A program made the translations under genes and the position numbers. Below the pieces are notes generated by a model, which worked only from the letters and a program-made list of their open reading frames with translations, had not been told where the DNA came from and did no database searches. From NCBI GenBank assembly GCA_903933805.1, contig CAIZLM010000202.1:1-48269 (forward strand): a DNA stretch of 48,269 nucleotides. Direction: 5' to 3'. This document shows positions 1 through 48,269 of this stretch, in pieces; position 1 is the stretch's first letter, and each line of letters opens with the position of its first letter. Origin of the DNA: an uncultured Bacteroidota bacterium. Its GTDB lineage: Bacteria > Bacteroidota > Bacteroidia > Chitinophagales > Saprospiraceae.

Positions 1-81
1 AAGTGTCTTTCGCTCTTTGAGTGCCTCCAAAACAACCTCGGTCTTGAAGGAATCGCTGTGTTTGCGTCTCGTGTTTTTCAT
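1..81 (-). CDS. IS3-family transposase OrfA, N-terminal fragment (runs off the window edge)
   Basis: The minus strand from 81 to 1 reads MKNTRRKHSDSFKTEVVLEA and on to LKERKTL with no stop. This is the usual beginning of the small OrfA protein of IS3-type insertion sequences, a helix-turn-helix protein (HTH_Tnp_1) that binds the element ends and is fused to the OrfB integrase by programmed frameshifting. Only 27 codons are visible, so it cannot be told whether the element is intact. The ATG follows a short leader. It is the only transposase-like gene in the window, and its family is unrelated to the palindromic MITEs described below. The call rests on a short stretch, but the basic start and the K(T/A)EVVLEAL pattern are characteristic. 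Confidence 0.75.
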   Translation of the reverse strand, partial: MKNTRRKHSDSFKTEVVLEALKERKTL

Positions 82-134
82 AAGCAACTGCAAGTTTATG
101 TTTTCTTAAGTTGCTGTCCAAATTTTGCCGACCA
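1..134 (-). mobile_element. Left end of an IS3-family insertion sequence (partial)
   Basis: The OrfA start at 81 implies that the IS terminus lies a few tens of bases further right. A plausible terminus is at 134, where the minus strand begins TGGTCGGCAAAATTTGGACA; IS3-type elements generally begin with TG. The other end is outside the window, so neither the inverted repeat nor a target duplication can be checked and the boundary is a guess. The 70 bases between here and the next gene show no further feature. Confidence 0.4.
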
Positions 135-204
135 CCTCAATTTCAAATCGGCAGAACCGATTTTTTAAGAACCATTGGTTAAGAAATCTTTGATTCTATA
201 GCTG

Positions 205-1005
205 TCACCTGCTCATTATGTGTCTGTATGCCCCGTCCCAAAGACTAATTCGTTTTTTGAGAGATTCTATGGTTGCTTGTTCAGCTTCTTCCCAAAAGTT
301 AGCATTTACGTTACAAAGATTTGATGTCATTTGGATGGCGAGATGACTATGGTGATCGCCGTCAACCTCAATATGTCGTTCAAGATAATATTTAAAAATT
401 GAAATGCTATCAGGAAAATTTTTGTGAATATCATTGACGATTGAAATAAACATTCCCGGAATGAGGTCCTCCCGCCCAAATGTAAAAATTGCTGATTGTA
501 AATAATCTTTATTACTGTCAATAATCTTAAACGTAAAGTCAACAAATTCACGCGCTTCTAAGGGTGTCTCAGACGCCTCAAACGCTGCATTGAAGTCTCC
601 TGTAGTTTTTAAAACTGTTATAAATTGTTCAATTTGGGTTGTGTCTGCCCCACATTGTTTCATTGCGTCGAGGTATAATTCAAAATGACTTTTTCTTATA
701 CCATCTAAGTCAACATCAGATTCTTCTCCCACAACAATTTCGTTGATAAGGTGTCGAGTTTCTGCCGAGCCTTTGGGAAACCAAGGGACTGCTGTGCAGG
801 TTAAGTTGTTCTGCAGGGTTTTAAGTAACGACATGAAGTCCCAAACTGCATAAACGTGATATTGCATAAACACTTTCAGGTCATCTATGTCTTTAATTGC
901 TGCATAGACTTTATGATTGATGATTTCCTGCCTTAAAGGTTCGGTTGTTTTTTTGATTTTTTCTATTTGTTGAATCATATTTATTGAATTTATATTGGTA
1001 AACAT
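205..1005 (-). CDS. DUF3050 family protein (haem-oxygenase-like fold family)
   Basis: 266 residues, the usual length of DUF3050 proteins. The family's conserved blocks are present in order: FMQYHVYAVWDFMSLLKTLQ (about 46-65), VPWFPKGSAETRHLINEIVVGEES (about 73-96), SHFELYLDAMKQCGAD (about 105-120) and FTFGREDLIPGMF (about 173-185). The repeated His/Glu residues in helices resemble metal-binding haem-oxygenase-like proteins, but no reaction is established for the family. The first ATG is used here; an ATG nine codons later (978) is equally possible, since neither has a clear Shine-Dalgarno sequence, which is normal in Bacteroidota. It is a single gene, divergent from the small membrane gene at 1394, with a MITE copy just upstream at 1025. 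Confidence 0.85.
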   Translation of the reverse strand: MFTNINSINMIQQIEKIKKTTEPLRQEIINHKVYAAIKDIDDLKVFMQYHVYAVWDFMSLLKTLQNNLTCTAVPWFPKGSAETRHLINEIVVGEESDVDLDGIRKSHFELYLDAMKQCGADTTQIEQFITVLKTTGDFNAAFEASETPLEAREFVDFTFKIIDSNKDYLQSAIFTFGREDLIPGMFISIVNDIHKNFPDSISIFKYYLERHIEVDGDHHSHLAIQMTSNLCNVNANFWEEAEQATIESLKKRISLWDGAYRHIMSR

Positions 1006-1024
1006 GTGACTACATTGATGTTTT

Positions 1025-1144
1025 GTAACTGGTTACCGTGGTCGCGTCTGAGACTTTAATGCAGGCCATAACATTTTGCTACGATAAAAACCGAGCAGAA
1101 AATGGGGCTTTGGGGGCCGGACAGCGTGCCACCCAAGCAGTTAC
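1025..1144. mobile_element. IS66-like MITE, degenerate intermediate-length copy
   Basis: Left end GTAACTGGTTACCGTGGTCG, followed by the family body GCGTCTGAGAC. Right end is GGACAGCGTGCCACC followed by AAGCAGTTAC, close to the family right end CTAACCAGTTAC. The interior (about 120 bp in total) has diverged from the standard 163-bp form. The flanking octamers GATGTTTT and ATAAAACG do not match, so this is probably an old copy. It lies between the divergent genes at 205 and 1394. Confidence 0.7.
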
Positions 1145-1350
1145 ATAAAACGATAGCATAACAGGTGTTTTATACAATTGTTTTATGAAAACACATCATC
1201 CGGTAAATTACCAAACTGATATTCGGTGTGCTTTTCGGGTTTGATATCGTTACGCCATGTTGATGCACGTCCCCAGGGGTGGGAAATCTAAAATGGAGTG
1301 GTCAGTTGCGCCCATGATACCTATCATACTCCGTGATCAAACGGCAACCA

Positions 1351-1375
1351 TACATTTGCACAGTGAATATTCACT
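1351..1375 (+). promoter_or_regulatory. Promoter with overlapping 14-bp palindromic operator
   Basis: TACATTTG (1351-1358) fits the Bacteroidota -7 consensus TAnnTTTG. It is followed at once by AGTGAATATTCACT (1362-1375), a perfect 14-bp palindrome covering the expected transcription start. Palindromes of the TGAATATTCA type at start sites are typical of TetR-family repressor sites; that part is inference. It controls the membrane gene starting at 1394. No regulator gene is nearby. Confidence 0.55.
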
Positions 1376-1393
1376 AACTCAAATGATTGGGAA

Positions 1394-1804
1394 ATGATTG
1401 GGAAAAACAACATTGCAATTGGCTTTTTGACGATGGGCTTTTTTATGGCTTACGGATTTCTATTAATTTACCTCCGTGATTTTGCCCCCGGCAAAGAAGA
1501 CTGGGTCAATTCATACAGTATCGGCAAACATTTTGAGGCAAGGCTTGCTCATGTTCACGGCAACTTATTTGCCTTTTTAAATATCCTGATTGGCTACTTA
1601 CTCCTGCATTTTAGAGACCAGCTTAGAAATGTAAAAATCATCTCTAGGTTAGCTTTAACAGGGTTGTTAATGCCCATTGGTATTTTGTCGGAAGTGTATT
1701 TTGGATTACCTCCTGTCTTAGTATTGATTGGAGCCATTGCGATGTCAACATCCGTAATTTGGATGGGAATATCTTTCTCAAAGATGAAAATAACAAGAAA
1801 ATAA
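1394..1804 (+). CDS. Small four-helix membrane protein, function unknown
   Basis: 136 residues with four predicted membrane segments at about 6-27, 53-73, 83-104 and 107-129. The second carries the pattern AHVHGNLFAFLNILIGYLL, with His and Asn residues that could face a pocket; this loosely resembles small four-helix membrane isomerases of the styrene-oxide isomerase/hydroxylaminobenzene mutase type, but I do not claim that identity. The start at 1394 is the second of two near-identical ATGATTGGGAAA repeats; the first ATG (1383) hits a stop after four codons. The gene is monocistronic behind a palindromic operator (1362-1375), which suggests it is induced by a ligand. Confidence 0.7.
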   Translation: MIGKNNIAIGFLTMGFFMAYGFLLIYLRDFAPGKEDWVNSYSIGKHFEARLAHVHGNLFAFLNILIGYLLLHFRDQLRNVKIISRLALTGLLMPIGILSEVYFGLPPVLVLIGAIAMSTSVIWMGISFSKMKITRK

Positions 1805-2181
1805 CTCCTGATATTGCAGAAAGACAATTTGAAATGCAACTGGTTAGCGCGGTCGTAACTGAGACTTCCGTTGTTGATTTGTGTCTTGCTGAACGGCTGG
1901 GGTCAGAAAAAAAGGGCTTCCGCGTAACACACAGAAACCTTCACAAAAAATCAATTTCCAGTAAAGTACGACCAGAGGCCTTTGTAGTGGGGCTCCCCTA
2001 CTACTGATGCCTGTTTTAAGCGTTGCCCACTTGGTGGAGGAACACGCGGATCCGGAGGATCTTCATGCCAAGTCCAAAAGATTCGTGCAGGCACAAACGA
2101 CACCAGCTTGCTCGGGGTTGGGCATACACTATACTTCCTGTAAACGCGGCCAGCTGCGCCATACCTACGCACAAAACTGCA
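1805..2181. other. Gene-free stretch with a MITE left-end remnant
   Basis: At 1836-1865 the sequence GCAACTGGTTAGCGCGGTCG followed by TAACTGAGAC is a recognisable but mutated left end of the MITE family. A further patch near 1893-1917 (GGGTCAGAAAAAAAGGGC) may be the decayed middle of a long-form copy, but no right end is visible. The rest has several overlapping short open frames on both strands, none with a recognisable protein or upstream signals. I see no gene here. Confidence 0.45.
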
Positions 2182-2904
2182 TCACACTTTCGAGAAAACC
2201 CGAAAATATTGAAGCGGAATTTTGTCTTCAAAAAAAGCTTTTCCAACAATGGCTCCGGCACAACCAATCGCATTGAGCGCCTCTAAGTCTGCTACACTGC
2301 TGACGCCTCCGCTCGCCACCAAACGTATATCCGGAAACTGCTTGACGATGTCGCGGTAAAGGGCCAATGCAGGGCCGCTCAATTCACCATCCCGCTCAAT
2401 ATCCGTCACCGATACCTGACGGATGCCCATTTGGTGCATTTTGGTCAAAAAATCAAAAATGCTGACACTGGTTTGCTCCACCCAACCATGGACGGCTATT
2501 TGTCGGTCACGCACATCTGCGCCAACCAAAAAACGCTCCGATCCAAATTTTTCTACCCAAGCACTGAACTCATCCTGCGCCAACAATGCCACACTTCCGA
2601 CAGAGAAAAGCATGGCTCCGGCATCCCACACTTGTTTGAGGGAGGGTATCGAACGCAAACCACCACCGTAATCAATTTGTAAACGGGTGCGCGCCGCTAC
2701 TTCAGCCAAGATATGAAGGTTGGCAGGCCGCCCACTGCGGGCGCCATCCAAATCAACCATGTGCAAACGACGAATACCCGCTGCTTCCAGCTCCTGCGCC
2801 AACTCCAATGGAGATGCATCATATTCCGTTTTTTGTTCAAAATCACCCTGACGCAAACGCACAAGTTTGCCATCCAATAAGTCGAAAGAAGGAATTATAT
2901 CCAT
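2182..2904 (-). CDS. hisA: HisA, phosphoribosylformimino-5-aminoimidazole carboxamide ribotide isomerase
   Basis: A cytoplasmic TIM-barrel enzyme of histidine synthesis that performs the Amadori rearrangement of ProFAR to PRFAR. At 240 residues the length is standard. The first catalytic Asp is D8 in PSFDLLDGKLVRLRQGD and the second D130 in VGADVRD; phosphate-binding loops are DYGGGLRS (about 78-85) and ASGGVSS in the C-terminal half, and TDIERDGELSG lies at 167-177. The first motif is PSFD rather than the more usual PAID, a mild variation. No other his gene is adjacent, so hisA is separated from the rest of the pathway here. A TATTTTTG promoter box lies 39-46 bases upstream of the start. Confidence 0.93.
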   Translation of the reverse strand: MDIIPSFDLLDGKLVRLRQGDFEQKTEYDASPLELAQELEAAGIRRLHMVDLDGARSGRPANLHILAEVAARTRLQIDYGGGLRSIPSLKQVWDAGAMLFSVGSVALLAQDEFSAWVEKFGSERFLVGADVRDRQIAVHGWVEQTSVSIFDFLTKMHQMGIRQVSVTDIERDGELSGPALALYRDIVKQFPDIRLVASGGVSSVADLEALNAIGCAGAIVGKAFFEDKIPLQYFRVFSKV

Positions 2905-2942
2905 ATCAAAATTTTAAGTCCTAAACAAATTATCCTTGTTTG

Positions 2943-2950
2943 CAAAAATA
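2943..2950 (-). promoter_or_regulatory. hisA promoter -7 box
   Basis: The minus strand reads TATTTTTG followed by C, matching the Bacteroidota -7 element TAnnTTTG. Transcription would start near 2936 and leave a leader of about 32 nt before the hisA ATG at 2904. No convincing -33 box is visible. Confidence 0.5.
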
Positions 2951-2985
2951 GTCAATTTGCCCATCTGAAGCGCACAGAAAATTAC

Positions 2986-3117
2986 GTTGCTCAAGTTAGG
3001 TGGTCGCGTCTGAGACCAAAAAGTGGCCGTTTCCTATCAGATCAAGCAGGTTTTTGCAGACCGAATCAGCGCTTCAGTCAAAAAAATAGGAGCAGTATGG
3101 CGGTAAATAAACCCAAA
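2986..3117. mobile_element. IS66-like MITE, degenerate long-form copy
   Basis: From 2995 the sequence GTTAGGTGGTCGCGTCTGAG is the family's left body, followed by a recognisable long-form middle (GCAGGTTTTTGCAGACCG, then AGCGCTTCAGTCAAAAAAAT and AGTATGGCGG). The outer left bases (GTTGCTCAAGTTAGG) and the right end (after about 3105) are heavily mutated, so the limits are approximate. It lies between hisA and the terminator of the metalloprotease gene. Confidence 0.65.
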
Positions 3118-3143
3118 AGGGTGATGGTATTTCCTACAAACGG

Positions 3144-3189
3144 CAAAAATAGAAAGCACCGGGCGCAAAATACAGCGTCCGGTGCTTTC
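3144..3189 (-). terminator. Intrinsic terminator of the metalloprotease-like gene
   Basis: GAAAGCACCGG (3152-3162) pairs perfectly with CCGGTGCTTTC (3179-3189). On the minus strand the stem is followed by TATTTTTG (3144-3151). It lies 24 bases after the stop codon at 3213, as expected of a Rho-independent terminator. Confidence 0.75.
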
Positions 3190-3212
3190 CGTCAGTTACG
3201 AAACCGCAACCA

Positions 3213-6200
3213 TTATTGCGCCACCAATACTTTTACGGTTTTTTGCTGCTCATTTTCCAAGGAGACCGCATAAACACCCTTCGGCATCTGACTGATGTCC
3301 ATACGCAAAGTATAAGACCCCGTCGGCATCTGCCAAGTACCCAATACCTGACCGGCTACATTGACCAACGAAACCTGTGCATCCGCCGTCAACGGCTGGC
3401 GCAATGACAATACAGCCACTGAACTGGCCGGGTTGGGCGACAAATCAAAGTCAACCAAAACACGGGGCTCATGGGTTCCCACCGCAAAAGGCTGCACCAC
3501 AAACACGCCATGCACCAACCCACCTTCGCCATCGGTTACGGAAAAACTAAATTTATCCTGACCGAGATTCAAACCAAAATCATAATAACGAAGTCCACCA
3601 CTGCTGATGTCTGCTTGGGTATATTGACTGCCAATTTCCACGACTACCCCATTCACCAACAATTGTCCATGGGTCGGAAGGCTCATCAAGGTGTATCGAA
3701 GGTCTGTTGGAGCGGTATTGGGATCTTCCGCTTTCAATAAATTGTCACCAATGGACGCGTTGGTGCCGGGCGCCAGCGTCAATGGGTTGTTGGTAACAAG
3801 CAACGGCGGATTGAGCGCAACGCTGGAGCAAATCTCCAACTCAAAGGCAACCAATGTGCCACCGGAACTAACTTGATTGTCCTTGACCCGGAGTGTCCAA
3901 ATACCTGCTGAGGATTGGCCGTTAAGAGCGCTCAATGGCGTAGCGGGCTTATAAGCCGCGCCCGTGTTGGGCGGTGGGCAGTTAAACGGCCCTGTAGCGC
4001 CATCGTCTATCCCAATGTTGAAATTGCCATTGTAGCCGGAACACTTGTCTTTCCACAACAACACGTCCGTGCCGGATGGGCCAATCAGGTGCACTTCCAG
4101 GTCTTTGAAGAATGAGTGGGTTCCCTGTATTTTTTTAATGTTTACATCACTGATGGCGCCACCGGTAGCCAAGGTGATTTTTGACTCAACGGTCGGCGTA
4201 CCATTGGCCGTTATATTCTTGGGTACATCTCCAGCCTCATGGGTGGCACAACTTTGAACCGCTACCACAAACACCTGAACATCAGACCAAGCCGCTTCTC
4301 CACAGTCATTTTTTGGCCGTACTCGCCAGTAATACACACTTCCTTCTTGCAAGACAACCGGCACCTGAAAACTGTCAACAACAATGTTTTGCTTGGCTGC
4401 AACCAATACAGCCGGTAAGAATGACGGATTGGTGGCCACTTCAACATCATATTGGTTGGCGTCGGGTATGGTATTCCAATACAGCGGGGGCTGCTGGTTC
4501 ACGCCGGCAGCGCCATTGATTGGCGAGGTCGGTGCAAAAGCTGAAAAATCATTGTTTACCACCGTCAAGGTCACGATGGAAGCAGCCGCAACAGCCCCTG
4601 AATTGCCTTGTATCGTGAGATCAAAGGTGCCTTCTGGAGCGTTGGCGGGAAATGAAACGGTCATAACGGTGCTGACACCGGGCTGCACGGGATTCGGACT
4701 GAAGGTTGCCGTTGTGCCATTGGGCAAACCAGCAGCGGTAAGTGTGATGGGATCCGTAAAACCGCCCAAGGAGGTGGTGCTGATCTGTGCGGTAAAATCA
4801 GCCGGGAGACAAGCATAGTCCTTCGACAATGCAGAACACAGCGAAAACGATGGCGTTGGTTGCTCTATGGCAAACTTTGAATTTGAAATATCAAAGAAGA
4901 CGTTGTCCGCCGCTTCCACCCGAATACGGTTGTTGGGGCCTACGTTATCGGGTACCTGGATACAATATTTCCCAGTATTTGGCACACCTGAAGCCAAGGT
5001 GATCGGAAAATCCGTTCCGTTGTTGGTGCTAAGTTTAATATGAACAGTTTTAGCGTTGACCGGCGCATTGTTGGTGTTGGCAACATCCCATACAATGGTT
5101 TGAAATTCACCCACCTTCCATTTAATATTGACTGTATTGGGGTAGGTTACGAGAAATGGTCCCGCAAGACTTGTTGCCCTAAGCTCCACGGTATCCCAAG
5201 TAACGCCGCCACCACTAGGCTTGTTGTCGCGTGCGACAAAGGCAAATGTGATATCGCGGTTGTAGGTAGGAAGAACCTCGGTAATGCTGTTGGCATTCGC
5301 AACCACAGTCTGAATTCGGGGAAAAGAACGCGTCGGGTTGGTTGTGGGTTCGTACCACCGAAAAAGCGGTGAGTTGCCGGAAGGGCTTCCCAATGGACTG
5401 GTCGGACCAAGGTCAATCTCGTCCCAACTGTATGTCATAGCATCTCCATCAGGGTCAACCGCCGAACCAGTCAATTCAAACGGCGTACTGATCGGAATAA
5501 ACGTCACCGGGGCATACGGGGTAGTCGCCATCGGAGCAGTGTTGGTGGTCGTTTGGATACTGCCACAGGTGGCACCCTCCTCAAATTCATAAAAACGGCG
5601 AATCTCTGCGATGGAGCAAGCGTGATAAAACAGCGCCGTTCCGCCACCGCCAATATTGTTGGAGCCACAAGCGCCATTGTAGGACATAATGGTGCTGCCA
5701 CTTCCCGGCTCACAAGCCGACTCATAGTTAAACTGACTGTCTGCGCCACATTGGTTGAATGTGTGCCCTGATCGCCACTGGTGTCCAATTTCCTGCCCTA
5801 CAATGGCAAAAAATTCGTCGCCATAGGGAGGCCCATACCATGCGGAACATCCTCGACCCTTAAACTGGGTACAACACAACCCACCAGCTACTCCAATGGC
5901 CGGGCCACCCAAGTAACGGGCAAATACGTGCCCAACGTCGTATTTGTCGGGCGAGCCCAAATTTTGAAGCATGATGGTCGGATTTTGACTCATCCAGCCA
6001 CCGACATCGGTACCGGTGTATGGGTCCGTGACCGGATCAAGGAAAATGATGTCGAAAGACTCGGCAATGAGTTGCAAACGGATATTGATGTCGCGCTCAT
6101 AAATGGCGTTCAACTGGTTTGTAAACGCAGTAAGTTTCTGAAACACCAGTTCTTTGGTGCCACCGTTGTCCTGCGAAAACTCTCCTGTAGCAGCACAAGC

Positions 6201-6884
6201 GAATTTAAAGACTTTTAAATTTACAGGAGCACCGAGCAATTTTTCTCCCGTTCCCGGCTCCGGATCAGGGACTGTGAAACGAGGCAGAGACGCCTCTAAC
6301 AACTCTCCTTGGGGTGCAATTTCCATCCGGGTGGGTACCTGACCGGATCGAATGTCACGGGGTAGCTTGGTACGGTCATACACCATATAATACTGATCCT
6401 GACCCAGTGCCACGGGCTCAATGTATTCAATACCTTTATCCGCTCGGGTAATCATGGCCTGAAACCCCCAACCCGGCGTATTGGTGATCCGAACATGCAG
6501 ATCTGGTGTATGAATCGCCTCTCCGGCGTAGGTGCCAATTTCCGGGTGTAAAGCCTCTAAGGCGGCATCCATCACCCGGGTTTTTACCACGGAGAAGGTT
6601 TCTTTGGTGCCATCCGACATAGGCAATACTATCCGAAATGACTTCTGCCGGGATGCCGCGGTAAATTCCCGTGGCGCTTGCACCAAATATGCCGCCATCT
6701 GCTGGCGATCGAGGCTAAATACCGCGTATTCCAGCGGCTCATATTGCCGTGCAGCGTTTCCTGTCAGGACAACTTCTTCAGGTGCAATGGCGCGCCCCCA
6801 ATAGTCCGGGGCGTTTTGAGAAAAAAGGCCGGAGCTACAGAACCCCAGCGAAAGGAAAAGCGTCAATATAAGGCGCATGGTCAT
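3213..6884 (-). CDS. T9SS-secreted reprolysin-like metalloprotease homologue with an altered zinc site
   Basis: 1223 residues. The order is: signal peptide (about 1-22, ending LFSQ), N-terminal prodomain-like region, M12-type metallopeptidase domain (about 225-440), cadherin/fibronectin-type modules (about 450-875), proprotein-convertase P-domain (879-1023), a Cadherin_3/CSPG-like repeat (about 1028-1130) and a T9SS type-A sorting domain (about 1142-1223, DLSPNPASS...VYAVSL). The protein should therefore be exported by type IX secretion. The zinc motif, normally HExxHxxGxxH, reads QEIGHQWRSGH at 364-374: Glu365, His368 and His374 are present, but the first His is Gln364 (codon CAG, 5793-5795 on the plus strand). 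The downstream MSYNGACG resembles the Met-turn. The protein may be inactive, or weakly active, or simply a binding protein. No frameshift is seen; it has its own terminator. Confidence 0.88.
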   Translation of the reverse strand: MTMRLILTLFLSLGFCSSGLFSQNAPDYWGRAIAPEEVVLTGNAARQYEPLEYAVFSLDRQQMAAYLVQAPREFTAASRQKSFRIVLPMSDGTKETFSVVKTRVMDAALEALHPEIGTYAGEAIHTPDLHVRITNTPGWGFQAMITRADKGIEYIEPVALGQDQYYMVYDRTKLPRDIRSGQVPTRMEIAPQGELLEASLPRFTVPDPEPGTGEKLLGAPVNLKVFKFACAATGEFSQDNGGTKELVFQKLTAFTNQLNAIYERDINIRLQLIAESFDIIFLDPVTDPYTGTDVGGWMSQNPTIMLQNLGSPDKYDVGHVFARYLGGPAIGVAGGLCCTQFKGRGCSAWYGPPYGDEFFAIVGQEIGHQWRSGHTFNQCGADSQFNYESACEPGSGSTIMSYNGACGSNNIGGGGTALFYHACSIAEIRRFYEFEEGATCGSIQTTTNTAPMATTPYAPVTFIPISTPFELTGSAVDPDGDAMTYSWDEIDLGPTSPLGSPSGNSPLFRWYEPTTNPTRSFPRIQTVVANANSITEVLPTYNRDITFAFVARDNKPSGGGVTWDTVELRATSLAGPFLVTYPNTVNIKWKVGEFQTIVWDVANTNNAPVNAKTVHIKLSTNNGTDFPITLASGVPNTGKYCIQVPDNVGPNNRIRVEAADNVFFDISNSKFAIEQPTPSFSLCSALSKDYACLPADFTAQISTTSLGGFTDPITLTAAGLPNGTTATFSPNPVQPGVSTVMTVSFPANAPEGTFDLTIQGNSGAVAAASIVTLTVVNNDFSAFAPTSPINGAAGVNQQPPLYWNTIPDANQYDVEVATNPSFLPAVLVAAKQNIVVDSFQVPVVLQEGSVYYWRVRPKNDCGEAAWSDVQVFVVAVQSCATHEAGDVPKNITANGTPTVESKITLATGGAISDVNIKKIQGTHSFFKDLEVHLIGPSGTDVLLWKDKCSGYNGNFNIGIDDGATGPFNCPPPNTGAAYKPATPLSALNGQSSAGIWTLRVKDNQVSSGGTLVAFELEICSSVALNPPLLVTNNPLTLAPGTNASIGDNLLKAEDPNTAPTDLRYTLMSLPTHGQLLVNGVVVEIGSQYTQADISSGGLRYYDFGLNLGQDKFSFSVTDGEGGLVHGVFVVQPFAVGTHEPRVLVDFDLSPNPASSVAVLSLRQPLTADAQVSLVNVAGQVLGTWQMPTGSYTLRMDISQMPKGVYAVSLENEQQKTVKVLVAQ

Positions 6885-7015
6885 TGTTCTAGTTTTTATA
6901 CAAAGGTGGATACGTGAGCGATGGATGGATCATCTGCCATTAACCGCAAAATTCTGCTCTTTTATGTAAAAGTGTTCTGATTTTCGATACTTTGTCGAAA
7001 CAAGACTATAAATAG

Positions 7016-7639
7016 TTATAAATAGCCTTTAAGCACATTGAAAATAAGCCCCAAACCAAAAGTCACCAGCAATAACCCAATCGTTTTTTGGACGTTGCGG
7101 ATATGTCCGGGGGTAAGGAAACTACTTATACTTTTGGCCGCCCATGCTTTCAGGGTATCGGTCAACACCAAGGCTCCTAACATGCCGCCAAAAAAGACGG
7201 TCGTTTCACGGTTGTGCCAACCGTTGGGTATCACCACAGCGCTTACCGTTCCCAACCAAAAAAAGAGGGTGCCCGGATTCACGGTATTGATCAAAAAACC
7301 GCGCAACCACCAATGGCGATAGGTACGTCTTTTTTTTGCCACCGCGCCAACCGCTTGGTGATCTGATGAAAAAAAACTCGTCAACCCAAAAATCAACAAC
7401 AACATCCCACCCAAAATACCCGCCCAAAACCGAAATCCTTCCAAGACTGTTATCGCTTCCAATGTTTCCACCCCCCACAAGATCAAACACAAAAAAAGCA
7501 CATCACTCACCCATATTCCCGCTGCTACAGCTACTCCAGCCCGGAATCCCTGCGCAATACCCGCCTGGACCACCGCAAAGAGCAGTGGTCCAATCAGAAA
7601 ACTCAATGAAAAACCTAGTAATATTCCTTGAACAAGCAT
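7016..7639 (-). CDS. LysE/RhtB-family amino-acid exporter
   Basis: 207 residues with about six membrane segments. The hallmark N-terminal GFSLSFLIGPLLFAVVQ (about 9-25) and the central GFLINTVNPGTLFFWLG, with its Asn-Pro-Gly break, identify the LysE superfamily, inner-membrane exporters of amino acids or related small metabolites; the substrate cannot be read. The start at 7639 (MLVQGILLG) is chosen because the open frame further upstream runs backwards through a MITE copy (7693-7769) and only adds its translated repeat. A promoter box at 7652-7659 lies between that element and the start, which supports the choice. Confidence 0.87.
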   Translation of the reverse strand: MLVQGILLGFSLSFLIGPLLFAVVQAGIAQGFRAGVAVAAGIWVSDVLFLCLILWGVETLEAITVLEGFRFWAGILGGMLLLIFGLTSFFSSDHQAVGAVAKKRRTYRHWWLRGFLINTVNPGTLFFWLGTVSAVVIPNGWHNRETTVFFGGMLGALVLTDTLKAWAAKSISSFLTPGHIRNVQKTIGLLLVTFGLGLIFNVLKGYL

Positions 7640-7651
7640 ACGTATGTGACG

Positions 7652-7684
7652 CAAATCTACGAAGCACAAGTCTTTATTTGCAAA
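7652..7684 (-). promoter_or_regulatory. Promoter of the LysE-family gene
   Basis: The minus strand has TAGATTTG (7652-7659, consensus TAnnTTTG) and TTTG (7681-7684) separated by 21 bases, close to the Bacteroidota -33/-7 spacing. The left target-duplication octamer of the MITE copy begins one base beyond this -33 box, so the insertion just spares the promoter. Confidence 0.6.
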
Positions 7685-7692
7685 TTGACTTT

Positions 7693-7769
7693 GTAACTGG
7701 TTAAGTGGTCGCGTCTGAGACAAAAAAGTGGCCTTTTTGGGCCATAAAACGTGGCACCTAACCAGTTGC
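7693..7769. mobile_element. IS66-like MITE, short form, with 7/8 target duplication
   Basis: 77 bp from GTAACTGGTTAAGTGGTCG to CACCTAACCAGTTGC, with the family body GCGTCTGAGACAAAAAAGTG. It is flanked by TTGACTTT (7685-7692) and TTGGCTTT (7770-7777), direct octamers that differ at one position. It lies between two minus-strand genes, directly upstream of the LysE-family promoter. Confidence 0.85.
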
Positions 7770-7815
7770 TTGGCTTTTTCGATATTCACCAGCGCTCCTA
7801 TCAGCAGGATAAACC

Positions 7816-10800
7816 CTAAAACAAGGCCCTCACCTGCGCGCGACCAACGTGTACATTGCGATTGACGCCTGTCTTACGACCCTCATACGTGAGCCCCAAC
7901 TGTACTGTCTTAGAAATTTGCCGGTCTAGGTTGAGGCTCCAAAGATAGTTTTTGCCATCTTGCAACCCCTCCAGCATCGAAAACGCCACCACGGAGTTGG
8001 ACTCCCCAATATAACGGATATTGGCAATGGTCGCTTTAGCTCGCAGGGAGGTGCTGGCGCGAAAGCCATCCACGTTGGGCACAGAAGCCGGACTCCACGT
8101 GAGCTCAGTATTCCAATCTGTTTGGGAAGCCGACTCCTTGTTACCAAGCGTATTTTGACTTTTTTTCCACACAACAGCCGTAGAAAGGCGGAATGCCCGA
8201 CTGGGTATCCACGAAACTTTTGGACCGTAATGGAGCGATTTTATTTCAAAATCTCGACTGTCAAAGGCTTGGTTGTCAGAGGATTTAACCGTGCGTGACA
8301 CGTCTGACTCCATGTTCCAGTGCAGGCCAATATTCACCCTGCCGTGGAAAGTGACATCCCGATTACTCCGCTGATCAAAGCCCGTTGTGATGGCCAACCT
8401 ACTGCGATTATCGCCCTGTGCAACACTGGCATCCCATTTCGGATTGCCGCGGTTGATGAAAAGGGTGTTTCGCCACCCTGAAGTCAGCGTAACCAAGGAA
8501 CTGTCAGGCAGCCCCTCCAGTTGAAAGGGGTTCCAATATTGCACCCCGGTGGCTTCAGCAAAAGTTCGACGATTGATTTGGATATTGCTTTGTAAACTCA
8601 ACCGACTCAACGTCCGCTGCCAATATCGTTTCGGCTGTGTCCATAAAAAACGCGGTTCAATCCGCAAACTTGGATTGAACAATACATAATTCGTCCGAAT
8701 ATAATCCGGGGTGGTCACCGCCACCCGCACGTAGTTCGCCTGATCCTGAAATACCGCTACTTCCATCTCATATACCTGTAATATACTGTCTCTGTTGCGA
8801 TCAACCCAGGTGTAGAAACCATCTCCCGGATTGACCAGTAGATAGTTGTATTCTATCCGAGGGCTTTGTCCGGAACCCAGTTCGTAATTCGCTGTCAAGG
8901 CCACGGTGTTACGCAAGGCTGAAACGTTGTAATCCAGCTTGCCGAGGTAACTTTTTTGTGGTTTAAGTTTACTCAACGCATAATTTTCAATATTAAGTTG
9001 GCGCAGGGTGAGTACCCAGGAGAGTGTTTGTGTCTGTTTTTTTTTCAACGGTGTATTATTCCAGCCACCGTTGATATTCAGCTCGTTTGCCACGGTACTT
9101 TTTTTGAACACAGCAGCCGTCGGGGCAAAATCATTGCGTCGGGCAACAAAGCCGCCAAACTGCCACAAACCGCCATTTTTTTCCGGTATCTGACAGTAAA
9201 CCCGCACAAGATCGTACCAAAAACTCACACGACTTAGGGTGTCTGCGCCGACAGCTGTTCGGGCGTTTTTTTCACGCTCGGCATAAATACCCGTTTTAAA
9301 AATCGCTCGTTGCCCAGAGACGTCTTTTTTGAAGAAGGTTCTGGAAAAATCAGCTTTAGGGCGATCGAATTGCGTCAGTTCCACCAGTCCATCGGTCTTT
9401 AAAAAATTGCGCTCGGCGGAAATTTCCCACCCCTTTTTTTTGAATAAAAACGCGGTAAAATGACGAATCCCGGAATAAACACCCCGCCTTTGAAAGGCTC
9501 CAAACGAATACTGGACATTTCCCCATTGCTTGTTTTCAAGGGAGATGCCCGCCCGACCAATTTGCTCCGCCACCGTATCACGCATGCCTTCTGAATTCCA
9601 ATCACGGGTGAATTCCGCCGAACGATACGGATTCAGGGCTTGAAAGGTCCGGGCAGTACGCTCATAATTGGCGGAAAACTCACCATGCCACCGATTTTCA
9701 ACCCGTTCAGGCTGCTTTTGGGGGATGATGTCAAATTGTTGTTTCCATCGTATAAACCCTGCAGCACCCACATTGTCGCGGTTGCCAACAGTGGAATAGC
9801 GGTTGAGGTCGCGGTTACTCAGGGCTATTTCAGCAGACAAATTGGTGTTTTTGTACGGTTGAAGGTTGAGGCCGGCAGCCCAAAGCTGACGTAACTCCGG
9901 CGCTATCAGCTTTACAATGGGCTCGTAATTGCCGGTCAAATTACACGTGACGGGGTCGGGCGGTGACCACCGGAACACCCGGCCATTCGCAGCCGTGGAC
10001 GCAAGTTTGTAATGCCCTTGGCCGGCAGCAACCTCGGTAAAGCGTACCGAATATCGGGCAGAATCCGGATGGGCACTGTACATCAAGATGGGAATAGCCG
10101 CCCCACAAACAACCGAATCAACGATACGATACAGCACCCTCCCCGGATCAAAGCCCTCAAGGGTATCTATGCCCGACGAATACGCATTCCGCAGGTTGTC
10201 CCCTGCTTCCGCCAAGCTCCGCCGCTCAGTAGGGGACAGCACCTGGGCTCCTCCGTTGTTGCGGGCATCTTGTTCCGAGTAAAGGTTAAAATAATAGCGG
10301 CTGTGTGCCGTTTTCCATGCTGTATTGAATGCCGCCGTTGACCGCAAATAGGTTTGAACGATGTATTCAAACTCAACAATAATGCGGCTGTCCTTGGTGA
10401 TAAACCGATGTGGGGTAAAAACAATTTCACCCAAATTGTAGTCCACCACATAATCGTCCTCCAAACCCCGTCGCTGCAACTGCCCATCAATGAATACTTT
10501 TTCCGTGCCGGCCAATACAATGATAAACCGCTCACCCTCCGTCCCCTGTAAGCGATAAGGACCCTGGTTTCCCTCTTGGCCCTTGATGATTTGACGGGCA
10601 AATTTTCCATTTGAAATGGCTACGCCCCCACGAATTTTCACGGTATCTTTTTGCACCTGAAAAATAGATTCAACCATGGTGCCCTGTAACCGTTTAAAAT
10701 ATTGGCTGAAATAGCCCACCGGACGCGTCAGGTCAAAGTCTCCCGCCGTCAAAGTTGTTTGCTTTCGCTTTAACTGAATAAAAATACGGTCAAATTCCTG

Positions 10801-11424
10801 CAGTTGACGCGTGGTTCCATCTGGTTGAAGCGGGATACTGTTGTCGGAAAGCGCTGCCCGCAATTCTAAGTCGTTCCCCAATTTTCCATCAAGCTGGAGG
10901 TTGAGGTTGGAATTAAAGGTCAGGTTTTGACTGTTGCCAAATGAGAGCCCGCGGGTATATGTACCGGCGGACTTGAGTCCAGATGCTTCCCAAGGCTTTT
11001 TTACCGGATCGTAAGGTGAATAATCATACGCAATGGCATCGTTGTTGGCGCGCCTTCGAATGGCGACAGTATCCAATCTGGCCATTTTCGCACCAAGATC
11101 ATACGGCATTACCCGGTAAGAAACCGCAATCTTCTTGCAGGAAGGATATGCTTTTCTCAAAGCAGCGGTATCAAGTTGTAACCAGTTGTTGTGCAGCAAA
11201 AAAAACGTGCTTTCCAATATCGTACCTTGGTCAAAATCGACAACCAAGCCGAGCGGTGGCGCCACGGTAAGGGAATCAAGTCTTTGAAACGGAACAGTCG
11301 CATCCAACAACTGAAGGCGCTGGTTGGAAAACCGGTTTGGCACTTGTGCCTGTACCATCCCCGAAAACCATCCCACAACGAGCAATAATATGACACGTAA
11401 GGAAAACAATTGTCTGATAGTCAA
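7816..11424 (-). CDS. Large probable outer-membrane beta-barrel protein, function unknown
   Basis: 1202 residues beginning with a signal peptide (about 1-27, VILLLVVGWFSGMVQAQ). The remainder is rich in alternating aromatic/polar strands and the mature protein ends ...VRALF, a terminal aromatic typical of outer-membrane beta barrels. A conserved-looking central block (about 265-345) includes GNQGPYRLQGTEGERFIIVL, FIDGQLQRRGLEDDYVVDYN and EIVFTPHRFITKDSRIIVEF. I recognise this block as a recurring pattern in large Bacteroidota outer-membrane proteins of unknown role but cannot assign a function. It is not a TonB receptor: no plug domain or TonB box is visible. It lies 125 bases downstream of the small lipoprotein gene on the same strand, so the two may be co-transcribed. 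Confidence 0.75.
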   Translation of the reverse strand: MTIRQLFSLRVILLLVVGWFSGMVQAQVPNRFSNQRLQLLDATVPFQRLDSLTVAPPLGLVVDFDQGTILESTFFLLHNNWLQLDTAALRKAYPSCKKIAVSYRVMPYDLGAKMARLDTVAIRRRANNDAIAYDYSPYDPVKKPWEASGLKSAGTYTRGLSFGNSQNLTFNSNLNLQLDGKLGNDLELRAALSDNSIPLQPDGTTRQLQEFDRIFIQLKRKQTTLTAGDFDLTRPVGYFSQYFKRLQGTMVESIFQVQKDTVKIRGGVAISNGKFARQIIKGQEGNQGPYRLQGTEGERFIIVLAGTEKVFIDGQLQRRGLEDDYVVDYNLGEIVFTPHRFITKDSRIIVEFEYIVQTYLRSTAAFNTAWKTAHSRYYFNLYSEQDARNNGGAQVLSPTERRSLAEAGDNLRNAYSSGIDTLEGFDPGRVLYRIVDSVVCGAAIPILMYSAHPDSARYSVRFTEVAAGQGHYKLASTAANGRVFRWSPPDPVTCNLTGNYEPIVKLIAPELRQLWAAGLNLQPYKNTNLSAEIALSNRDLNRYSTVGNRDNVGAAGFIRWKQQFDIIPQKQPERVENRWHGEFSANYERTARTFQALNPYRSAEFTRDWNSEGMRDTVAEQIGRAGISLENKQWGNVQYSFGAFQRRGVYSGIRHFTAFLFKKKGWEISAERNFLKTDGLVELTQFDRPKADFSRTFFKKDVSGQRAIFKTGIYAEREKNARTAVGADTLSRVSFWYDLVRVYCQIPEKNGGLWQFGGFVARRNDFAPTAAVFKKSTVANELNINGGWNNTPLKKKQTQTLSWVLTLRQLNIENYALSKLKPQKSYLGKLDYNVSALRNTVALTANYELGSGQSPRIEYNYLLVNPGDGFYTWVDRNRDSILQVYEMEVAVFQDQANYVRVAVTTPDYIRTNYVLFNPSLRIEPRFLWTQPKRYWQRTLSRLSLQSNIQINRRTFAEATGVQYWNPFQLEGLPDSSLVTLTSGWRNTLFINRGNPKWDASVAQGDNRSRLAITTGFDQRSNRDVTFHGRVNIGLHWNMESDVSRTVKSSDNQAFDSRDFEIKSLHYGPKVSWIPSRAFRLSTAVVWKKSQNTLGNKESASQTDWNTELTWSPASVPNVDGFRASTSLRAKATIANIRYIGESNSVVAFSMLEGLQDGKNYLWSLNLDRQISKTVQLGLTYEGRKTGVNRNVHVGRAQVRALF

Positions 11425-11549
11425 AACATAGATAAGATCAGGGATATGGCGCTACAGAACTATTTTCAGTTGCCTGACCGTGCTCCAGGAGCAACGCCCA
11501 AAAAAACATCATGCACCCCTCCAACCAAACGATGCCTGTCGGCGCAGGC

Positions 11550-11909
11550 TTAATGCCTGTTTGAACCATTGAACAAAGGCTGCACCACCGCAGAATCAAT
11601 AGCCGGAACAGCAGGCGGCTGTGTTGGCCTAAAGGGCCTGAGACGCGCAAGTGAATCCTGAAGGGCAAACTGCGCCTCTGACAATAGCAAAGAATCAACT
11701 TGCTTTTCCGCCTTTGCGTACAAATGCTGCCAACACTCTTCCAGTTTTTTTTTCTTGAAACTTTCCAAACGCTCACTGACTTTCTCGTCTATGATTTTTT
11801 GTTTGTTCTCATCGCAACCCAGCATGGTACACCCAAAAAAAAGCCACAGACCCAAACATCTACTTTTGAAATGAAATCGGGTTGAAAATCGAAAAGAAAG
11901 AATATCCAT
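11550..11909 (-). CDS. Small conserved lipoprotein, function unknown
   Basis: 119 residues. After a basic start, a hydrophobic stretch (LGLWLFFGCTML) ends in the lipobox-like TMLGC followed by DENKQ, so the Cys would be lipidated and the protein anchored in the outer membrane or periplasm. The mature part is a charged helix (KIIDEKVSERLESFKKKKLE, then CWQHLYAKAEKQVDSLLLSE), followed by LRPFRPTQPPAVPAIDSAVV and QPLF, an end I associate with small Bacteroidota lipoproteins. The start at 11909 is chosen because it places the lipobox about 30 residues in; the longer open frame has no signal-peptide logic. It is first in a possible two-gene unit with the large outer-membrane protein, which hints at a shared envelope role. 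Confidence 0.7.
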   Translation of the reverse strand: MDILSFRFSTRFHFKSRCLGLWLFFGCTMLGCDENKQKIIDEKVSERLESFKKKKLEECWQHLYAKAEKQVDSLLLSEAQFALQDSLARLRPFRPTQPPAVPAIDSAVVQPLFNGSNRH

Positions 11910-11956
11910 GGGTTGATTTGGCAAACAAAACAATGATTTGAAAAAAAATTTCGAAG

Positions 11957-11964
11957 CAAAAATA
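11957..11964 (-). promoter_or_regulatory. Promoter -7 box of the lipoprotein gene
   Basis: The minus strand reads TATTTTTG followed by C, matching TAnnTTTG. It lies about 48 bases before the ATG at 11909. No clear -33 box is seen at the right spacing. Confidence 0.5.
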
Positions 11965-12057
11965 GGCCACATTCATTCAATTCGATGAAAAACAATACCA
12001 TTTCAATGTGCAAATCACCAATCAGTATGTTTGAACAAAAAAAAAAAGATGTTGCTA

Positions 12058-12087
12058 TTGTAAATTTTGAAAGACGTAGTATCTTTG
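12058..12087 (+). promoter_or_regulatory. Promoter of a candidate small RNA or leader transcript
   Basis: TTG (12058-12060), 19 bases, then TATCTTTG (12080-12087): a good match to the Bacteroidota promoter (TTG, 17-21, TAnnTTTG). Transcription should begin near 12093. No coding sequence follows before the terminator at 12205-12244. Confidence 0.6.
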
Positions 12088-12092
12088 TCGCA

Positions 12093-12246
12093 TCAGAAAG
12101 GAAAACGAGTGCTTAATGTTTGATTTTCTTTCTTTTATAAAGTCGCATATTTTCGCTTCTGAAGCGTTAACATAAGAAGTTTTCATTTGGTTTTTTGGGG
12201 TTATACAGGGTGCTACCAGTTTCTGGTCAGTGCCCTGTTTTTTTAA
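12093..12246 (+). ncRNA. Candidate structured small RNA (about 150 nt) upstream of rimP
   Basis: The stretch lies between a promoter and an intrinsic terminator, encodes no protein and folds into separate hairpins. Hairpin 1 is AGAAAG-g-AAAA (12095-12105) with TTTTCTTTCT (12124-12133). Hairpin 2 is CGCTT/AAGCG (12154-12166). The terminator stem is at 12205-12238. It could be a free small RNA or a transcription-attenuating leader for rimP-nusA-infB; a second promoter at 12282-12312 separates it from rimP and favours an independent RNA. I cannot match it to a named family from the sequence alone. Confidence 0.4.
12205..12244 (+). terminator. Intrinsic terminator of the candidate small RNA
   Basis: ACAGGG pairs with CCCTGT, and further inside ACCAG pairs with CTGGT around a TTT loop; the intermediate bases also pair with one bulge, giving a near-continuous stem of about 15 bp. 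Seven T residues follow (12238-12244). Confidence 0.75.
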
Positions 12247-12281
12247 TTAGTTATTTTATCCCGAAAACATACCGCTAAGAG

Positions 12282-12312
12282 TTGTCAACACCAACCCAAA
12301 ACCGTACCTTTG
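12282..12312 (+). promoter_or_regulatory. Promoter of the rimP-nusA-infB operon
   Basis: TTG (12282-12284), 20 bases, then TACCTTTG (12305-12312) followed by C. The start of transcription would be near 12318 and the leader about 70 nt long, including the hairpin at 12334-12368. Confidence 0.6.
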
Positions 12313-12333
12313 CTGTGCAATGTAACAATTGCC

Positions 12334-12368
12334 AACGAAAGAGGGAACCAAAAGTTCCCTCTTTCGTT
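12334..12368 (+). promoter_or_regulatory. Perfect 15-bp hairpin in the rimP leader
   Basis: AACGAAAGAGGGAAC pairs without mismatch with GTTCCCTCTTTCGTT around the 5-nt loop CAAAA. It ends 20 bases before the rimP ATG at 12389. There is no T-run after it, so it is not a normal terminator; an RNase III site, an RNA stabiliser or an attenuator/autoregulatory site are options. That it lies inside the transcript depends on the promoter at 12282-12312. Confidence 0.6.
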
Positions 12369-12388
12369 TATATGTGCCTGATAAACAA

Positions 12389-12871
12389 ATGGAATTAACA
12401 GAACGCATCAGCCAACTGCTGGAAGAAAAATACGCCACCGACGAAATATTCGCCGACTGTTTTACGGTGGAAATAGAACTGAAACCCAACCAGAGACTGT
12501 ATGTCTTTGTGGACAGCGACAGCGGGTTTACTTTCGAAAGATGCCAGAAACTCAGTCGCTTTTTAGAAAGCCACCTCGATACCAACGGATGGCTAGGCGA
12601 GAAATACCTCCTAGAGGTCAGTAGTCCCGGTATTGAAAGATCCCTGAAATTTCCAAGGCAATACCACAAAAACATCGGTAGAACACTGTTGGTTACCTTG
12701 GTGGACAAAACCCAGCATTCCGGTACCATCAAATCCGCCGACGACGTTCAAGTGGTGCTTGAAAACACCATCATCGAGCGAGATGAGAAAAAAAAGAAAA
12801 AAGAAGTGGTCGTGGAAACACCCATTCCTTACCCGCAAATCGAAAAAGCTGTGATAAAACTTGGCTTCTAA
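12389..12871 (+). CDS. rimP: RimP, ribosome maturation factor
   Basis: 160 residues. RimP binds the 30S subunit during its assembly. The N-terminal RimP domain contains DSDSGFTFERCQKLSRFLES (about 48-67) and the characteristic YLLEVSSPGIERSLKFPRQY block (about 73-92), followed by the small C-terminal SH3-like domain with a lysine-rich loop (DEKKKKKE). The start at 12389 (MELTERISQLLEEKYATDE) is chosen because the upstream frame would read through the leader hairpin. It is first gene of rimP-nusA-infB, the order conserved widely in bacteria, with 74 bases to nusA. Confidence 0.93.
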   Translation: MELTERISQLLEEKYATDEIFADCFTVEIELKPNQRLYVFVDSDSGFTFERCQKLSRFLESHLDTNGWLGEKYLLEVSSPGIERSLKFPRQYHKNIGRTLLVTLVDKTQHSGTIKSADDVQVVLENTIIERDEKKKKKEVVVETPIPYPQIEKAVIKLGF

Positions 12872-12945
12872 AGAATTGCCAACACCCTACCCAAAACACT
12901 TGAACAACTTCACCTTACACCCATAATTATTCAACAACACACTGA

Positions 12946-14190
12946 ATGGTCAATCTAGTTGATGTATTCTCCGAGTTTAAAACCGGGAAAAACATAGATC
13001 GCCCCACCATGGTGCGCGTCTTGGAAGACGTTTTTCGTACCCTGATCAAAAAGAAATACGGTACCGATGAGAACTTTGACGTGATTGTCAATACCAGCAC
13101 CGGTGACTTGGAAATTTGGCGCGTCCGCGAAGTAGTAGCAGACGGCGAGGTTACCAATGAGCTGTCCCAGGTGAGTATCGCCGAAGCGCATGCCATCGAT
13201 GAAAGTGTGGATGTCGCAGATGAATGTTATGAACAGCTTTCCATCGACGACTTCGGACGACGCGCCATCATGGCAGCACGACAAACACTGGTTTCTAGGA
13301 TCATGGAACTGGAAAAAGACGAAATTTTCCGCAAATACTCCGAACGGATAGGTGAAGTGGTGGTGGGTGAAGTCAATCAAATCATGAAACGCGAAATCCT
13401 GATCCTCGACGACGCCACCAGCAACGAACTCGTGATGCCTCGAACAGAAATGATCCGCGGCGATTATTACCGAAAAGGTGACGTGGTGAAAGGCGTAATC
13501 AGTAAAGTCGAAATGCGAAACAATGTGCCGTTTATTATGGTGAGCCGCACAGAACCAGGGTTTTTGGCCAAATTGCTGGAAGCTGAAGTCCCCGAAATCG
13601 AGGATGGTGTAATCGAAATAAAAAATATCGTCAGGCTCCCAGGAGAACGCGCCAAAGTGGCCGTGGAAAGCCACGATGAACGCATTGACCCTGTTGGCGC
13701 ATGCGTCGGAATGAAAGGTAGCCGTATCCATGGCATCGTACGCGAATTGCGCAACGAAAATATTGACATCATCAATTATACAACCAACCTGTCCCTTTAC
13801 CTGCAACGTAGCCTCACTCCAGCAAAAATCACCACCATCGACATAGACCACGAACGCAAACGCGCTGCCGTGTACCTCGACGCTGATCAGGTGAGCCTCG
13901 CAATCGGTAAATCAGGCAGCAACATCAAACTCGCAACCAAACTTACCGGATACGAAATTGATGTGTACAGAAATCAGGCCGAATACGAAGTGGATGACGT
14001 GGACCTCGATGAATTCAGCGATGCTATCGAACCATGGGTCATCGAAGCCCTTAAAAACATCGGTTGCGATACAGCTCGCCAAATTCTTGAACTCAATGTC
14101 GAAGAACTGGTGCGCCGTACAGACTTGGAAGAGGAAACCATCAAAGATGTATTCCGAATCCTAGCAGAGGAGTTTGACGAAGAAAAATAG
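12946..14190 (+). CDS. nusA: NusA, transcription termination/antitermination factor
   Basis: 414 residues, which fits NusA proteins that lack the long E. coli-type acidic repeats. The domains run: N-terminal RNA-polymerase-binding domain (about 1-125), S1 domain (about 130-200), KH1 with the GMKGSRI loop (about 254-260), KH2 with GKSGSNIKLATKLTGYEIDV, and a C-terminal helix-hairpin-helix-like segment (PWVIEALKNIGCDTARQILE). It binds RNA polymerase and nascent RNA to modulate pausing, termination and antitermination. It is the second gene of the operon; a weak hairpin (GCTCGGTTGAGC) and T-rich tail after its stop, plus a new promoter before infB, allow infB to be uncoupled. Confidence 0.95.
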   Translation: MVNLVDVFSEFKTGKNIDRPTMVRVLEDVFRTLIKKKYGTDENFDVIVNTSTGDLEIWRVREVVADGEVTNELSQVSIAEAHAIDESVDVADECYEQLSIDDFGRRAIMAARQTLVSRIMELEKDEIFRKYSERIGEVVVGEVNQIMKREILILDDATSNELVMPRTEMIRGDYYRKGDVVKGVISKVEMRNNVPFIMVSRTEPGFLAKLLEAEVPEIEDGVIEIKNIVRLPGERAKVAVESHDERIDPVGACVGMKGSRIHGIVRELRNENIDIINYTTNLSLYLQRSLTPAKITTIDIDHERKRAAVYLDADQVSLAIGKSGSNIKLATKLTGYEIDVYRNQAEYEVDDVDLDEFSDAIEPWVIEALKNIGCDTARQILELNVEELVRRTDLEEETIKDVFRILAEEFDEEK

Positions 14191-14241
14191 CCCGCTCGGT
14201 TGAGCCTCTTTTTATTCAAAAATTCCCCGTCTTTTTTTATG

Positions 14242-14373
14242 TACTTTTGCAACCGTTATTCAAACTTTAAACTTAAAGGCTTTCTAAAATTCTCACTCCC
14301 AGCGGAGATGTATGCGTTGCCCCGCTAACGCACTATAAATCAACATTTTCAATTAAGCAGGAAAAACCACTGC
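14242..14373 (+). promoter_or_regulatory. Internal promoter and leader of infB with two alternative hairpins
   Basis: TACTTTTG (14242-14249) followed by C fits the -7 consensus, inside the 183-base nusA-infB gap. The resulting leader contains AGCGG (14301-14305) that can pair with CCGCT (14322-14326), and TGCGTT (14313-14318) that can pair with AACGCA (14327-14332). The two stems overlap in space and cannot form together, so the leader can take two different folds. No -33 box is clear. Confidence 0.45.
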
Positions 14374-17367
14374 ATGGCAATTAAACTTATCAAGGTAGCA
14401 AAGGAATTAAACGTCGGGCTTCACACCATTGTGGAGACCTTACACAGCAAGGGTTTCCCTGGCGTGGAAGAAAAACCGACGGCTGACATCAGCGACGAAA
14501 TGTTGCTCGTGCTCCAAAAAGAGTTCCAAAAAGACCTGGCTATCAAACAGGAAGCGGACAAACTTGCCCGCCCAACCCTAAAAAAGGAACCTGTAACAGG
14601 CACTGTAAATGTTCCAGCTCCAGCCCCACCCCCAATACCGGTGCCTGCTCCTCCTGCCCCTGCTCCTCCTGCACCGGTAGTCGCCCGCCCTTCTTTGTTG
14701 CCGCCTCGGGAGTCGGTAACAGTAACACCCGCGGAAGCACCACCAGCAGTAGCGCCCCCAAAAAAGGATGAACCTTTCCAAATACCCCGCGAACGCTCCG
14801 CGCTTCGCGTTGTCGGAAAAATAGACCTGGACAAACAGAAAAGAAGCACCACGCCGCCGCCAGCACCGGAAGCACCCAAACCAACATCCGCTGCTCGTAA
14901 AGAACCACCTGCTGTTGCGAAAAAAATCGAGCCTCCGATTAAAGAAAAAAAGGAGCCCATCGTAGAAATTAAACCAATACCTCCAGAGCCCGTCAAGCCT
15001 GCTGTCGTCGAGGCGCCACCTGCAGACGAACTCATGCGTGCAGACACCCCAACCTTGCGCGGATTGAAAATATTGGGCAAAATTAGCCTCGAAAAACCAA
15101 GGGTCGCATCCAGCAACAACAACCGAAATGCCGGAAACAACCAAGGCCGCCCCGAACGTGGCGGCAGACGCGATGACCGCGGAGGTACTCAAGGCGGACC
15201 AGGTAACCGTACACAATCAGGACCAGGTAATAGAAACCCCCAAGGCGGACCAGGAGGCCCAAGGCCAGCAACACCTGCCGGCGGCGCAACCACGCAGTCA
15301 GCAGCCGATGACGCCAACCGACACAAACGCAAAAGAAGAAAAGTCCAACAACCCGTCACCGCTGAATCCTTGCAAACTTCTATCGCCAACAACCAAGGCG
15401 AGAAAAAAGGCAGGGGACGCGTGGATGGTACCAAAGAGGTATCCCAAAAAGATATCGAAAATCAAATCCGCCAAACAATGGCCCGTTTGGGCGCCGGCGC
15501 CAGTCGTAAACGACAGAAAATCCGACGCGATAAACGCGATGTGATGCGCGAACGCGCTGAAAAAGCAGAAATCGCCCGCACAGAAAGTGATAAAGTCCTC
15601 CAAGTAACAGAGTTTATCTCTGTATCCGATCTTGCATCCCTGATGGATGTCCGCCCAGCAGATGTCATCAAAGCCTGCATGACGCTGGGTATCTTCGTTT
15701 CCATCAACCAACGCCTCGATGCCGAAATCATCGAAGTCGTGGCCAGTGAATTCGGATTCCAAGTGCAATTCATCTCCGCCGAAGAACAGGTGGAGGTCGA
15801 AGAGGAAGTGTACGATGACCCTACTGACCTGAAAGCCCGCCAACCCATTGTCACGGTCATGGGCCACGTCGATCACGGTAAAACTTCGCTACTCGACTTT
15901 ATCCGATCTGCCAATGTGGCCAGCGGTGAAGCCGGGGGTATCACCCAACACATCGGCGCCTATGAAGTGCCCGTCGGAGAAAATAACGATAAGATTACAT
16001 TCCTCGATACGCCCGGTCACGAAGCCTTTACTGCTATGCGTGCAAGGGGCGCCAAAGTGACCGATATCGCCATCATCGTGATCGCTGCCGATGACAGTAT
16101 TATGCCCCAAACAAGGGAGGCCATCAGCCACGCCCAAGCAGCAGGTGTGCCGTTGGTGTTCGCCATCAATAAAATCGATAAGGCAGGCGCCGACCCAGAA
16201 CGCATCAAAAACGAACTGGCGCAAATGAACCTGCTCGTGGAAGAATGGGGCGGAAAATACCAAAGCCAAGATATTTCAGCCAAAAAAGGCATTAACGTGG
16301 ATAAACTCCTCGAAAAAGTGCTGCTGGAAGCCGAACTGCTGGAACTGAAAGCCAATCCAAAACGCCGTGCAGTCGGGACGGTGCTGGAAGCCTCTCTCGA
16401 AAAAGGATTGGGATACGTCGCCAAAATCCTGATCGAAAACGGTACCATCAACAATGGTGACCCCATCATCGCAGGTGAATACGCCGGAAGGGTGAAAGCG
16501 CTCTTCAATGAACGCGGTAAAAAAGTGAAAAGCGCCGGCCCTGCTCAACCAGTAATGGTCCTCGGCTTGCCAGGCGCTCCTCAAGCTGGTGAAAAAATTA
16601 AAGTAGCCGCGTCTGACAGTGAAGCAAAAGAAATTGCCAGCAAACGCGGTCAAATTATCCGAGAACAGGCCAACCGAGCCAATAAGCGTATCTCGCTCGA
16701 AGAAATCGGCCGCCGACTCGCATTGGGTAATTTCAAAGAACTCAAACTCATCGTCAAAGGCGACGTGGATGGTTCTATTGAAGCCCTTACCGACTCGCTG
16801 ATCAAGCTCTCGATGGAAAAAATTCAGGTCAATGTTATTCACAAAGCCGTAGGGCAAATTGTGGACAGTGACGTGATGCTCGCATCCGCTTCCGATGCCA
16901 TCATCATCGGATTCCAGGTACGCCCATCGCTGACGGCACGTAAACTTGCAGAAAAAGAGGGCGTAGAAATCAAACTCTATTCCATCATCTACGAGGCCAT
17001 CGAAGAAATCAAGGCCGCCATGGAGGGTATGTTGGAGCCTACCAAAGAAGAGGAAATCATGGGCCAAGTGGAAATTCGTGAGGTGTACAAAATTTCCAAA
17101 GTGGGTACCGTGGCAGGTTGTATTGTCCAGGAAGGTAAAGTTAGCCGAAACCACTACATCCGTATTATCCGCGATGGTATTGTGGTGTACCCAGCCAACA
17201 GCAACCAAAACGCTGAACTTGCCTCGCTCAAACGATTCAAGGAAGACGTTAAAGAAGTGAAAACTGGCATGGAATGCGGTATCACCATCAAGAATTTCAA
17301 TGATATCAAGATGGGTGACGTAATCGAATCTTACGTGGTCAATGAAGTGAAAACCAAGTTGTCCTAG
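14374..17367 (+). CDS. infB: InfB, translation initiation factor IF-2
   Basis: 997 residues. IF-2 is a GTPase that places fMet-tRNA on the 30S subunit and promotes subunit joining. Domains: N-terminal IF2_N helix bundle (about 1-55); a Pro/Ala- then Gly/Arg/Asn-rich low-complexity linker (about 70-340); a second IF2_N-like segment near 400-470; the G domain with G1 GHVDHGKT (497-504), G3 DTPGH (545-549), G4 NKID (599-602) and G5 SAK (635-637); then domains II, III and IV, ending in the fMet-tRNA-binding C-terminus. The long variable linker is normal for Bacteroidota. It is the last gene of the operon, followed by a strong terminator. Confidence 0.97.
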
Positions 17368-17384
17368 TAAAATCGTACCATAAC

Positions 17385-17424
17385 AATGCCCCGTGTTGAG
17401 CCAATGCTTGACACGGGGCATTTT
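17385..17424. terminator. Terminator after infB (also usable from the other side)
   Basis: AATGCCCCGTGT (17385-17396) pairs perfectly with ACACGGGGCATT (17411-17422), and AGC/GCT pair further inside the loop. TTTT follows on the plus strand, 18 bases after the infB stop. The gap is convergent, but on the minus strand the tail is less T-rich. Confidence 0.8.
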
Positions 17425-17447
17425 CATATTAAAACCTTTTATCGCTA

Positions 17448-17525
17448 GTAACTGGTTAGCGTGGTCGCGTCTGAGACAAAAAAGAGGCCATTTTTTGCCA
17501 GACAGCGTGCCACCTAACCAGTTAC
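17448..17525. mobile_element. IS66-like MITE, short form, at the stop codon of the LysM gene
   Basis: 78 bp, GTAACTGGTTAGCGTGGTCG to CACCTAACCAGTTAC. Flanking octamers are TATCGCTA (17440-17447) and TAGCGCTA (17526-17533), a 7/8 match. The right-hand octamer contains the stop codon (minus-strand TAG, 17531-17533) of the LysM protein gene. It lies between convergent genes. Confidence 0.9.
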
Positions 17526-17530
17526 TAGCG

Positions 17531-19069
17531 CTACTGCATGGGAATCAAAAACATCTTCCCGGGAACAACCAGATCCTCCAGTCCAAGTCCATTCAACCAG
17601 GCCAAGGCCGCAGGATCAACTTTATACAAAGCCGCAATCGAACGAAGTGTGTCGCCCTGACGGGTTAAATATTTTCTAAACTGGGGTGTTTTATGTTTAA
17701 CCCCATCCTCAGCGCCCAATTTTGCCCCAAAGGATACTGCACTGGCGCCGTCTTGGTATTCATCTTTTTTTACTTTGTCCAACGTCATGCTGTCATTCTC
17801 TACCTGATTTGGCTGAATGTCGTCAAAGTATTCGTAAGCCGCTGTATCGGTAAAAGCACCTTTGGGACTCAATGTATCCGTAGGCTTCGCTTGTGGAGCA
17901 GGGTTATCCAAAAAAAGCACCTTTATCTCGGTCATGGGCGCCAATTTGTTGATTTTTCGCTGATCTACCACTTTGTTCTCCAACGTATTGTGCAGGGCAG
18001 AGTCTAACATAACGCCCTTCACTGTTTTATCCATCACATTTTCAGGCGGTTTTTCATACCAAATAATCTGACAAACTTCGATTTTATCAGGATCGACAAT
18101 GTCATTCCATTCAATAATGTTGTGGATAGTAACACCGTATGTCCTGGATATTCCCATGAGATTATCACCCCTTTGAACAACGTGGTATCCTTTTCCCAAT
18201 TTCTCTGAACAACTGATCAACAATGGCTTGCCTTCATACTGATACAAAATGGGGTCGTTGACGTCACTGGAATCTCTGGAATACCCACCCGACACTGATG
18301 GATTGGCAAGTTTTGTGTTTTTAAACGTTGATGCCACGCCTGTTTTACCCCCTTTCAAACACCCCTGGTATATATAATCATCCACAAACTGGTCGTTGAC
18401 ACGGTCAAGCGTCATTTCGTTTTCCAATGCGTTGGCATTACTCGAGCCGGTTCGATCCTCAGAGAACCCAAGGGATGGAATGAGCTTGATGTCAGAACGA
18501 ATATTACCGCTTTTGATGGCCTCGCAGTGAAAAGAATACTCTGCAAGGCAATTGCGCAACCCGGTACCCCTGAAATAAACAGCAGTCGGTGAGCCCGAAA
18601 CAGCCAAATTAACATCCGTTTCCTTGTGCAACGTATCAAAGGTGAAGGAGCAATTCTTAGAACGAATCCAATATTTTGGACCATTTTGAGCAATAAGAAT
18701 GGCCGACCCGATGGGCGTAAGCCAATAGCCGCCTTCCCGACGCTGCTCCACAACTGTCACATGCCGGTCACCCTTGTTTATCGCAGAAATAAATCCATCA
18801 CTCATATTCAAATTGCTACACAACGTAGCACCAGCAGGCAATTCAGGCGAATACTCGCCAGCACCACCGGAAATAAAAATATAGTTTTCCAATGCGTTTG
18901 GCTGCATGGAATACGCAACAACAGGACTTTCACTTTTTTCATTGGGGTAGGCAAAACGGAAAGCCAACTGACGCATACAATCTCTGTCAAAAATGACATA
19001 CGTGACGGTCTTGGCAGACAACAATTGCGTTAAGATCATACAGGCAAATGCGCATACAATTCGTTTCAT
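17531..19069 (-). CDS. Secreted protein with two LysM domains
   Basis: 512 residues. A signal peptide (about 1-19, MKRIVCAFACMILTQLLSAK) sends it out of the cytoplasm. The N-terminal half (about 20-280) is a region I do not recognise, with several Cys residues. A first LysM domain lies at 294-339 (GYHVVQRGDNLMGISRTYGV) and a second at about 466-511 (KYLTRQGDTLRSIAALYKVD). LysM domains bind the N-acetylglucosamine-containing glycan of peptidoglycan, so the protein is probably anchored to the cell wall; no hydrolase domain is visible. The start at 19069 gives the signal peptide; the longer open frame is MITE sequence translated backwards. Three MITE copies bracket the gene. Confidence 0.85.
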   Translation of the reverse strand: MKRIVCAFACMILTQLLSAKTVTYVIFDRDCMRQLAFRFAYPNEKSESPVVAYSMQPNALENYIFISGGAGEYSPELPAGATLCSNLNMSDGFISAINKGDRHVTVVEQRREGGYWLTPIGSAILIAQNGPKYWIRSKNCSFTFDTLHKETDVNLAVSGSPTAVYFRGTGLRNCLAEYSFHCEAIKSGNIRSDIKLIPSLGFSEDRTGSSNANALENEMTLDRVNDQFVDDYIYQGCLKGGKTGVASTFKNTKLANPSVSGGYSRDSSDVNDPILYQYEGKPLLISCSEKLGKGYHVVQRGDNLMGISRTYGVTIHNIIEWNDIVDPDKIEVCQIIWYEKPPENVMDKTVKGVMLDSALHNTLENKVVDQRKINKLAPMTEIKVLFLDNPAPQAKPTDTLSPKGAFTDTAAYEYFDDIQPNQVENDSMTLDKVKKDEYQDGASAVSFGAKLGAEDGVKHKTPQFRKYLTRQGDTLRSIAALYKVDPAALAWLNGLGLEDLVVPGKMFLIPMQ

Positions 19070-19152
19070 AGCAGAATAGTTGTGGATGTATGGGGGTATT
19101 TTATGTAGCGATCGCGACACATCCCCATTAACCCATGGTGGTGAAAATTTAT

Positions 19153-19230
19153 GTAGCTGGTTAAGTGGTCGCATCTGAGACAAAAAGGTGGGCCTTTGTG
19201 AGCCCGACCGTACGCCACCTAACCAGCTAC
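19153..19230. mobile_element. IS66-like MITE, short form, with perfect 8-bp duplication
   Basis: 78 bp. The left end is GTAGCTGGTTAAGTGGTCG and the right end CACCTAACCAGCTAC: both termini carry G/C where the family has A/T, a matched change. It is flanked by AAATTTAT at 19145-19152 and 19231-19238, identical on both sides. It lies in the divergent gap between the LysM gene and surE. Confidence 0.92.
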
Positions 19231-19241
19231 AAATTTATACG

Positions 19242-19319
19242 GTAACTGGTTAGCATGGTCGCGTCTGAGACAAAAAAGTCGTCATTTTTTGCCAGACAGC
19301 GCGCCGTCTAACCAGTTAC
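19242..19319. mobile_element. IS66-like MITE, short form, second of a tandem pair
   Basis: 78 bp, GTAACTGGTTAGCATGGTCG to CGTCTAACCAGTTAC. Flanking octamers TTTATACG (19234-19241) and TTGATACA (19320-19327) agree at 6 of 8 positions. Its left octamer overlaps the right octamer of the copy at 19153-19230. Confidence 0.88.
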
Positions 19320-19397
19320 TTGATACACAAGGTTATATCATAATTTTCAAATTGCGAAAATAAAGGTGGGCTTTCCGCTCAGCACCAAGTCTTACAC

Positions 19398-19405
19398 TAT
19401 TTTTG
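19398..19405 (+). promoter_or_regulatory. surE promoter -7 box (possibly leaderless mRNA)
   Basis: TATTTTTG followed by C fits the -7 consensus. The surE ATG begins only 5 bases after the box, so transcription should begin at or within a few bases of the ATG. Confidence 0.55.
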
Positions 19406-19409
19406 CAGC

Positions 19410-20177
19410 ATGAAAAAACCGCTAATTTTGGTTACCAACGACGATGGCATCATAGCGCCCGGCATCCGTGCGTTGGTGGAAGTAGCCGCTGAAATGGGCG
19501 AGGTCGTAGTAGTAGCACCGGACTCACCTCAAAGCGCAAAAGGACATGCCATTACCATCCATGAACCGCTTCGACTCAAAAAAGTAAAGGTTTTTGAAGG
19601 TTTAGAGGCCTGGGAGTGCTCAGGAACACCAGTAGATTGTGTAAAATTAGCCAAACATGTCGTACTCAAAGACCGCCAGATTGATTTGTGTGTTTCCGGC
19701 ATCAACCATGGAAGCAATGCGAGTATCAATATTCTGTACTCCGGAACCCTGTCTGCTGCCATGGAGGCGGCACTAGAAGGAATCAGAAGCGTAGGATTCT
19801 CCTTACTGGATTTTAGCTTCGACGCTGATTTTGGACCTTCCAAACAATGGGTTCAAACAGTAATGACCTTTTTGCTCTCCCGTCCTTTTCAACGTGGTCA
19901 ATTGCTCAATGTAAATATTCCAAAACTTGCTTCCAATGACATCAAAGGGATGCGCGTGTGCCGCCAAGCGGATGCCCGGTGGGTAGAAAAATTTGTAGAA
20001 GGACATGACCCCAGCGGGCACCCCTACTACTGGCTCACCGGCGAATTTATCAACAACGATCACGGACTGGATACCGATATTTGGGCGCTGGAAAACGGCT
20101 ATGTTTCCGTTGTACCCGCTATGCACGATCTGACAAACCACGAAGCACTGAGTACACTTTCAGCTTTGAACCACTAA
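19410..20177 (+). CDS. surE: SurE, 5'/3'-nucleotidase (survival protein E)
   Basis: 255 residues. A metal-dependent cytoplasmic phosphatase acting on nucleoside monophosphates. The metal ligands of the family are present: D11 and D12 in VTNDDG, S42 in SPQSAKGHA, and N99 in SGINHGSN. GTPVDCVK (about 72-79) and YSGTLSAAMEAA (about 110-121) are also typical. The gene directly downstream, 17 bases away, encodes a small membrane protein and is probably co-transcribed. A -7 box immediately before the ATG suggests a leaderless message. Confidence 0.95.
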   Translation: MKKPLILVTNDDGIIAPGIRALVEVAAEMGEVVVVAPDSPQSAKGHAITIHEPLRLKKVKVFEGLEAWECSGTPVDCVKLAKHVVLKDRQIDLCVSGINHGSNASINILYSGTLSAAMEAALEGIRSVGFSLLDFSFDADFGPSKQWVQTVMTFLLSRPFQRGQLLNVNIPKLASNDIKGMRVCRQADARWVEKFVEGHDPSGHPYYWLTGEFINNDHGLDTDIWALENGYVSVVPAMHDLTNHEALSTLSALNH

Positions 20178-20194
20178 AAATAAGCCATCGTACC

Positions 20195-20494
20195 ATGTTA
20201 AACCGCAATGCTCTATGGGTTGGGCTGACACTGGGAATACTTCTTCCAACGCTCACCTACACCATCCTTTTCGAAATATTTTCCTTGCTGGAAATCAAGG
20301 GCGCCGCCAGCAGTGCCGGTTTTTCCGAAAATTTTCGGGAAAGAACCATCAGCATCGTAGCGCTTGCCAGCAATCTTTTCTTACTCAACATCTACCAACG
20401 TCGGCGGTGGGAGCTTTCCATGCGTGGTATCGTGATTGCCACCACACTCTTGGCGTTGGTGTGGCTGTATATCTTTGGAATGAAGTTGTTTTAG
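20195..20494 (+). CDS. Small two- to three-helix membrane protein, function unknown
   Basis: 99 residues. Hydrophobic segments at about 7-29 (VGLTLGILLPTLTYTILFEI), 49-65 (ISIVALASNLFLLNIYQ) and 76-96 (GIVIATTLLALVWLYIFGMK), with basic RRRWE between the last two. Begins 17 bases after surE, so it is likely the second gene of that unit. I do not recognise the family. The start at 20195 is the first ATG after the surE stop. Confidence 0.65.
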   Translation: MLNRNALWVGLTLGILLPTLTYTILFEIFSLLEIKGAASSAGFSENFRERTISIVALASNLFLLNIYQRRRWELSMRGIVIATTLLALVWLYIFGMKLF

Positions 20495-20495
20495 C

Positions 20496-20531
20496 CGTGG
20501 GTATTGGCCGCACAACGGCACAATACCCACG
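20496..20531. terminator. Hairpin between convergent surE unit and htpG
   Basis: CGTGGGTATTG (20496-20506) pairs perfectly with CAATACCCACG (20521-20531) around a 14-nt loop. It lies one base after the stop of the small membrane gene and 10 bases after the stop of htpG. Neither side has a T-run, so it may act as an mRNA end-protecting structure rather than a classical terminator. Confidence 0.5.
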
Positions 20532-20541
20532 AACCACCACG

Positions 20542-22410
20542 TTATATTTTTCCCAAGGTTTCTTTCACAAAGCCCGTCAATGCCTCGCCCCGCAACATGC
20601 CCTGTTGGAGTAATGCAAGGTTGATCAGGTATTGGACCAAACTGGCTTGCGCAGACTCCTCATTGATTTTCAAGAGCTTATCAACAACAATCGGGTGGTT
20701 GGTATTCACCACAACATTGTAAGAATCCGGAAAATCACCCATGCCACCCATCCCCTGGAGTGCTTGCATTTCTTTCATACGGCGCATAAATTCCGGCTTG
20801 GTTATCAATACAGGCTGATCTTCCGGCATCAAGGGGGAAAGCTGTACAGAAGCGCCCGGTTGTTTTTTGGCAATGGCCTCAAACAAGCCCTTAACATCCT
20901 CCTGCTCTTTCTCAGAAAGCACCGAGGTCCGTTTTTCATCCGATTGTACCAAGTTGTCAACTGTATCAGAATCTACGCGAACAAACGTGAAACCCAAACC
21001 AGACTGGTATTCCAAGTGCTGCATCCAGTGGTTATCGAGGGGCGTATCGAGGCGCAACACATCGTAGCCACGTTGTACAGCAGTGTTGATCTGGGCGTGG
21101 TGCCCCTCCGGATCATTCGTGTAAATGACCACAATTTTGCCGTGTTTGTCCGTCTGGTTGACCTTTACTTTTTCCTTGTAGTCCTGGAGTAAATAGAATT
21201 CACCCAAGGTGTTTTCTACCAACGTAAAATTGGTGGCGCGCTCCTCAAATTTCTTGTCAGAAATTACGCCATATTTCACAAATACACCCAAATCACGCCA
21301 CTTTTGCTCAAATGCGGGACGATCACTTTTGAAAAGATCGTGGAGCTTGTCCGCCACTTTGCGGGTGATATACTCACTTATTTTCTTCACATTGCTATCG
21401 GCCTGCAAGTACGAGCGCGATACATTGAGCGGGATATCGGGCGAGTCTATGATCCCGTGCAACAAGAGAAGCCACTCCGGAACAATGTCGCGCACATCAT
21501 CTGTGACAAAAACCTGGTTGGAATACAGGTGAATTTTGTTGCGGGAAAACTCCATCGCATTGCCCAATTTGGGGAAATACAACACGCCCGTCAGGTTGAA
21601 TGGAAAATCAATGTTCAGGTGGATCCAGAACATCGGCTCCGGCGCCATAGGATAAATCTGGCGGTAAAATGATTGATAATCAGCATCCTGAAGCTCTGTA
21701 GGAGACTTTTTCCACAACGGATGGGTGTCGTTGATGATGTTGGGGACCTCCATGGACGCCTCTTTCTGGTCCTCGCCTTCTCCCGTTTCTACATACTCCG
21801 TTTTAGTGCCGAACTGGATCTCAATGGGCAGAAACTTACAGTATTTCTCGAGCAGACCTTCCAGTTTAAATTTTTCCAGAAAGTCTTTGTTTTCTTCATT
21901 GATGTACAAGACCACGTCCGTGCCTCGTTCGGCTTTTTCGACCTTTTCCATGGTGAAGGCTGGATCGCCGGCACAAGCCCATTTAACCGCCTCCGAGCCC
22001 TCTTTCCACGATTTTGTGATCACCTCTACCCGATCGGCTACCATGAAAGCTGAGTAGAACCCCAAACCAAAATGGCCAATAATGCCACTGTCTTTGTAAT
22101 TTTCTAAAAACTCCGTTGCACTCGAAAAAGCAATTTGATTGAGGTATTTCAGCACCTCTTCTTCCGTCATACCGATGCCCCGATCGCGTATGATGATCTG
22201 CTTTTCAGCAGCGTTCTGGATAATTTCTATGTGGGTATCGCCGATTTCACCCGTCACCTCCCCACGCTGGGCGAGTACTTGCAACTTGGTGGTTGCGTCA
22301 ACCGCATTGGAAACCAATTCACGAAGAAAAATTTCGTGGTCGGAGTAAAGAAACTTTTTGATGATCGGAAAAATATTCTCCGTCTGAACTGAAATAGTAC
22401 CGGTCTGCAT
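20542..22410 (-). CDS. htpG: HtpG, Hsp90-family molecular chaperone
   Basis: 622 residues. An ATP-driven dimeric cytosolic chaperone. The GHKL ATPase domain starts at once (VQTENIFPIIKKFLYSDHEI at about 8-27, then ELVSNAVDA), with DRGIGMTEEE and FGLGFYSAFMVAD as further nucleotide-site motifs; the middle domain and a C-terminal dimerisation region follow. The start at 22410 (MQTGTISVQTEN) matches the family's usual beginning; the open frame continues 31 codons upstream, but that part has no family counterpart. The 251-base gap to the next gene upstream shows no strong promoter box. Confidence 0.96.
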   Translation of the reverse strand: MQTGTISVQTENIFPIIKKFLYSDHEIFLRELVSNAVDATTKLQVLAQRGEVTGEIGDTHIEIIQNAAEKQIIIRDRGIGMTEEEVLKYLNQIAFSSATEFLENYKDSGIIGHFGLGFYSAFMVADRVEVITKSWKEGSEAVKWACAGDPAFTMEKVEKAERGTDVVLYINEENKDFLEKFKLEGLLEKYCKFLPIEIQFGTKTEYVETGEGEDQKEASMEVPNIINDTHPLWKKSPTELQDADYQSFYRQIYPMAPEPMFWIHLNIDFPFNLTGVLYFPKLGNAMEFSRNKIHLYSNQVFVTDDVRDIVPEWLLLLHGIIDSPDIPLNVSRSYLQADSNVKKISEYITRKVADKLHDLFKSDRPAFEQKWRDLGVFVKYGVISDKKFEERATNFTLVENTLGEFYLLQDYKEKVKVNQTDKHGKIVVIYTNDPEGHHAQINTAVQRGYDVLRLDTPLDNHWMQHLEYQSGLGFTFVRVDSDTVDNLVQSDEKRTSVLSEKEQEDVKGLFEAIAKKQPGASVQLSPLMPEDQPVLITKPEFMRRMKEMQALQGMGGMGDFPDSYNVVVNTNHPIVVDKLLKINEESAQASLVQYLINLALLQQGMLRGEALTGFVKETLGKI

Positions 22411-22661
22411 AAGTGGTGGTTGGATCATTAAAACGCGTTCGGACAAATTGACACGGACGAGTTGTGTTGTTTGGCAAATGAATGTTTGAAGTGTGGATTG
22501 CATTGAAAAAGCTACAACAGCTCAAACCGTTGTAGGATTATACATCAACCTTTTCAAAGGCCATGCCAGTCGAATGGTGCCTGTCAATTTGTCTGATAGC
22601 CTCCTAGCCATGGGCCGTATTGCACAGCACATTGAATGGTTTTTTCCTTTGCCAATACCGA

Positions 22662-23738
22662 TTAGAAACCCAACAACACCCGCATTTTTTCATAAATTGA
22701 CGTGTTGTCCATGATGCCACTGAACATTTCTGAACCCGGGCCGTAAGCAAAAACAGGCACAAAAACAGCTGTATGCTCTTTTGTGTTGAACGCTAAATCA
22801 AGTGAATCGGGCGAAGCCCCCTGTTCAAGGGCCAAACCACCTGTTTCGTGGTCCGCCGTGACGATGACCAATGTTTCTCCATCAGCCTGTGCAAATTCCA
22901 GTATTTTACCAATGGCCGAGTTGAAATCCAATACTTCCTGAACAGCCCGAGGCCCTTCATTGGCATGGCAGGCCCAGTCAATTTGGGATCCTTCCAGCAT
23001 CATAAAAAATCCTTTTGCACTTCTTTGGCGCAAAAAAACTGGGGCCATCTCAGCAGCGAATGGCAACCAATCGCGCCCTTCAGCAACCGTGGTGGGTTCT
23101 TCTTGCGCGCCAAACCATACCAAGGGTTGTGTCGGCAAAAATGTCAGTTCAGGCAGTTTTTTTTCTGTGAAACTGGATACGGAATAGCCCTTTTGTGTAA
23201 GTTCATGGTATAAGTTTCGAGTATCTGTTTTGCGGTCATTGAAAAATTTGAGCCCTCCCCCAATGAGTAAGTCTATATCTGTCTCTAGAAAAAACCGCGC
23301 GATGTCTTCAGACGCTGACCGACTTTCTACGTGTGCAATGAAGGCTGCCGGTGTTGCATGCGTAACACTGCAGGTAACCACCATACCTGTCGCCAAACCG
23401 TGTTGTTCAGCCGCTTCAAGTAACGTGAGACATCTTTTTTTCTTGGCATTCATGCCGATTGCCCCATTGTAGGTCTTACAGCCACAAGCATAAGCCGTGG
23501 CGCCAGCGGCAGAGTCGGTGATCAAATGACTGGAAGAATGGGTCATCACCAAGCCCGTCACCGGAAATTTTTCAAGGTTAATTTTTTGGTCATTGGCATA
23601 GTACCCGGCACTTATTTGAGCAAGACCCATACCATCCCCAATGAGGAGGATGATATTTTTGGGCTTGGACGAAACAATTGCGGGCTTTGGTGCGCCAAAG
23701 GAAAACAAAAACAGGAAAAGCAGGAGTACAGATTTCAT
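22662..23738 (-). CDS. Alkaline phosphatase (PhoA-like), secreted
   Basis: 358 residues with a short signal peptide (about 1-20). All family motifs are present: metal-binding LLIGDGMG (Asp35), the nucleophile Ser76 in TDSAAGATAYA, THATPAAF, EGSQIDWACHAN, TADHETGG and KEHTAVFVPVFAYGPGS. It should release phosphate from organic esters in the periplasm or at the cell surface, with two zinc and one magnesium ion. It is shorter than E. coli PhoA and closest in style to compact Bacteroidota alkaline phosphatases. A weak promoter box CTAACTTCG (TAnnTTcG variant) lies at 23743-23750, a few bases before the ATG. Confidence 0.92.
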   Translation of the reverse strand: MKSVLLLFLFLFSFGAPKPAIVSSKPKNIILLIGDGMGLAQISAGYYANDQKINLEKFPVTGLVMTHSSSHLITDSAAGATAYACGCKTYNGAIGMNAKKKRCLTLLEAAEQHGLATGMVVTCSVTHATPAAFIAHVESRSASEDIARFFLETDIDLLIGGGLKFFNDRKTDTRNLYHELTQKGYSVSSFTEKKLPELTFLPTQPLVWFGAQEEPTTVAEGRDWLPFAAEMAPVFLRQRSAKGFFMMLEGSQIDWACHANEGPRAVQEVLDFNSAIGKILEFAQADGETLVIVTADHETGGLALEQGASPDSLDLAFNTKEHTAVFVPVFAYGPGSEMFSGIMDNTSIYEKMRVLLGF

Positions 23739-23798
23739 GCTGCGAAGTTAGCGATCTTCACGCCTTTTTCGAAATAAGTCTGCCCCCCACAACAACGC

Positions 23799-24902
23799 TT
23801 AACCCAATAAGGTGTAACGCTTACCCGGCAGTGTTTTAATCACACCTCGAAATTCAAGTGACAGGATGCGGGCAGCCAGGGCTCCAGGAGAAAGCCCCGA
23901 GGCAATGGACAACTGATCTACTTGAATTTCCGGATTTGCGCGGACAATGTTGATGAGTTCTCTGTCAGCAGGCTCAAGATCGAGTAACAGTTGGGTCTGA
24001 ATAGCCCGTGGCTTACCAGCCTCATCCCATCGAAGCGCTGATGCGATATCCATGGCAGACTCAATGAGTTTGGCCTGATGCGTTCGAATAAGATAGTTAC
24101 ATCCGGCACTTTTGGGCTCATGTGGCCGACCAGGAACAGCGAATATCTCGCGTTCGTTACGGCCTGCCAAGCTGGCTGTAATCATGGATCCACCAGAAGC
24201 GGCCGTTTCTACCACCAACAAGGCATCACACATTCCCGCTATGATGCGATTGCGCATGGGAAAATGCTCCCGATCAGGTTTGGCGTTGTGGATGTATTCA
24301 CTGATAAGACCACCATTTTCCACCATTTTTAAGGCCGTTCCCCTGTGTTGACTGGGATAAATACTGCCCAATCCATGTCCCAAAACGCCCATATTCGGCA
24401 TCCCCACAACACAGGACTTACGGTGGGCTGTTATGTCAATACCATACGCCAAACCGCTCACCATCGTGACGTTGTACGGCAGTAGCCCCTCCACCAACTC
24501 CTCACACATCGCTTTCCCATGTTCCGTCGGTTGACGTGTTCCCACAATGGCGATGATTCTATCAGCATTCAAAAGGTCCGTACTACTACCCTTGAAAAAT
24601 ATCAGCGCTGGCCCGTCATAACACTGCAACATACGAACAGGATACGTTGGATCAGTATAAAAAACAGGCTTTATACCGTACTCCTCGATAAACTTTAGCT
24701 CGCGTTCTGCAAGGTGAAGCACCTCAGACGTATGAATGTGCGCAATGGCTGCCGCACCAATACCGGGGATTTTTAGCAGTTCCTTTCTGGTCGACTTAAA
24801 TACCCCCTCCGCGCTACCGCAGTAGCTTACGAGAATTTTAGCCGTCACCGCACCCACCTGGGGCAAGAGGGTGAGGGCAATTTGATGTTGCAAACTATCC
24901 AT
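23799..24902 (-). CDS. dprA: DprA/Smf, DNA-processing protein
   Basis: 367 residues. DprA binds incoming single-stranded DNA during natural transformation and loads RecA. A helix-hairpin-helix region (LLKIPGIGAAAIAHI) precedes the Rossmann-like domain with IIAIVGTRQPTEHGK, SGLAYGIDITAH, LGHGLGSIYPSQHR, FPMRNRIIAG and ETAASGGSMITA. A C-terminal winged-helix domain follows (ADRELINIV...GVIKTLPGKRYTLLG). The start at 24902 (MDSLQHQIALTLLPQVGAV) begins at the family's N-terminal helix; a longer frame adds 24 unrelated residues. A MITE copy lies upstream at 25014. Confidence 0.93.
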   Translation of the reverse strand: MDSLQHQIALTLLPQVGAVTAKILVSYCGSAEGVFKSTRKELLKIPGIGAAAIAHIHTSEVLHLAERELKFIEEYGIKPVFYTDPTYPVRMLQCYDGPALIFFKGSSTDLLNADRIIAIVGTRQPTEHGKAMCEELVEGLLPYNVTMVSGLAYGIDITAHRKSCVVGMPNMGVLGHGLGSIYPSQHRGTALKMVENGGLISEYIHNAKPDREHFPMRNRIIAGMCDALLVVETAASGGSMITASLAGRNEREIFAVPGRPHEPKSAGCNYLIRTHQAKLIESAMDIASALRWDEAGKPRAIQTQLLLDLEPADRELINIVRANPEIQVDQLSIASGLSPGALAARILSLEFRGVIKTLPGKRYTLLG

Positions 24903-25013
24903 GTGGTTTTTTAAAGCGTGTTGCCGTGTATAGCGCTGATGAACGGTATTTAACATCGCTTTGTCGAATGACACCTTGATGCATTACCACACAACAACTA
25001 CTTTTACATTTCA

Positions 25014-25088
25014 GTAATTGGTTAGGCAGTCGCGTCTGAGACGAAAAATGGGCTTTTTTGGGCCAGATTGCGTGCCACCTATCCAGTT
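25014..25088. mobile_element. IS66-like MITE, short form, with imperfect duplication
   Basis: About 75 bp, from GTAATTGGTTAGGCAGTCG to CACCTATCCAGTT. Flanks are ACATTTCA (25006-25013) and TCATTTCA (25089-25096), 7 of 8 matching; the last two terminal bases appear lost or absorbed. It lies between divergent dprA and the SH3-domain gene. Confidence 0.8.
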
Positions 25089-25162
25089 TCATTTCAAATA
25101 TAAGGGTTTAATATCGTTTAGGTGGCGCAGTATTACCTTACGCCATAAATTTTTCTGCTTCC

Positions 25163-25807
25163 ATGAAGATTCCAAGGTCAGAATCACTGATTTTTTTTGC
25201 GTTTATTGCATGTGTCGCACTGTGGGCCATCTCCAAATGCGCCGCTCAACGATCGGATCTCGTTCGGCGGGTACGAAATATCGAAACAGACGAAAAAACA
25301 GCGGAACGCCCCGCCAAACACGACAGTACGGCGACCGTGCCACTCCAACAACCTGAAGCTAAAACAGCTGTAGCCGCACCCCAACCAACTGTTCCAGCGC
25401 CGATACAATACAATTCGGCGCCCCGACAACCCGGCTCTAAACCAGATAGACCAACGATTACCGCCGAATCAGCGCCCAAGTCGGCTGCGTCTCCCAAAAA
25501 AACCGGCACAACGCTTTATGTTACCATTGATGGACTCAAATTGCGCGAGCAACCCGGACTAAAAGGCGAAACCATTGAACAACTGAAACTCTATGCGCCG
25601 GTTACTTTCCTCCAGCAAAAAACAGAATGGAAACAAGAATTAAGCCTGGGTCTTGAAAAAGTAACCGACCATTGGGTTAAAATACGTACCGAGAGCGGAA
25701 AAACAGGATGGGTTTTTGGCGCTGGCCTTCATTTCTATAAAATGAAAAGAGGCGGCGTAGAACCCGAGAAAAAACCGACAGAATCTGCACCCAAAAAGAA
25801 ACAATAA
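25163..25807 (+). CDS. Membrane-anchored SH3-domain protein
   Basis: 214 residues. An N-terminal hydrophobic helix (SLIFFAFIACVALWAISKCA, about 8-27) is either a signal peptide or an anchor. A Pro/Ala/Lys-rich linker (about 45-112) follows, then a bacterial SH3-like domain (about 115-192): LYVTIDGLKLREQPGLKGET, ending in VKIRTESGKTGWVFGAGLHF. Such domains usually bind cell-wall peptides in the periplasm. The tail is Lys/Pro-rich. Its stop overlaps the next ATG (TAATG), so it is translationally coupled to the VanZ-like gene. Confidence 0.8.
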   Translation: MKIPRSESLIFFAFIACVALWAISKCAAQRSDLVRRVRNIETDEKTAERPAKHDSTATVPLQQPEAKTAVAAPQPTVPAPIQYNSAPRQPGSKPDRPTITAESAPKSAASPKKTGTTLYVTIDGLKLREQPGLKGETIEQLKLYAPVTFLQQKTEWKQELSLGLEKVTDHWVKIRTESGKTGWVFGAGLHFYKMKRGGVEPEKKPTESAPKKKQ

Positions 25808-26187
25808 TGCGCCAAAAACCTTACTCCTACGCACTGCTGTGGCTGATCGCAGTAACACTGCTGTCGGTCATGCCGGGAAACGCCGTTCCAAAATTTGACC
25901 TGGCCTCTTCCGACAAATTTGGTCACACCGTGGCTTATGCCTTACTGACTTGGCTGATATTCCGGGGGTTCCGAATCGACAACGGAAGGTCTGCAAACTG
26001 GAAAGAAGGGATGGTAATCGTTTGTCTTTCCAGTGGCTATGGTATTTTGATGGAGTTTGTACAAACAACATTTTTCCCAAGCCGTTTTTTTGAGGTGGAT
26101 GATATGCTGGCCAACACCTTCGGCGCCTTGATCGCAGCGGTCTTTGTTTGGCAAAAAAGCAAAAAACACTCCCACCGCCCAAATTGA
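25807..26187 (+). CDS. VanZ-like membrane protein
   Basis: 126 residues with about four membrane helices. It carries the VanZ-family pattern: DKFGHTVAYALLTWLIF (about 39-55), GYGILMEFVQTTFFPSRFFE (about 78-97) and VDDMLANTFGALIAA. VanZ itself lowers teicoplanin binding in enterococci, but most relatives have no known role. It starts inside the stop codon of the SH3-domain gene and is followed 59 bases later by the gamma-carbonic-anhydrase-like gene, making a three-gene unit. Confidence 0.85.
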   Translation: MRQKPYSYALLWLIAVTLLSVMPGNAVPKFDLASSDKFGHTVAYALLTWLIFRGFRIDNGRSANWKEGMVIVCLSSGYGILMEFVQTTFFPSRFFEVDDMLANTFGALIAAVFVWQKSKKHSHRPN

Positions 26188-26246
26188 TCCATTGTTCCTA
26201 CTCCTTACAGCAAAATTGCCCATCAACTTCCCCTGCTTCACTTTCT

Positions 26247-26759
26247 ATGGCACTGATCATTACTTGTCGCGATTTCACCCCTCAGTTTGGAGAAAACTGT
26301 TTCCTGGCGGAGAATGCCACCATCATTGGCGATGTTCAAATGGGCAACGACTGCTCCGTGTGGTTTCAGGCCGTGGTGCGCGGTGATGTCAATTTTATCC
26401 GCATGGGCAACAAGGTAAACATCCAAGATGGCGCAATACTACACGGTACCTTCCAAAAATGTGGCACCACCCTCGGCAACAATGTGAGCATCGGCCACCG
26501 CGCGCTGGTACACGGCTGTACCATACACGACAACGTGTTGGTCGGCATGGGCGCCATCATCATGGACCAGGCGGTGGTAGAAGAAAATTGCCTCATTGCA
26601 GCTGGTGCTGTGGTGCTGGAAAATACCATTTGCCACGCAGGTGGCATATATGCAGGCGTTCCCGCAAAACGGGTGAAAGAACTGACCCCCGAACTGTTCA
26701 AAGGACAGATCGAACGCATCGCCAACAACTACCTATCCTATTCCAAGTGGTACAAATAA
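26247..26759 (+). CDS. Gamma-carbonic anhydrase-like hexapeptide-repeat protein
   Basis: 170 residues forming a left-handed beta helix of hexapeptide repeats. The metal-binding pattern of the gamma-carbonic anhydrase/YrdA/PaaY group is present: RGDVNFIRMGNKVNIQDGAI, then LHGT, IGHRALVHGC and GMGAIIMDQAVV. Members bind zinc or iron at subunit interfaces; many are not proven carbonic anhydrases, so the activity is uncertain. The start at 26247 (MALIITCRDFTPQFGENCF) matches the family; the longer frame overlaps the VanZ-like gene out of frame. Its stop is only 7 bases from the stop of the convergent T9SS protein gene. Confidence 0.88.
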   Translation: MALIITCRDFTPQFGENCFLAENATIIGDVQMGNDCSVWFQAVVRGDVNFIRMGNKVNIQDGAILHGTFQKCGTTLGNNVSIGHRALVHGCTIHDNVLVGMGAIIMDQAVVEENCLIAAGAVVLENTICHAGGIYAGVPAKRVKELTPELFKGQIERIANNYLSYSKWYK

Positions 26760-26766
26760 CCAACCT

Positions 26767-28977
26767 TTAATGCGCCATTCTGATCAGTTTTCCGCTTGAA
26801 ACGGTTGCCCCTGCCTGTATTGTCCAAAAAAACATCCCTGATTTAACCGCTATATCAGCCGGAATTTCTAGGACTTGAACCCCTTCAGACAATACCTGCT
26901 CCTGTTCTAAGATTATTTTGCCTGCTGTATCGGAAAGGGTCAGGCGCACCGTTTCAGCTTGTGCAAGGCGTAATGGAATATGGGCTTTGCCGGATGTTGG
27001 GTTGGGCTGAACCGGAAAAACAATGGTTTGATCCGACATTCCCGGCGCTTCCTGTCCCCGAAATGCCAATTCAAGGGCAATACGTGCTTCCAAGGCATCA
27101 TAGCCGATGGATGAAATTTGGCGGGTACTGTTTGAACTGCGGTCAGACCACTTCAGTGCCTCGCTCAATTGAAGCGGCTGCAGTGCTCGAAGATACAGGG
27201 TGTACAATCGATCCCCAGCCGCAACAGCTTGGGGTTCTGCTGTGTACCAAGCCATATTTAACACCCCCGTTGTTGGTTCTGCAAAGGAGCTTTTTTCCAA
27301 ATCCAGCAGCACGCCTGGCACAATCGCTTCTATGGCCAATTGTTGCGGATCGTACAGCAACCCAGCCTCCATGGCCAACCAATCGCCAGCCTCAGAAAAA
27401 GTAAGGGGCAACGCAATGGTCTCGCCGGGAGCCAGCACCGCGTCTGGAAACGTGAGAACGGATGACCGGCGATCTTCCGAAGGGGCAACGGCCCCAGGGT
27501 TGGCACTACAATTCACATCGCCAACTTTAATGGCCACGAAATTGGCGGTATAGGTGCTATCGAATACGACGTTTTCAATTATCACCTCTTCCACCAATGC
27601 GCTCTGGAAGGGATTGTAAGGATTGGGAAACACATTGTCTGAAGACAAAAAACGCCACGCGGTATTGTTGGGCAACTCGGCGTATATGCCCAGAATCAAC
27701 TGCCTCAGTTCCAAGATGTCGTACAGCGTAACACTGTTGCTTTTGTTGACATCAGCAGCAATTATTTCGAAGGTGCTCAAGGGCTCTACAGCAAGGATAT
27801 GCCTGTGTATTTTTACCAAATCGAAGGTCGTGACCCCATTCACCGGACCATCCTCTTTAATAGGCATAACCGACACAGAAGCTGGGGTATTGGGGCCAGG
27901 AATTTGGGTGTCCCAGCACCCGCTGGGATTGTCCATTAGGGCAAAAAACGAGCTCGGTGGGGTAACATTGGTTGACGTGGTTATATTAATCGCCACATCT
28001 GAAACCACGGAGTCGTCGCAAGATCTCTTGACGCACACCACCAAATTTATGGCGTCCGCTCCGTTGCAATTGCCGATGTTATCCTGAACATTGACGTAGG
28101 TTTCGCAGTAATCTGCATTGCCCGCCAAATCTCTGACCCAAAGCTCTACGGGCTGTGTGCCCAGTTCATCGCAATTGAACGTGACACTTTGCAGGGGAAA
28201 ACCATCTCCATCAAGGGGGAAACCAGTACCCGTATTGGAACGCCGAATGGCGTATTGCAACCGATTGGAAGGTGTGGCGTTGTCTTCACCGTATTGCAGA
28301 AAGTCTACCGCCCATAGCTGGACAAATCCCGTCGGCATGACGTTAACACTGAGCCCATTCAGACAAACAACCGTCGGCTTTTTACAATCTTTTATGTCAA
28401 AAAACGTCTCACATGTAATTTGGCTCGTGGCATTCAGAAAAAACCACTTGATTTTATGATGCCCGGGCGGAATTTCAGGGTTCACAAAAACACCCGGAGC
28501 GGCGGTTGTATTCCAACGTACAAAAGCTGTCACACGGTTGCCCTGTTGGATCGTGTCAATGGCAAATTGGTACTTATGATCCAACGTCACCGGCCGGCCG
28601 TCAAATATACGCTCCGTACCGCCCACAAAGCCGGGGTTAAAATAGGTAACTGTTCCGGGAGTCGTAGGATTTTGATTGCTGACCCAACTTTCCATCGTTT
28701 GTCCATCTCCATCCAGATCAAGGTATAAAATATAATAAATCTGATCCCAGCCAATGCCACAACTATCCGTTGCGGTGATACTGAAGTCAATTTGGTCGTC
28801 ACTGAGATCGCGTAAACCCGTCTGTGGATCGAGCCAATACGGCTGGTTCCACAGATCTGCATTGTTTGCCGTGAAGTCACAAAGCTGAAGACTGTCTTCG
28901 CAAACGGAAAAAGAAAGACATTGAGCACCCAATTGTAACGAGGTGGAAAATATCAAGAGGAAGAAAATATTTTTCAT
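26767..28977 (-). CDS. T9SS-secreted protein with dockerin-like and cohesin-like modules
   Basis: 736 residues: signal peptide (about 1-18, ending LGAQ), a Cys-rich adhesion-like N-terminal half (about 20-320), a dockerin-like double helix with the Asp/Asn-rich loop AADVNKSNSVTLYDILELRQ and then LILGIY, a cohesin-like beta-sandwich (about 525-640) and a T9SS sorting domain (653-736, VFPVQPNPTSG...). It should be exported and attached to or released from the surface. The combination of HYR-like Cys segments, a dockerin-like repeat, NTAWRF and a cohesin-like module is a layout I associate with Saprospiraceae surface proteins; no enzyme domain is visible. The start at 28977 gives the signal peptide. 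A degenerate MITE lies upstream. Confidence 0.82.
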   Translation of the reverse strand: MKNIFFLLIFSTSLQLGAQCLSFSVCEDSLQLCDFTANNADLWNQPYWLDPQTGLRDLSDDQIDFSITATDSCGIGWDQIYYILYLDLDGDGQTMESWVSNQNPTTPGTVTYFNPGFVGGTERIFDGRPVTLDHKYQFAIDTIQQGNRVTAFVRWNTTAAPGVFVNPEIPPGHHKIKWFFLNATSQITCETFFDIKDCKKPTVVCLNGLSVNVMPTGFVQLWAVDFLQYGEDNATPSNRLQYAIRRSNTGTGFPLDGDGFPLQSVTFNCDELGTQPVELWVRDLAGNADYCETYVNVQDNIGNCNGADAINLVVCVKRSCDDSVVSDVAINITTSTNVTPPSSFFALMDNPSGCWDTQIPGPNTPASVSVMPIKEDGPVNGVTTFDLVKIHRHILAVEPLSTFEIIAADVNKSNSVTLYDILELRQLILGIYAELPNNTAWRFLSSDNVFPNPYNPFQSALVEEVIIENVVFDSTYTANFVAIKVGDVNCSANPGAVAPSEDRRSSVLTFPDAVLAPGETIALPLTFSEAGDWLAMEAGLLYDPQQLAIEAIVPGVLLDLEKSSFAEPTTGVLNMAWYTAEPQAVAAGDRLYTLYLRALQPLQLSEALKWSDRSSNSTRQISSIGYDALEARIALELAFRGQEAPGMSDQTIVFPVQPNPTSGKAHIPLRLAQAETVRLTLSDTAGKIILEQEQVLSEGVQVLEIPADIAVKSGMFFWTIQAGATVSSGKLIRMAH

Positions 28978-29465
28978 TGCAAATTTTTTGGGACTATTCA
29001 TGTGATCTGAAATTGACGCCGCTATTTTGATGAGGTGATAGCGTTTGAGACAAAAATACAACGCAACTGGTTACAATCCAACAAAACTACACGATGGTGG
29101 GATTTTGGCCTTGTTAATCGGCACTTGTCACCCCTTTTTTACAATAATTAGTGGGTATTGCAAGGCATGACAACGAAGACCTTGCGGCACACAAGCTATT
29201 TTCGGCTGAATAAAACCAATACGCTCGAAAACTAACTTGACAGTATTAAAATTTACACCACTAGAAAAAAAATCCGATAGCCCCGAAAAAACTATCTTTT
29301 TTTGTGAAAAATATCCGCAAGTTGCTGACAATCAACTAAAATAACGACGCTATCAAATTTACACCGAGCGCCGAAATAGCGATTGGTCGGGTGGTAACAG
29401 GACGCGATTGGCTGTTGGGGGCGTTGTATCGTGGAGGAATTGCCCGGCGGTTTGGCTGGATTACC
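28978..29465. other. Long gene-free stretch with a degenerate MITE
   Basis: About 490 bases between divergent genes. At about 29029-29074 lies GATGAGGTGATAGCGTTTGA followed by GACAAAAATACAACGCAACTG and then GTTAC; this resembles a shortened MITE body (GGTGGTCGCGTCTGAGACAAAAA) with a terminal inverted repeat at the right. The remainder is A/T-rich near 29240-29340 and G-rich near 29400-29460. A 67-codon minus-strand open frame at 29128-29331 has no recognisable content and I do not call it. Confidence 0.4.
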
Positions 29466-29473
29466 TATTTTTG
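29466..29473 (+). promoter_or_regulatory. Promoter -7 box of the peroxiredoxin-clpS-lgt unit
   Basis: TATTTTTG followed by C fits TAnnTTTG. The start codon of the peroxiredoxin follows 42 bases later. TTG at 29440-29442 is a possible but long-spaced -33 box. Confidence 0.5.
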
Positions 29474-29515
29474 CACCCGTAGAACCTCTTTTTTCAATTT
29501 CTAACGCACAACATC

Positions 29516-29983
29516 ATGCTCCAACTCGGCGACAAAGCCCCCGATTTTTCCCTCCGCGCATCAGACAAATCCCTGGTAAAACTATCCGAACACCGCGGTA
29601 AAAATGTAGTACTGCTGTTTTTCCCTTTTGCTTTCACCGGGGTTTGCACCAAGGAACTCTGCCTCATGCGCGATAGTCTTGCGCAGTACAACGATCTGAA
29701 CGCACAAATTCTCGCCATTTCAGTAGATAGCCCGTTCACCCTTGCGCAGTGGAAAGAAGAACAAGGTTTTAATTTTCCGCTGCTGTCTGACTTCAACAAG
29801 TCGGCGAGTAAAAAATACGACAGTTTGTACAAGGAATTTGCCCTGGGCCTCAAAGGCGTTTCCAAACGATCAGCGTTTGTTATTGACAAAAAAGGCATCG
29901 TACGCTACGCCGAAGTGCTTGAAAATGCCGGCGAAATCCCCAACTTTGATGCCGTCAATGACGTTTTAAAATCCCTAGACTAA
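29516..29983 (+). CDS. Peroxiredoxin (AhpC/TSA family, AhpE/BCP-like)
   Basis: 155 residues. A cytoplasmic thiol peroxidase that reduces hydrogen peroxide and organic peroxides. The thioredoxin-fold motif FPFAFTGVCTKELC carries the peroxidatic Cys44, with Cys49 five residues on as the likely resolving Cys, as in atypical 2-Cys enzymes. SVDSPFTLAQWKEEQGFNFP and SAFVIDKKGIVRYAEV are also family blocks. It is first gene of a run with clpS (20 bases) and lgt (46 bases), perhaps one transcript. Confidence 0.9.
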   Translation: MLQLGDKAPDFSLRASDKSLVKLSEHRGKNVVLLFFPFAFTGVCTKELCLMRDSLAQYNDLNAQILAISVDSPFTLAQWKEEQGFNFPLLSDFNKSASKKYDSLYKEFALGLKGVSKRSAFVIDKKGIVRYAEVLENAGEIPNFDAVNDVLKSLD

Positions 29984-30003
29984 CACTTCTTTTTACCATC
30001 ACC

Positions 30004-30327
30004 ATGTTCAGTACAACAACACGCATATTCAACTACGAAAAGCCGCTGAGAGAGCAGGAGGATGAGGTGATGGTGGAAGATGAGGTTGATGCCGGGTTCT
30101 CTTCACAACTCATCGTGTTCAATGACGATGTCAATTCCTTTGAATGGGTCATTGAATGTTTCATCAAGGTATTGGGACACAGTTCAGAACAAGCAGAACA
30201 GCTCTCGCTGATGATCCATTACAAGGGAAAAGCCACCGTAAAATCAGGTACCCGCTCCGATCTCATTCCATACTGCGAAGCCCTACTGGAACGGGGCCTT
30301 TCGGCCGAAGTGGTGAGCATCGACTGA
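30004..30327 (+). CDS. clpS: ClpS, adaptor of the ClpAP protease
   Basis: 107 residues. ClpS delivers N-end-rule substrates to the ClpA/ClpC unfoldase. An acidic N-terminal extension (about 1-32) is followed by the core domain LIVFNDDVNSFEWVIECFIK (about 36-55) and the ligand-pocket region LMIHYKGKATVKSGTRSDLI. The usual NDDxxT(M/P) motif is NDDVNSF here. The gene is not next to a clp ATPase, which is common in Bacteroidota. Confidence 0.88.
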   Translation: MFSTTTRIFNYEKPLREQEDEVMVEDEVDAGFSSQLIVFNDDVNSFEWVIECFIKVLGHSSEQAEQLSLMIHYKGKATVKSGTRSDLIPYCEALLERGLSAEVVSID

Positions 30328-30373
30328 CGTCTCACCCCCACTATTCTCAATCACCCGCTCAACACGCTCCGAT

Positions 30374-31561
30374 ATGTACCCTGATCTCTCTTATCTCTTT
30401 CACGACCTGATCGGAACACAACCCGACAATTGGCTTTCGATGTTTAAGACCTTTGGTTTTTTTCTGGCCATCGCTTTTATTGTCAGCGCAGTGGTGTTCA
30501 ACGCTGAATTAAAACGAAAAGCCCGGGAAGGTTTTTATACCCCGACGACCGTCAGTGTGACCGTGGGACTGCCCGCTTCCATCGGAGAACTCATCAGCAA
30601 CGCCATGGTCGGGTTGATCTTGGGGGGGAAAGGATTGTATGCGTACCAACACTATGATACCTTCAGACACGACCCAGCATCTGTCATTCTTTCTTTAAAA
30701 ATAAACCCACTCGGCGCACTGATCGGCGCGCTGGCACTGATCGGTATTACCTACTGGGATGGACAACGCCGAAAACTGGACAAACCTGAAACCAGGCTAC
30801 TGTCCGTTTATCCCCATGATCGCATCAGTGAAATGACGGTCGCCGCTGCTATTGGCGGTATTTTGGGCGCTAAAATTTTTGATCTTTTCGACAACTGGCA
30901 ATCTTTTATGGAAGACCCCATCGGATCACTGGCATCCGGCGGCGGTTTGGCCTTTTTTGGCGGTTTGGTCCTCGGCTTCGTTGCAGTGGTATCGTATATG
31001 TGGGTGAATAAAATCCCATTTTTGCCCACTGCCGATGCCGTAGCGCCAGCGCTCACTGCTGGATATGGCGTTGGACGCATCGGGTGTCAACTTTCCGGCG
31101 ACGGCGATTGGGGCATTGTCAACAGCGCCGTTAAGCCAGGGTGGATGTCGTGGATGCCTGATTGGGTGTGGGCATACCGTTTTCCACACCACGTCCTGAA
31201 CACGGAAAGCACGGATCCGGTGAACAGTGTTCCCATCAATGGGTGTTCTTGGGACTATTGTATGCAACTATCTCAACCTGTTTTCCCCACGCCTTTTTAC
31301 GAGGTGCTGATGATGGCTGGTGTTTTTGCTATTCTGTGGTCTTTGCGCAAGCGTATCAAAGTAACGGGTATGCTCTTCTTCCTCTACCTCAGCCTCATTG
31401 CGGTGGAACGCTTTGCCATCGAAAAAATTCGGGTCAATGTCGTACACGATGTGCTTGGCATGAAATTGACCCAAGCAGAAATAATCGCTGTGGCTTTGTT
31501 CGTGGTCAGTGTCACCGGATCTGCGGTGCTGTGGGCAAAACGCAACACAAAACAGCAATAA
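30374..31561 (+). CDS. lgt: Lgt, prolipoprotein diacylglyceryl transferase
   Basis: 395 residues, longer than the E. coli enzyme (291). An inner-membrane enzyme that moves diacylglycerol from phosphatidylglycerol to the lipobox Cys of prolipoproteins, the first step in lipoprotein maturation. About seven or more membrane helices; the signature GYGVGRIGCQLSGDGDWG (usually GRxGNFxNGE) lies at about 232-249 and the C-terminal LYLSLIAVERFAIEKIRVN carries the second conserved Arg-type motif. Signature-site departures are typical of Bacteroidota Lgt. A MITE copy with a strong hairpin follows 39 bases after the stop. Confidence 0.9.
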   Translation: MYPDLSYLFHDLIGTQPDNWLSMFKTFGFFLAIAFIVSAVVFNAELKRKAREGFYTPTTVSVTVGLPASIGELISNAMVGLILGGKGLYAYQHYDTFRHDPASVILSLKINPLGALIGALALIGITYWDGQRRKLDKPETRLLSVYPHDRISEMTVAAAIGGILGAKIFDLFDNWQSFMEDPIGSLASGGGLAFFGGLVLGFVAVVSYMWVNKIPFLPTADAVAPALTAGYGVGRIGCQLSGDGDWGIVNSAVKPGWMSWMPDWVWAYRFPHHVLNTESTDPVNSVPINGCSWDYCMQLSQPVFPTPFYEVLMMAGVFAILWSLRKRIKVTGMLFFLYLSLIAVERFAIEKIRVNVVHDVLGMKLTQAEIIAVALFVVSVTGSAVLWAKRNTKQQ

Positions 31562-31600
31562 GTTGACTGTTTACGTTGGACAAATATTCTGTCCCTTCAT

Positions 31601-31741
31601 GTAACTCGTTAGATGGCCGTGCCTGAGACAAAAAAATGGATATTTTTTTGTCTCAGGCACGGCTTTTTGCACGCTGTAGCAGCGCCAATCTCAAACAAAT
31701 AGGCCTTTTTTGGCCAGACAGCGCGCGACCTAGCCAGTTGC
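31601..31741. mobile_element. IS66-like MITE, rearranged copy with a perfect internal hairpin
   Basis: 141 bp. Left end GTAACTCGTTAGATGGCCG, right end GCGACCTAGCCAGTTGC. The interior contains a self-complementary block (31616-31663) not found in the other copies. Flanking octamers CCCTTCAT (31593-31600) and CTTTTTAT (31742-31749) agree at 5 of 8, all differences being C/T transitions. The minus-strand gene yhhN ends inside its right end. Confidence 0.8.
31616..31668. terminator. 22-bp perfect hairpin with T-run inside a MITE, after lgt
   Basis: The arms 31616-31637 and 31642-31663 are fully complementary, with a 4-nt loop GGAT; TTTTT follows at 31664-31668. It lies 55 bases after the lgt stop and would end lgt transcripts. 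It arose within a mobile element. Confidence 0.7.
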
Positions 31742-32416
31742 CTTTTTATGGCCATTGATCACCTTGCTCACGCCATACACCAAGAGCCACTGTCCAACCA
31801 TATAGGTCGAGATAACGGCTACATGCACACCGGTGAAAGGCGTGCCAAACTTGGCTACCGCAATCAGGCTGTCTGAAAGCACAAAGAGCAATGCCCCAGC
31901 TACCATAGTGCGAAATATCGTTTTTTCGATGTGCCCGTGCAGGTTCACGACGCTTTGAGCCATGGTCGAAATAACCACGGCATACACGGTCACCGGTACC
32001 CGCATACCCTCGGGAATTCCAGGCCATAAACCATACAACAGCAGGGCAGGATAGACCAAAAAAGGAACAATCCACCCAGGATTTTTTTCGAGAAACCCGC
32101 GTTGTCCACGCAGCGCGGACGCGGCACCCACGATGTAGGAAAGGTGTGCCAACAAAAATGCCAACAAGCCCAAGACAAAAAACAAACCGCCTTCATACAT
32201 CAGGAGTACATCGCCCACGGTGGAAAAAAGGAGGCCGAAAAGCCAGCCCAAACGCAGACGCGAACGATCACCAGGTGTTTGTGCCATCAGCCACAACCCC
32301 AATACTGGCATCAACAGGGGCTTGGAAAGCGTACTGAGCAAAGAAACACCCCCGACTATGCCGACCAAGTGCATGACTGAGAGGATGACAAAAACTGGAA
32401 ACCAAATTTTTTTCAT
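31730..32416 (-). CDS. YhhN/TMEM86-family protein (lysoplasmalogenase-like)
   Basis: 228 residues with about eight membrane helices. Family motifs: STLSKPLLMPVLGLW (about 29-43), LFSTVGDVLLM (about 63-73), FFVLGLLAFLLAHLSYI (about 79-95) and GALLFVLSDSLIA (about 176-188). Eukaryotic TMEM86B hydrolyses lysoplasmalogens and YhhN is its bacterial relative; the substrate here is unknown. The gene overlaps the upstream amidotransferase gene by four bases (ATGA). The last residues (ATG before stop) and the stop codon are supplied by the right end of a MITE copy, so the native C-terminus was probably replaced. Confidence 0.87.
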   Translation of the reverse strand: MKKIWFPVFVILSVMHLVGIVGGVSLLSTLSKPLLMPVLGLWLMAQTPGDRSRLRLGWLFGLLFSTVGDVLLMYEGGLFFVLGLLAFLLAHLSYIVGAASALRGQRGFLEKNPGWIVPFLVYPALLLYGLWPGIPEGMRVPVTVYAVVISTMAQSVVNLHGHIEKTIFRTMVAGALLFVLSDSLIAVAKFGTPFTGVHVAVISTYMVGQWLLVYGVSKVINGHKKATG

Positions 32417-32988
32417 TCGTGTTGAATTGATAAGACCCAGTTGCGAAGCAGACAGTGTCCGTGTTCTGTTAGTATAGATTCAGGATGAAATTGTACCCCA
32501 ACCAACGGCAATGCTTGATGTGCCAATGCCATGATTTCCCCAGAAGCCGTGGCCGCTAAACATTCCAACGGCGTGCCCTGAAGCGACTCGAGCAGCAAAG
32601 AATGGTATCGCATGACCGTCCAATTCGACGGGATACCCGCAAATAACCAGTGACCTTGGTGACTAATGAGGTTCGTTTTTCCGTGCATGGGCACAGCAGC
32701 TCGTACTAGGGTCGCACCAAAATACTCGCCCAAAGCCTGGTGCCCAAGGCAAATGCCAAGCATCGGAACCCGCTTGTGGTATCGGTCAATTACAGCCATC
32801 ATAAGCCCCGCATCAGCAGGGCGTTTTGGTCCAGGAGAAAGCACAATACCTTGAAAATCAATCTCTTCAAGATCCTTTAGCGTAAAAGCATCATTCCTCA
32901 AAACCGTACACTCCACCCCCGTCTGTAACAAGTAATCATACAGATTGTACGTAAACGAATCGTAATTATCGATCAACAGTATGGTCAT
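32413..32988 (-). CDS. pabA: Glutamine amidotransferase subunit of anthranilate/aminodeoxychorismate synthase (PabA/TrpG)
   Basis: 191 residues, a class-I glutamine amidotransferase. It releases ammonia from glutamine for a chorismate-using partner, for folate (PabA) or tryptophan (TrpG) synthesis; the sequence alone cannot separate the two roles and the partner is not in this window. Catalytic triad: Cys80 in MLGICLGHQ, His168 and Glu170 in VQFHPES. DNYDSFTYNL (8-17) and LSPGPKRPADAG (50-61) are typical. The stop overlaps the yhhN start (ATGA). Confidence 0.9.
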   Translation of the reverse strand: MTILLIDNYDSFTYNLYDYLLQTGVECTVLRNDAFTLKDLEEIDFQGIVLSPGPKRPADAGLMMAVIDRYHKRVPMLGICLGHQALGEYFGATLVRAAVPMHGKTNLISHQGHWLFAGIPSNWTVMRYHSLLLESLQGTPLECLAATASGEIMALAHQALPLVGVQFHPESILTEHGHCLLRNWVLSIQHE

Positions 32989-33015
32989 GGTGATAGTAGG
33001 CCGTGGTTAATGCTC

Positions 33016-33065
33016 GTAACTGACAGGGGGACTTCTGAGCAAAAAAGGGCCGCCCATTCAGTGAC
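33016..33065. mobile_element. Strongly degenerate MITE remnant abutting a stop codon
   Basis: About 50 bp: GTAACTGACAGGGGGACTTC, then TGAGCAAAAAAGGGCC, ending TCAGTGAC. The ends still pair (GTAACTGA with TCAGTGAC, one mismatch). The final C is shared with the stop codon (33065-33067) of the CvpA-like gene. Confidence 0.45.
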
Positions 33066-33742
33066 TAATACTCAATGCCATCAGCCTCCTCCGGAACAGT
33101 GTTGTTTCTAGGCGGTGGGATGCGATCCGCGTTGGGGTCCTGCTCAATGCCGGTTTCCGGCGGTTTGTATCTTTTAATGTTCTCTGTGCCCATTTTTTTT
33201 GACTTCTCATCTCCATACTTTTGCAGTCGGTCCATCCAGGTCATGTACGTAGCCCAGGTTTCTTCGGCAAATGGCTTCATACGAACAGCCAGATCGTAGG
33301 CATTTCCGGGCAGTGGCTCCAGGATGGTGTATGTTCTGGACTCGGCGATGGTCTGAGGATTTAAAAATTGTGCTTTCACCATAAACCAAACAACAATACT
33401 ACAAATCAGGAGGTAAAAAGCAGCCATCATTGTTGCGCCGAGTGCGTGATTGATTATGCCGAGATGTGAGACCTTCAGCACCCGTTCAACGCCTGAAGCA
33501 GCCATGCGCATGATCAGTACCACGATGAGAATGTTCACCACAAAAGCACCCACAAACATCATTGGATTGGTCGAATGAAACATCGCCTCCAGCAAGCTGG
33601 TGGTCGTAGGGGTGATCTTAAAAGCCAAGGTAATGCCAAAAAGATAGGCTGCAACGTTGAATACCGTTGTCACAACGCCGTTGCGCCCGCCCTGCCAAAA
33701 GCCATAAACAACGGCTACTAAAAAGAGAATATCAATGGGCAT
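33065..33742 (-). CDS. CvpA-family membrane protein
   Basis: 225 residues. Four hydrophobic segments cover about 5-22, 26-48, 60-85 and 103-127, with the CvpA-family start DILFLVAVVYGFWQGGRNGV and the block GIINHALGATMMAAFYLLI. CvpA is linked to colicin V production in E. coli, but its wider role in the envelope is unclear. The C-terminal third (about 150-225) is hydrophilic and charged and lies outside the membrane. The start at 33742 (MPIDILFLV) is preferred: the longer frame adds a region with no family match. Confidence 0.82.
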   Translation of the reverse strand: MPIDILFLVAVVYGFWQGGRNGVVTTVFNVAAYLFGITLAFKITPTTTSLLEAMFHSTNPMMFVGAFVVNILIVVLIMRMAASGVERVLKVSHLGIINHALGATMMAAFYLLICSIVVWFMVKAQFLNPQTIAESRTYTILEPLPGNAYDLAVRMKPFAEETWATYMTWMDRLQKYGDEKSKKMGTENIKRYKPPETGIEQDPNADRIPPPRNNTVPEEADGIEY

Positions 33743-34020
33743 TGTCTTTTTTGCTGAAATTACAGCGCAATGTTCATACCTTGGTATGTGTGCGATGATT
33801 GGGTGACAAAGGTAAATGGACATTCTGCTTCCGCTCAATAATTTTTTGGAGAAATCAACCGGATAATTTTTATCGAAATTAAATAAATAATGTTTATATT
33901 TGACCACTTCCAGCAAAAAAGACGGTCGAATATGGTGAATTTATGTCGCCCAAGCCATGTTGTTAATCAGTGCATGTCCAATTCGCTATCTTCGCCCACA
34001 GGAAACCAAAGCCTGATTCT

Positions 34021-35547
34021 ATGAAATGGCTCATCAACGAAGCAGTAAAACGATATTTAGCCTTGCGCATGAAGCGCATAGAGTACTATATGTTGCATCC
34101 TGAGGTAACCCAGGAACGCTGGCTTCGCAAAATACTGGACAATGCGCGCACCACCGAGTTCGGAAGGCGCTATGATTTTGCATCCATTCAATCGGTTGAA
34201 ACATTCCGGGATAGGGTGCCGGCCCATGAATACGATGATATCAAGAACGATATACACCGTATGATGCACGGTGAACGGAATGTGCTGTGGCCCGGAGAAA
34301 TAAACTGGTATTCCAAAAGCAGCGGTACAACGAGTGACAAAAGTAAATTCATCCCTGTCCCTTACAGCAATCTCTTTCAGTGCCATGTTGCCGGCGCATG
34401 GGATTCTGTGGCCCTCTTGTACGCCAACAAACCCGATATGGCTGGCTTTCAGTACAAACACTTGTTTGTACCCGGAAGCTTTCAGCCACTCTCAAACTAC
34501 CCAAAAACCCGTGTAGGAGATATCAGTGCGATACTGGTTCAGCACATGCCCACCATCGCAAAGTTGTTTTACACACCCGATTTTCACACGGTACTGGAAC
34601 CAAATTTTGAAGAAAAAATCCAAAAAATTGCCGATATCACCAGTAAACAAAACGATATCGCACTGTTTGGAGGGGTTCCAACCTGGATTATTGTGCTGTT
34701 CAGGATGATCCTTGAAAAAACAGGCAAAAAAAATATGCTCGAAGTATGGCCCCATTTACAAGCGTACGTACATGGTGGCGTTGGATTCGAACCCTACAGA
34801 GAAACATTCCGAACGCTGATTCCCAGTGACAACTTCGTCTATCAGGAAATATACAACGCCTCGGAAGGCTACTTTGGCGCTCAATGTGATCTCGCCACAA
34901 ACGATATGCTCCTGCTGGCCGACAATGGTGTCTTCTATGAGTTTGTCCCTTTCGAAGAATGGCAAAAAAAACACCCAAAAACGGTCTTGCTTTCCGATGT
35001 CCAACTGGGGGAAGTATATGCCATCATGATCACTTCCAACAATGGACTATGGCGATACCTGCCAGGTGATACGGTGGTATTCACGAGAAAATACCCATTT
35101 TGTTTCCAAATAACGGGAAGGACCAGACAATTTATCAACGCCTTTGGCGAAGAAGTCATGGTCGGCGATACCGACAAAGCCCTCGCCGATGCCTGCCGAC
35201 AAATGAACGCTGCCGTGTCCGAGTACACCGCAGCGCCAGTCTATTTCTCACGGGAAAACGACAAAGGCGGGCATGAATGGGTCGTCGAATTCGACAAAGA
35301 ACCAGCTGATTTAGAGCTGTTCCGACGGGTGCTGGATGAATCTCTCCAACGCATCAATTCCGACTACGAAGCAAAACGATACAAGGGAATTGCCTTGGAA
35401 CGCCTGTCTTTACAACCGGTGCCCCGTGGCACGTTCCTTCGTTGGATGCGGGCTAGGGGCAAATTTGGCAACCAAAATAAAGTGCCCCGATTGGCCAATC
35501 ACCGACGTTTTGTTGAGGAGGTAATGCGCTATAAATTTGAAACGTAA
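34021..35547 (+). CDS. GH3-family acyl-adenylating enzyme
   Basis: 508 residues. The GH3 family (named from plant auxin-amido synthetases) belongs to the adenylate-forming superfamily; it activates a carboxylic acid with ATP and passes the acyl group to an amine. The ATP-loop WYSKSSGTTSDKSKFIPV lies at about 99-116; YNASEGYFGAQ at about 278-288, YLPGDTVVFT and ITGRTRQFINAFGEEV (about 364-379) are the other family motifs. The bacterial substrates are not known. The start at 34021 (MKWLINEAVKRYL) gives the usual family beginning; a TATCTTCG box (33988-33995) may be the promoter. nagA begins 47 bases downstream. Confidence 0.88.
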   Translation: MKWLINEAVKRYLALRMKRIEYYMLHPEVTQERWLRKILDNARTTEFGRRYDFASIQSVETFRDRVPAHEYDDIKNDIHRMMHGERNVLWPGEINWYSKSSGTTSDKSKFIPVPYSNLFQCHVAGAWDSVALLYANKPDMAGFQYKHLFVPGSFQPLSNYPKTRVGDISAILVQHMPTIAKLFYTPDFHTVLEPNFEEKIQKIADITSKQNDIALFGGVPTWIIVLFRMILEKTGKKNMLEVWPHLQAYVHGGVGFEPYRETFRTLIPSDNFVYQEIYNASEGYFGAQCDLATNDMLLLADNGVFYEFVPFEEWQKKHPKTVLLSDVQLGEVYAIMITSNNGLWRYLPGDTVVFTRKYPFCFQITGRTRQFINAFGEEVMVGDTDKALADACRQMNAAVSEYTAAPVYFSRENDKGGHEWVVEFDKEPADLELFRRVLDESLQRINSDYEAKRYKGIALERLSLQPVPRGTFLRWMRARGKFGNQNKVPRLANHRRFVEEVMRYKFET

Positions 35548-35594
35548 TAATCCCCGTTACGAACACAACCATTTTACCCACAACACGCCCTATT

Positions 35595-36683
35595 ATGATG
35601 CCTTATTACCTCTCCAATGGCCGTATTTTTTCCAATGGACAGTTTATACTCAACCATGCAGTTCGCGTTGAAGGCGCACAAATTGAGTCTATTGTGCCCC
35701 AATCAGCTATAAAAACCGGCGCAAAAGTGTACGACTTGGGGGGTAGAATGTTGCTGCCCGGATGCCTCGATCTCCAAATTTACGGCGGCGATGGGGTCTT
35801 GTTTGCCAACAACATGACCGCCGATGCTCTTGCCCGCATCGAACAATATATCCTTGGTACCGGAACCACCGGTTTTTTGATTGCAATTCCTTCCCGGCCA
35901 TTTTCCGACATTCAGAAAGCTGTGCGCGTCGTGCGCGATTATTTACCCAACAGCTTGGGCGCCCTGCTCGGCCTGCACGTTGAAGGACCATACCTAAATC
36001 CTGAAAAACGGGGCGCACACCAGGAAGACTGGATTAAAAAACCAGCACCATGGGAGGTTGATTGGCTGCTGGATGAAGGTGAAGATATTGTAAAATTCAT
36101 CACGATCGCCCCGGAAATGGTCGAAAACGACACCATTCGGCGGTTTTCAAACGCCGGAATGGTGGTCTCAGCCGGGCACACCAACACCACCTACGAGCGG
36201 TACAGAGAAGGCTTCGAGGCCGGTATCTCACACGTTACGCACCTGTTCAACGCCATGCCGGGGCTCGAAGGCAGAAAACCTGCGCTGCTGGGCGCCGCCT
36301 CGGATACCGAAAACGTAATGGTGAGCATCGTCGCCGATGGACAACATGTGCACTTCCCTTCGGTTCGTTTGGCAAAAAAAATTTTTGGAAACAGGCTTTA
36401 CCTCATCACGGACGCCGTGACAGCCACAGATAAAATTTACTTAAAAAACGGCGCGTATTACAACGAAAACAATACACTGACAGGCTCCGCGCTGACTCAA
36501 CACATGGCCCTTGCAAATTGTGTCCGAGAAAATATTTGCTCCCTGGAAGAAGCCATCAAAATGACCACCAGCTACCCGGCAAAAATCATGAAATGGACAA
36601 ATAAGGGTGACCTATTACCAGGGTTTGATGCCAGTTTTACAATACTCAACGATGACTTCTCTGTGTGGCCACTCCATTTGTAG
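35595..36683 (+). CDS. nagA: NagA, N-acetylglucosamine-6-phosphate deacetylase
   Basis: 362 residues. A metal-dependent amidohydrolase that removes acetate from GlcNAc-6-phosphate, in amino-sugar recycling and chitin use. PGCLDLQIYGGDG replaces the HxH motif, as is usual in NagA. The metal ligands are Glu in LHVEGPYLNPEKRGAH, His in SAGHTNTTYE and His in THLFNAMPGLEGR; the catalytic Asp is in LITDAVTATD. The C-terminal GDLLPGFDASFTIL is also typical. Two ATGs start the gene; the first is used. No nagB is adjacent. Confidence 0.92.
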   Translation: MMPYYLSNGRIFSNGQFILNHAVRVEGAQIESIVPQSAIKTGAKVYDLGGRMLLPGCLDLQIYGGDGVLFANNMTADALARIEQYILGTGTTGFLIAIPSRPFSDIQKAVRVVRDYLPNSLGALLGLHVEGPYLNPEKRGAHQEDWIKKPAPWEVDWLLDEGEDIVKFITIAPEMVENDTIRRFSNAGMVVSAGHTNTTYERYREGFEAGISHVTHLFNAMPGLEGRKPALLGAASDTENVMVSIVADGQHVHFPSVRLAKKIFGNRLYLITDAVTATDKIYLKNGAYYNENNTLTGSALTQHMALANCVRENICSLEEAIKMTTSYPAKIMKWTNKGDLLPGFDASFTILNDDFSVWPLHL

Positions 36684-36719
36684 CGCCCGATCATAACAAC
36701 AAACATCGCAACGGGTTAG

Positions 36720-37571
36720 TTACCAAACACCAACTACCCGCCCAATTCCCGCGTACACCATTTGACGGATTTGAATTTTACCAAAAACGACGGCCTGCTG
36801 CAACAGAAAAAACAGCACCACAAGACCCGATGTCTGTATCTCCACAAATGCGTCCAAGAATAAGTACCCAACCATAAGCAGGGCTTTAAACCCTGCAAAA
36901 GCCGCAAAAAGCCCCAGCAAACGCCCTCTTTGCCGTCCAAAAAACCGCCAACCGCCCATCAGACATGCCTTGGTGGAAACCTGCCCTTGGAAATAATACA
37001 ACCGACTGCAAACCGACCAAACAAACAACAAGCCCAGCCCAATAAACCAAACCATCAACATCAGAAAAACTACCCAAATTATGTATTTTTCTGAAGAAAA
37101 AAACGCCAACATGGGCTCTAAAAGCGCTATTGTTGGTATCCAAACAATCCCCGACCACACCACAACCAACAAAAGTAAAAAAACGCTGATCTTTAAAAAT
37201 GTAAAAAAAGATTTTGCCCCCCCTTGCCAAAACACTCGCCCTGTCACCGCTTCCGGCTGTACTGCACAGTACAACAAACCACCGTTGGTGAAAACTGAAA
37301 ACAGTAGCCAAACCAGCATCAACCAACGCAATTGACCCAACAATGGGGTGATGGAGGCGCCGTGTACGCTCAGAAAATCCATGATAACGGTGTGATCATA
37401 ACCAGCTGCCAATTTGTTTATTTCCAGCGAATGACCAATAGATGCCTTCAACACATCATACACCTGTATGCCAAATGTCATCACTAAAAGCAACTGAATA
37501 CCGTACACGATTGCTGCAATTCGCCACTGCTGCAATCCCTTTTGTAAACCTGTTCTGATAAAGCTGTGCAT
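36720..37571 (-). CDS. Multi-pass membrane protein, function unknown
   Basis: 283 residues, very hydrophobic, with about six membrane helices (about 17-40, 82-106, 120-150, 163-190, 215-238 and 244-266) and few charged loops. A basic loop (GGWRFFGRQRGRLLGLF) precedes the fifth helix. I do not recognise the family. The start at 37571 (MHSFIRTGLQKGLQQW) places a basic N-terminus before the first helix; a longer frame adds 15 residues. It is convergent with nagA, 36 bases away, and lies 145 bases downstream of the M1 peptidase gene on the same strand. Confidence 0.7.
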   Translation of the reverse strand: MHSFIRTGLQKGLQQWRIAAIVYGIQLLLVMTFGIQVYDVLKASIGHSLEINKLAAGYDHTVIMDFLSVHGASITPLLGQLRWLMLVWLLFSVFTNGGLLYCAVQPEAVTGRVFWQGGAKSFFTFLKISVFLLLLVVVWSGIVWIPTIALLEPMLAFFSSEKYIIWVVFLMLMVWFIGLGLLFVWSVCSRLYYFQGQVSTKACLMGGWRFFGRQRGRLLGLFAAFAGFKALLMVGYLFLDAFVEIQTSGLVVLFFLLQQAVVFGKIQIRQMVYAGIGRVVGVW

Positions 37572-37716
37572 ACCTGTTTTTGTCTTTAGCACTAAATGAT
37601 CTTGTACCGATACCATATTGCCAACCGCCCAAAAACCTGCGCACCCTCGTGTGCTGTCCCCACAAACCCCGACATCCCCATCTTAGCGACTCCGCGTGAG
37701 ATTACCCCGCCCACCT

Positions 37717-39726
37717 CTAGCCAAGAAAACTAATCGCGTGAAACACCCCCTGCACCCAAAAAATCATTTTTAATGCAAGCCGCCACAGCCCACCATCCTC
37801 CGGCTTCAAGGTCATACTATTGTTGTTCCAATCAACGTCAAGACCAAGTTTATGCCCTGGATCCACTTGTGCAGACACCACCCTAGACCCACCCGTAAAT
37901 TCAAATACCTTCAAGCCTTCCACACCAGACCACGCCAGCATTTGCGAACCTCCATCCTCAAAAATCACTTTAATTTCTACCGGAAACACCCAATCGCCCA
38001 ATCGTTGCACCTCCACTTTTGACACATAAGACTGCTGGCCACCCCCATCTTCCCAGCGAAAATCCGAAAACAATTCGCCAAAAACACCTTGCGGGGCAAA
38101 CAGTACTTGATTTGATATTTTTGTAACAGCATAATCCAGCACTTCAGCCTCGTATATGCCCTTCTCAAACAAACCATACACCTGCCGACCAAACACGGTA
38201 TCTGGCAAAAAAACCAATTCATGCTTTAATATCGCCATGAAATCGCTGCCTCGGGGATGTCGAAACTTCCAGCGCTCAAAATAAGTCCGAATAAGCGTGT
38301 CCATCTTTGCCTCACCCACCAATTCCTGAACGGTACGCAGTGTTGTGGCCGTTTTACTGTAAATCAGTGCCTTTCGGTTTGAATCGGAAAACTTCCATGC
38401 CGGACGTGCAACAACCCCCTCGCGCGGGTTTCGCATGGTACTGTATTCCAAGCGCGTGAGTTCGCGGTTATCGAAACAGATGCCCAATATATCCACGAGT
38501 GCATGCTTTTCGCCGTACGCAGCATCAATAATTCGGTCTTCAAAATAGGTGACAAAACCCTCATCAAGCCATGGCTCCTCCTTCTCATTGGACGCCACCA
38601 TTCCCATAAAATATTGGTGCACAAACTCGTGTACCACCAGCGACTCCGATGTTCGAATGCACGCCGGAATACCGTAAAAGGTGCCGGCAGTCACGAGTGT
38701 TGGGTATTCCATCAATCCCGAACGCAGTCCGTGCAGCGGAGGGTCCACAACCGTTATGGAAGGATATGGATATTTTCCAACGTGCTTATCCAGGTATTCA
38801 AGGGCAAATTTTAGGGCCTGCAAATAGCGCACCCCCATCGCTGCGTGGTCAGGAGGCAACAACACGCGTATTTGAACATCCTCCCACCGATCTTCCAACA
38901 CCGTAAAATATGGATAAACTGACCAAGCAAAATCAATCACATCTTCTGCGTGATAATGCCAGGTTGTGGTGCCATTGCTGTTTTGTTGCGCTTCCACCAG
39001 ACAGCCGGATGCTCCCATGACAAACCTGTCGGCCACTGTAACATAAACGTCATACACCCCAAAATCAGCGAAAAATTCCGTCTGGCGAAAAAATTGATGG
39101 CAATTCCAACCCCAATTTCCGGCATCGCGCTGTTCAAAAACACCCAACTGCGGAAACCAATGGCAAAAAAAGAAAAAATCCTTGCTATACCCTACTCTCG
39201 CAATGGTCTTGGGTATTTGAGCGCGCCAGTCGAGCTTTACCACGGCTGTCTCTCCCGGCAAAAGGGGCTCGTCTAGTAACACTGCCAAGACTGTTTGATC
39301 CGCCAAATTGCCATCGTCTGGCTGAATATAGCGCATATTCCCAGTCAAATCTATCGCTCCGTCCCTGCCTTCGCGTTCCAACCTATCCAACGCCACCCAA
39401 GCCCATTCGTCTCGTTTTCTATCGATATAACTGCGTCCAAAAATATTGGACGCTCCTTTTAAAAAAGTAGATTCCGTGTTTTTAAAGGCGTTGAGATACA
39501 CGTAAAACCGAAGCTCTAAAATGGGTACCGGCGATTGGTTGGTAAACCGAACCGTCTGGATCGCCGACACGGTTTTGTGTTCGTCATCAAGGGTTACATG
39601 AATTTCATAATTCGCCGGACGAGCACTCAAGGGTTGTTTAAAAAAGGGGTCGCACTGCCCAAAACTGGCTTGGACGCTCCAAAAAAACTGTAAAATCAAA
39701 AGAAAAAGATGTAAAATCCGGCCCAT
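37717..39726 (-). CDS. M1-family metallopeptidase (aminopeptidase N-like), secreted
   Basis: 669 residues with a signal peptide (about 1-23, ending ASFGQ). The zinc site HEFVH (His366, Glu367, His370) and Glu389 (WLDEG), 18 residues after the second His, are intact. The GxMEN-type exopeptidase motif is GLMEYPTL and the catalytic Tyr is in ALIYSKTATT. The N-terminal beta domain has the expected NYEIHVTLDDEHKTVSAIQT. It probably acts on peptides in the periplasm. M1 proteins of this short type are common in Bacteroidota. It has no sorting domain. It is divergent from the alpha-galactosidase-like gene, with a MITE cluster between them. Confidence 0.92.
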   Translation of the reverse strand: MGRILHLFLLILQFFWSVQASFGQCDPFFKQPLSARPANYEIHVTLDDEHKTVSAIQTVRFTNQSPVPILELRFYVYLNAFKNTESTFLKGASNIFGRSYIDRKRDEWAWVALDRLEREGRDGAIDLTGNMRYIQPDDGNLADQTVLAVLLDEPLLPGETAVVKLDWRAQIPKTIARVGYSKDFFFFCHWFPQLGVFEQRDAGNWGWNCHQFFRQTEFFADFGVYDVYVTVADRFVMGASGCLVEAQQNSNGTTTWHYHAEDVIDFAWSVYPYFTVLEDRWEDVQIRVLLPPDHAAMGVRYLQALKFALEYLDKHVGKYPYPSITVVDPPLHGLRSGLMEYPTLVTAGTFYGIPACIRTSESLVVHEFVHQYFMGMVASNEKEEPWLDEGFVTYFEDRIIDAAYGEKHALVDILGICFDNRELTRLEYSTMRNPREGVVARPAWKFSDSNRKALIYSKTATTLRTVQELVGEAKMDTLIRTYFERWKFRHPRGSDFMAILKHELVFLPDTVFGRQVYGLFEKGIYEAEVLDYAVTKISNQVLFAPQGVFGELFSDFRWEDGGGQQSYVSKVEVQRLGDWVFPVEIKVIFEDGGSQMLAWSGVEGLKVFEFTGGSRVVSAQVDPGHKLGLDVDWNNNSMTLKPEDGGLWRLALKMIFWVQGVFHAISFLG

Positions 39727-39771
39727 TGTGTTTTATTGAAAGTCGCAATGCAAATAAAAGTATAAAAGCAC

Positions 39772-39783
39772 GTAACTGGTTAC
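39772..39783. repeat. Solo 12-bp MITE terminus
   Basis: GTAACTGGTTAC is the family's left terminus joined directly to its right terminus (GTAAC/GTTAC inverted repeat), 11 bases before a full long copy. It may be the scar of a deletion between the two ends. Confidence 0.5.
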
Positions 39784-39794
39784 CTTTATTTATC

Positions 39795-39957
39795 GTAACT
39801 GGTTAGCGTGGTCGCGTCTGAGACAAAAAAGTTGCCATTTTTTGCCAGACGAAGCAGATTTTTGTAGGCCATAGCAGCGCTATGGTCAAAAAAATCTGCG
39901 AATTATGGCGGAAGATGGACCTTTTTGGGCCAGACAGCGTGCCACCTAACCCGTTAC
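39795..39957. mobile_element. IS66-like MITE, long form
   Basis: 163 bp, GTAACTGGTTAGCGTGGTCG to CACCTAACCCGTTAC. The middle contains the internal stem CCATAGC/GCTATGG inside GCAGATTTTT.../AAAAAATCTGC. The flanks TATTTATC and AAAAAATA do not match, so no target duplication is seen. It lies 14 bases before the alpha-galactosidase-like ATG. Confidence 0.88.
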
Positions 39958-39971
39958 AAAAAATAAAGCAC

Positions 39972-42155
39972 ATGAAATTACTCCTCCCGCTCTTGGGTCT
40001 TGCCCAACTTTCTTTCGCACAACATACCTCGCACTTTCCACTGTGGAATGACGCCTTCGAGCACCGATTGATCGCAGACTGGCTCGTCCAACCTTGCCTT
40101 GAAAAAGCAGCAATATACCACAGTGCCGACAACAAAGATATCATCCTGTACAATGGGCTGTTGAAACGCGTTTTCCGCACCACTCCCGGCGTGGCATGCG
40201 TGGATTTCAAAAACCTTTCAAACGGACAACAATTGCTCCGGGCCATTTCTCCAGAAGCAACGTTGATCATTGATGGAAAAGAATACCACGTCGGCGGGCT
40301 CAAAGGGCAAACCGAAAAAGCATACCTCCTACCAGAATGGGTGGATCATTTTTCCAATCAAAACAATGATTTCGAACTGATAGACATCGCCGCTGAAGAC
40401 CTCCAACCATTTCTACAATGGAAGCCAAAAACATGGACGATGAACGCCAAACAGCCCTCCGGAAAAACGCTGGTGTTTACCTACAAAGCACTGGCCCCTG
40501 CGTTGTTGGGGCTGCAAGTTCGAATTTATTACGAGCTATACGACGGGTTGCCTCTCCTGGTAAAATGGCTGTCGCTGGAAAACAATGGGGGCCGACCACT
40601 CAAAATAAACAGGGTCGTACATGAAGTATTGGCGTTTGTAGAAGAAGAAAGCGCCGTGGTGGGGAAACCAGAACAAATGAAAAAACAGCATGGTCTGTAT
40701 GTTGAAACAAATTTTGCGTTCAACAATGCCATGCGTTATGATATTTCTGACCAGACAACCCACTGGAAAACGGATTCAACGTACACCTCTCAAGTCAATT
40801 ACGATTTCAATACGCCCTGCATCCTAGAAATATATCCGGAAAAATCACCGGGTATTGAACTGATGCCGGGTGAAACATTCCGGTCTGTCCGAACCCACGA
40901 GCTGTTGCAAGACAGCTATGATCGCGAACGCCGAGGGCTCGCCATCCGACAAATGTACCGAGTAGTAGCACCTTGGACCACCCAAAACCCCATTTTCATG
41001 CACCTCATCAGCGAAAATGACCAACAAGTGCGCAACGTCGTTGACCAATGTGCTGAAACCGGCTATGAAGGGATCATTCTCAGTTTTGGCAGCCATTGCA
41101 ACATGGAGGACACAACCGCATCGAACGTACAACGCTGGAAATCACTGGCGGATTACACCCATGCAAAAGGCGTTTTATTGGGTAGCTACGCCCTCTTCAG
41201 CAGTCGCCATATCAGCGATGAAGACGATGTTATTGACCCTAAAACAGGGCGTCCGGGAGGCGCCTTCTTTGGAAATGCCCCGTGCTTCGGAAGCCAATGG
41301 GGTTTGGCTTACGCCAATAAATTGCGCTTTTTCTTGCAACAAACAGGTTTTGATATCTTTGAAAACGATGGGCCATACCCCGGCGATGTTTGTGCCTCCA
41401 CCACACACCCAGGCCATAAAAACCTGGACGACAGCCAATGGCGACAAATGGACATTCAAAAAAGTCTCTATCACTGGTGCAGCGAACAAGGCGTGTACGT
41501 CAACGCGCCCGATTGGTACTTTCTCGATGGAACCAACAAAATTGCATTGGGTTATCGAGAAGTAAATTTCTCTCTCCCAAGGGATCAACAAAAAATTATC
41601 AACAGGCAAAATATTTACGATGGAACCTGGGAAAAATCACCCTCCATGGGCTGGGGATTTGTACCCCTCACCCGATATCAGGGTGGTGGACCGGAAGCCG
41701 TGCTGGAGCCGCTCCAGGAGCACCTCCGCGACTACGAGCAACTCATGGTTCAATATTATGGCGCTGGAATACAAGCATGCTACCGTGGCCCACGCCTTTA
41801 TGACACCGATGCCACCAAGGAACTTGTGCAACGTACCATCGCTTGGTATAAAAAATACCGCCCGATTCTGAATGCTGATATCATCCACCTGCGCCGCCCC
41901 GATGGCCGGGATTGGGATGGAATCCTGCACGTAAACCCCAGCCTGGATACCAAAGGATTTTTAATACTCTACAACCCCCTGAAAAAACCCATCACCCGAA
42001 CACTGACCATCCCATTGTACTATACTGGTTTGAAACACCACGCAACATTTTTCAATGACAAAGGACAACACCGCTACAAAATAAACCGCCACGATGATGT
42101 CTCTACCACTGTGACCATTCCCGCTGAAGGCTGGATCTGGTACGCCATTCGATAG
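39972..42155 (+). CDS. Secreted alpha-galactosidase-like glycoside hydrolase (clan GH-D type)
   Basis: 727 residues. A signal peptide (about 1-16, MKLLLPLLGLAQLSFAQ) precedes an N-terminal beta-sandwich (about 20-320), then a TIM-barrel-like domain (about 330-640) and a small C-terminal beta domain. The block FDIFENDGPYPGDVC (about 459-473), with its acidic residues, resembles the catalytic strand of alpha-galactosidases; the IFMHLISENDQQVRNVVDQC and GYEGIILSF segments fit barrel strands. The exact substrate and GH family are uncertain. The start at 39972 gives the signal peptide; a longer frame is MITE sequence. A weak hairpin (GGGTC/GACCC near 42183-42202) follows the stop. Confidence 0.75.
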   Translation: MKLLLPLLGLAQLSFAQHTSHFPLWNDAFEHRLIADWLVQPCLEKAAIYHSADNKDIILYNGLLKRVFRTTPGVACVDFKNLSNGQQLLRAISPEATLIIDGKEYHVGGLKGQTEKAYLLPEWVDHFSNQNNDFELIDIAAEDLQPFLQWKPKTWTMNAKQPSGKTLVFTYKALAPALLGLQVRIYYELYDGLPLLVKWLSLENNGGRPLKINRVVHEVLAFVEEESAVVGKPEQMKKQHGLYVETNFAFNNAMRYDISDQTTHWKTDSTYTSQVNYDFNTPCILEIYPEKSPGIELMPGETFRSVRTHELLQDSYDRERRGLAIRQMYRVVAPWTTQNPIFMHLISENDQQVRNVVDQCAETGYEGIILSFGSHCNMEDTTASNVQRWKSLADYTHAKGVLLGSYALFSSRHISDEDDVIDPKTGRPGGAFFGNAPCFGSQWGLAYANKLRFFLQQTGFDIFENDGPYPGDVCASTTHPGHKNLDDSQWRQMDIQKSLYHWCSEQGVYVNAPDWYFLDGTNKIALGYREVNFSLPRDQQKIINRQNIYDGTWEKSPSMGWGFVPLTRYQGGGPEAVLEPLQEHLRDYEQLMVQYYGAGIQACYRGPRLYDTDATKELVQRTIAWYKKYRPILNADIIHLRRPDGRDWDGILHVNPSLDTKGFLILYNPLKKPITRTLTIPLYYTGLKHHATFFNDKGQHRYKINRHDDVSTTVTIPAEGWIWYAIR

Positions 42156-42222
42156 GGACTCTTGACCGACAAAAGATGAAAAATGGGTCGTTTTTGACCC
42201 GGCAAAAAACACCCAAAATACG

Positions 42223-42678
42223 CTATGCCTTCAAACGAGACCCATACAATTCCACCCATTGTGATACACTGAGCTTTTGCATCAATTGTCCAATCAATTC
42301 GTACGGTATATCCGACATCTTTTTAAACCGGATACAACTTTTTCCCATGTCTAATTTGCCCTTGCTGTGGTGGGGATATTCGCCCACAAACCATTCAAGC
42401 AGCCCGGAATCTAAGTAGATCCCCATGTGATAAAGTGAAATAAAATTTTTCTGCGCCGCAATACTGACAAATGGCAAGGGGAGTTTCGGATCACAGTGGT
42501 ATCCTGCCGGATAAATCTCGTGTGGCACCGAGTACCCAATCATTCCATAGCCCATTGCTTCCTTGTATCCTGTAGGAATGTTGTCCAAAATGGTTTTGCG
42601 CAGTTTTTCAAAAGCCGCTCGGCGTACTTCGTCCACTGCGTTGACGTATTCGTCAGGTGTAGAAATTTGGTTTTTCAT
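42223..42678 (-). CDS. DUF1801 (YdhG-like) family protein
   Basis: 151 residues. The pattern VDEVRRAAFEKLRKTILDNI, then EAMGYGMIGYSVP, PFVSIAAQKNFISLYHMGIY and FKKMSDIPYELIGQLM fits the DUF1801/YdhG superfamily, small cytoplasmic alpha/beta proteins, some annotated as iron chaperones (frataxin-like fold) without firm proof. It is 43 bases upstream of the end of the ABC permease gene on the same strand. Confidence 0.85.
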   Translation of the reverse strand: MKNQISTPDEYVNAVDEVRRAAFEKLRKTILDNIPTGYKEAMGYGMIGYSVPHEIYPAGYHCDPKLPLPFVSIAAQKNFISLYHMGIYLDSGLLEWFVGEYPHHSKGKLDMGKSCIRFKKMSDIPYELIGQLMQKLSVSQWVELYGSRLKA

Positions 42679-42712
42679 AACTGACCGTTTTATTTCGTAT
42701 AGCGTAGCTGGT

Positions 42713-42721
42713 TGGGTTTAT
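42713..42721. repeat. Possible solo MITE terminus
   Basis: GTAGCTGGTTGGG begins here and matches the left terminus seen in the copy at 19153, but no body or second end follows. It abuts the stop codon (42722-42724) of the permease gene. A short match; it may be chance. Confidence 0.3.
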
Positions 42722-43909
42722 TCATCCTTTTACATCGAGTGCATCGCGAAGGCCATTGCCCACCAAATTGAATGCCAACACCATCAGCGCAATCGCAATC
42801 GCAGGAGCCAATGCAAGCAGCGGCTTACCACTGATGGCGTAGCCATAATTTTCATTCAGCATAGAACCCCAGGAAGGTGTTGGTGGTTGTACCCCAAAAC
42901 CCAGGTAGCTCAAGCCTGATTCAACCAAAATGGCGGTTGCGAAATTACCCGCCGCTAACACCAGCACAGGACCTAATAAATTGGGAAGGATGTGACGCCT
43001 TAATATACGCCAGTGACCAAAACCCATGCTCTGTGCAGCCTCTACAAAAGGCAAAGAACGCAAAGAGAGCGTCTGGCCACGCACCATCCTAGCAACATCT
43101 ACCCACATCGTAAGCCCCACGGCCAAAAAGATGATGCCCACCCCACGACCAAGCGCCATCACAATGGCAAAAACCAACAACAACGTGGGAATTGACCACG
43201 CCGTGTTGATTAGCAACAACACAACTTCATCCAATTTCCCCCCAAAATAGCCGCCCACAAGACCCAAAAAAAGCCCAATAGTGAGTGAAATAAACACCGA
43301 AATCAGCCCAACCAACAACGAAACCCTACATCCCAACAACAAACGACTGTAGTTACACCGACCATACTTATCCGTGCCCAACACAAAATATCGGCTGCTG
43401 ACAACCATCCCTTTTTTTATATTATCCACCAAATGCGCTTTGGAAATGCGCTGTACCAAACCTGTCGCATCCTTGAAAATATACGCCGTTGTATCCGTGA
43501 TAAGTTCCTCGAAAACAGGAAAAAACAGTTGCAATACGTGTACACTGCCCTGCTGACCCACGTCCCCTATGGGTTGAAAATAAACAGAATCTCGTTCCAA
43601 ACGAAGTGAACCTGGGACAATGGGAATCAACAAATCCGTCACCGGACGACCAGAAATGAGCAGTGAAGCGTAAGAAACAGGCTGTACCCAACGGTTTAAT
43701 TTAACAGACAAGAGTTGCGCCCGCGCGCCCGGAGCCGTGAGCGCCAAGGACGGTATCTGCGTGTTGGCATCAGGTGCTTGATCGGGTGACAACCCATAGC
43801 CAAAAATAGCCACCAATATTGACAACAAGACAAAGGACAGTCCTGCAAACGCCGGCCGGTTGCGACGGAAACGCTGCCAGGCTTTTTGAAATTCCGTTGG
43901 TTCAGACAC
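42722..43909 (-). CDS. Peptide ABC transporter permease (DppC/OppC-like)
   Basis: 395 residues. The first membrane helix (about 17-38) starts an OppC_N region; a periplasmic insertion of roughly 140 residues (about 45-180) follows, then LGTDKYGRCNYSRLLLGCRV (about 178-197), five more helices and the ABC-contact EAA-type loop EAAQSMGFGHWRILRRHILP. It should pass peptides or nickel-type ligands across the inner membrane together with a DppB-like partner, ATPases and a binding protein, none of which lies in this window. The large insertion is common in Bacteroidota homologues. Confidence 0.9.
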   Translation of the reverse strand: MSEPTEFQKAWQRFRRNRPAFAGLSFVLLSILVAIFGYGLSPDQAPDANTQIPSLALTAPGARAQLLSVKLNRWVQPVSYASLLISGRPVTDLLIPIVPGSLRLERDSVYFQPIGDVGQQGSVHVLQLFFPVFEELITDTTAYIFKDATGLVQRISKAHLVDNIKKGMVVSSRYFVLGTDKYGRCNYSRLLLGCRVSLLVGLISVFISLTIGLFLGLVGGYFGGKLDEVVLLLINTAWSIPTLLLVFAIVMALGRGVGIIFLAVGLTMWVDVARMVRGQTLSLRSLPFVEAAQSMGFGHWRILRRHILPNLLGPVLVLAAGNFATAILVESGLSYLGFGVQPPTPSWGSMLNENYGYAISGKPLLALAPAIAIALMVLAFNLVGNGLRDALDVKG

Positions 43910-43951
43910 AGCGCTGTAGTTTCATAGTTGTTTTCGTAAAAATAAAAACCC

Positions 43952-44048
43952 GTAACCAGTTAGGTGGTCGCGTCTCCGACAAAAAAGTGGCTATTTCTTG
44001 CAGACGAAGCAGATTTTTGCAGGCCGTAGCAGCGTTACGGTCAGAAAT
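43952..44048. mobile_element. IS66-like MITE, long form truncated at the right
   Basis: About 97 bp: GTAACCAGTTAGGTGGTCGC, then GTCTCCGACAAAAAAGTGGC and the long-form middle GAAGCAGATTTTTGCAGGCC, GTAGCAGCGTTACGGTC. The right half is missing; the sequence stops seven bases before the stop codon of the WecA/TagO-type gene (44055). Confidence 0.8.
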
Positions 44049-44054
44049 ATACCC

Positions 44055-45104
44055 CTAAATAGGAACAGACTTGTTTTTTATCACGCTGAGCGCCAACGAC
44101 AATGCCAATGACATAACCAGCTCCAAACCCAACAGCTTCTCAGTACCCAAAAAGTGGAGGGATGCAATCGTAACAACGAATACTACGTTGATGGCAATCA
44201 ACGACAGTGTTGTTTGGGTGTGCGTGAAACCCAACCGTAAAAATTTGTGGTGAATATGGTCGTGATCAGGATAAAATGGTGATTTACCCTGTGACATTCT
44301 TCGTATAAAAGAACTGAAAGTATCATAAATCGGAAGTATCAACACCGCTATCACAATGGCCGGTGTACCGTGCATCAAAAATGGACTTTCAGGCGTTAAT
44401 TTATGACTGATCTCAATAAAATTGATGCCCAAAACAGAACAGACCGTACCAATCAACAGCGAACCGGTATCGCCCATGAAAATTCGCGCAGGGGTGAAAT
44501 TATACTTTAAAAAAGCAATAATTGAACCAGCCAATGAAAAAGCCAACATCGAAAAAGCCTGTGCTCCCACCACAAAAAACCATGTACCAAAGATTAGACA
44601 GTTAAGTAGGCCAATGCTCCCAGCCAAACCGTTGATGCCGTCTATCAAGTTAAATGCATTGATAACACCAACAATGATGATGACAGAAAAAATGAACCCT
44701 GTCAATTCCGGTATTTTTTCAATACCAAAAACACCATAAAGACTTGTAATTTGGGTGTTGGCCTTATAGACGATAATCACTGATACCAACAACTGCGCTG
44801 TAAATTTTTTGGCCGGTGAAATCGGCGCTAAATCGTCTAATATTCCCAGTAGAAAAATAAGCACGAACGGCGCCAACAGGTATTGAAGCATCCAAAAACT
44901 CTGGACGGGGGTCCACAACACAATGGCGCAAACCGTGCCGGCAAACAAACCAACCCCTCCCAATGAAGGTGTTGGCTCTTTATGAGAACTCCTTGAATTG
45001 GGGTTGTCAAATATCCCTCGCTCCTTCACAACCCTGATGATAACCGGTATGATAGAGTAAGTTAATATGAAAGCTGTAATAAAAGACAACATCAATGCGT
45101 ACAT
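44055..45104 (-). CDS. WecA/TagO-type undecaprenyl-phosphate glycosyl-1-phosphate transferase
   Basis: 349 residues with about ten or eleven membrane helices. The family motifs are all present: GILDDLAPISPAKKFTAQLL (about 87-106, the Mg-binding DD), NAFNLIDGINGLAGSIG (about 148-164), FMGDTGSLLIG (about 209-219) and the HDHIHHKFLRLG motif near 285. The enzyme transfers a sugar-1-phosphate, usually GlcNAc or GalNAc, from its UDP-sugar onto undecaprenyl phosphate, starting O-antigen, capsule or wall-polymer chains. It lies alone; no glycan cluster is in the window. MITE fragments flank both sides. Confidence 0.92.
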   Translation of the reverse strand: MYALMLSFITAFILTYSIIPVIIRVVKERGIFDNPNSRSSHKEPTPSLGGVGLFAGTVCAIVLWTPVQSFWMLQYLLAPFVLIFLLGILDDLAPISPAKKFTAQLLVSVIIVYKANTQITSLYGVFGIEKIPELTGFIFSVIIIVGVINAFNLIDGINGLAGSIGLLNCLIFGTWFFVVGAQAFSMLAFSLAGSIIAFLKYNFTPARIFMGDTGSLLIGTVCSVLGINFIEISHKLTPESPFLMHGTPAIVIAVLILPIYDTFSSFIRRMSQGKSPFYPDHDHIHHKFLRLGFTHTQTTLSLIAINVVFVVTIASLHFLGTEKLLGLELVMSLALSLALSVIKNKSVPI

Positions 45105-45205
45105 AGACCCCAGTTGGTGCGCAATAACAAATCAAAATAACTGCCCTGTCAACGATTACTTCGCGATAATGACAAAACAAAAAACGGTTCCGATATTCAA
45201 AAAGC

Positions 45206-45245
45206 GTAACGGGTTTGGTGGTACATATTTATGGTAACTGGTTAT
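45206..45245. repeat. Two MITE left-end fragments
   Basis: GTAACGGGTTTGGTGG at 45206-45221 and GTAACTGGTTAT at 45234-45245 both match the family terminus and have the same orientation. No bodies are attached. They probably are remnants of one or two decayed copies upstream of the WecA/TagO-type gene. Confidence 0.45.
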
Positions 45246-45295
45246 GACAGTTCAGTTGTACCTACCCTGTTCAAACCAACAACCCCCATTAACGT

Positions 45296-45333
45296 ACAAG
45301 ACAGCGGAACCCCAAAAGGATACGCTGTCTTGT
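45296..45333 (-). terminator. Hairpin after the Cys-rich protein gene
   Basis: ACAAGACAGCG (45296-45306) pairs perfectly with CGCTGTCTTGT (45323-45333). It lies 22 bases beyond the stop of the minus-strand gene at 45356. There is no long T-run, so it may be a Rho-independent terminator of weak type or a protective 3' end. Confidence 0.5.
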
Positions 45334-45355
45334 CACGCTAAATGGTGTACATCAA

Positions 45356-45787
45356 TTACTGTTCTGCCTTTTTTTCGCAGGCACCTGCTGTTTTATTGGC
45401 ACAGCAAGATTTGCCTTTGGACGCAGATCCGCTTGCGCAACATGCTTTCTTTTCAGAAGCAGCACAAGAAGCAGTTTTTTTAGTCATTTCTGTTTTGTCC
45501 GTTACCAACATAGCTGGCGCAACATTCACAAAGGTGTTGGCTTTCTCATCGAATTGAACACTTACAAACTTTACGCTACCCTGAGCATCAGCTTCTTTCC
45601 GAACATAAGAAACGGATCCGTCGTCATTCTGGCGCTTTTCAAGGCTTGGATCAGCGGCAGCAACTTTAGCCATTTTACCGGCGCAGCAAGACTTGTTAGA
45701 GCCTGCAGCAGCGCTGCAAGACTGTGCACCCGCGGAGAAAATCCCAAGAGCGAGCGTGAATGCAAAGAAAAAAATCGCTTTTTTCAT
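45356..45787 (-). CDS. Small secreted Cys-rich protein with CC motifs, function unknown
   Basis: 143 residues. Signal peptide about 1-21 (MKKAIFFFAFTLALGIFSAG, then AQ). Mature protein has nine Cys, including three CC pairs in a repeated K(S/A)CCA(G/S/N) setting: NKSCCAGK (about 31-38), KKACCASG and KGKSCCANK near the C-terminus. The middle (about 45-105) is a small hydrophilic region, KRQNDDGSVSYVRKEADAQG followed by SVKFVSVQFDEKANTFVNVA. The paired cysteines could bind metal ions such as copper or zinc, or form disulfides; this is inference. A promoter box lies at 45841-45848 and a hairpin follows the gene. I do not recognise the family. Confidence 0.75.
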   Translation of the reverse strand: MKKAIFFFAFTLALGIFSAGAQSCSAAAGSNKSCCAGKMAKVAAADPSLEKRQNDDGSVSYVRKEADAQGSVKFVSVQFDEKANTFVNVAPAMLVTDKTEMTKKTASCAASEKKACCASGSASKGKSCCANKTAGACEKKAEQ

Positions 45788-45840
45788 GAGTTGTTGTTGT
45801 AATTTTTACAGTTAAAAAAAATGCTTATAAAAGCGTCAAA

Positions 45841-45848
45841 CAAAAGTA
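45841..45848 (-). promoter_or_regulatory. Promoter -7 box of the Cys-rich protein gene
   Basis: The minus strand reads TACTTTTG, fitting TAnnTTTG. It is 54 bases before the ATG at 45787, giving a leader of about 45 nt. Confidence 0.5.
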
Positions 45849-45905
45849 AAGGAAAAAAATAGCACTGCGGTAATTTTTTAAAAATCGCCAATAGCTTGCA
45901 AATTC

Positions 45906-46067
45906 GTAAGTGGTTAGCGTGGTCGCATCTGAGACAAAAAAGTGGCCATTTTTTGCCAGACGAACCGGATTTTGTAGGCCGTAGCAGCGCTTCGATCTAA
46001 AAAATCTGTTCAGTATGGCGGAAAATGGGCCTTTTGCGGCCAGACAGCGTGTCACCTAACCCGTTAC
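45906..46067. mobile_element. IS66-like MITE, long form, with perfect 8-bp duplication at a stop codon
   Basis: 162 bp, GTAAGTGGTTAGCGTGGTCG to CACCTAACCCGTTAC. It is flanked by GCAAATTC at 45898-45905 and 46068-46075, identical. The right octamer ends directly at the stop codon (46076-46078) of the CtpA-type protease gene. Confidence 0.93.
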
Positions 46068-46075
46068 GCAAATTC

Positions 46076-47704
46076 TTATTTTCCGGACAATATTGATTTG
46101 TACCGGGCACCGTCGTTCAACAGTTTGATCGCCTCCTTCACCTCCGGATCATTCACCAAGTTTTTGCGAACTTTCCCGCGTTGAAAATAATACCGTCCCA
46201 CTATTTCCTGTTCAATTTCATGCAATATCCGGTCTTTGTTCCGTTCCAATTCGCCTTTTTTCTCCGATTTTATCTTGTTTTCTACGCCGGCAATTTCCAC
46301 CTCCAACGGAAGTTTTTCACGCACAACGATTTCCCTGAGTTCCTGTAACTTTTTCTCCGCAGGGGTTTGAAAATCAAATTTTTTCTCCTGTACATACTGC
46401 TTGAATCCTTCAAAATCATCAAATTCAAAGATTTCAACGGAGTCTATCTTCGGGTGATTCAAGGCAAACGCCGTCGCGTAATCAAAAATAATATTTTGAT
46501 CAAGCAAGGCGCGCACCACACCCTCCGCAGTATCATGGGGCAATAATACATCTGGCTTTATCCCTCCACCATCAAGCACCACCCGCCCGTTGCGGGTCTT
46601 GAACTGGGCGCGCTCCGATTCCGGGATGTCAACAGGAACACCATCTTTGTACCGCACCGATTGAATACAACGCCCCGACGGGATATAATATTTGGCAGTG
46701 GTCAGTTTTATTTTGGCATTGTAGCCTAAATCCTTGGTGTTCTGCACGAGTCCCTTGCCATAGGAACGTTGACCCATGACAACCCCGCGGTCGAGATCCT
46801 GTAGTGCGCCTGAGGTTACCTCACTGGCAGATGCGCTGTGCCTGTTCACCAATACCACCAAGGGAATCTCTTTGTCAACCGGAGGACCCTGGGTTTTGAG
46901 CGAAATATCCCATTCCGGCACCTTGCCCTTTGTAAGGGCGACCAACTCCCCCTTCGGAACAAATACATTCACCAAATCGATGGCTTCATTGAGCAACCCA
47001 CCCCCGTTTTCCCGCAAATCAAGGATAACACCCTTCAGCGCAGGGTTTTTGTCTTTCAATTTTATCACAGCCTCGGCAACATTGCTGCCCGCATCCTGGC
47101 TGAAAGTGGTAAGATTGACGTAGCCTATGTTCTCCGCCACCAAACCTGAATGGGGAACATTGGGTATATTTACCTCCCCCCGTTCAAGTGTTATTTTTAC
47201 ATCCTTGGGCGCTCCCGGCCGACGGACCATCAAATCAGTCTTGGTGCCTGGAAATCCGCGCAGAAAATCCAATACCTGCTGCTCATTTTTGCCTTTGGCA
47301 CTCTGGCCATCAATGCTGATCAACGCATCACCAACTACTAAACCGGCTTTATGGGCCGGACTATTTTCTATAATTTCGGTGATGGTGACCCAGTCGCCCA
47401 TCCGCTGTCCGGTTGCACCCACGCCGTTGTAGGTGCCATCGGTTTGAATGCGCCAACCTTCTATGTCTGTTTCTGACATATAATTGGTGAACGGATCTAA
47501 CCCCATCAGCATGGCATCCATCCCGCGCCGCATAATTTGGTTCGGGTCCAATTCGTCAACATAAGAATGATTTACTTCCCGGTACGCATTGGCAAATATT
47601 TCTAGGTTTTTTGCAATGTCAAAATATTTCCCTTGTGCTTGTGTAAGGGTCAACGATGTCAGTACCGTGAAAAAAAGAAGGAAGTTTCTGCGTCGAATAT
47701 TCAT
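46076..47704 (-). CDS. CtpA-type C-terminal processing protease (S41 family)
   Basis: 542 residues. Signal peptide about 1-23 (ending LTQAQ). A helical N-terminal region is followed by a PDZ domain (about 85-175, GVGATGQRMGDWVTITEIIE) and the S41 Ser/Lys protease core: ILDLRENGGGLLNEAIDLVN, the nucleophile region NRHSASASEV and the general base Lys in GQRSYGKGLVQ. The C-terminal helical part is charged (about 425-542). It cleaves unfolded or tagged proteins in the periplasm. Bacteroidota carry several such enzymes. The stop abuts a MITE target duplication. Confidence 0.93.
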   Translation of the reverse strand: MNIRRRNFLLFFTVLTSLTLTQAQGKYFDIAKNLEIFANAYREVNHSYVDELDPNQIMRRGMDAMLMGLDPFTNYMSETDIEGWRIQTDGTYNGVGATGQRMGDWVTITEIIENSPAHKAGLVVGDALISIDGQSAKGKNEQQVLDFLRGFPGTKTDLMVRRPGAPKDVKITLERGEVNIPNVPHSGLVAENIGYVNLTTFSQDAGSNVAEAVIKLKDKNPALKGVILDLRENGGGLLNEAIDLVNVFVPKGELVALTKGKVPEWDISLKTQGPPVDKEIPLVVLVNRHSASASEVTSGALQDLDRGVVMGQRSYGKGLVQNTKDLGYNAKIKLTTAKYYIPSGRCIQSVRYKDGVPVDIPESERAQFKTRNGRVVLDGGGIKPDVLLPHDTAEGVVRALLDQNIIFDYATAFALNHPKIDSVEIFEFDDFEGFKQYVQEKKFDFQTPAEKKLQELREIVVREKLPLEVEIAGVENKIKSEKKGELERNKDRILHEIEQEIVGRYYFQRGKVRKNLVNDPEVKEAIKLLNDGARYKSILSGK

Positions 47705-47724
47705 GTTTGTGTATGTCTTTTTTT

Positions 47725-47761
47725 GTAACCACTTGGGTGGTCGCGTCTGCTTGGTGGCTAC
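47725..47761. repeat. Internally deleted MITE remnant
   Basis: GTAACCACTTGGGTGGTCGC, then GTCTGC and TTGGTGGCTAC: a left end and a few bases of body joined to a right-end-like GTGGCTAC. It lies 11 bases left of a full long copy, in the leader region of the CtpA-type gene. Confidence 0.45.
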
Positions 47762-47772
47762 TAAAATTTTAT

Positions 47773-47935
47773 GTAACTGGTTGGCGTGGTCGCGTCTGAG
47801 ACAAAAAAGTGACCATTTTTTGCCAGACGAAGCGGATTTTTGTAGGCCGTAGCAGCGCTACGGTCAAAAAAATATGCGAAGTAGGACGGAAAATGGGCCT
47901 TTTTGGGCCAGACAGCGTGCCACCTAACCAGTTAC
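47773..47935. mobile_element. IS66-like MITE, long form, best-preserved copy with perfect 8-bp duplication
   Basis: 163 bp, GTAACTGGTTGGCGTGGTCG to CACCTAACCAGTTAC, with the body GCGTCTGAGACAAAAAAGTG and internal stem CCGTAGC/GCTACGG. It is flanked by AATTTTAT at 47765-47772 and 47936-47943, identical. It contains two GCCAGAC repeats, 85 bp apart, the points between which the short form lacks sequence. Confidence 0.95.
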
Positions 47936-47993
47936 AATTTTATACATGTTGCGCCCTCAATGGTTTAAAACCGCCCAAGGGTGTTTGAGTTCA

Positions 47994-48269
47994 TCAAGGG
48001 TGGCTTTCTGATAAAAAATCCTTTAAAACAGCCAATAACGCTGTTGGTTTGTCGGCGTGCACCCAATGCCCTGCTCCCTCTATGGTCACTATTACCGCCT
48101 TCGGAAACAGTTCCTGTATTAACGCTGTTTCTTCCGGTTTGATATAATTTGAAAGGCTTCCGCGAATAAAAAGCGTTGGCTTGTCAAACGGTTCGCCAGA
48201 AACAGGGGCTAAAATATCTTTATAATGTTTCCACAACACCGGTAAATTCATTTTCCAGGCAAATGCCCC
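47994..48269 (-). CDS. Alpha/beta hydrolase, C-terminal fragment (runs off the window edge)
   Basis: 92 visible codons with no start inside the window that is needed: the frame is open to the right edge (GAFAWKMNLPVLWKHYKDIL...). The C-terminal features of the alpha/beta-hydrolase fold are present: KPTLFIRGSLSNYIKPEETA, carrying the usual position of the acidic residue, and the catalytic His in IEGAGHWVHADKP. The nucleophile part lies outside. It resembles YbfF-type esterases, with an FxWxMNLPxL pattern before the cap region. The minus-strand gene ends 58 bases beyond the long MITE copy. Confidence 0.8.
   Translation of the reverse strand, partial: GAFAWKMNLPVLWKHYKDILAPVSGEPFDKPTLFIRGSLSNYIKPEETALIQELFPKAVIVTIEGAGHWVHADKPTALLAVLKDFLSESHP

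Follow-up and report, generated by a model that had tools for sequence, protein, structure and literature searches.

A swarm of IS66-ended hairpin elements in a Saprospiraceae genome, with a core apparently carried within interchangeable ends

The window analyzed here, a stretch of 48,269 nucleotides from an uncultured member of the Saprospiraceae, raises the question of what the palindromic repeats scattered along it are, which enzyme moved them and where their interior came from. A sequence-only reading had listed twelve copies and taken them for a swarm of non-autonomous IS66 derivatives that insert with an 8-bp duplication. Using a both-ends search that allowed up to two mismatches per end, we found a two-ended copy at ten of the twelve positions, which bears out the swarm, whereas 2986 and 43952 mark decayed copies in which this search recognized no right end. 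The copies are as follows.

1025-1144, plus strand: internally deleted long form, two-ended, 120 bp; octamers 0/8, no duplication
2986-3113, plus strand: decayed copy with left arm and core (3026-3111, core model 52.1 bits), right end lost
7693-7769, unstranded: short form, two-ended, 77 bp; duplication 7/8
17448-17525, unstranded: short form, two-ended, 78 bp; duplication 7/8
19145-19238, unstranded: short form (19153-19230, 78 bp) between identical octamers AAATTTAT
19242-19319, unstranded: short form of 78 bp, separated by 11 bp from the preceding copy; octamers 6/8
25014-25090, unstranded: short form, 77 bp; octamers match 3/8 with the right end at its canonical place and 7/8 with an end 2 bp shorter
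31601-31741, unstranded: two-ended but diverged, 141 bp; octamer match 5/8, no clear duplication
39795-39957, plus strand: long form, 163 bp, core 39834-39919; octamers 3/8, no duplication
43952-44073, plus strand: decayed long form that retains its left end and core (28.9 bits) but has a degraded right arm
45898-46075, plus strand: long form (45906-46067, 162 bp; core 45945-46029) with identical octamers GCAAATTC
47765-47943, plus strand: long form (47773-47935, 163 bp; core 47812-47897) with identical octamers AATTTTAT

The three identical octamer pairs had been read correctly, as had the 7/8 matches at 7693 and 17448, but the one claimed at 25014 depends on the shortened right end. A separate 12-bp end fragment lies near the long form 39795-39957, at 39772-39783, and the copy at 17448-17525 folds as a single hairpin (RNA z-score -9.2).

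These copies belong to a much larger population. The exact terminal 12-mer GTAACTGGTTAG occurs 302 times forward and 295 times in reverse in the source genome, against 1 and 1 for the reversed motif, and a sample of 20.4% of the genome (856,228 bases) yielded 89 two-ended copies where the control gave 1 pair, which rules out a chance origin of the copies in the window. Their lengths fall mostly into two classes, 77-80 bp (32 of 89) and 159-166 bp (46 of 89); these 78 copies, with 12-bp ends and too short to encode a transposase, have the size expected of MITEs. In line with the intergenic or gene-end placement noted earlier, 42 of 43 copies in the first sample were not wholly within a gene predicted by a simple purpose-made gene caller, in sequence of which 81.7% was called coding; the sole exception was 7693-7769, in the 5' end of an ORF. 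No match to two exact patterns of the element was found in viral contigs, and none was found in plasmids. Tandem copies 8 bp apart occur in L008 and L093.

Such placement might suggest a host function, in which the core is a two-way terminator or a protein-binding hairpin carried along as useful or harmless; a T tract follows the hairpin on both strands of the long form, in keeping with that idea. We nevertheless regard it as quite unlikely, since convergent gene pairs are not clearly preferred: the 36 copies that have a gene on either side lie between 8 convergent, 13 divergent and 15 tandem pairs, compared with 42 convergent, 39 divergent and 169 tandem background intervals. Further, the T tract is by eye not evident in several of the other end classes described below, no Rfam family reached its gathering score anywhere in the window, and one long copy drew only three chance-level Rfam matches (E 0.91 or worse).

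The flanks of the sampled copies point to transposition. Among the 89 copies, 25 are flanked by perfect 8-bp duplications and 18 by 7/8 matches, where 0.31 perfect pairs would be expected, and 46 fall below 7/8; for each other width from 4 to 12, identical flanks were found at three copies at most. Because duplications are seen at the short and the long form alike, both must have inserted. The comparison with empty sites that had been proposed for sister strains could be made by paralogy: at L311 14431-14509, the octamer TTTGATGA is doubled in the filled copy and single in each of two uninterrupted paralogous sites, so that the 8-bp counts and this one empty-site comparison together give the element the target-site duplication of a MITE. 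The same observations weigh against REP-like sequences mobilized by a RAYT (Y1 transposase). The element resembles REP/BIME sequences in being palindromic and intergenic and in its hundreds of copies, but target duplication is not expected from the REP/RAYT mechanism, whereas we see perfect 8-bp duplications and an octamer doubled at an otherwise single-octamer site, and we consider this explanation very improbable.

Instead, ends that begin with GTAA together with an 8-bp duplication are the traits of the IS66 family, and the element has both. Elements that encode the IS66 transposase TnpC and carry the same GTAACTGGTTAG ends are present in other genomes. In G009, of the same genus, such an element is 3130 bp long and flanked by TTTTCAGA (8/8); its TnpC (NF033517, 256 bits) is cut near the C terminus by one IS1-family copy, and a second lies upstream. 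We rejected IS1 as the source of these ends, since the IS66 element contains both 772-bp IS1-family copies, which have ends and short duplications of their own. A second element, in bin KLAP184, is 1554 bp long and flanked by ATTTTTTT (8/8), with a TnpC that is 60% identical (184 bits, cut-off 180) and whose frame seems broken near the C terminus. G025 contains an internally deleted IS66 element (octamers 6/8), and the source genome itself has a transposase remnant (63% identity over residues 221-288) that terminates in the same 12-mer as the MITE. Same-ended IS66 elements, which the earlier reading had proposed to look for, are thus present in G009 and KLAP184, but an intact TnpC between GTAACTGGTTAG ends was not found among these four; metagenome bins often lose such repeats. 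Of TnpC there are three matches in the source genome, all off the contig of the window, so that the earlier statement that no transposase is encoded here holds as far as this protein is concerned. In G020 and G016, MITE ends are present and no TnpC was detected.

Further IS66 elements served for comparison. L009, used as a yardstick, has ends beginning with GTAA and the duplication CACCGGGA (8/8), and in G007 a 1471-bp element with class-3 ends (GTAAAAACTTAG) shows 8/8 duplications in four of six copies and an intact-looking TnpC of 466 aa in L123. An IS66 element with class-2 ends in the source genome, L011, shows no duplication (3/8). Two further candidates were set aside: L010 is a fragment of an L009-type element, and a junction apparently common to L093 2910 and G025 aligns only over the MITE and its AT-rich flank; the other matches spanning a copy, L098 8630 among them, were left out of account.

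Taken together, the duplications in the genome sample, the paralogous empty site and the same-ended IS66 elements uphold the reading of IS66-type ends with an 8-bp duplication and support mobilization by IS66, presumably through TnpC, and the hundreds of small hairpin elements in the genome were most likely moved by a borrowed IS66-family enzyme. It would be natural to go one step further and regard the element as an ordinary MITE, formed when an IS66 element lost internal sequence and unremarkable in its interior; its ends and duplication match IS66 elements, and MITEs with a parental IS are known, as in Cardinium (PMC9769881). Yet when the long and short MITE were compared by BLAST with the elements of G009, KLAP184 and G025 and with the remnant in the source genome, only 12-13 terminal bases were common, and the core also occurs within ends that are not of IS66 type. 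The term non-autonomous IS66 derivative is therefore too narrow, although the non-autonomous, IS66-mobilized part of it stands. Origin by deletion is not supported by these sequences, among which the immediate parent was not found, and we judge it unlikely.

The interior has a history of its own. The long form is one fold-back hairpin of ~163 bp around a central hairpin core of ~85 bp, and the 78-bp form is the long form without this central hairpin, with breakpoints in two GCCAGAC repeats. Throughout the genus, and beyond it in further genera and families of the order, hairpins homologous to the core lie within elements of 153-170 bp; in one genus, 26 of 42 genomes carry element-like copies. 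One may object that the likeness is convergence, as every core is a palindrome in which T and A tracts are conserved, and any long hairpin with such tracts might match; moreover, the model with which the core loci were found already included several end classes, and some weak matches resemble coding sequence (L186, L193, L194, and L218). Leave-one-class-out profiles, however, set the real cores apart: the left-out class scored a median of 35-65 bits, pair-preserving shuffles no more than 7.4 and reversed cores at most 2.4, and 69 of 69 cores scored above their own 40 pair-preserving shuffles. A control that flipped G and C but kept A/T pairs and pairing reached up to 44 bits, and 67 of 69 cores still beat their own 40 flips. 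In addition, core matches (1e-4, strict filters) were absent from 225 of the 248 genomes sampled within the order, and convergence appears improbable to us.

The ends around these cores differ in kind. Some belong to other IS66 subtypes (8 bp), some are IS5-like (3-bp TNA), and three further types are flanked by TA (AGTACC, GACTTG, and CACTGT). IS66-ended core elements have perfect 8-bp duplications in 4 of 12 cases, three of them in the source genome, and 7/8 in three more; those of the TNA type have an identical 3 bp in 17 of 25, and TA bounds AGTACC-type elements on both sides in 8 of 10 cases and GACTTG-type elements in 8 of 11. For the IS5-like type, G009 contains IS5-family elements with GA[CG][CT]ATGTT ends, with an IS5 transposase in L226; 13 of their 15 copies are preceded and followed by one and the same trinucleotide. 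No parent of the three TA-flanked types was present among the fetched IS630-type (PF13358, 10 genomes) and IS5-type (PF13340, 18 genomes) loci, and four genomes contained no exact pair of GACTTG-type 14-mers at IS distance.

Core and ends do not always agree, since the core of G014 is 87% identical to that of G003, which has other ends, and 69% identical to that of G000, which has the same ends. The end label is strongly clustered on the tree of cores, with 13 changes against a shuffled mean of 38.2 and a least possible number of 5; the well-supported branches alone force few end changes, with 33 of the 64 branches left open, so that end exchange was not frequent and its number is uncertain. 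Substitutions mirrored in both ends of one copy, such as the same A-to-G change at position 4 in both ends of 19153-19230, number 11 against 3.98 expected, a value as high in 3 of 5000 shuffles, although subfamily ancestry could also account for them. One decayed copy, L092 7317, has hybrid ends; the 12-mer concerned arises by chance too, with 2 matches compared with 2 for the reversed control.

We therefore favor, at roughly three chances in four, a hairpin MITE with IS66 ends whose ~85-bp core stems from an older family and has been passed between transposases. The core would be older within this order of Bacteroidota, and its occurrence in palindromes of ~160 bp with ends resembling those of other mobile systems would reflect that passage. 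We suggest that an end is newly gained on one arm and may then be copied onto the other by fold-back template switching, as in the correction of imperfect palindromes, and such arm-to-arm copying would yield a symmetric element that another transposase could move; the hairpin may assist any transposase in that it would draw the two ends to each other. More broadly, we lean towards a fold-back family of ~160 bp defined by its core, whose ends have repeatedly been exchanged in the course of the order's history, arm-to-arm copying renewing both at the same time, and which at least two unrelated transposase families move or once moved (IS66 with 8-bp and IS5 with 3-bp duplications); TA-duplicating transposases are probably also among its movers. 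Thus the core appears to be carried within interchangeable ends, by a route and with a role that we infer.

The usual definition of a MITE rests on its ends, and MITEs are seen as remnants of one parental transposon. If the above is true, a core that persists through changing ends, duplication lengths and transposases would itself be the unit of inheritance, and its capture of ends would offer a general route to the birth of new MITEs. The hairpin would also have a testable role, either in pairing the ends or in restoring symmetry after one-sided end capture, and the spread of element-like copies through the genus makes comparative genomics and transposition assays feasible. Among the literature matches listed, the titles and opening lines of abstracts mention neither this element family nor a core common to differently ended MITEs.

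Compared with known systems, the element shares with IS66 of the single-ORF type (TnpC only), which we take to be the ISBst12 group, the GTAA start, the 8-bp duplication and 12-13 terminal bases found on TnpC-encoding elements, but it is non-coding, only its ends are common and its core also occurs with non-IS66 ends. MITECca01 of Cardinium is likewise short, without a transposase gene, bounded by the ends of an IS and spread within one lineage; it has IS982 ends and keeps a short parental stretch next to the end (PMC9769881), whereas the present element has nothing but its ends in common with the IS66 elements found, and its interior recurs across end types. The Correia/NEMIS elements of Neisseria (~107 and ~155 bp) are also small MITEs of two lengths that differ by an internal segment, and they give stem-loop transcripts; exchange of ends between transposase families, as proposed here, is not described for them in the available part of that account (PMC2229807).

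Two-ended copies of the MITE, a hairpin-shaped element with IS66-like GTAA ends, are present in the window at 10 of the 12 coordinates listed by the sequence-only reading, which had described a swarm of palindromic elements there; those at 2986 and 43952 are both decayed, and the three copies said to have identical flanking octamers all do. Across the genome that holds the window (4.2 Mb in 336 contigs, the window being one entire contig), the terminal 12-mer has 302 forward and 295 reverse occurrences, vs. one each for its reversed control. A sample of 80 stretches chosen by a fixed rule plus the window (856,228 bases, 20.4%) contained 89 two-ended copies (both ends present, ≤2 mismatches per end) vs. 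1 control pair, which, scaled by proportion, would correspond to about 440 in the whole genome. These comprise 32 copies of 77–80 bp, 46 of 159–166 bp and 11 of other lengths. In the first sample, 42 of 43 copies were not fully within predicted genes, and no clear preference for convergent neighbour genes was seen.

DNA folding gave a single hairpin for the 163-bp copy (z-score −11.5). The short form is without the central part, and direct reading places the breakpoint within two GCCAGAC repeats, so it likely arose by loss of this part through recombination or slippage. Both forms have inserted, since octamers matching at ≥7/8 flank 28 of 47 long and 15 of 36 short copies (0 of 6 of intermediate length). 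Over the 89 copies, flanking octamers were identical in 25, 7/8 in 18 and below that in 46; shuffled pairings would yield 0.31 identical pairs, and no other width from 4 to 12 gave more than 3 identical copies, bearing out the proposed 8-bp duplication upon insertion. One insertion interrupts a repeat, with TTTGATGA on either side of the MITE, while two uninterrupted relatives have TTTGATGA once, and thus serve as paralogous empty sites:

L298, 11960–12040: repeat of ~80 bp, uninterrupted
L096, 13458–13537: the same repeat, uninterrupted
L311, around 14431: the same repeat, interrupted by a MITE copy at 14431–14509

No orthologous empty sites were found for MITE copies, one candidate having proved false. 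Tandem copies exactly 8 bp apart, with outer flanks unlike the spacer, occur at two loci (L008 near 1663–1671; L093 2739–3072).

The three matches to TnpC, the IS66 transposase, above the family cut-off in this genome all lack the MITE's ends (0/3):

L009: canonical IS66 element, ends unlike the MITE's, duplication 8/8
L010: IS66 fragment
L011: single-ORF IS66 element, ends GTAACTATCCAGCC, no duplication (3/8)

Two further TnpC traces are present in this genome: a remnant of 68 residues, 63% identical and bearing one 12-mer end, and a 36-residue scrap with 58% identity (L137). A scan of the genus (42 genomes) for the terminal 12-mer and TnpC revealed an element in G009 with GTAACTGGTTAG at each end. 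A 1554-bp element in the bin KLAP184 has the same ends; both enclose an IS66 TnpC (60% identical to each other) and are flanked by 8/8 duplications, in line with the earlier proposal of a non-autonomous element with IS66-type ends. In neither element does the transposase look intact: the G009 TnpC has its C terminus cut by one IS1-family copy, with a second upstream, and the KLAP184 reading frame seems to shift close to the C terminus, the model match ending at position 320 of 387. Inside the one IS66 element at the G009 locus lie two identical 772-bp IS1-family elements (L042 1374–2145 and 3510–4281); their ends are GGGTAGTGTCATTTT, and short duplications flank them. G025 has an internally deleted IS66 element with MITE-type ends (octamers 6/8) and, on a separate contig, a MITE 87% identical to that of the window genome. 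By BLAST, the MITE has exactly 12–13 terminal bases in common with these IS66 elements, and nothing in the interior. Judged from the matching ends, duplications, TnpC elements and remnants, the mobilising enzyme was most likely an IS66 TnpC that is now lost, dead or absent from the assembly.

Ends of this type also carry other cargo, as interiors look different in three elements with GTAACTGGTTAG or near-GTAACTGGTTAG ends:

L050 (G021), 1262–1435: 174-bp element
L051 (G030), 1325–1498: 174-bp element
L054 (G006), 1074–1118: 45-bp element

Contigs L043–L049 (G020, G016) stop within a repeated element with GTAACTGGTTAG ends, which suggests that IS66-type copies were lost from these assemblies.

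The long copy matched 10 of 60 genomes, its own included, and often by the interior alone because the ends differ there; on inspection, such loci have kept the interior with different ends. The core, the central hairpin, was searched for with a model of ~85 bp built from 24 sequences, under strict filters that lose weak matches. It matched 33 of 42 genomes in the genus (E 1e-3) and 23 of 248 drawn from the order (E 1e-4, own genome included). In our judgement, 26 of these 42 genus genomes hold an element-like copy at an inspected locus. The other matching genomes differ: best loci resemble coding sequence in G061, G060 and G016, the G024 match lies beside an element, not on one, and G010, G020 and G026 yielded no locus to examine. 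Outside the genus, the best locus is element-like in 21 of 22 matching genomes (L218 being the exception), from other genera of the family and two other families of the order, f12 and f11, the latter represented by one genome only. Three loci from different species genomes, L183 (G032), L184 (G007) and L187 (G024), apparently hold one element with near-identical flanks, reflecting shared insertion, transfer or cross-binning.

Core-bearing elements of 153–170 bp differ in their ends and flank duplications. The survey took in 65 elements, four with unclassified ends not being entered, and measured 62; L104, L208 and L211 did not satisfy the motif rule (L104 is 8/8 by eye).

End classes of core-bearing elements and their flanks
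GTAA (IS66 type): 8-bp duplication perfect in 4 and 7/8 in 3 of the 12 elements having both flanks
GA...TGTT: identical 3 bp in 17/25, T.A on each side in 19/25
AGTACC: TA on each side in 8/10
GACTTG: TA in 8/11
CACTGT: TA in 2/3

Three of the four perfect 8-bp duplications come from the window's genome. IS66-type ends fall into three subtypes, each paralleled by IS66 elements of the genus:

GTAACTGGTTAG: G009, described above
GTAACTATCCAG: L011
GTAAAAACTTAG: G007, six 1471-bp copies, four with 8/8 duplication

The G007 TnpC (L123, 466 aa) spans IS66 model positions 3–386 of 387. The GA...TGTT ends match those of G009 IS5-family elements in form (GA[CG][CT]ATGTT) and T.A flanks; 13 of 15 copies of these elements are flanked by identical trinucleotides. 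A search for parents of the AGTACC, GACTTG and CACTGT ends found none.

Cores of different end classes could be alike by descent or by convergence on a hairpin. The profile for each class was trained with cores from the remaining classes; 69 of 73 cores were used, omitting L184 (same location as L183), L215 and two decayed copies from the window's genome. Held-out cores scored class medians of 35–65 bits, vs. at most 7.4 bits for shuffles keeping composition and pairing, every core beating its own 40; under a harsher control (G–C flips, unpaired letters shuffled) scores reached up to 44 bits and 67 of 69 cores beat their own 40. Because the model that located these elements already included several classes, these scores carry some selection. 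Set against both controls, they make common descent the most likely origin of the cores.

The core tree, built on 85 columns, has 13 changes of end label, with a minimum of 5 and a shuffled mean of 38.2, so the label is clustered. Of its 64 branches, 33 are open, and well-supported branches force only a few label changes. One well-supported pair (100/97) joins an AGTACC-ended core with a differently ended one. G014 is a clear case of disagreement: its ends are MITE-type, yet its core is 87% identical to that of a differently ended G003 element and 69% to the window genome's core. Within G003, two element types occur whose cores are 75% identical and whose ends are unrelated.

How ends might change is hinted at within the window's genome, where mirrored substitutions in both ends of one copy numbered 11 vs. 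3.98 expected, a number as high in 3 of 5000 shuffles (the first sample half gave 6 vs. 1.7, as high in 10 of 5000). In the core, 5 of 13 pairs show compensating changes preserving pairing. Both observations are compatible with an imperfect palindrome being corrected from one arm to the other, although the mirrored ends could alternatively reflect subfamily ancestry. The hairpin may serve to pair the two ends. A single decayed element could represent a one-sided end exchange:

L092 (G000:C248), 7317 to about 7480: IS66 class-3 end GTAAAAACTTAGCC on the left, the left arm's following ~40 bases nearly unchanged, decayed MITE end on the right

The GTAAAAACTTAGCC 12-mer occurs twice in the genome sample, as does its reversed control.

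Bacterial MITEs are well known, and one with IS66-type ends alone would be a further member. Among the titles and opening abstract lines listed by literature searches, none mentioned this family or a core common to MITEs of different transposase families; the new element of the finding is a common core with interchangeable ends.
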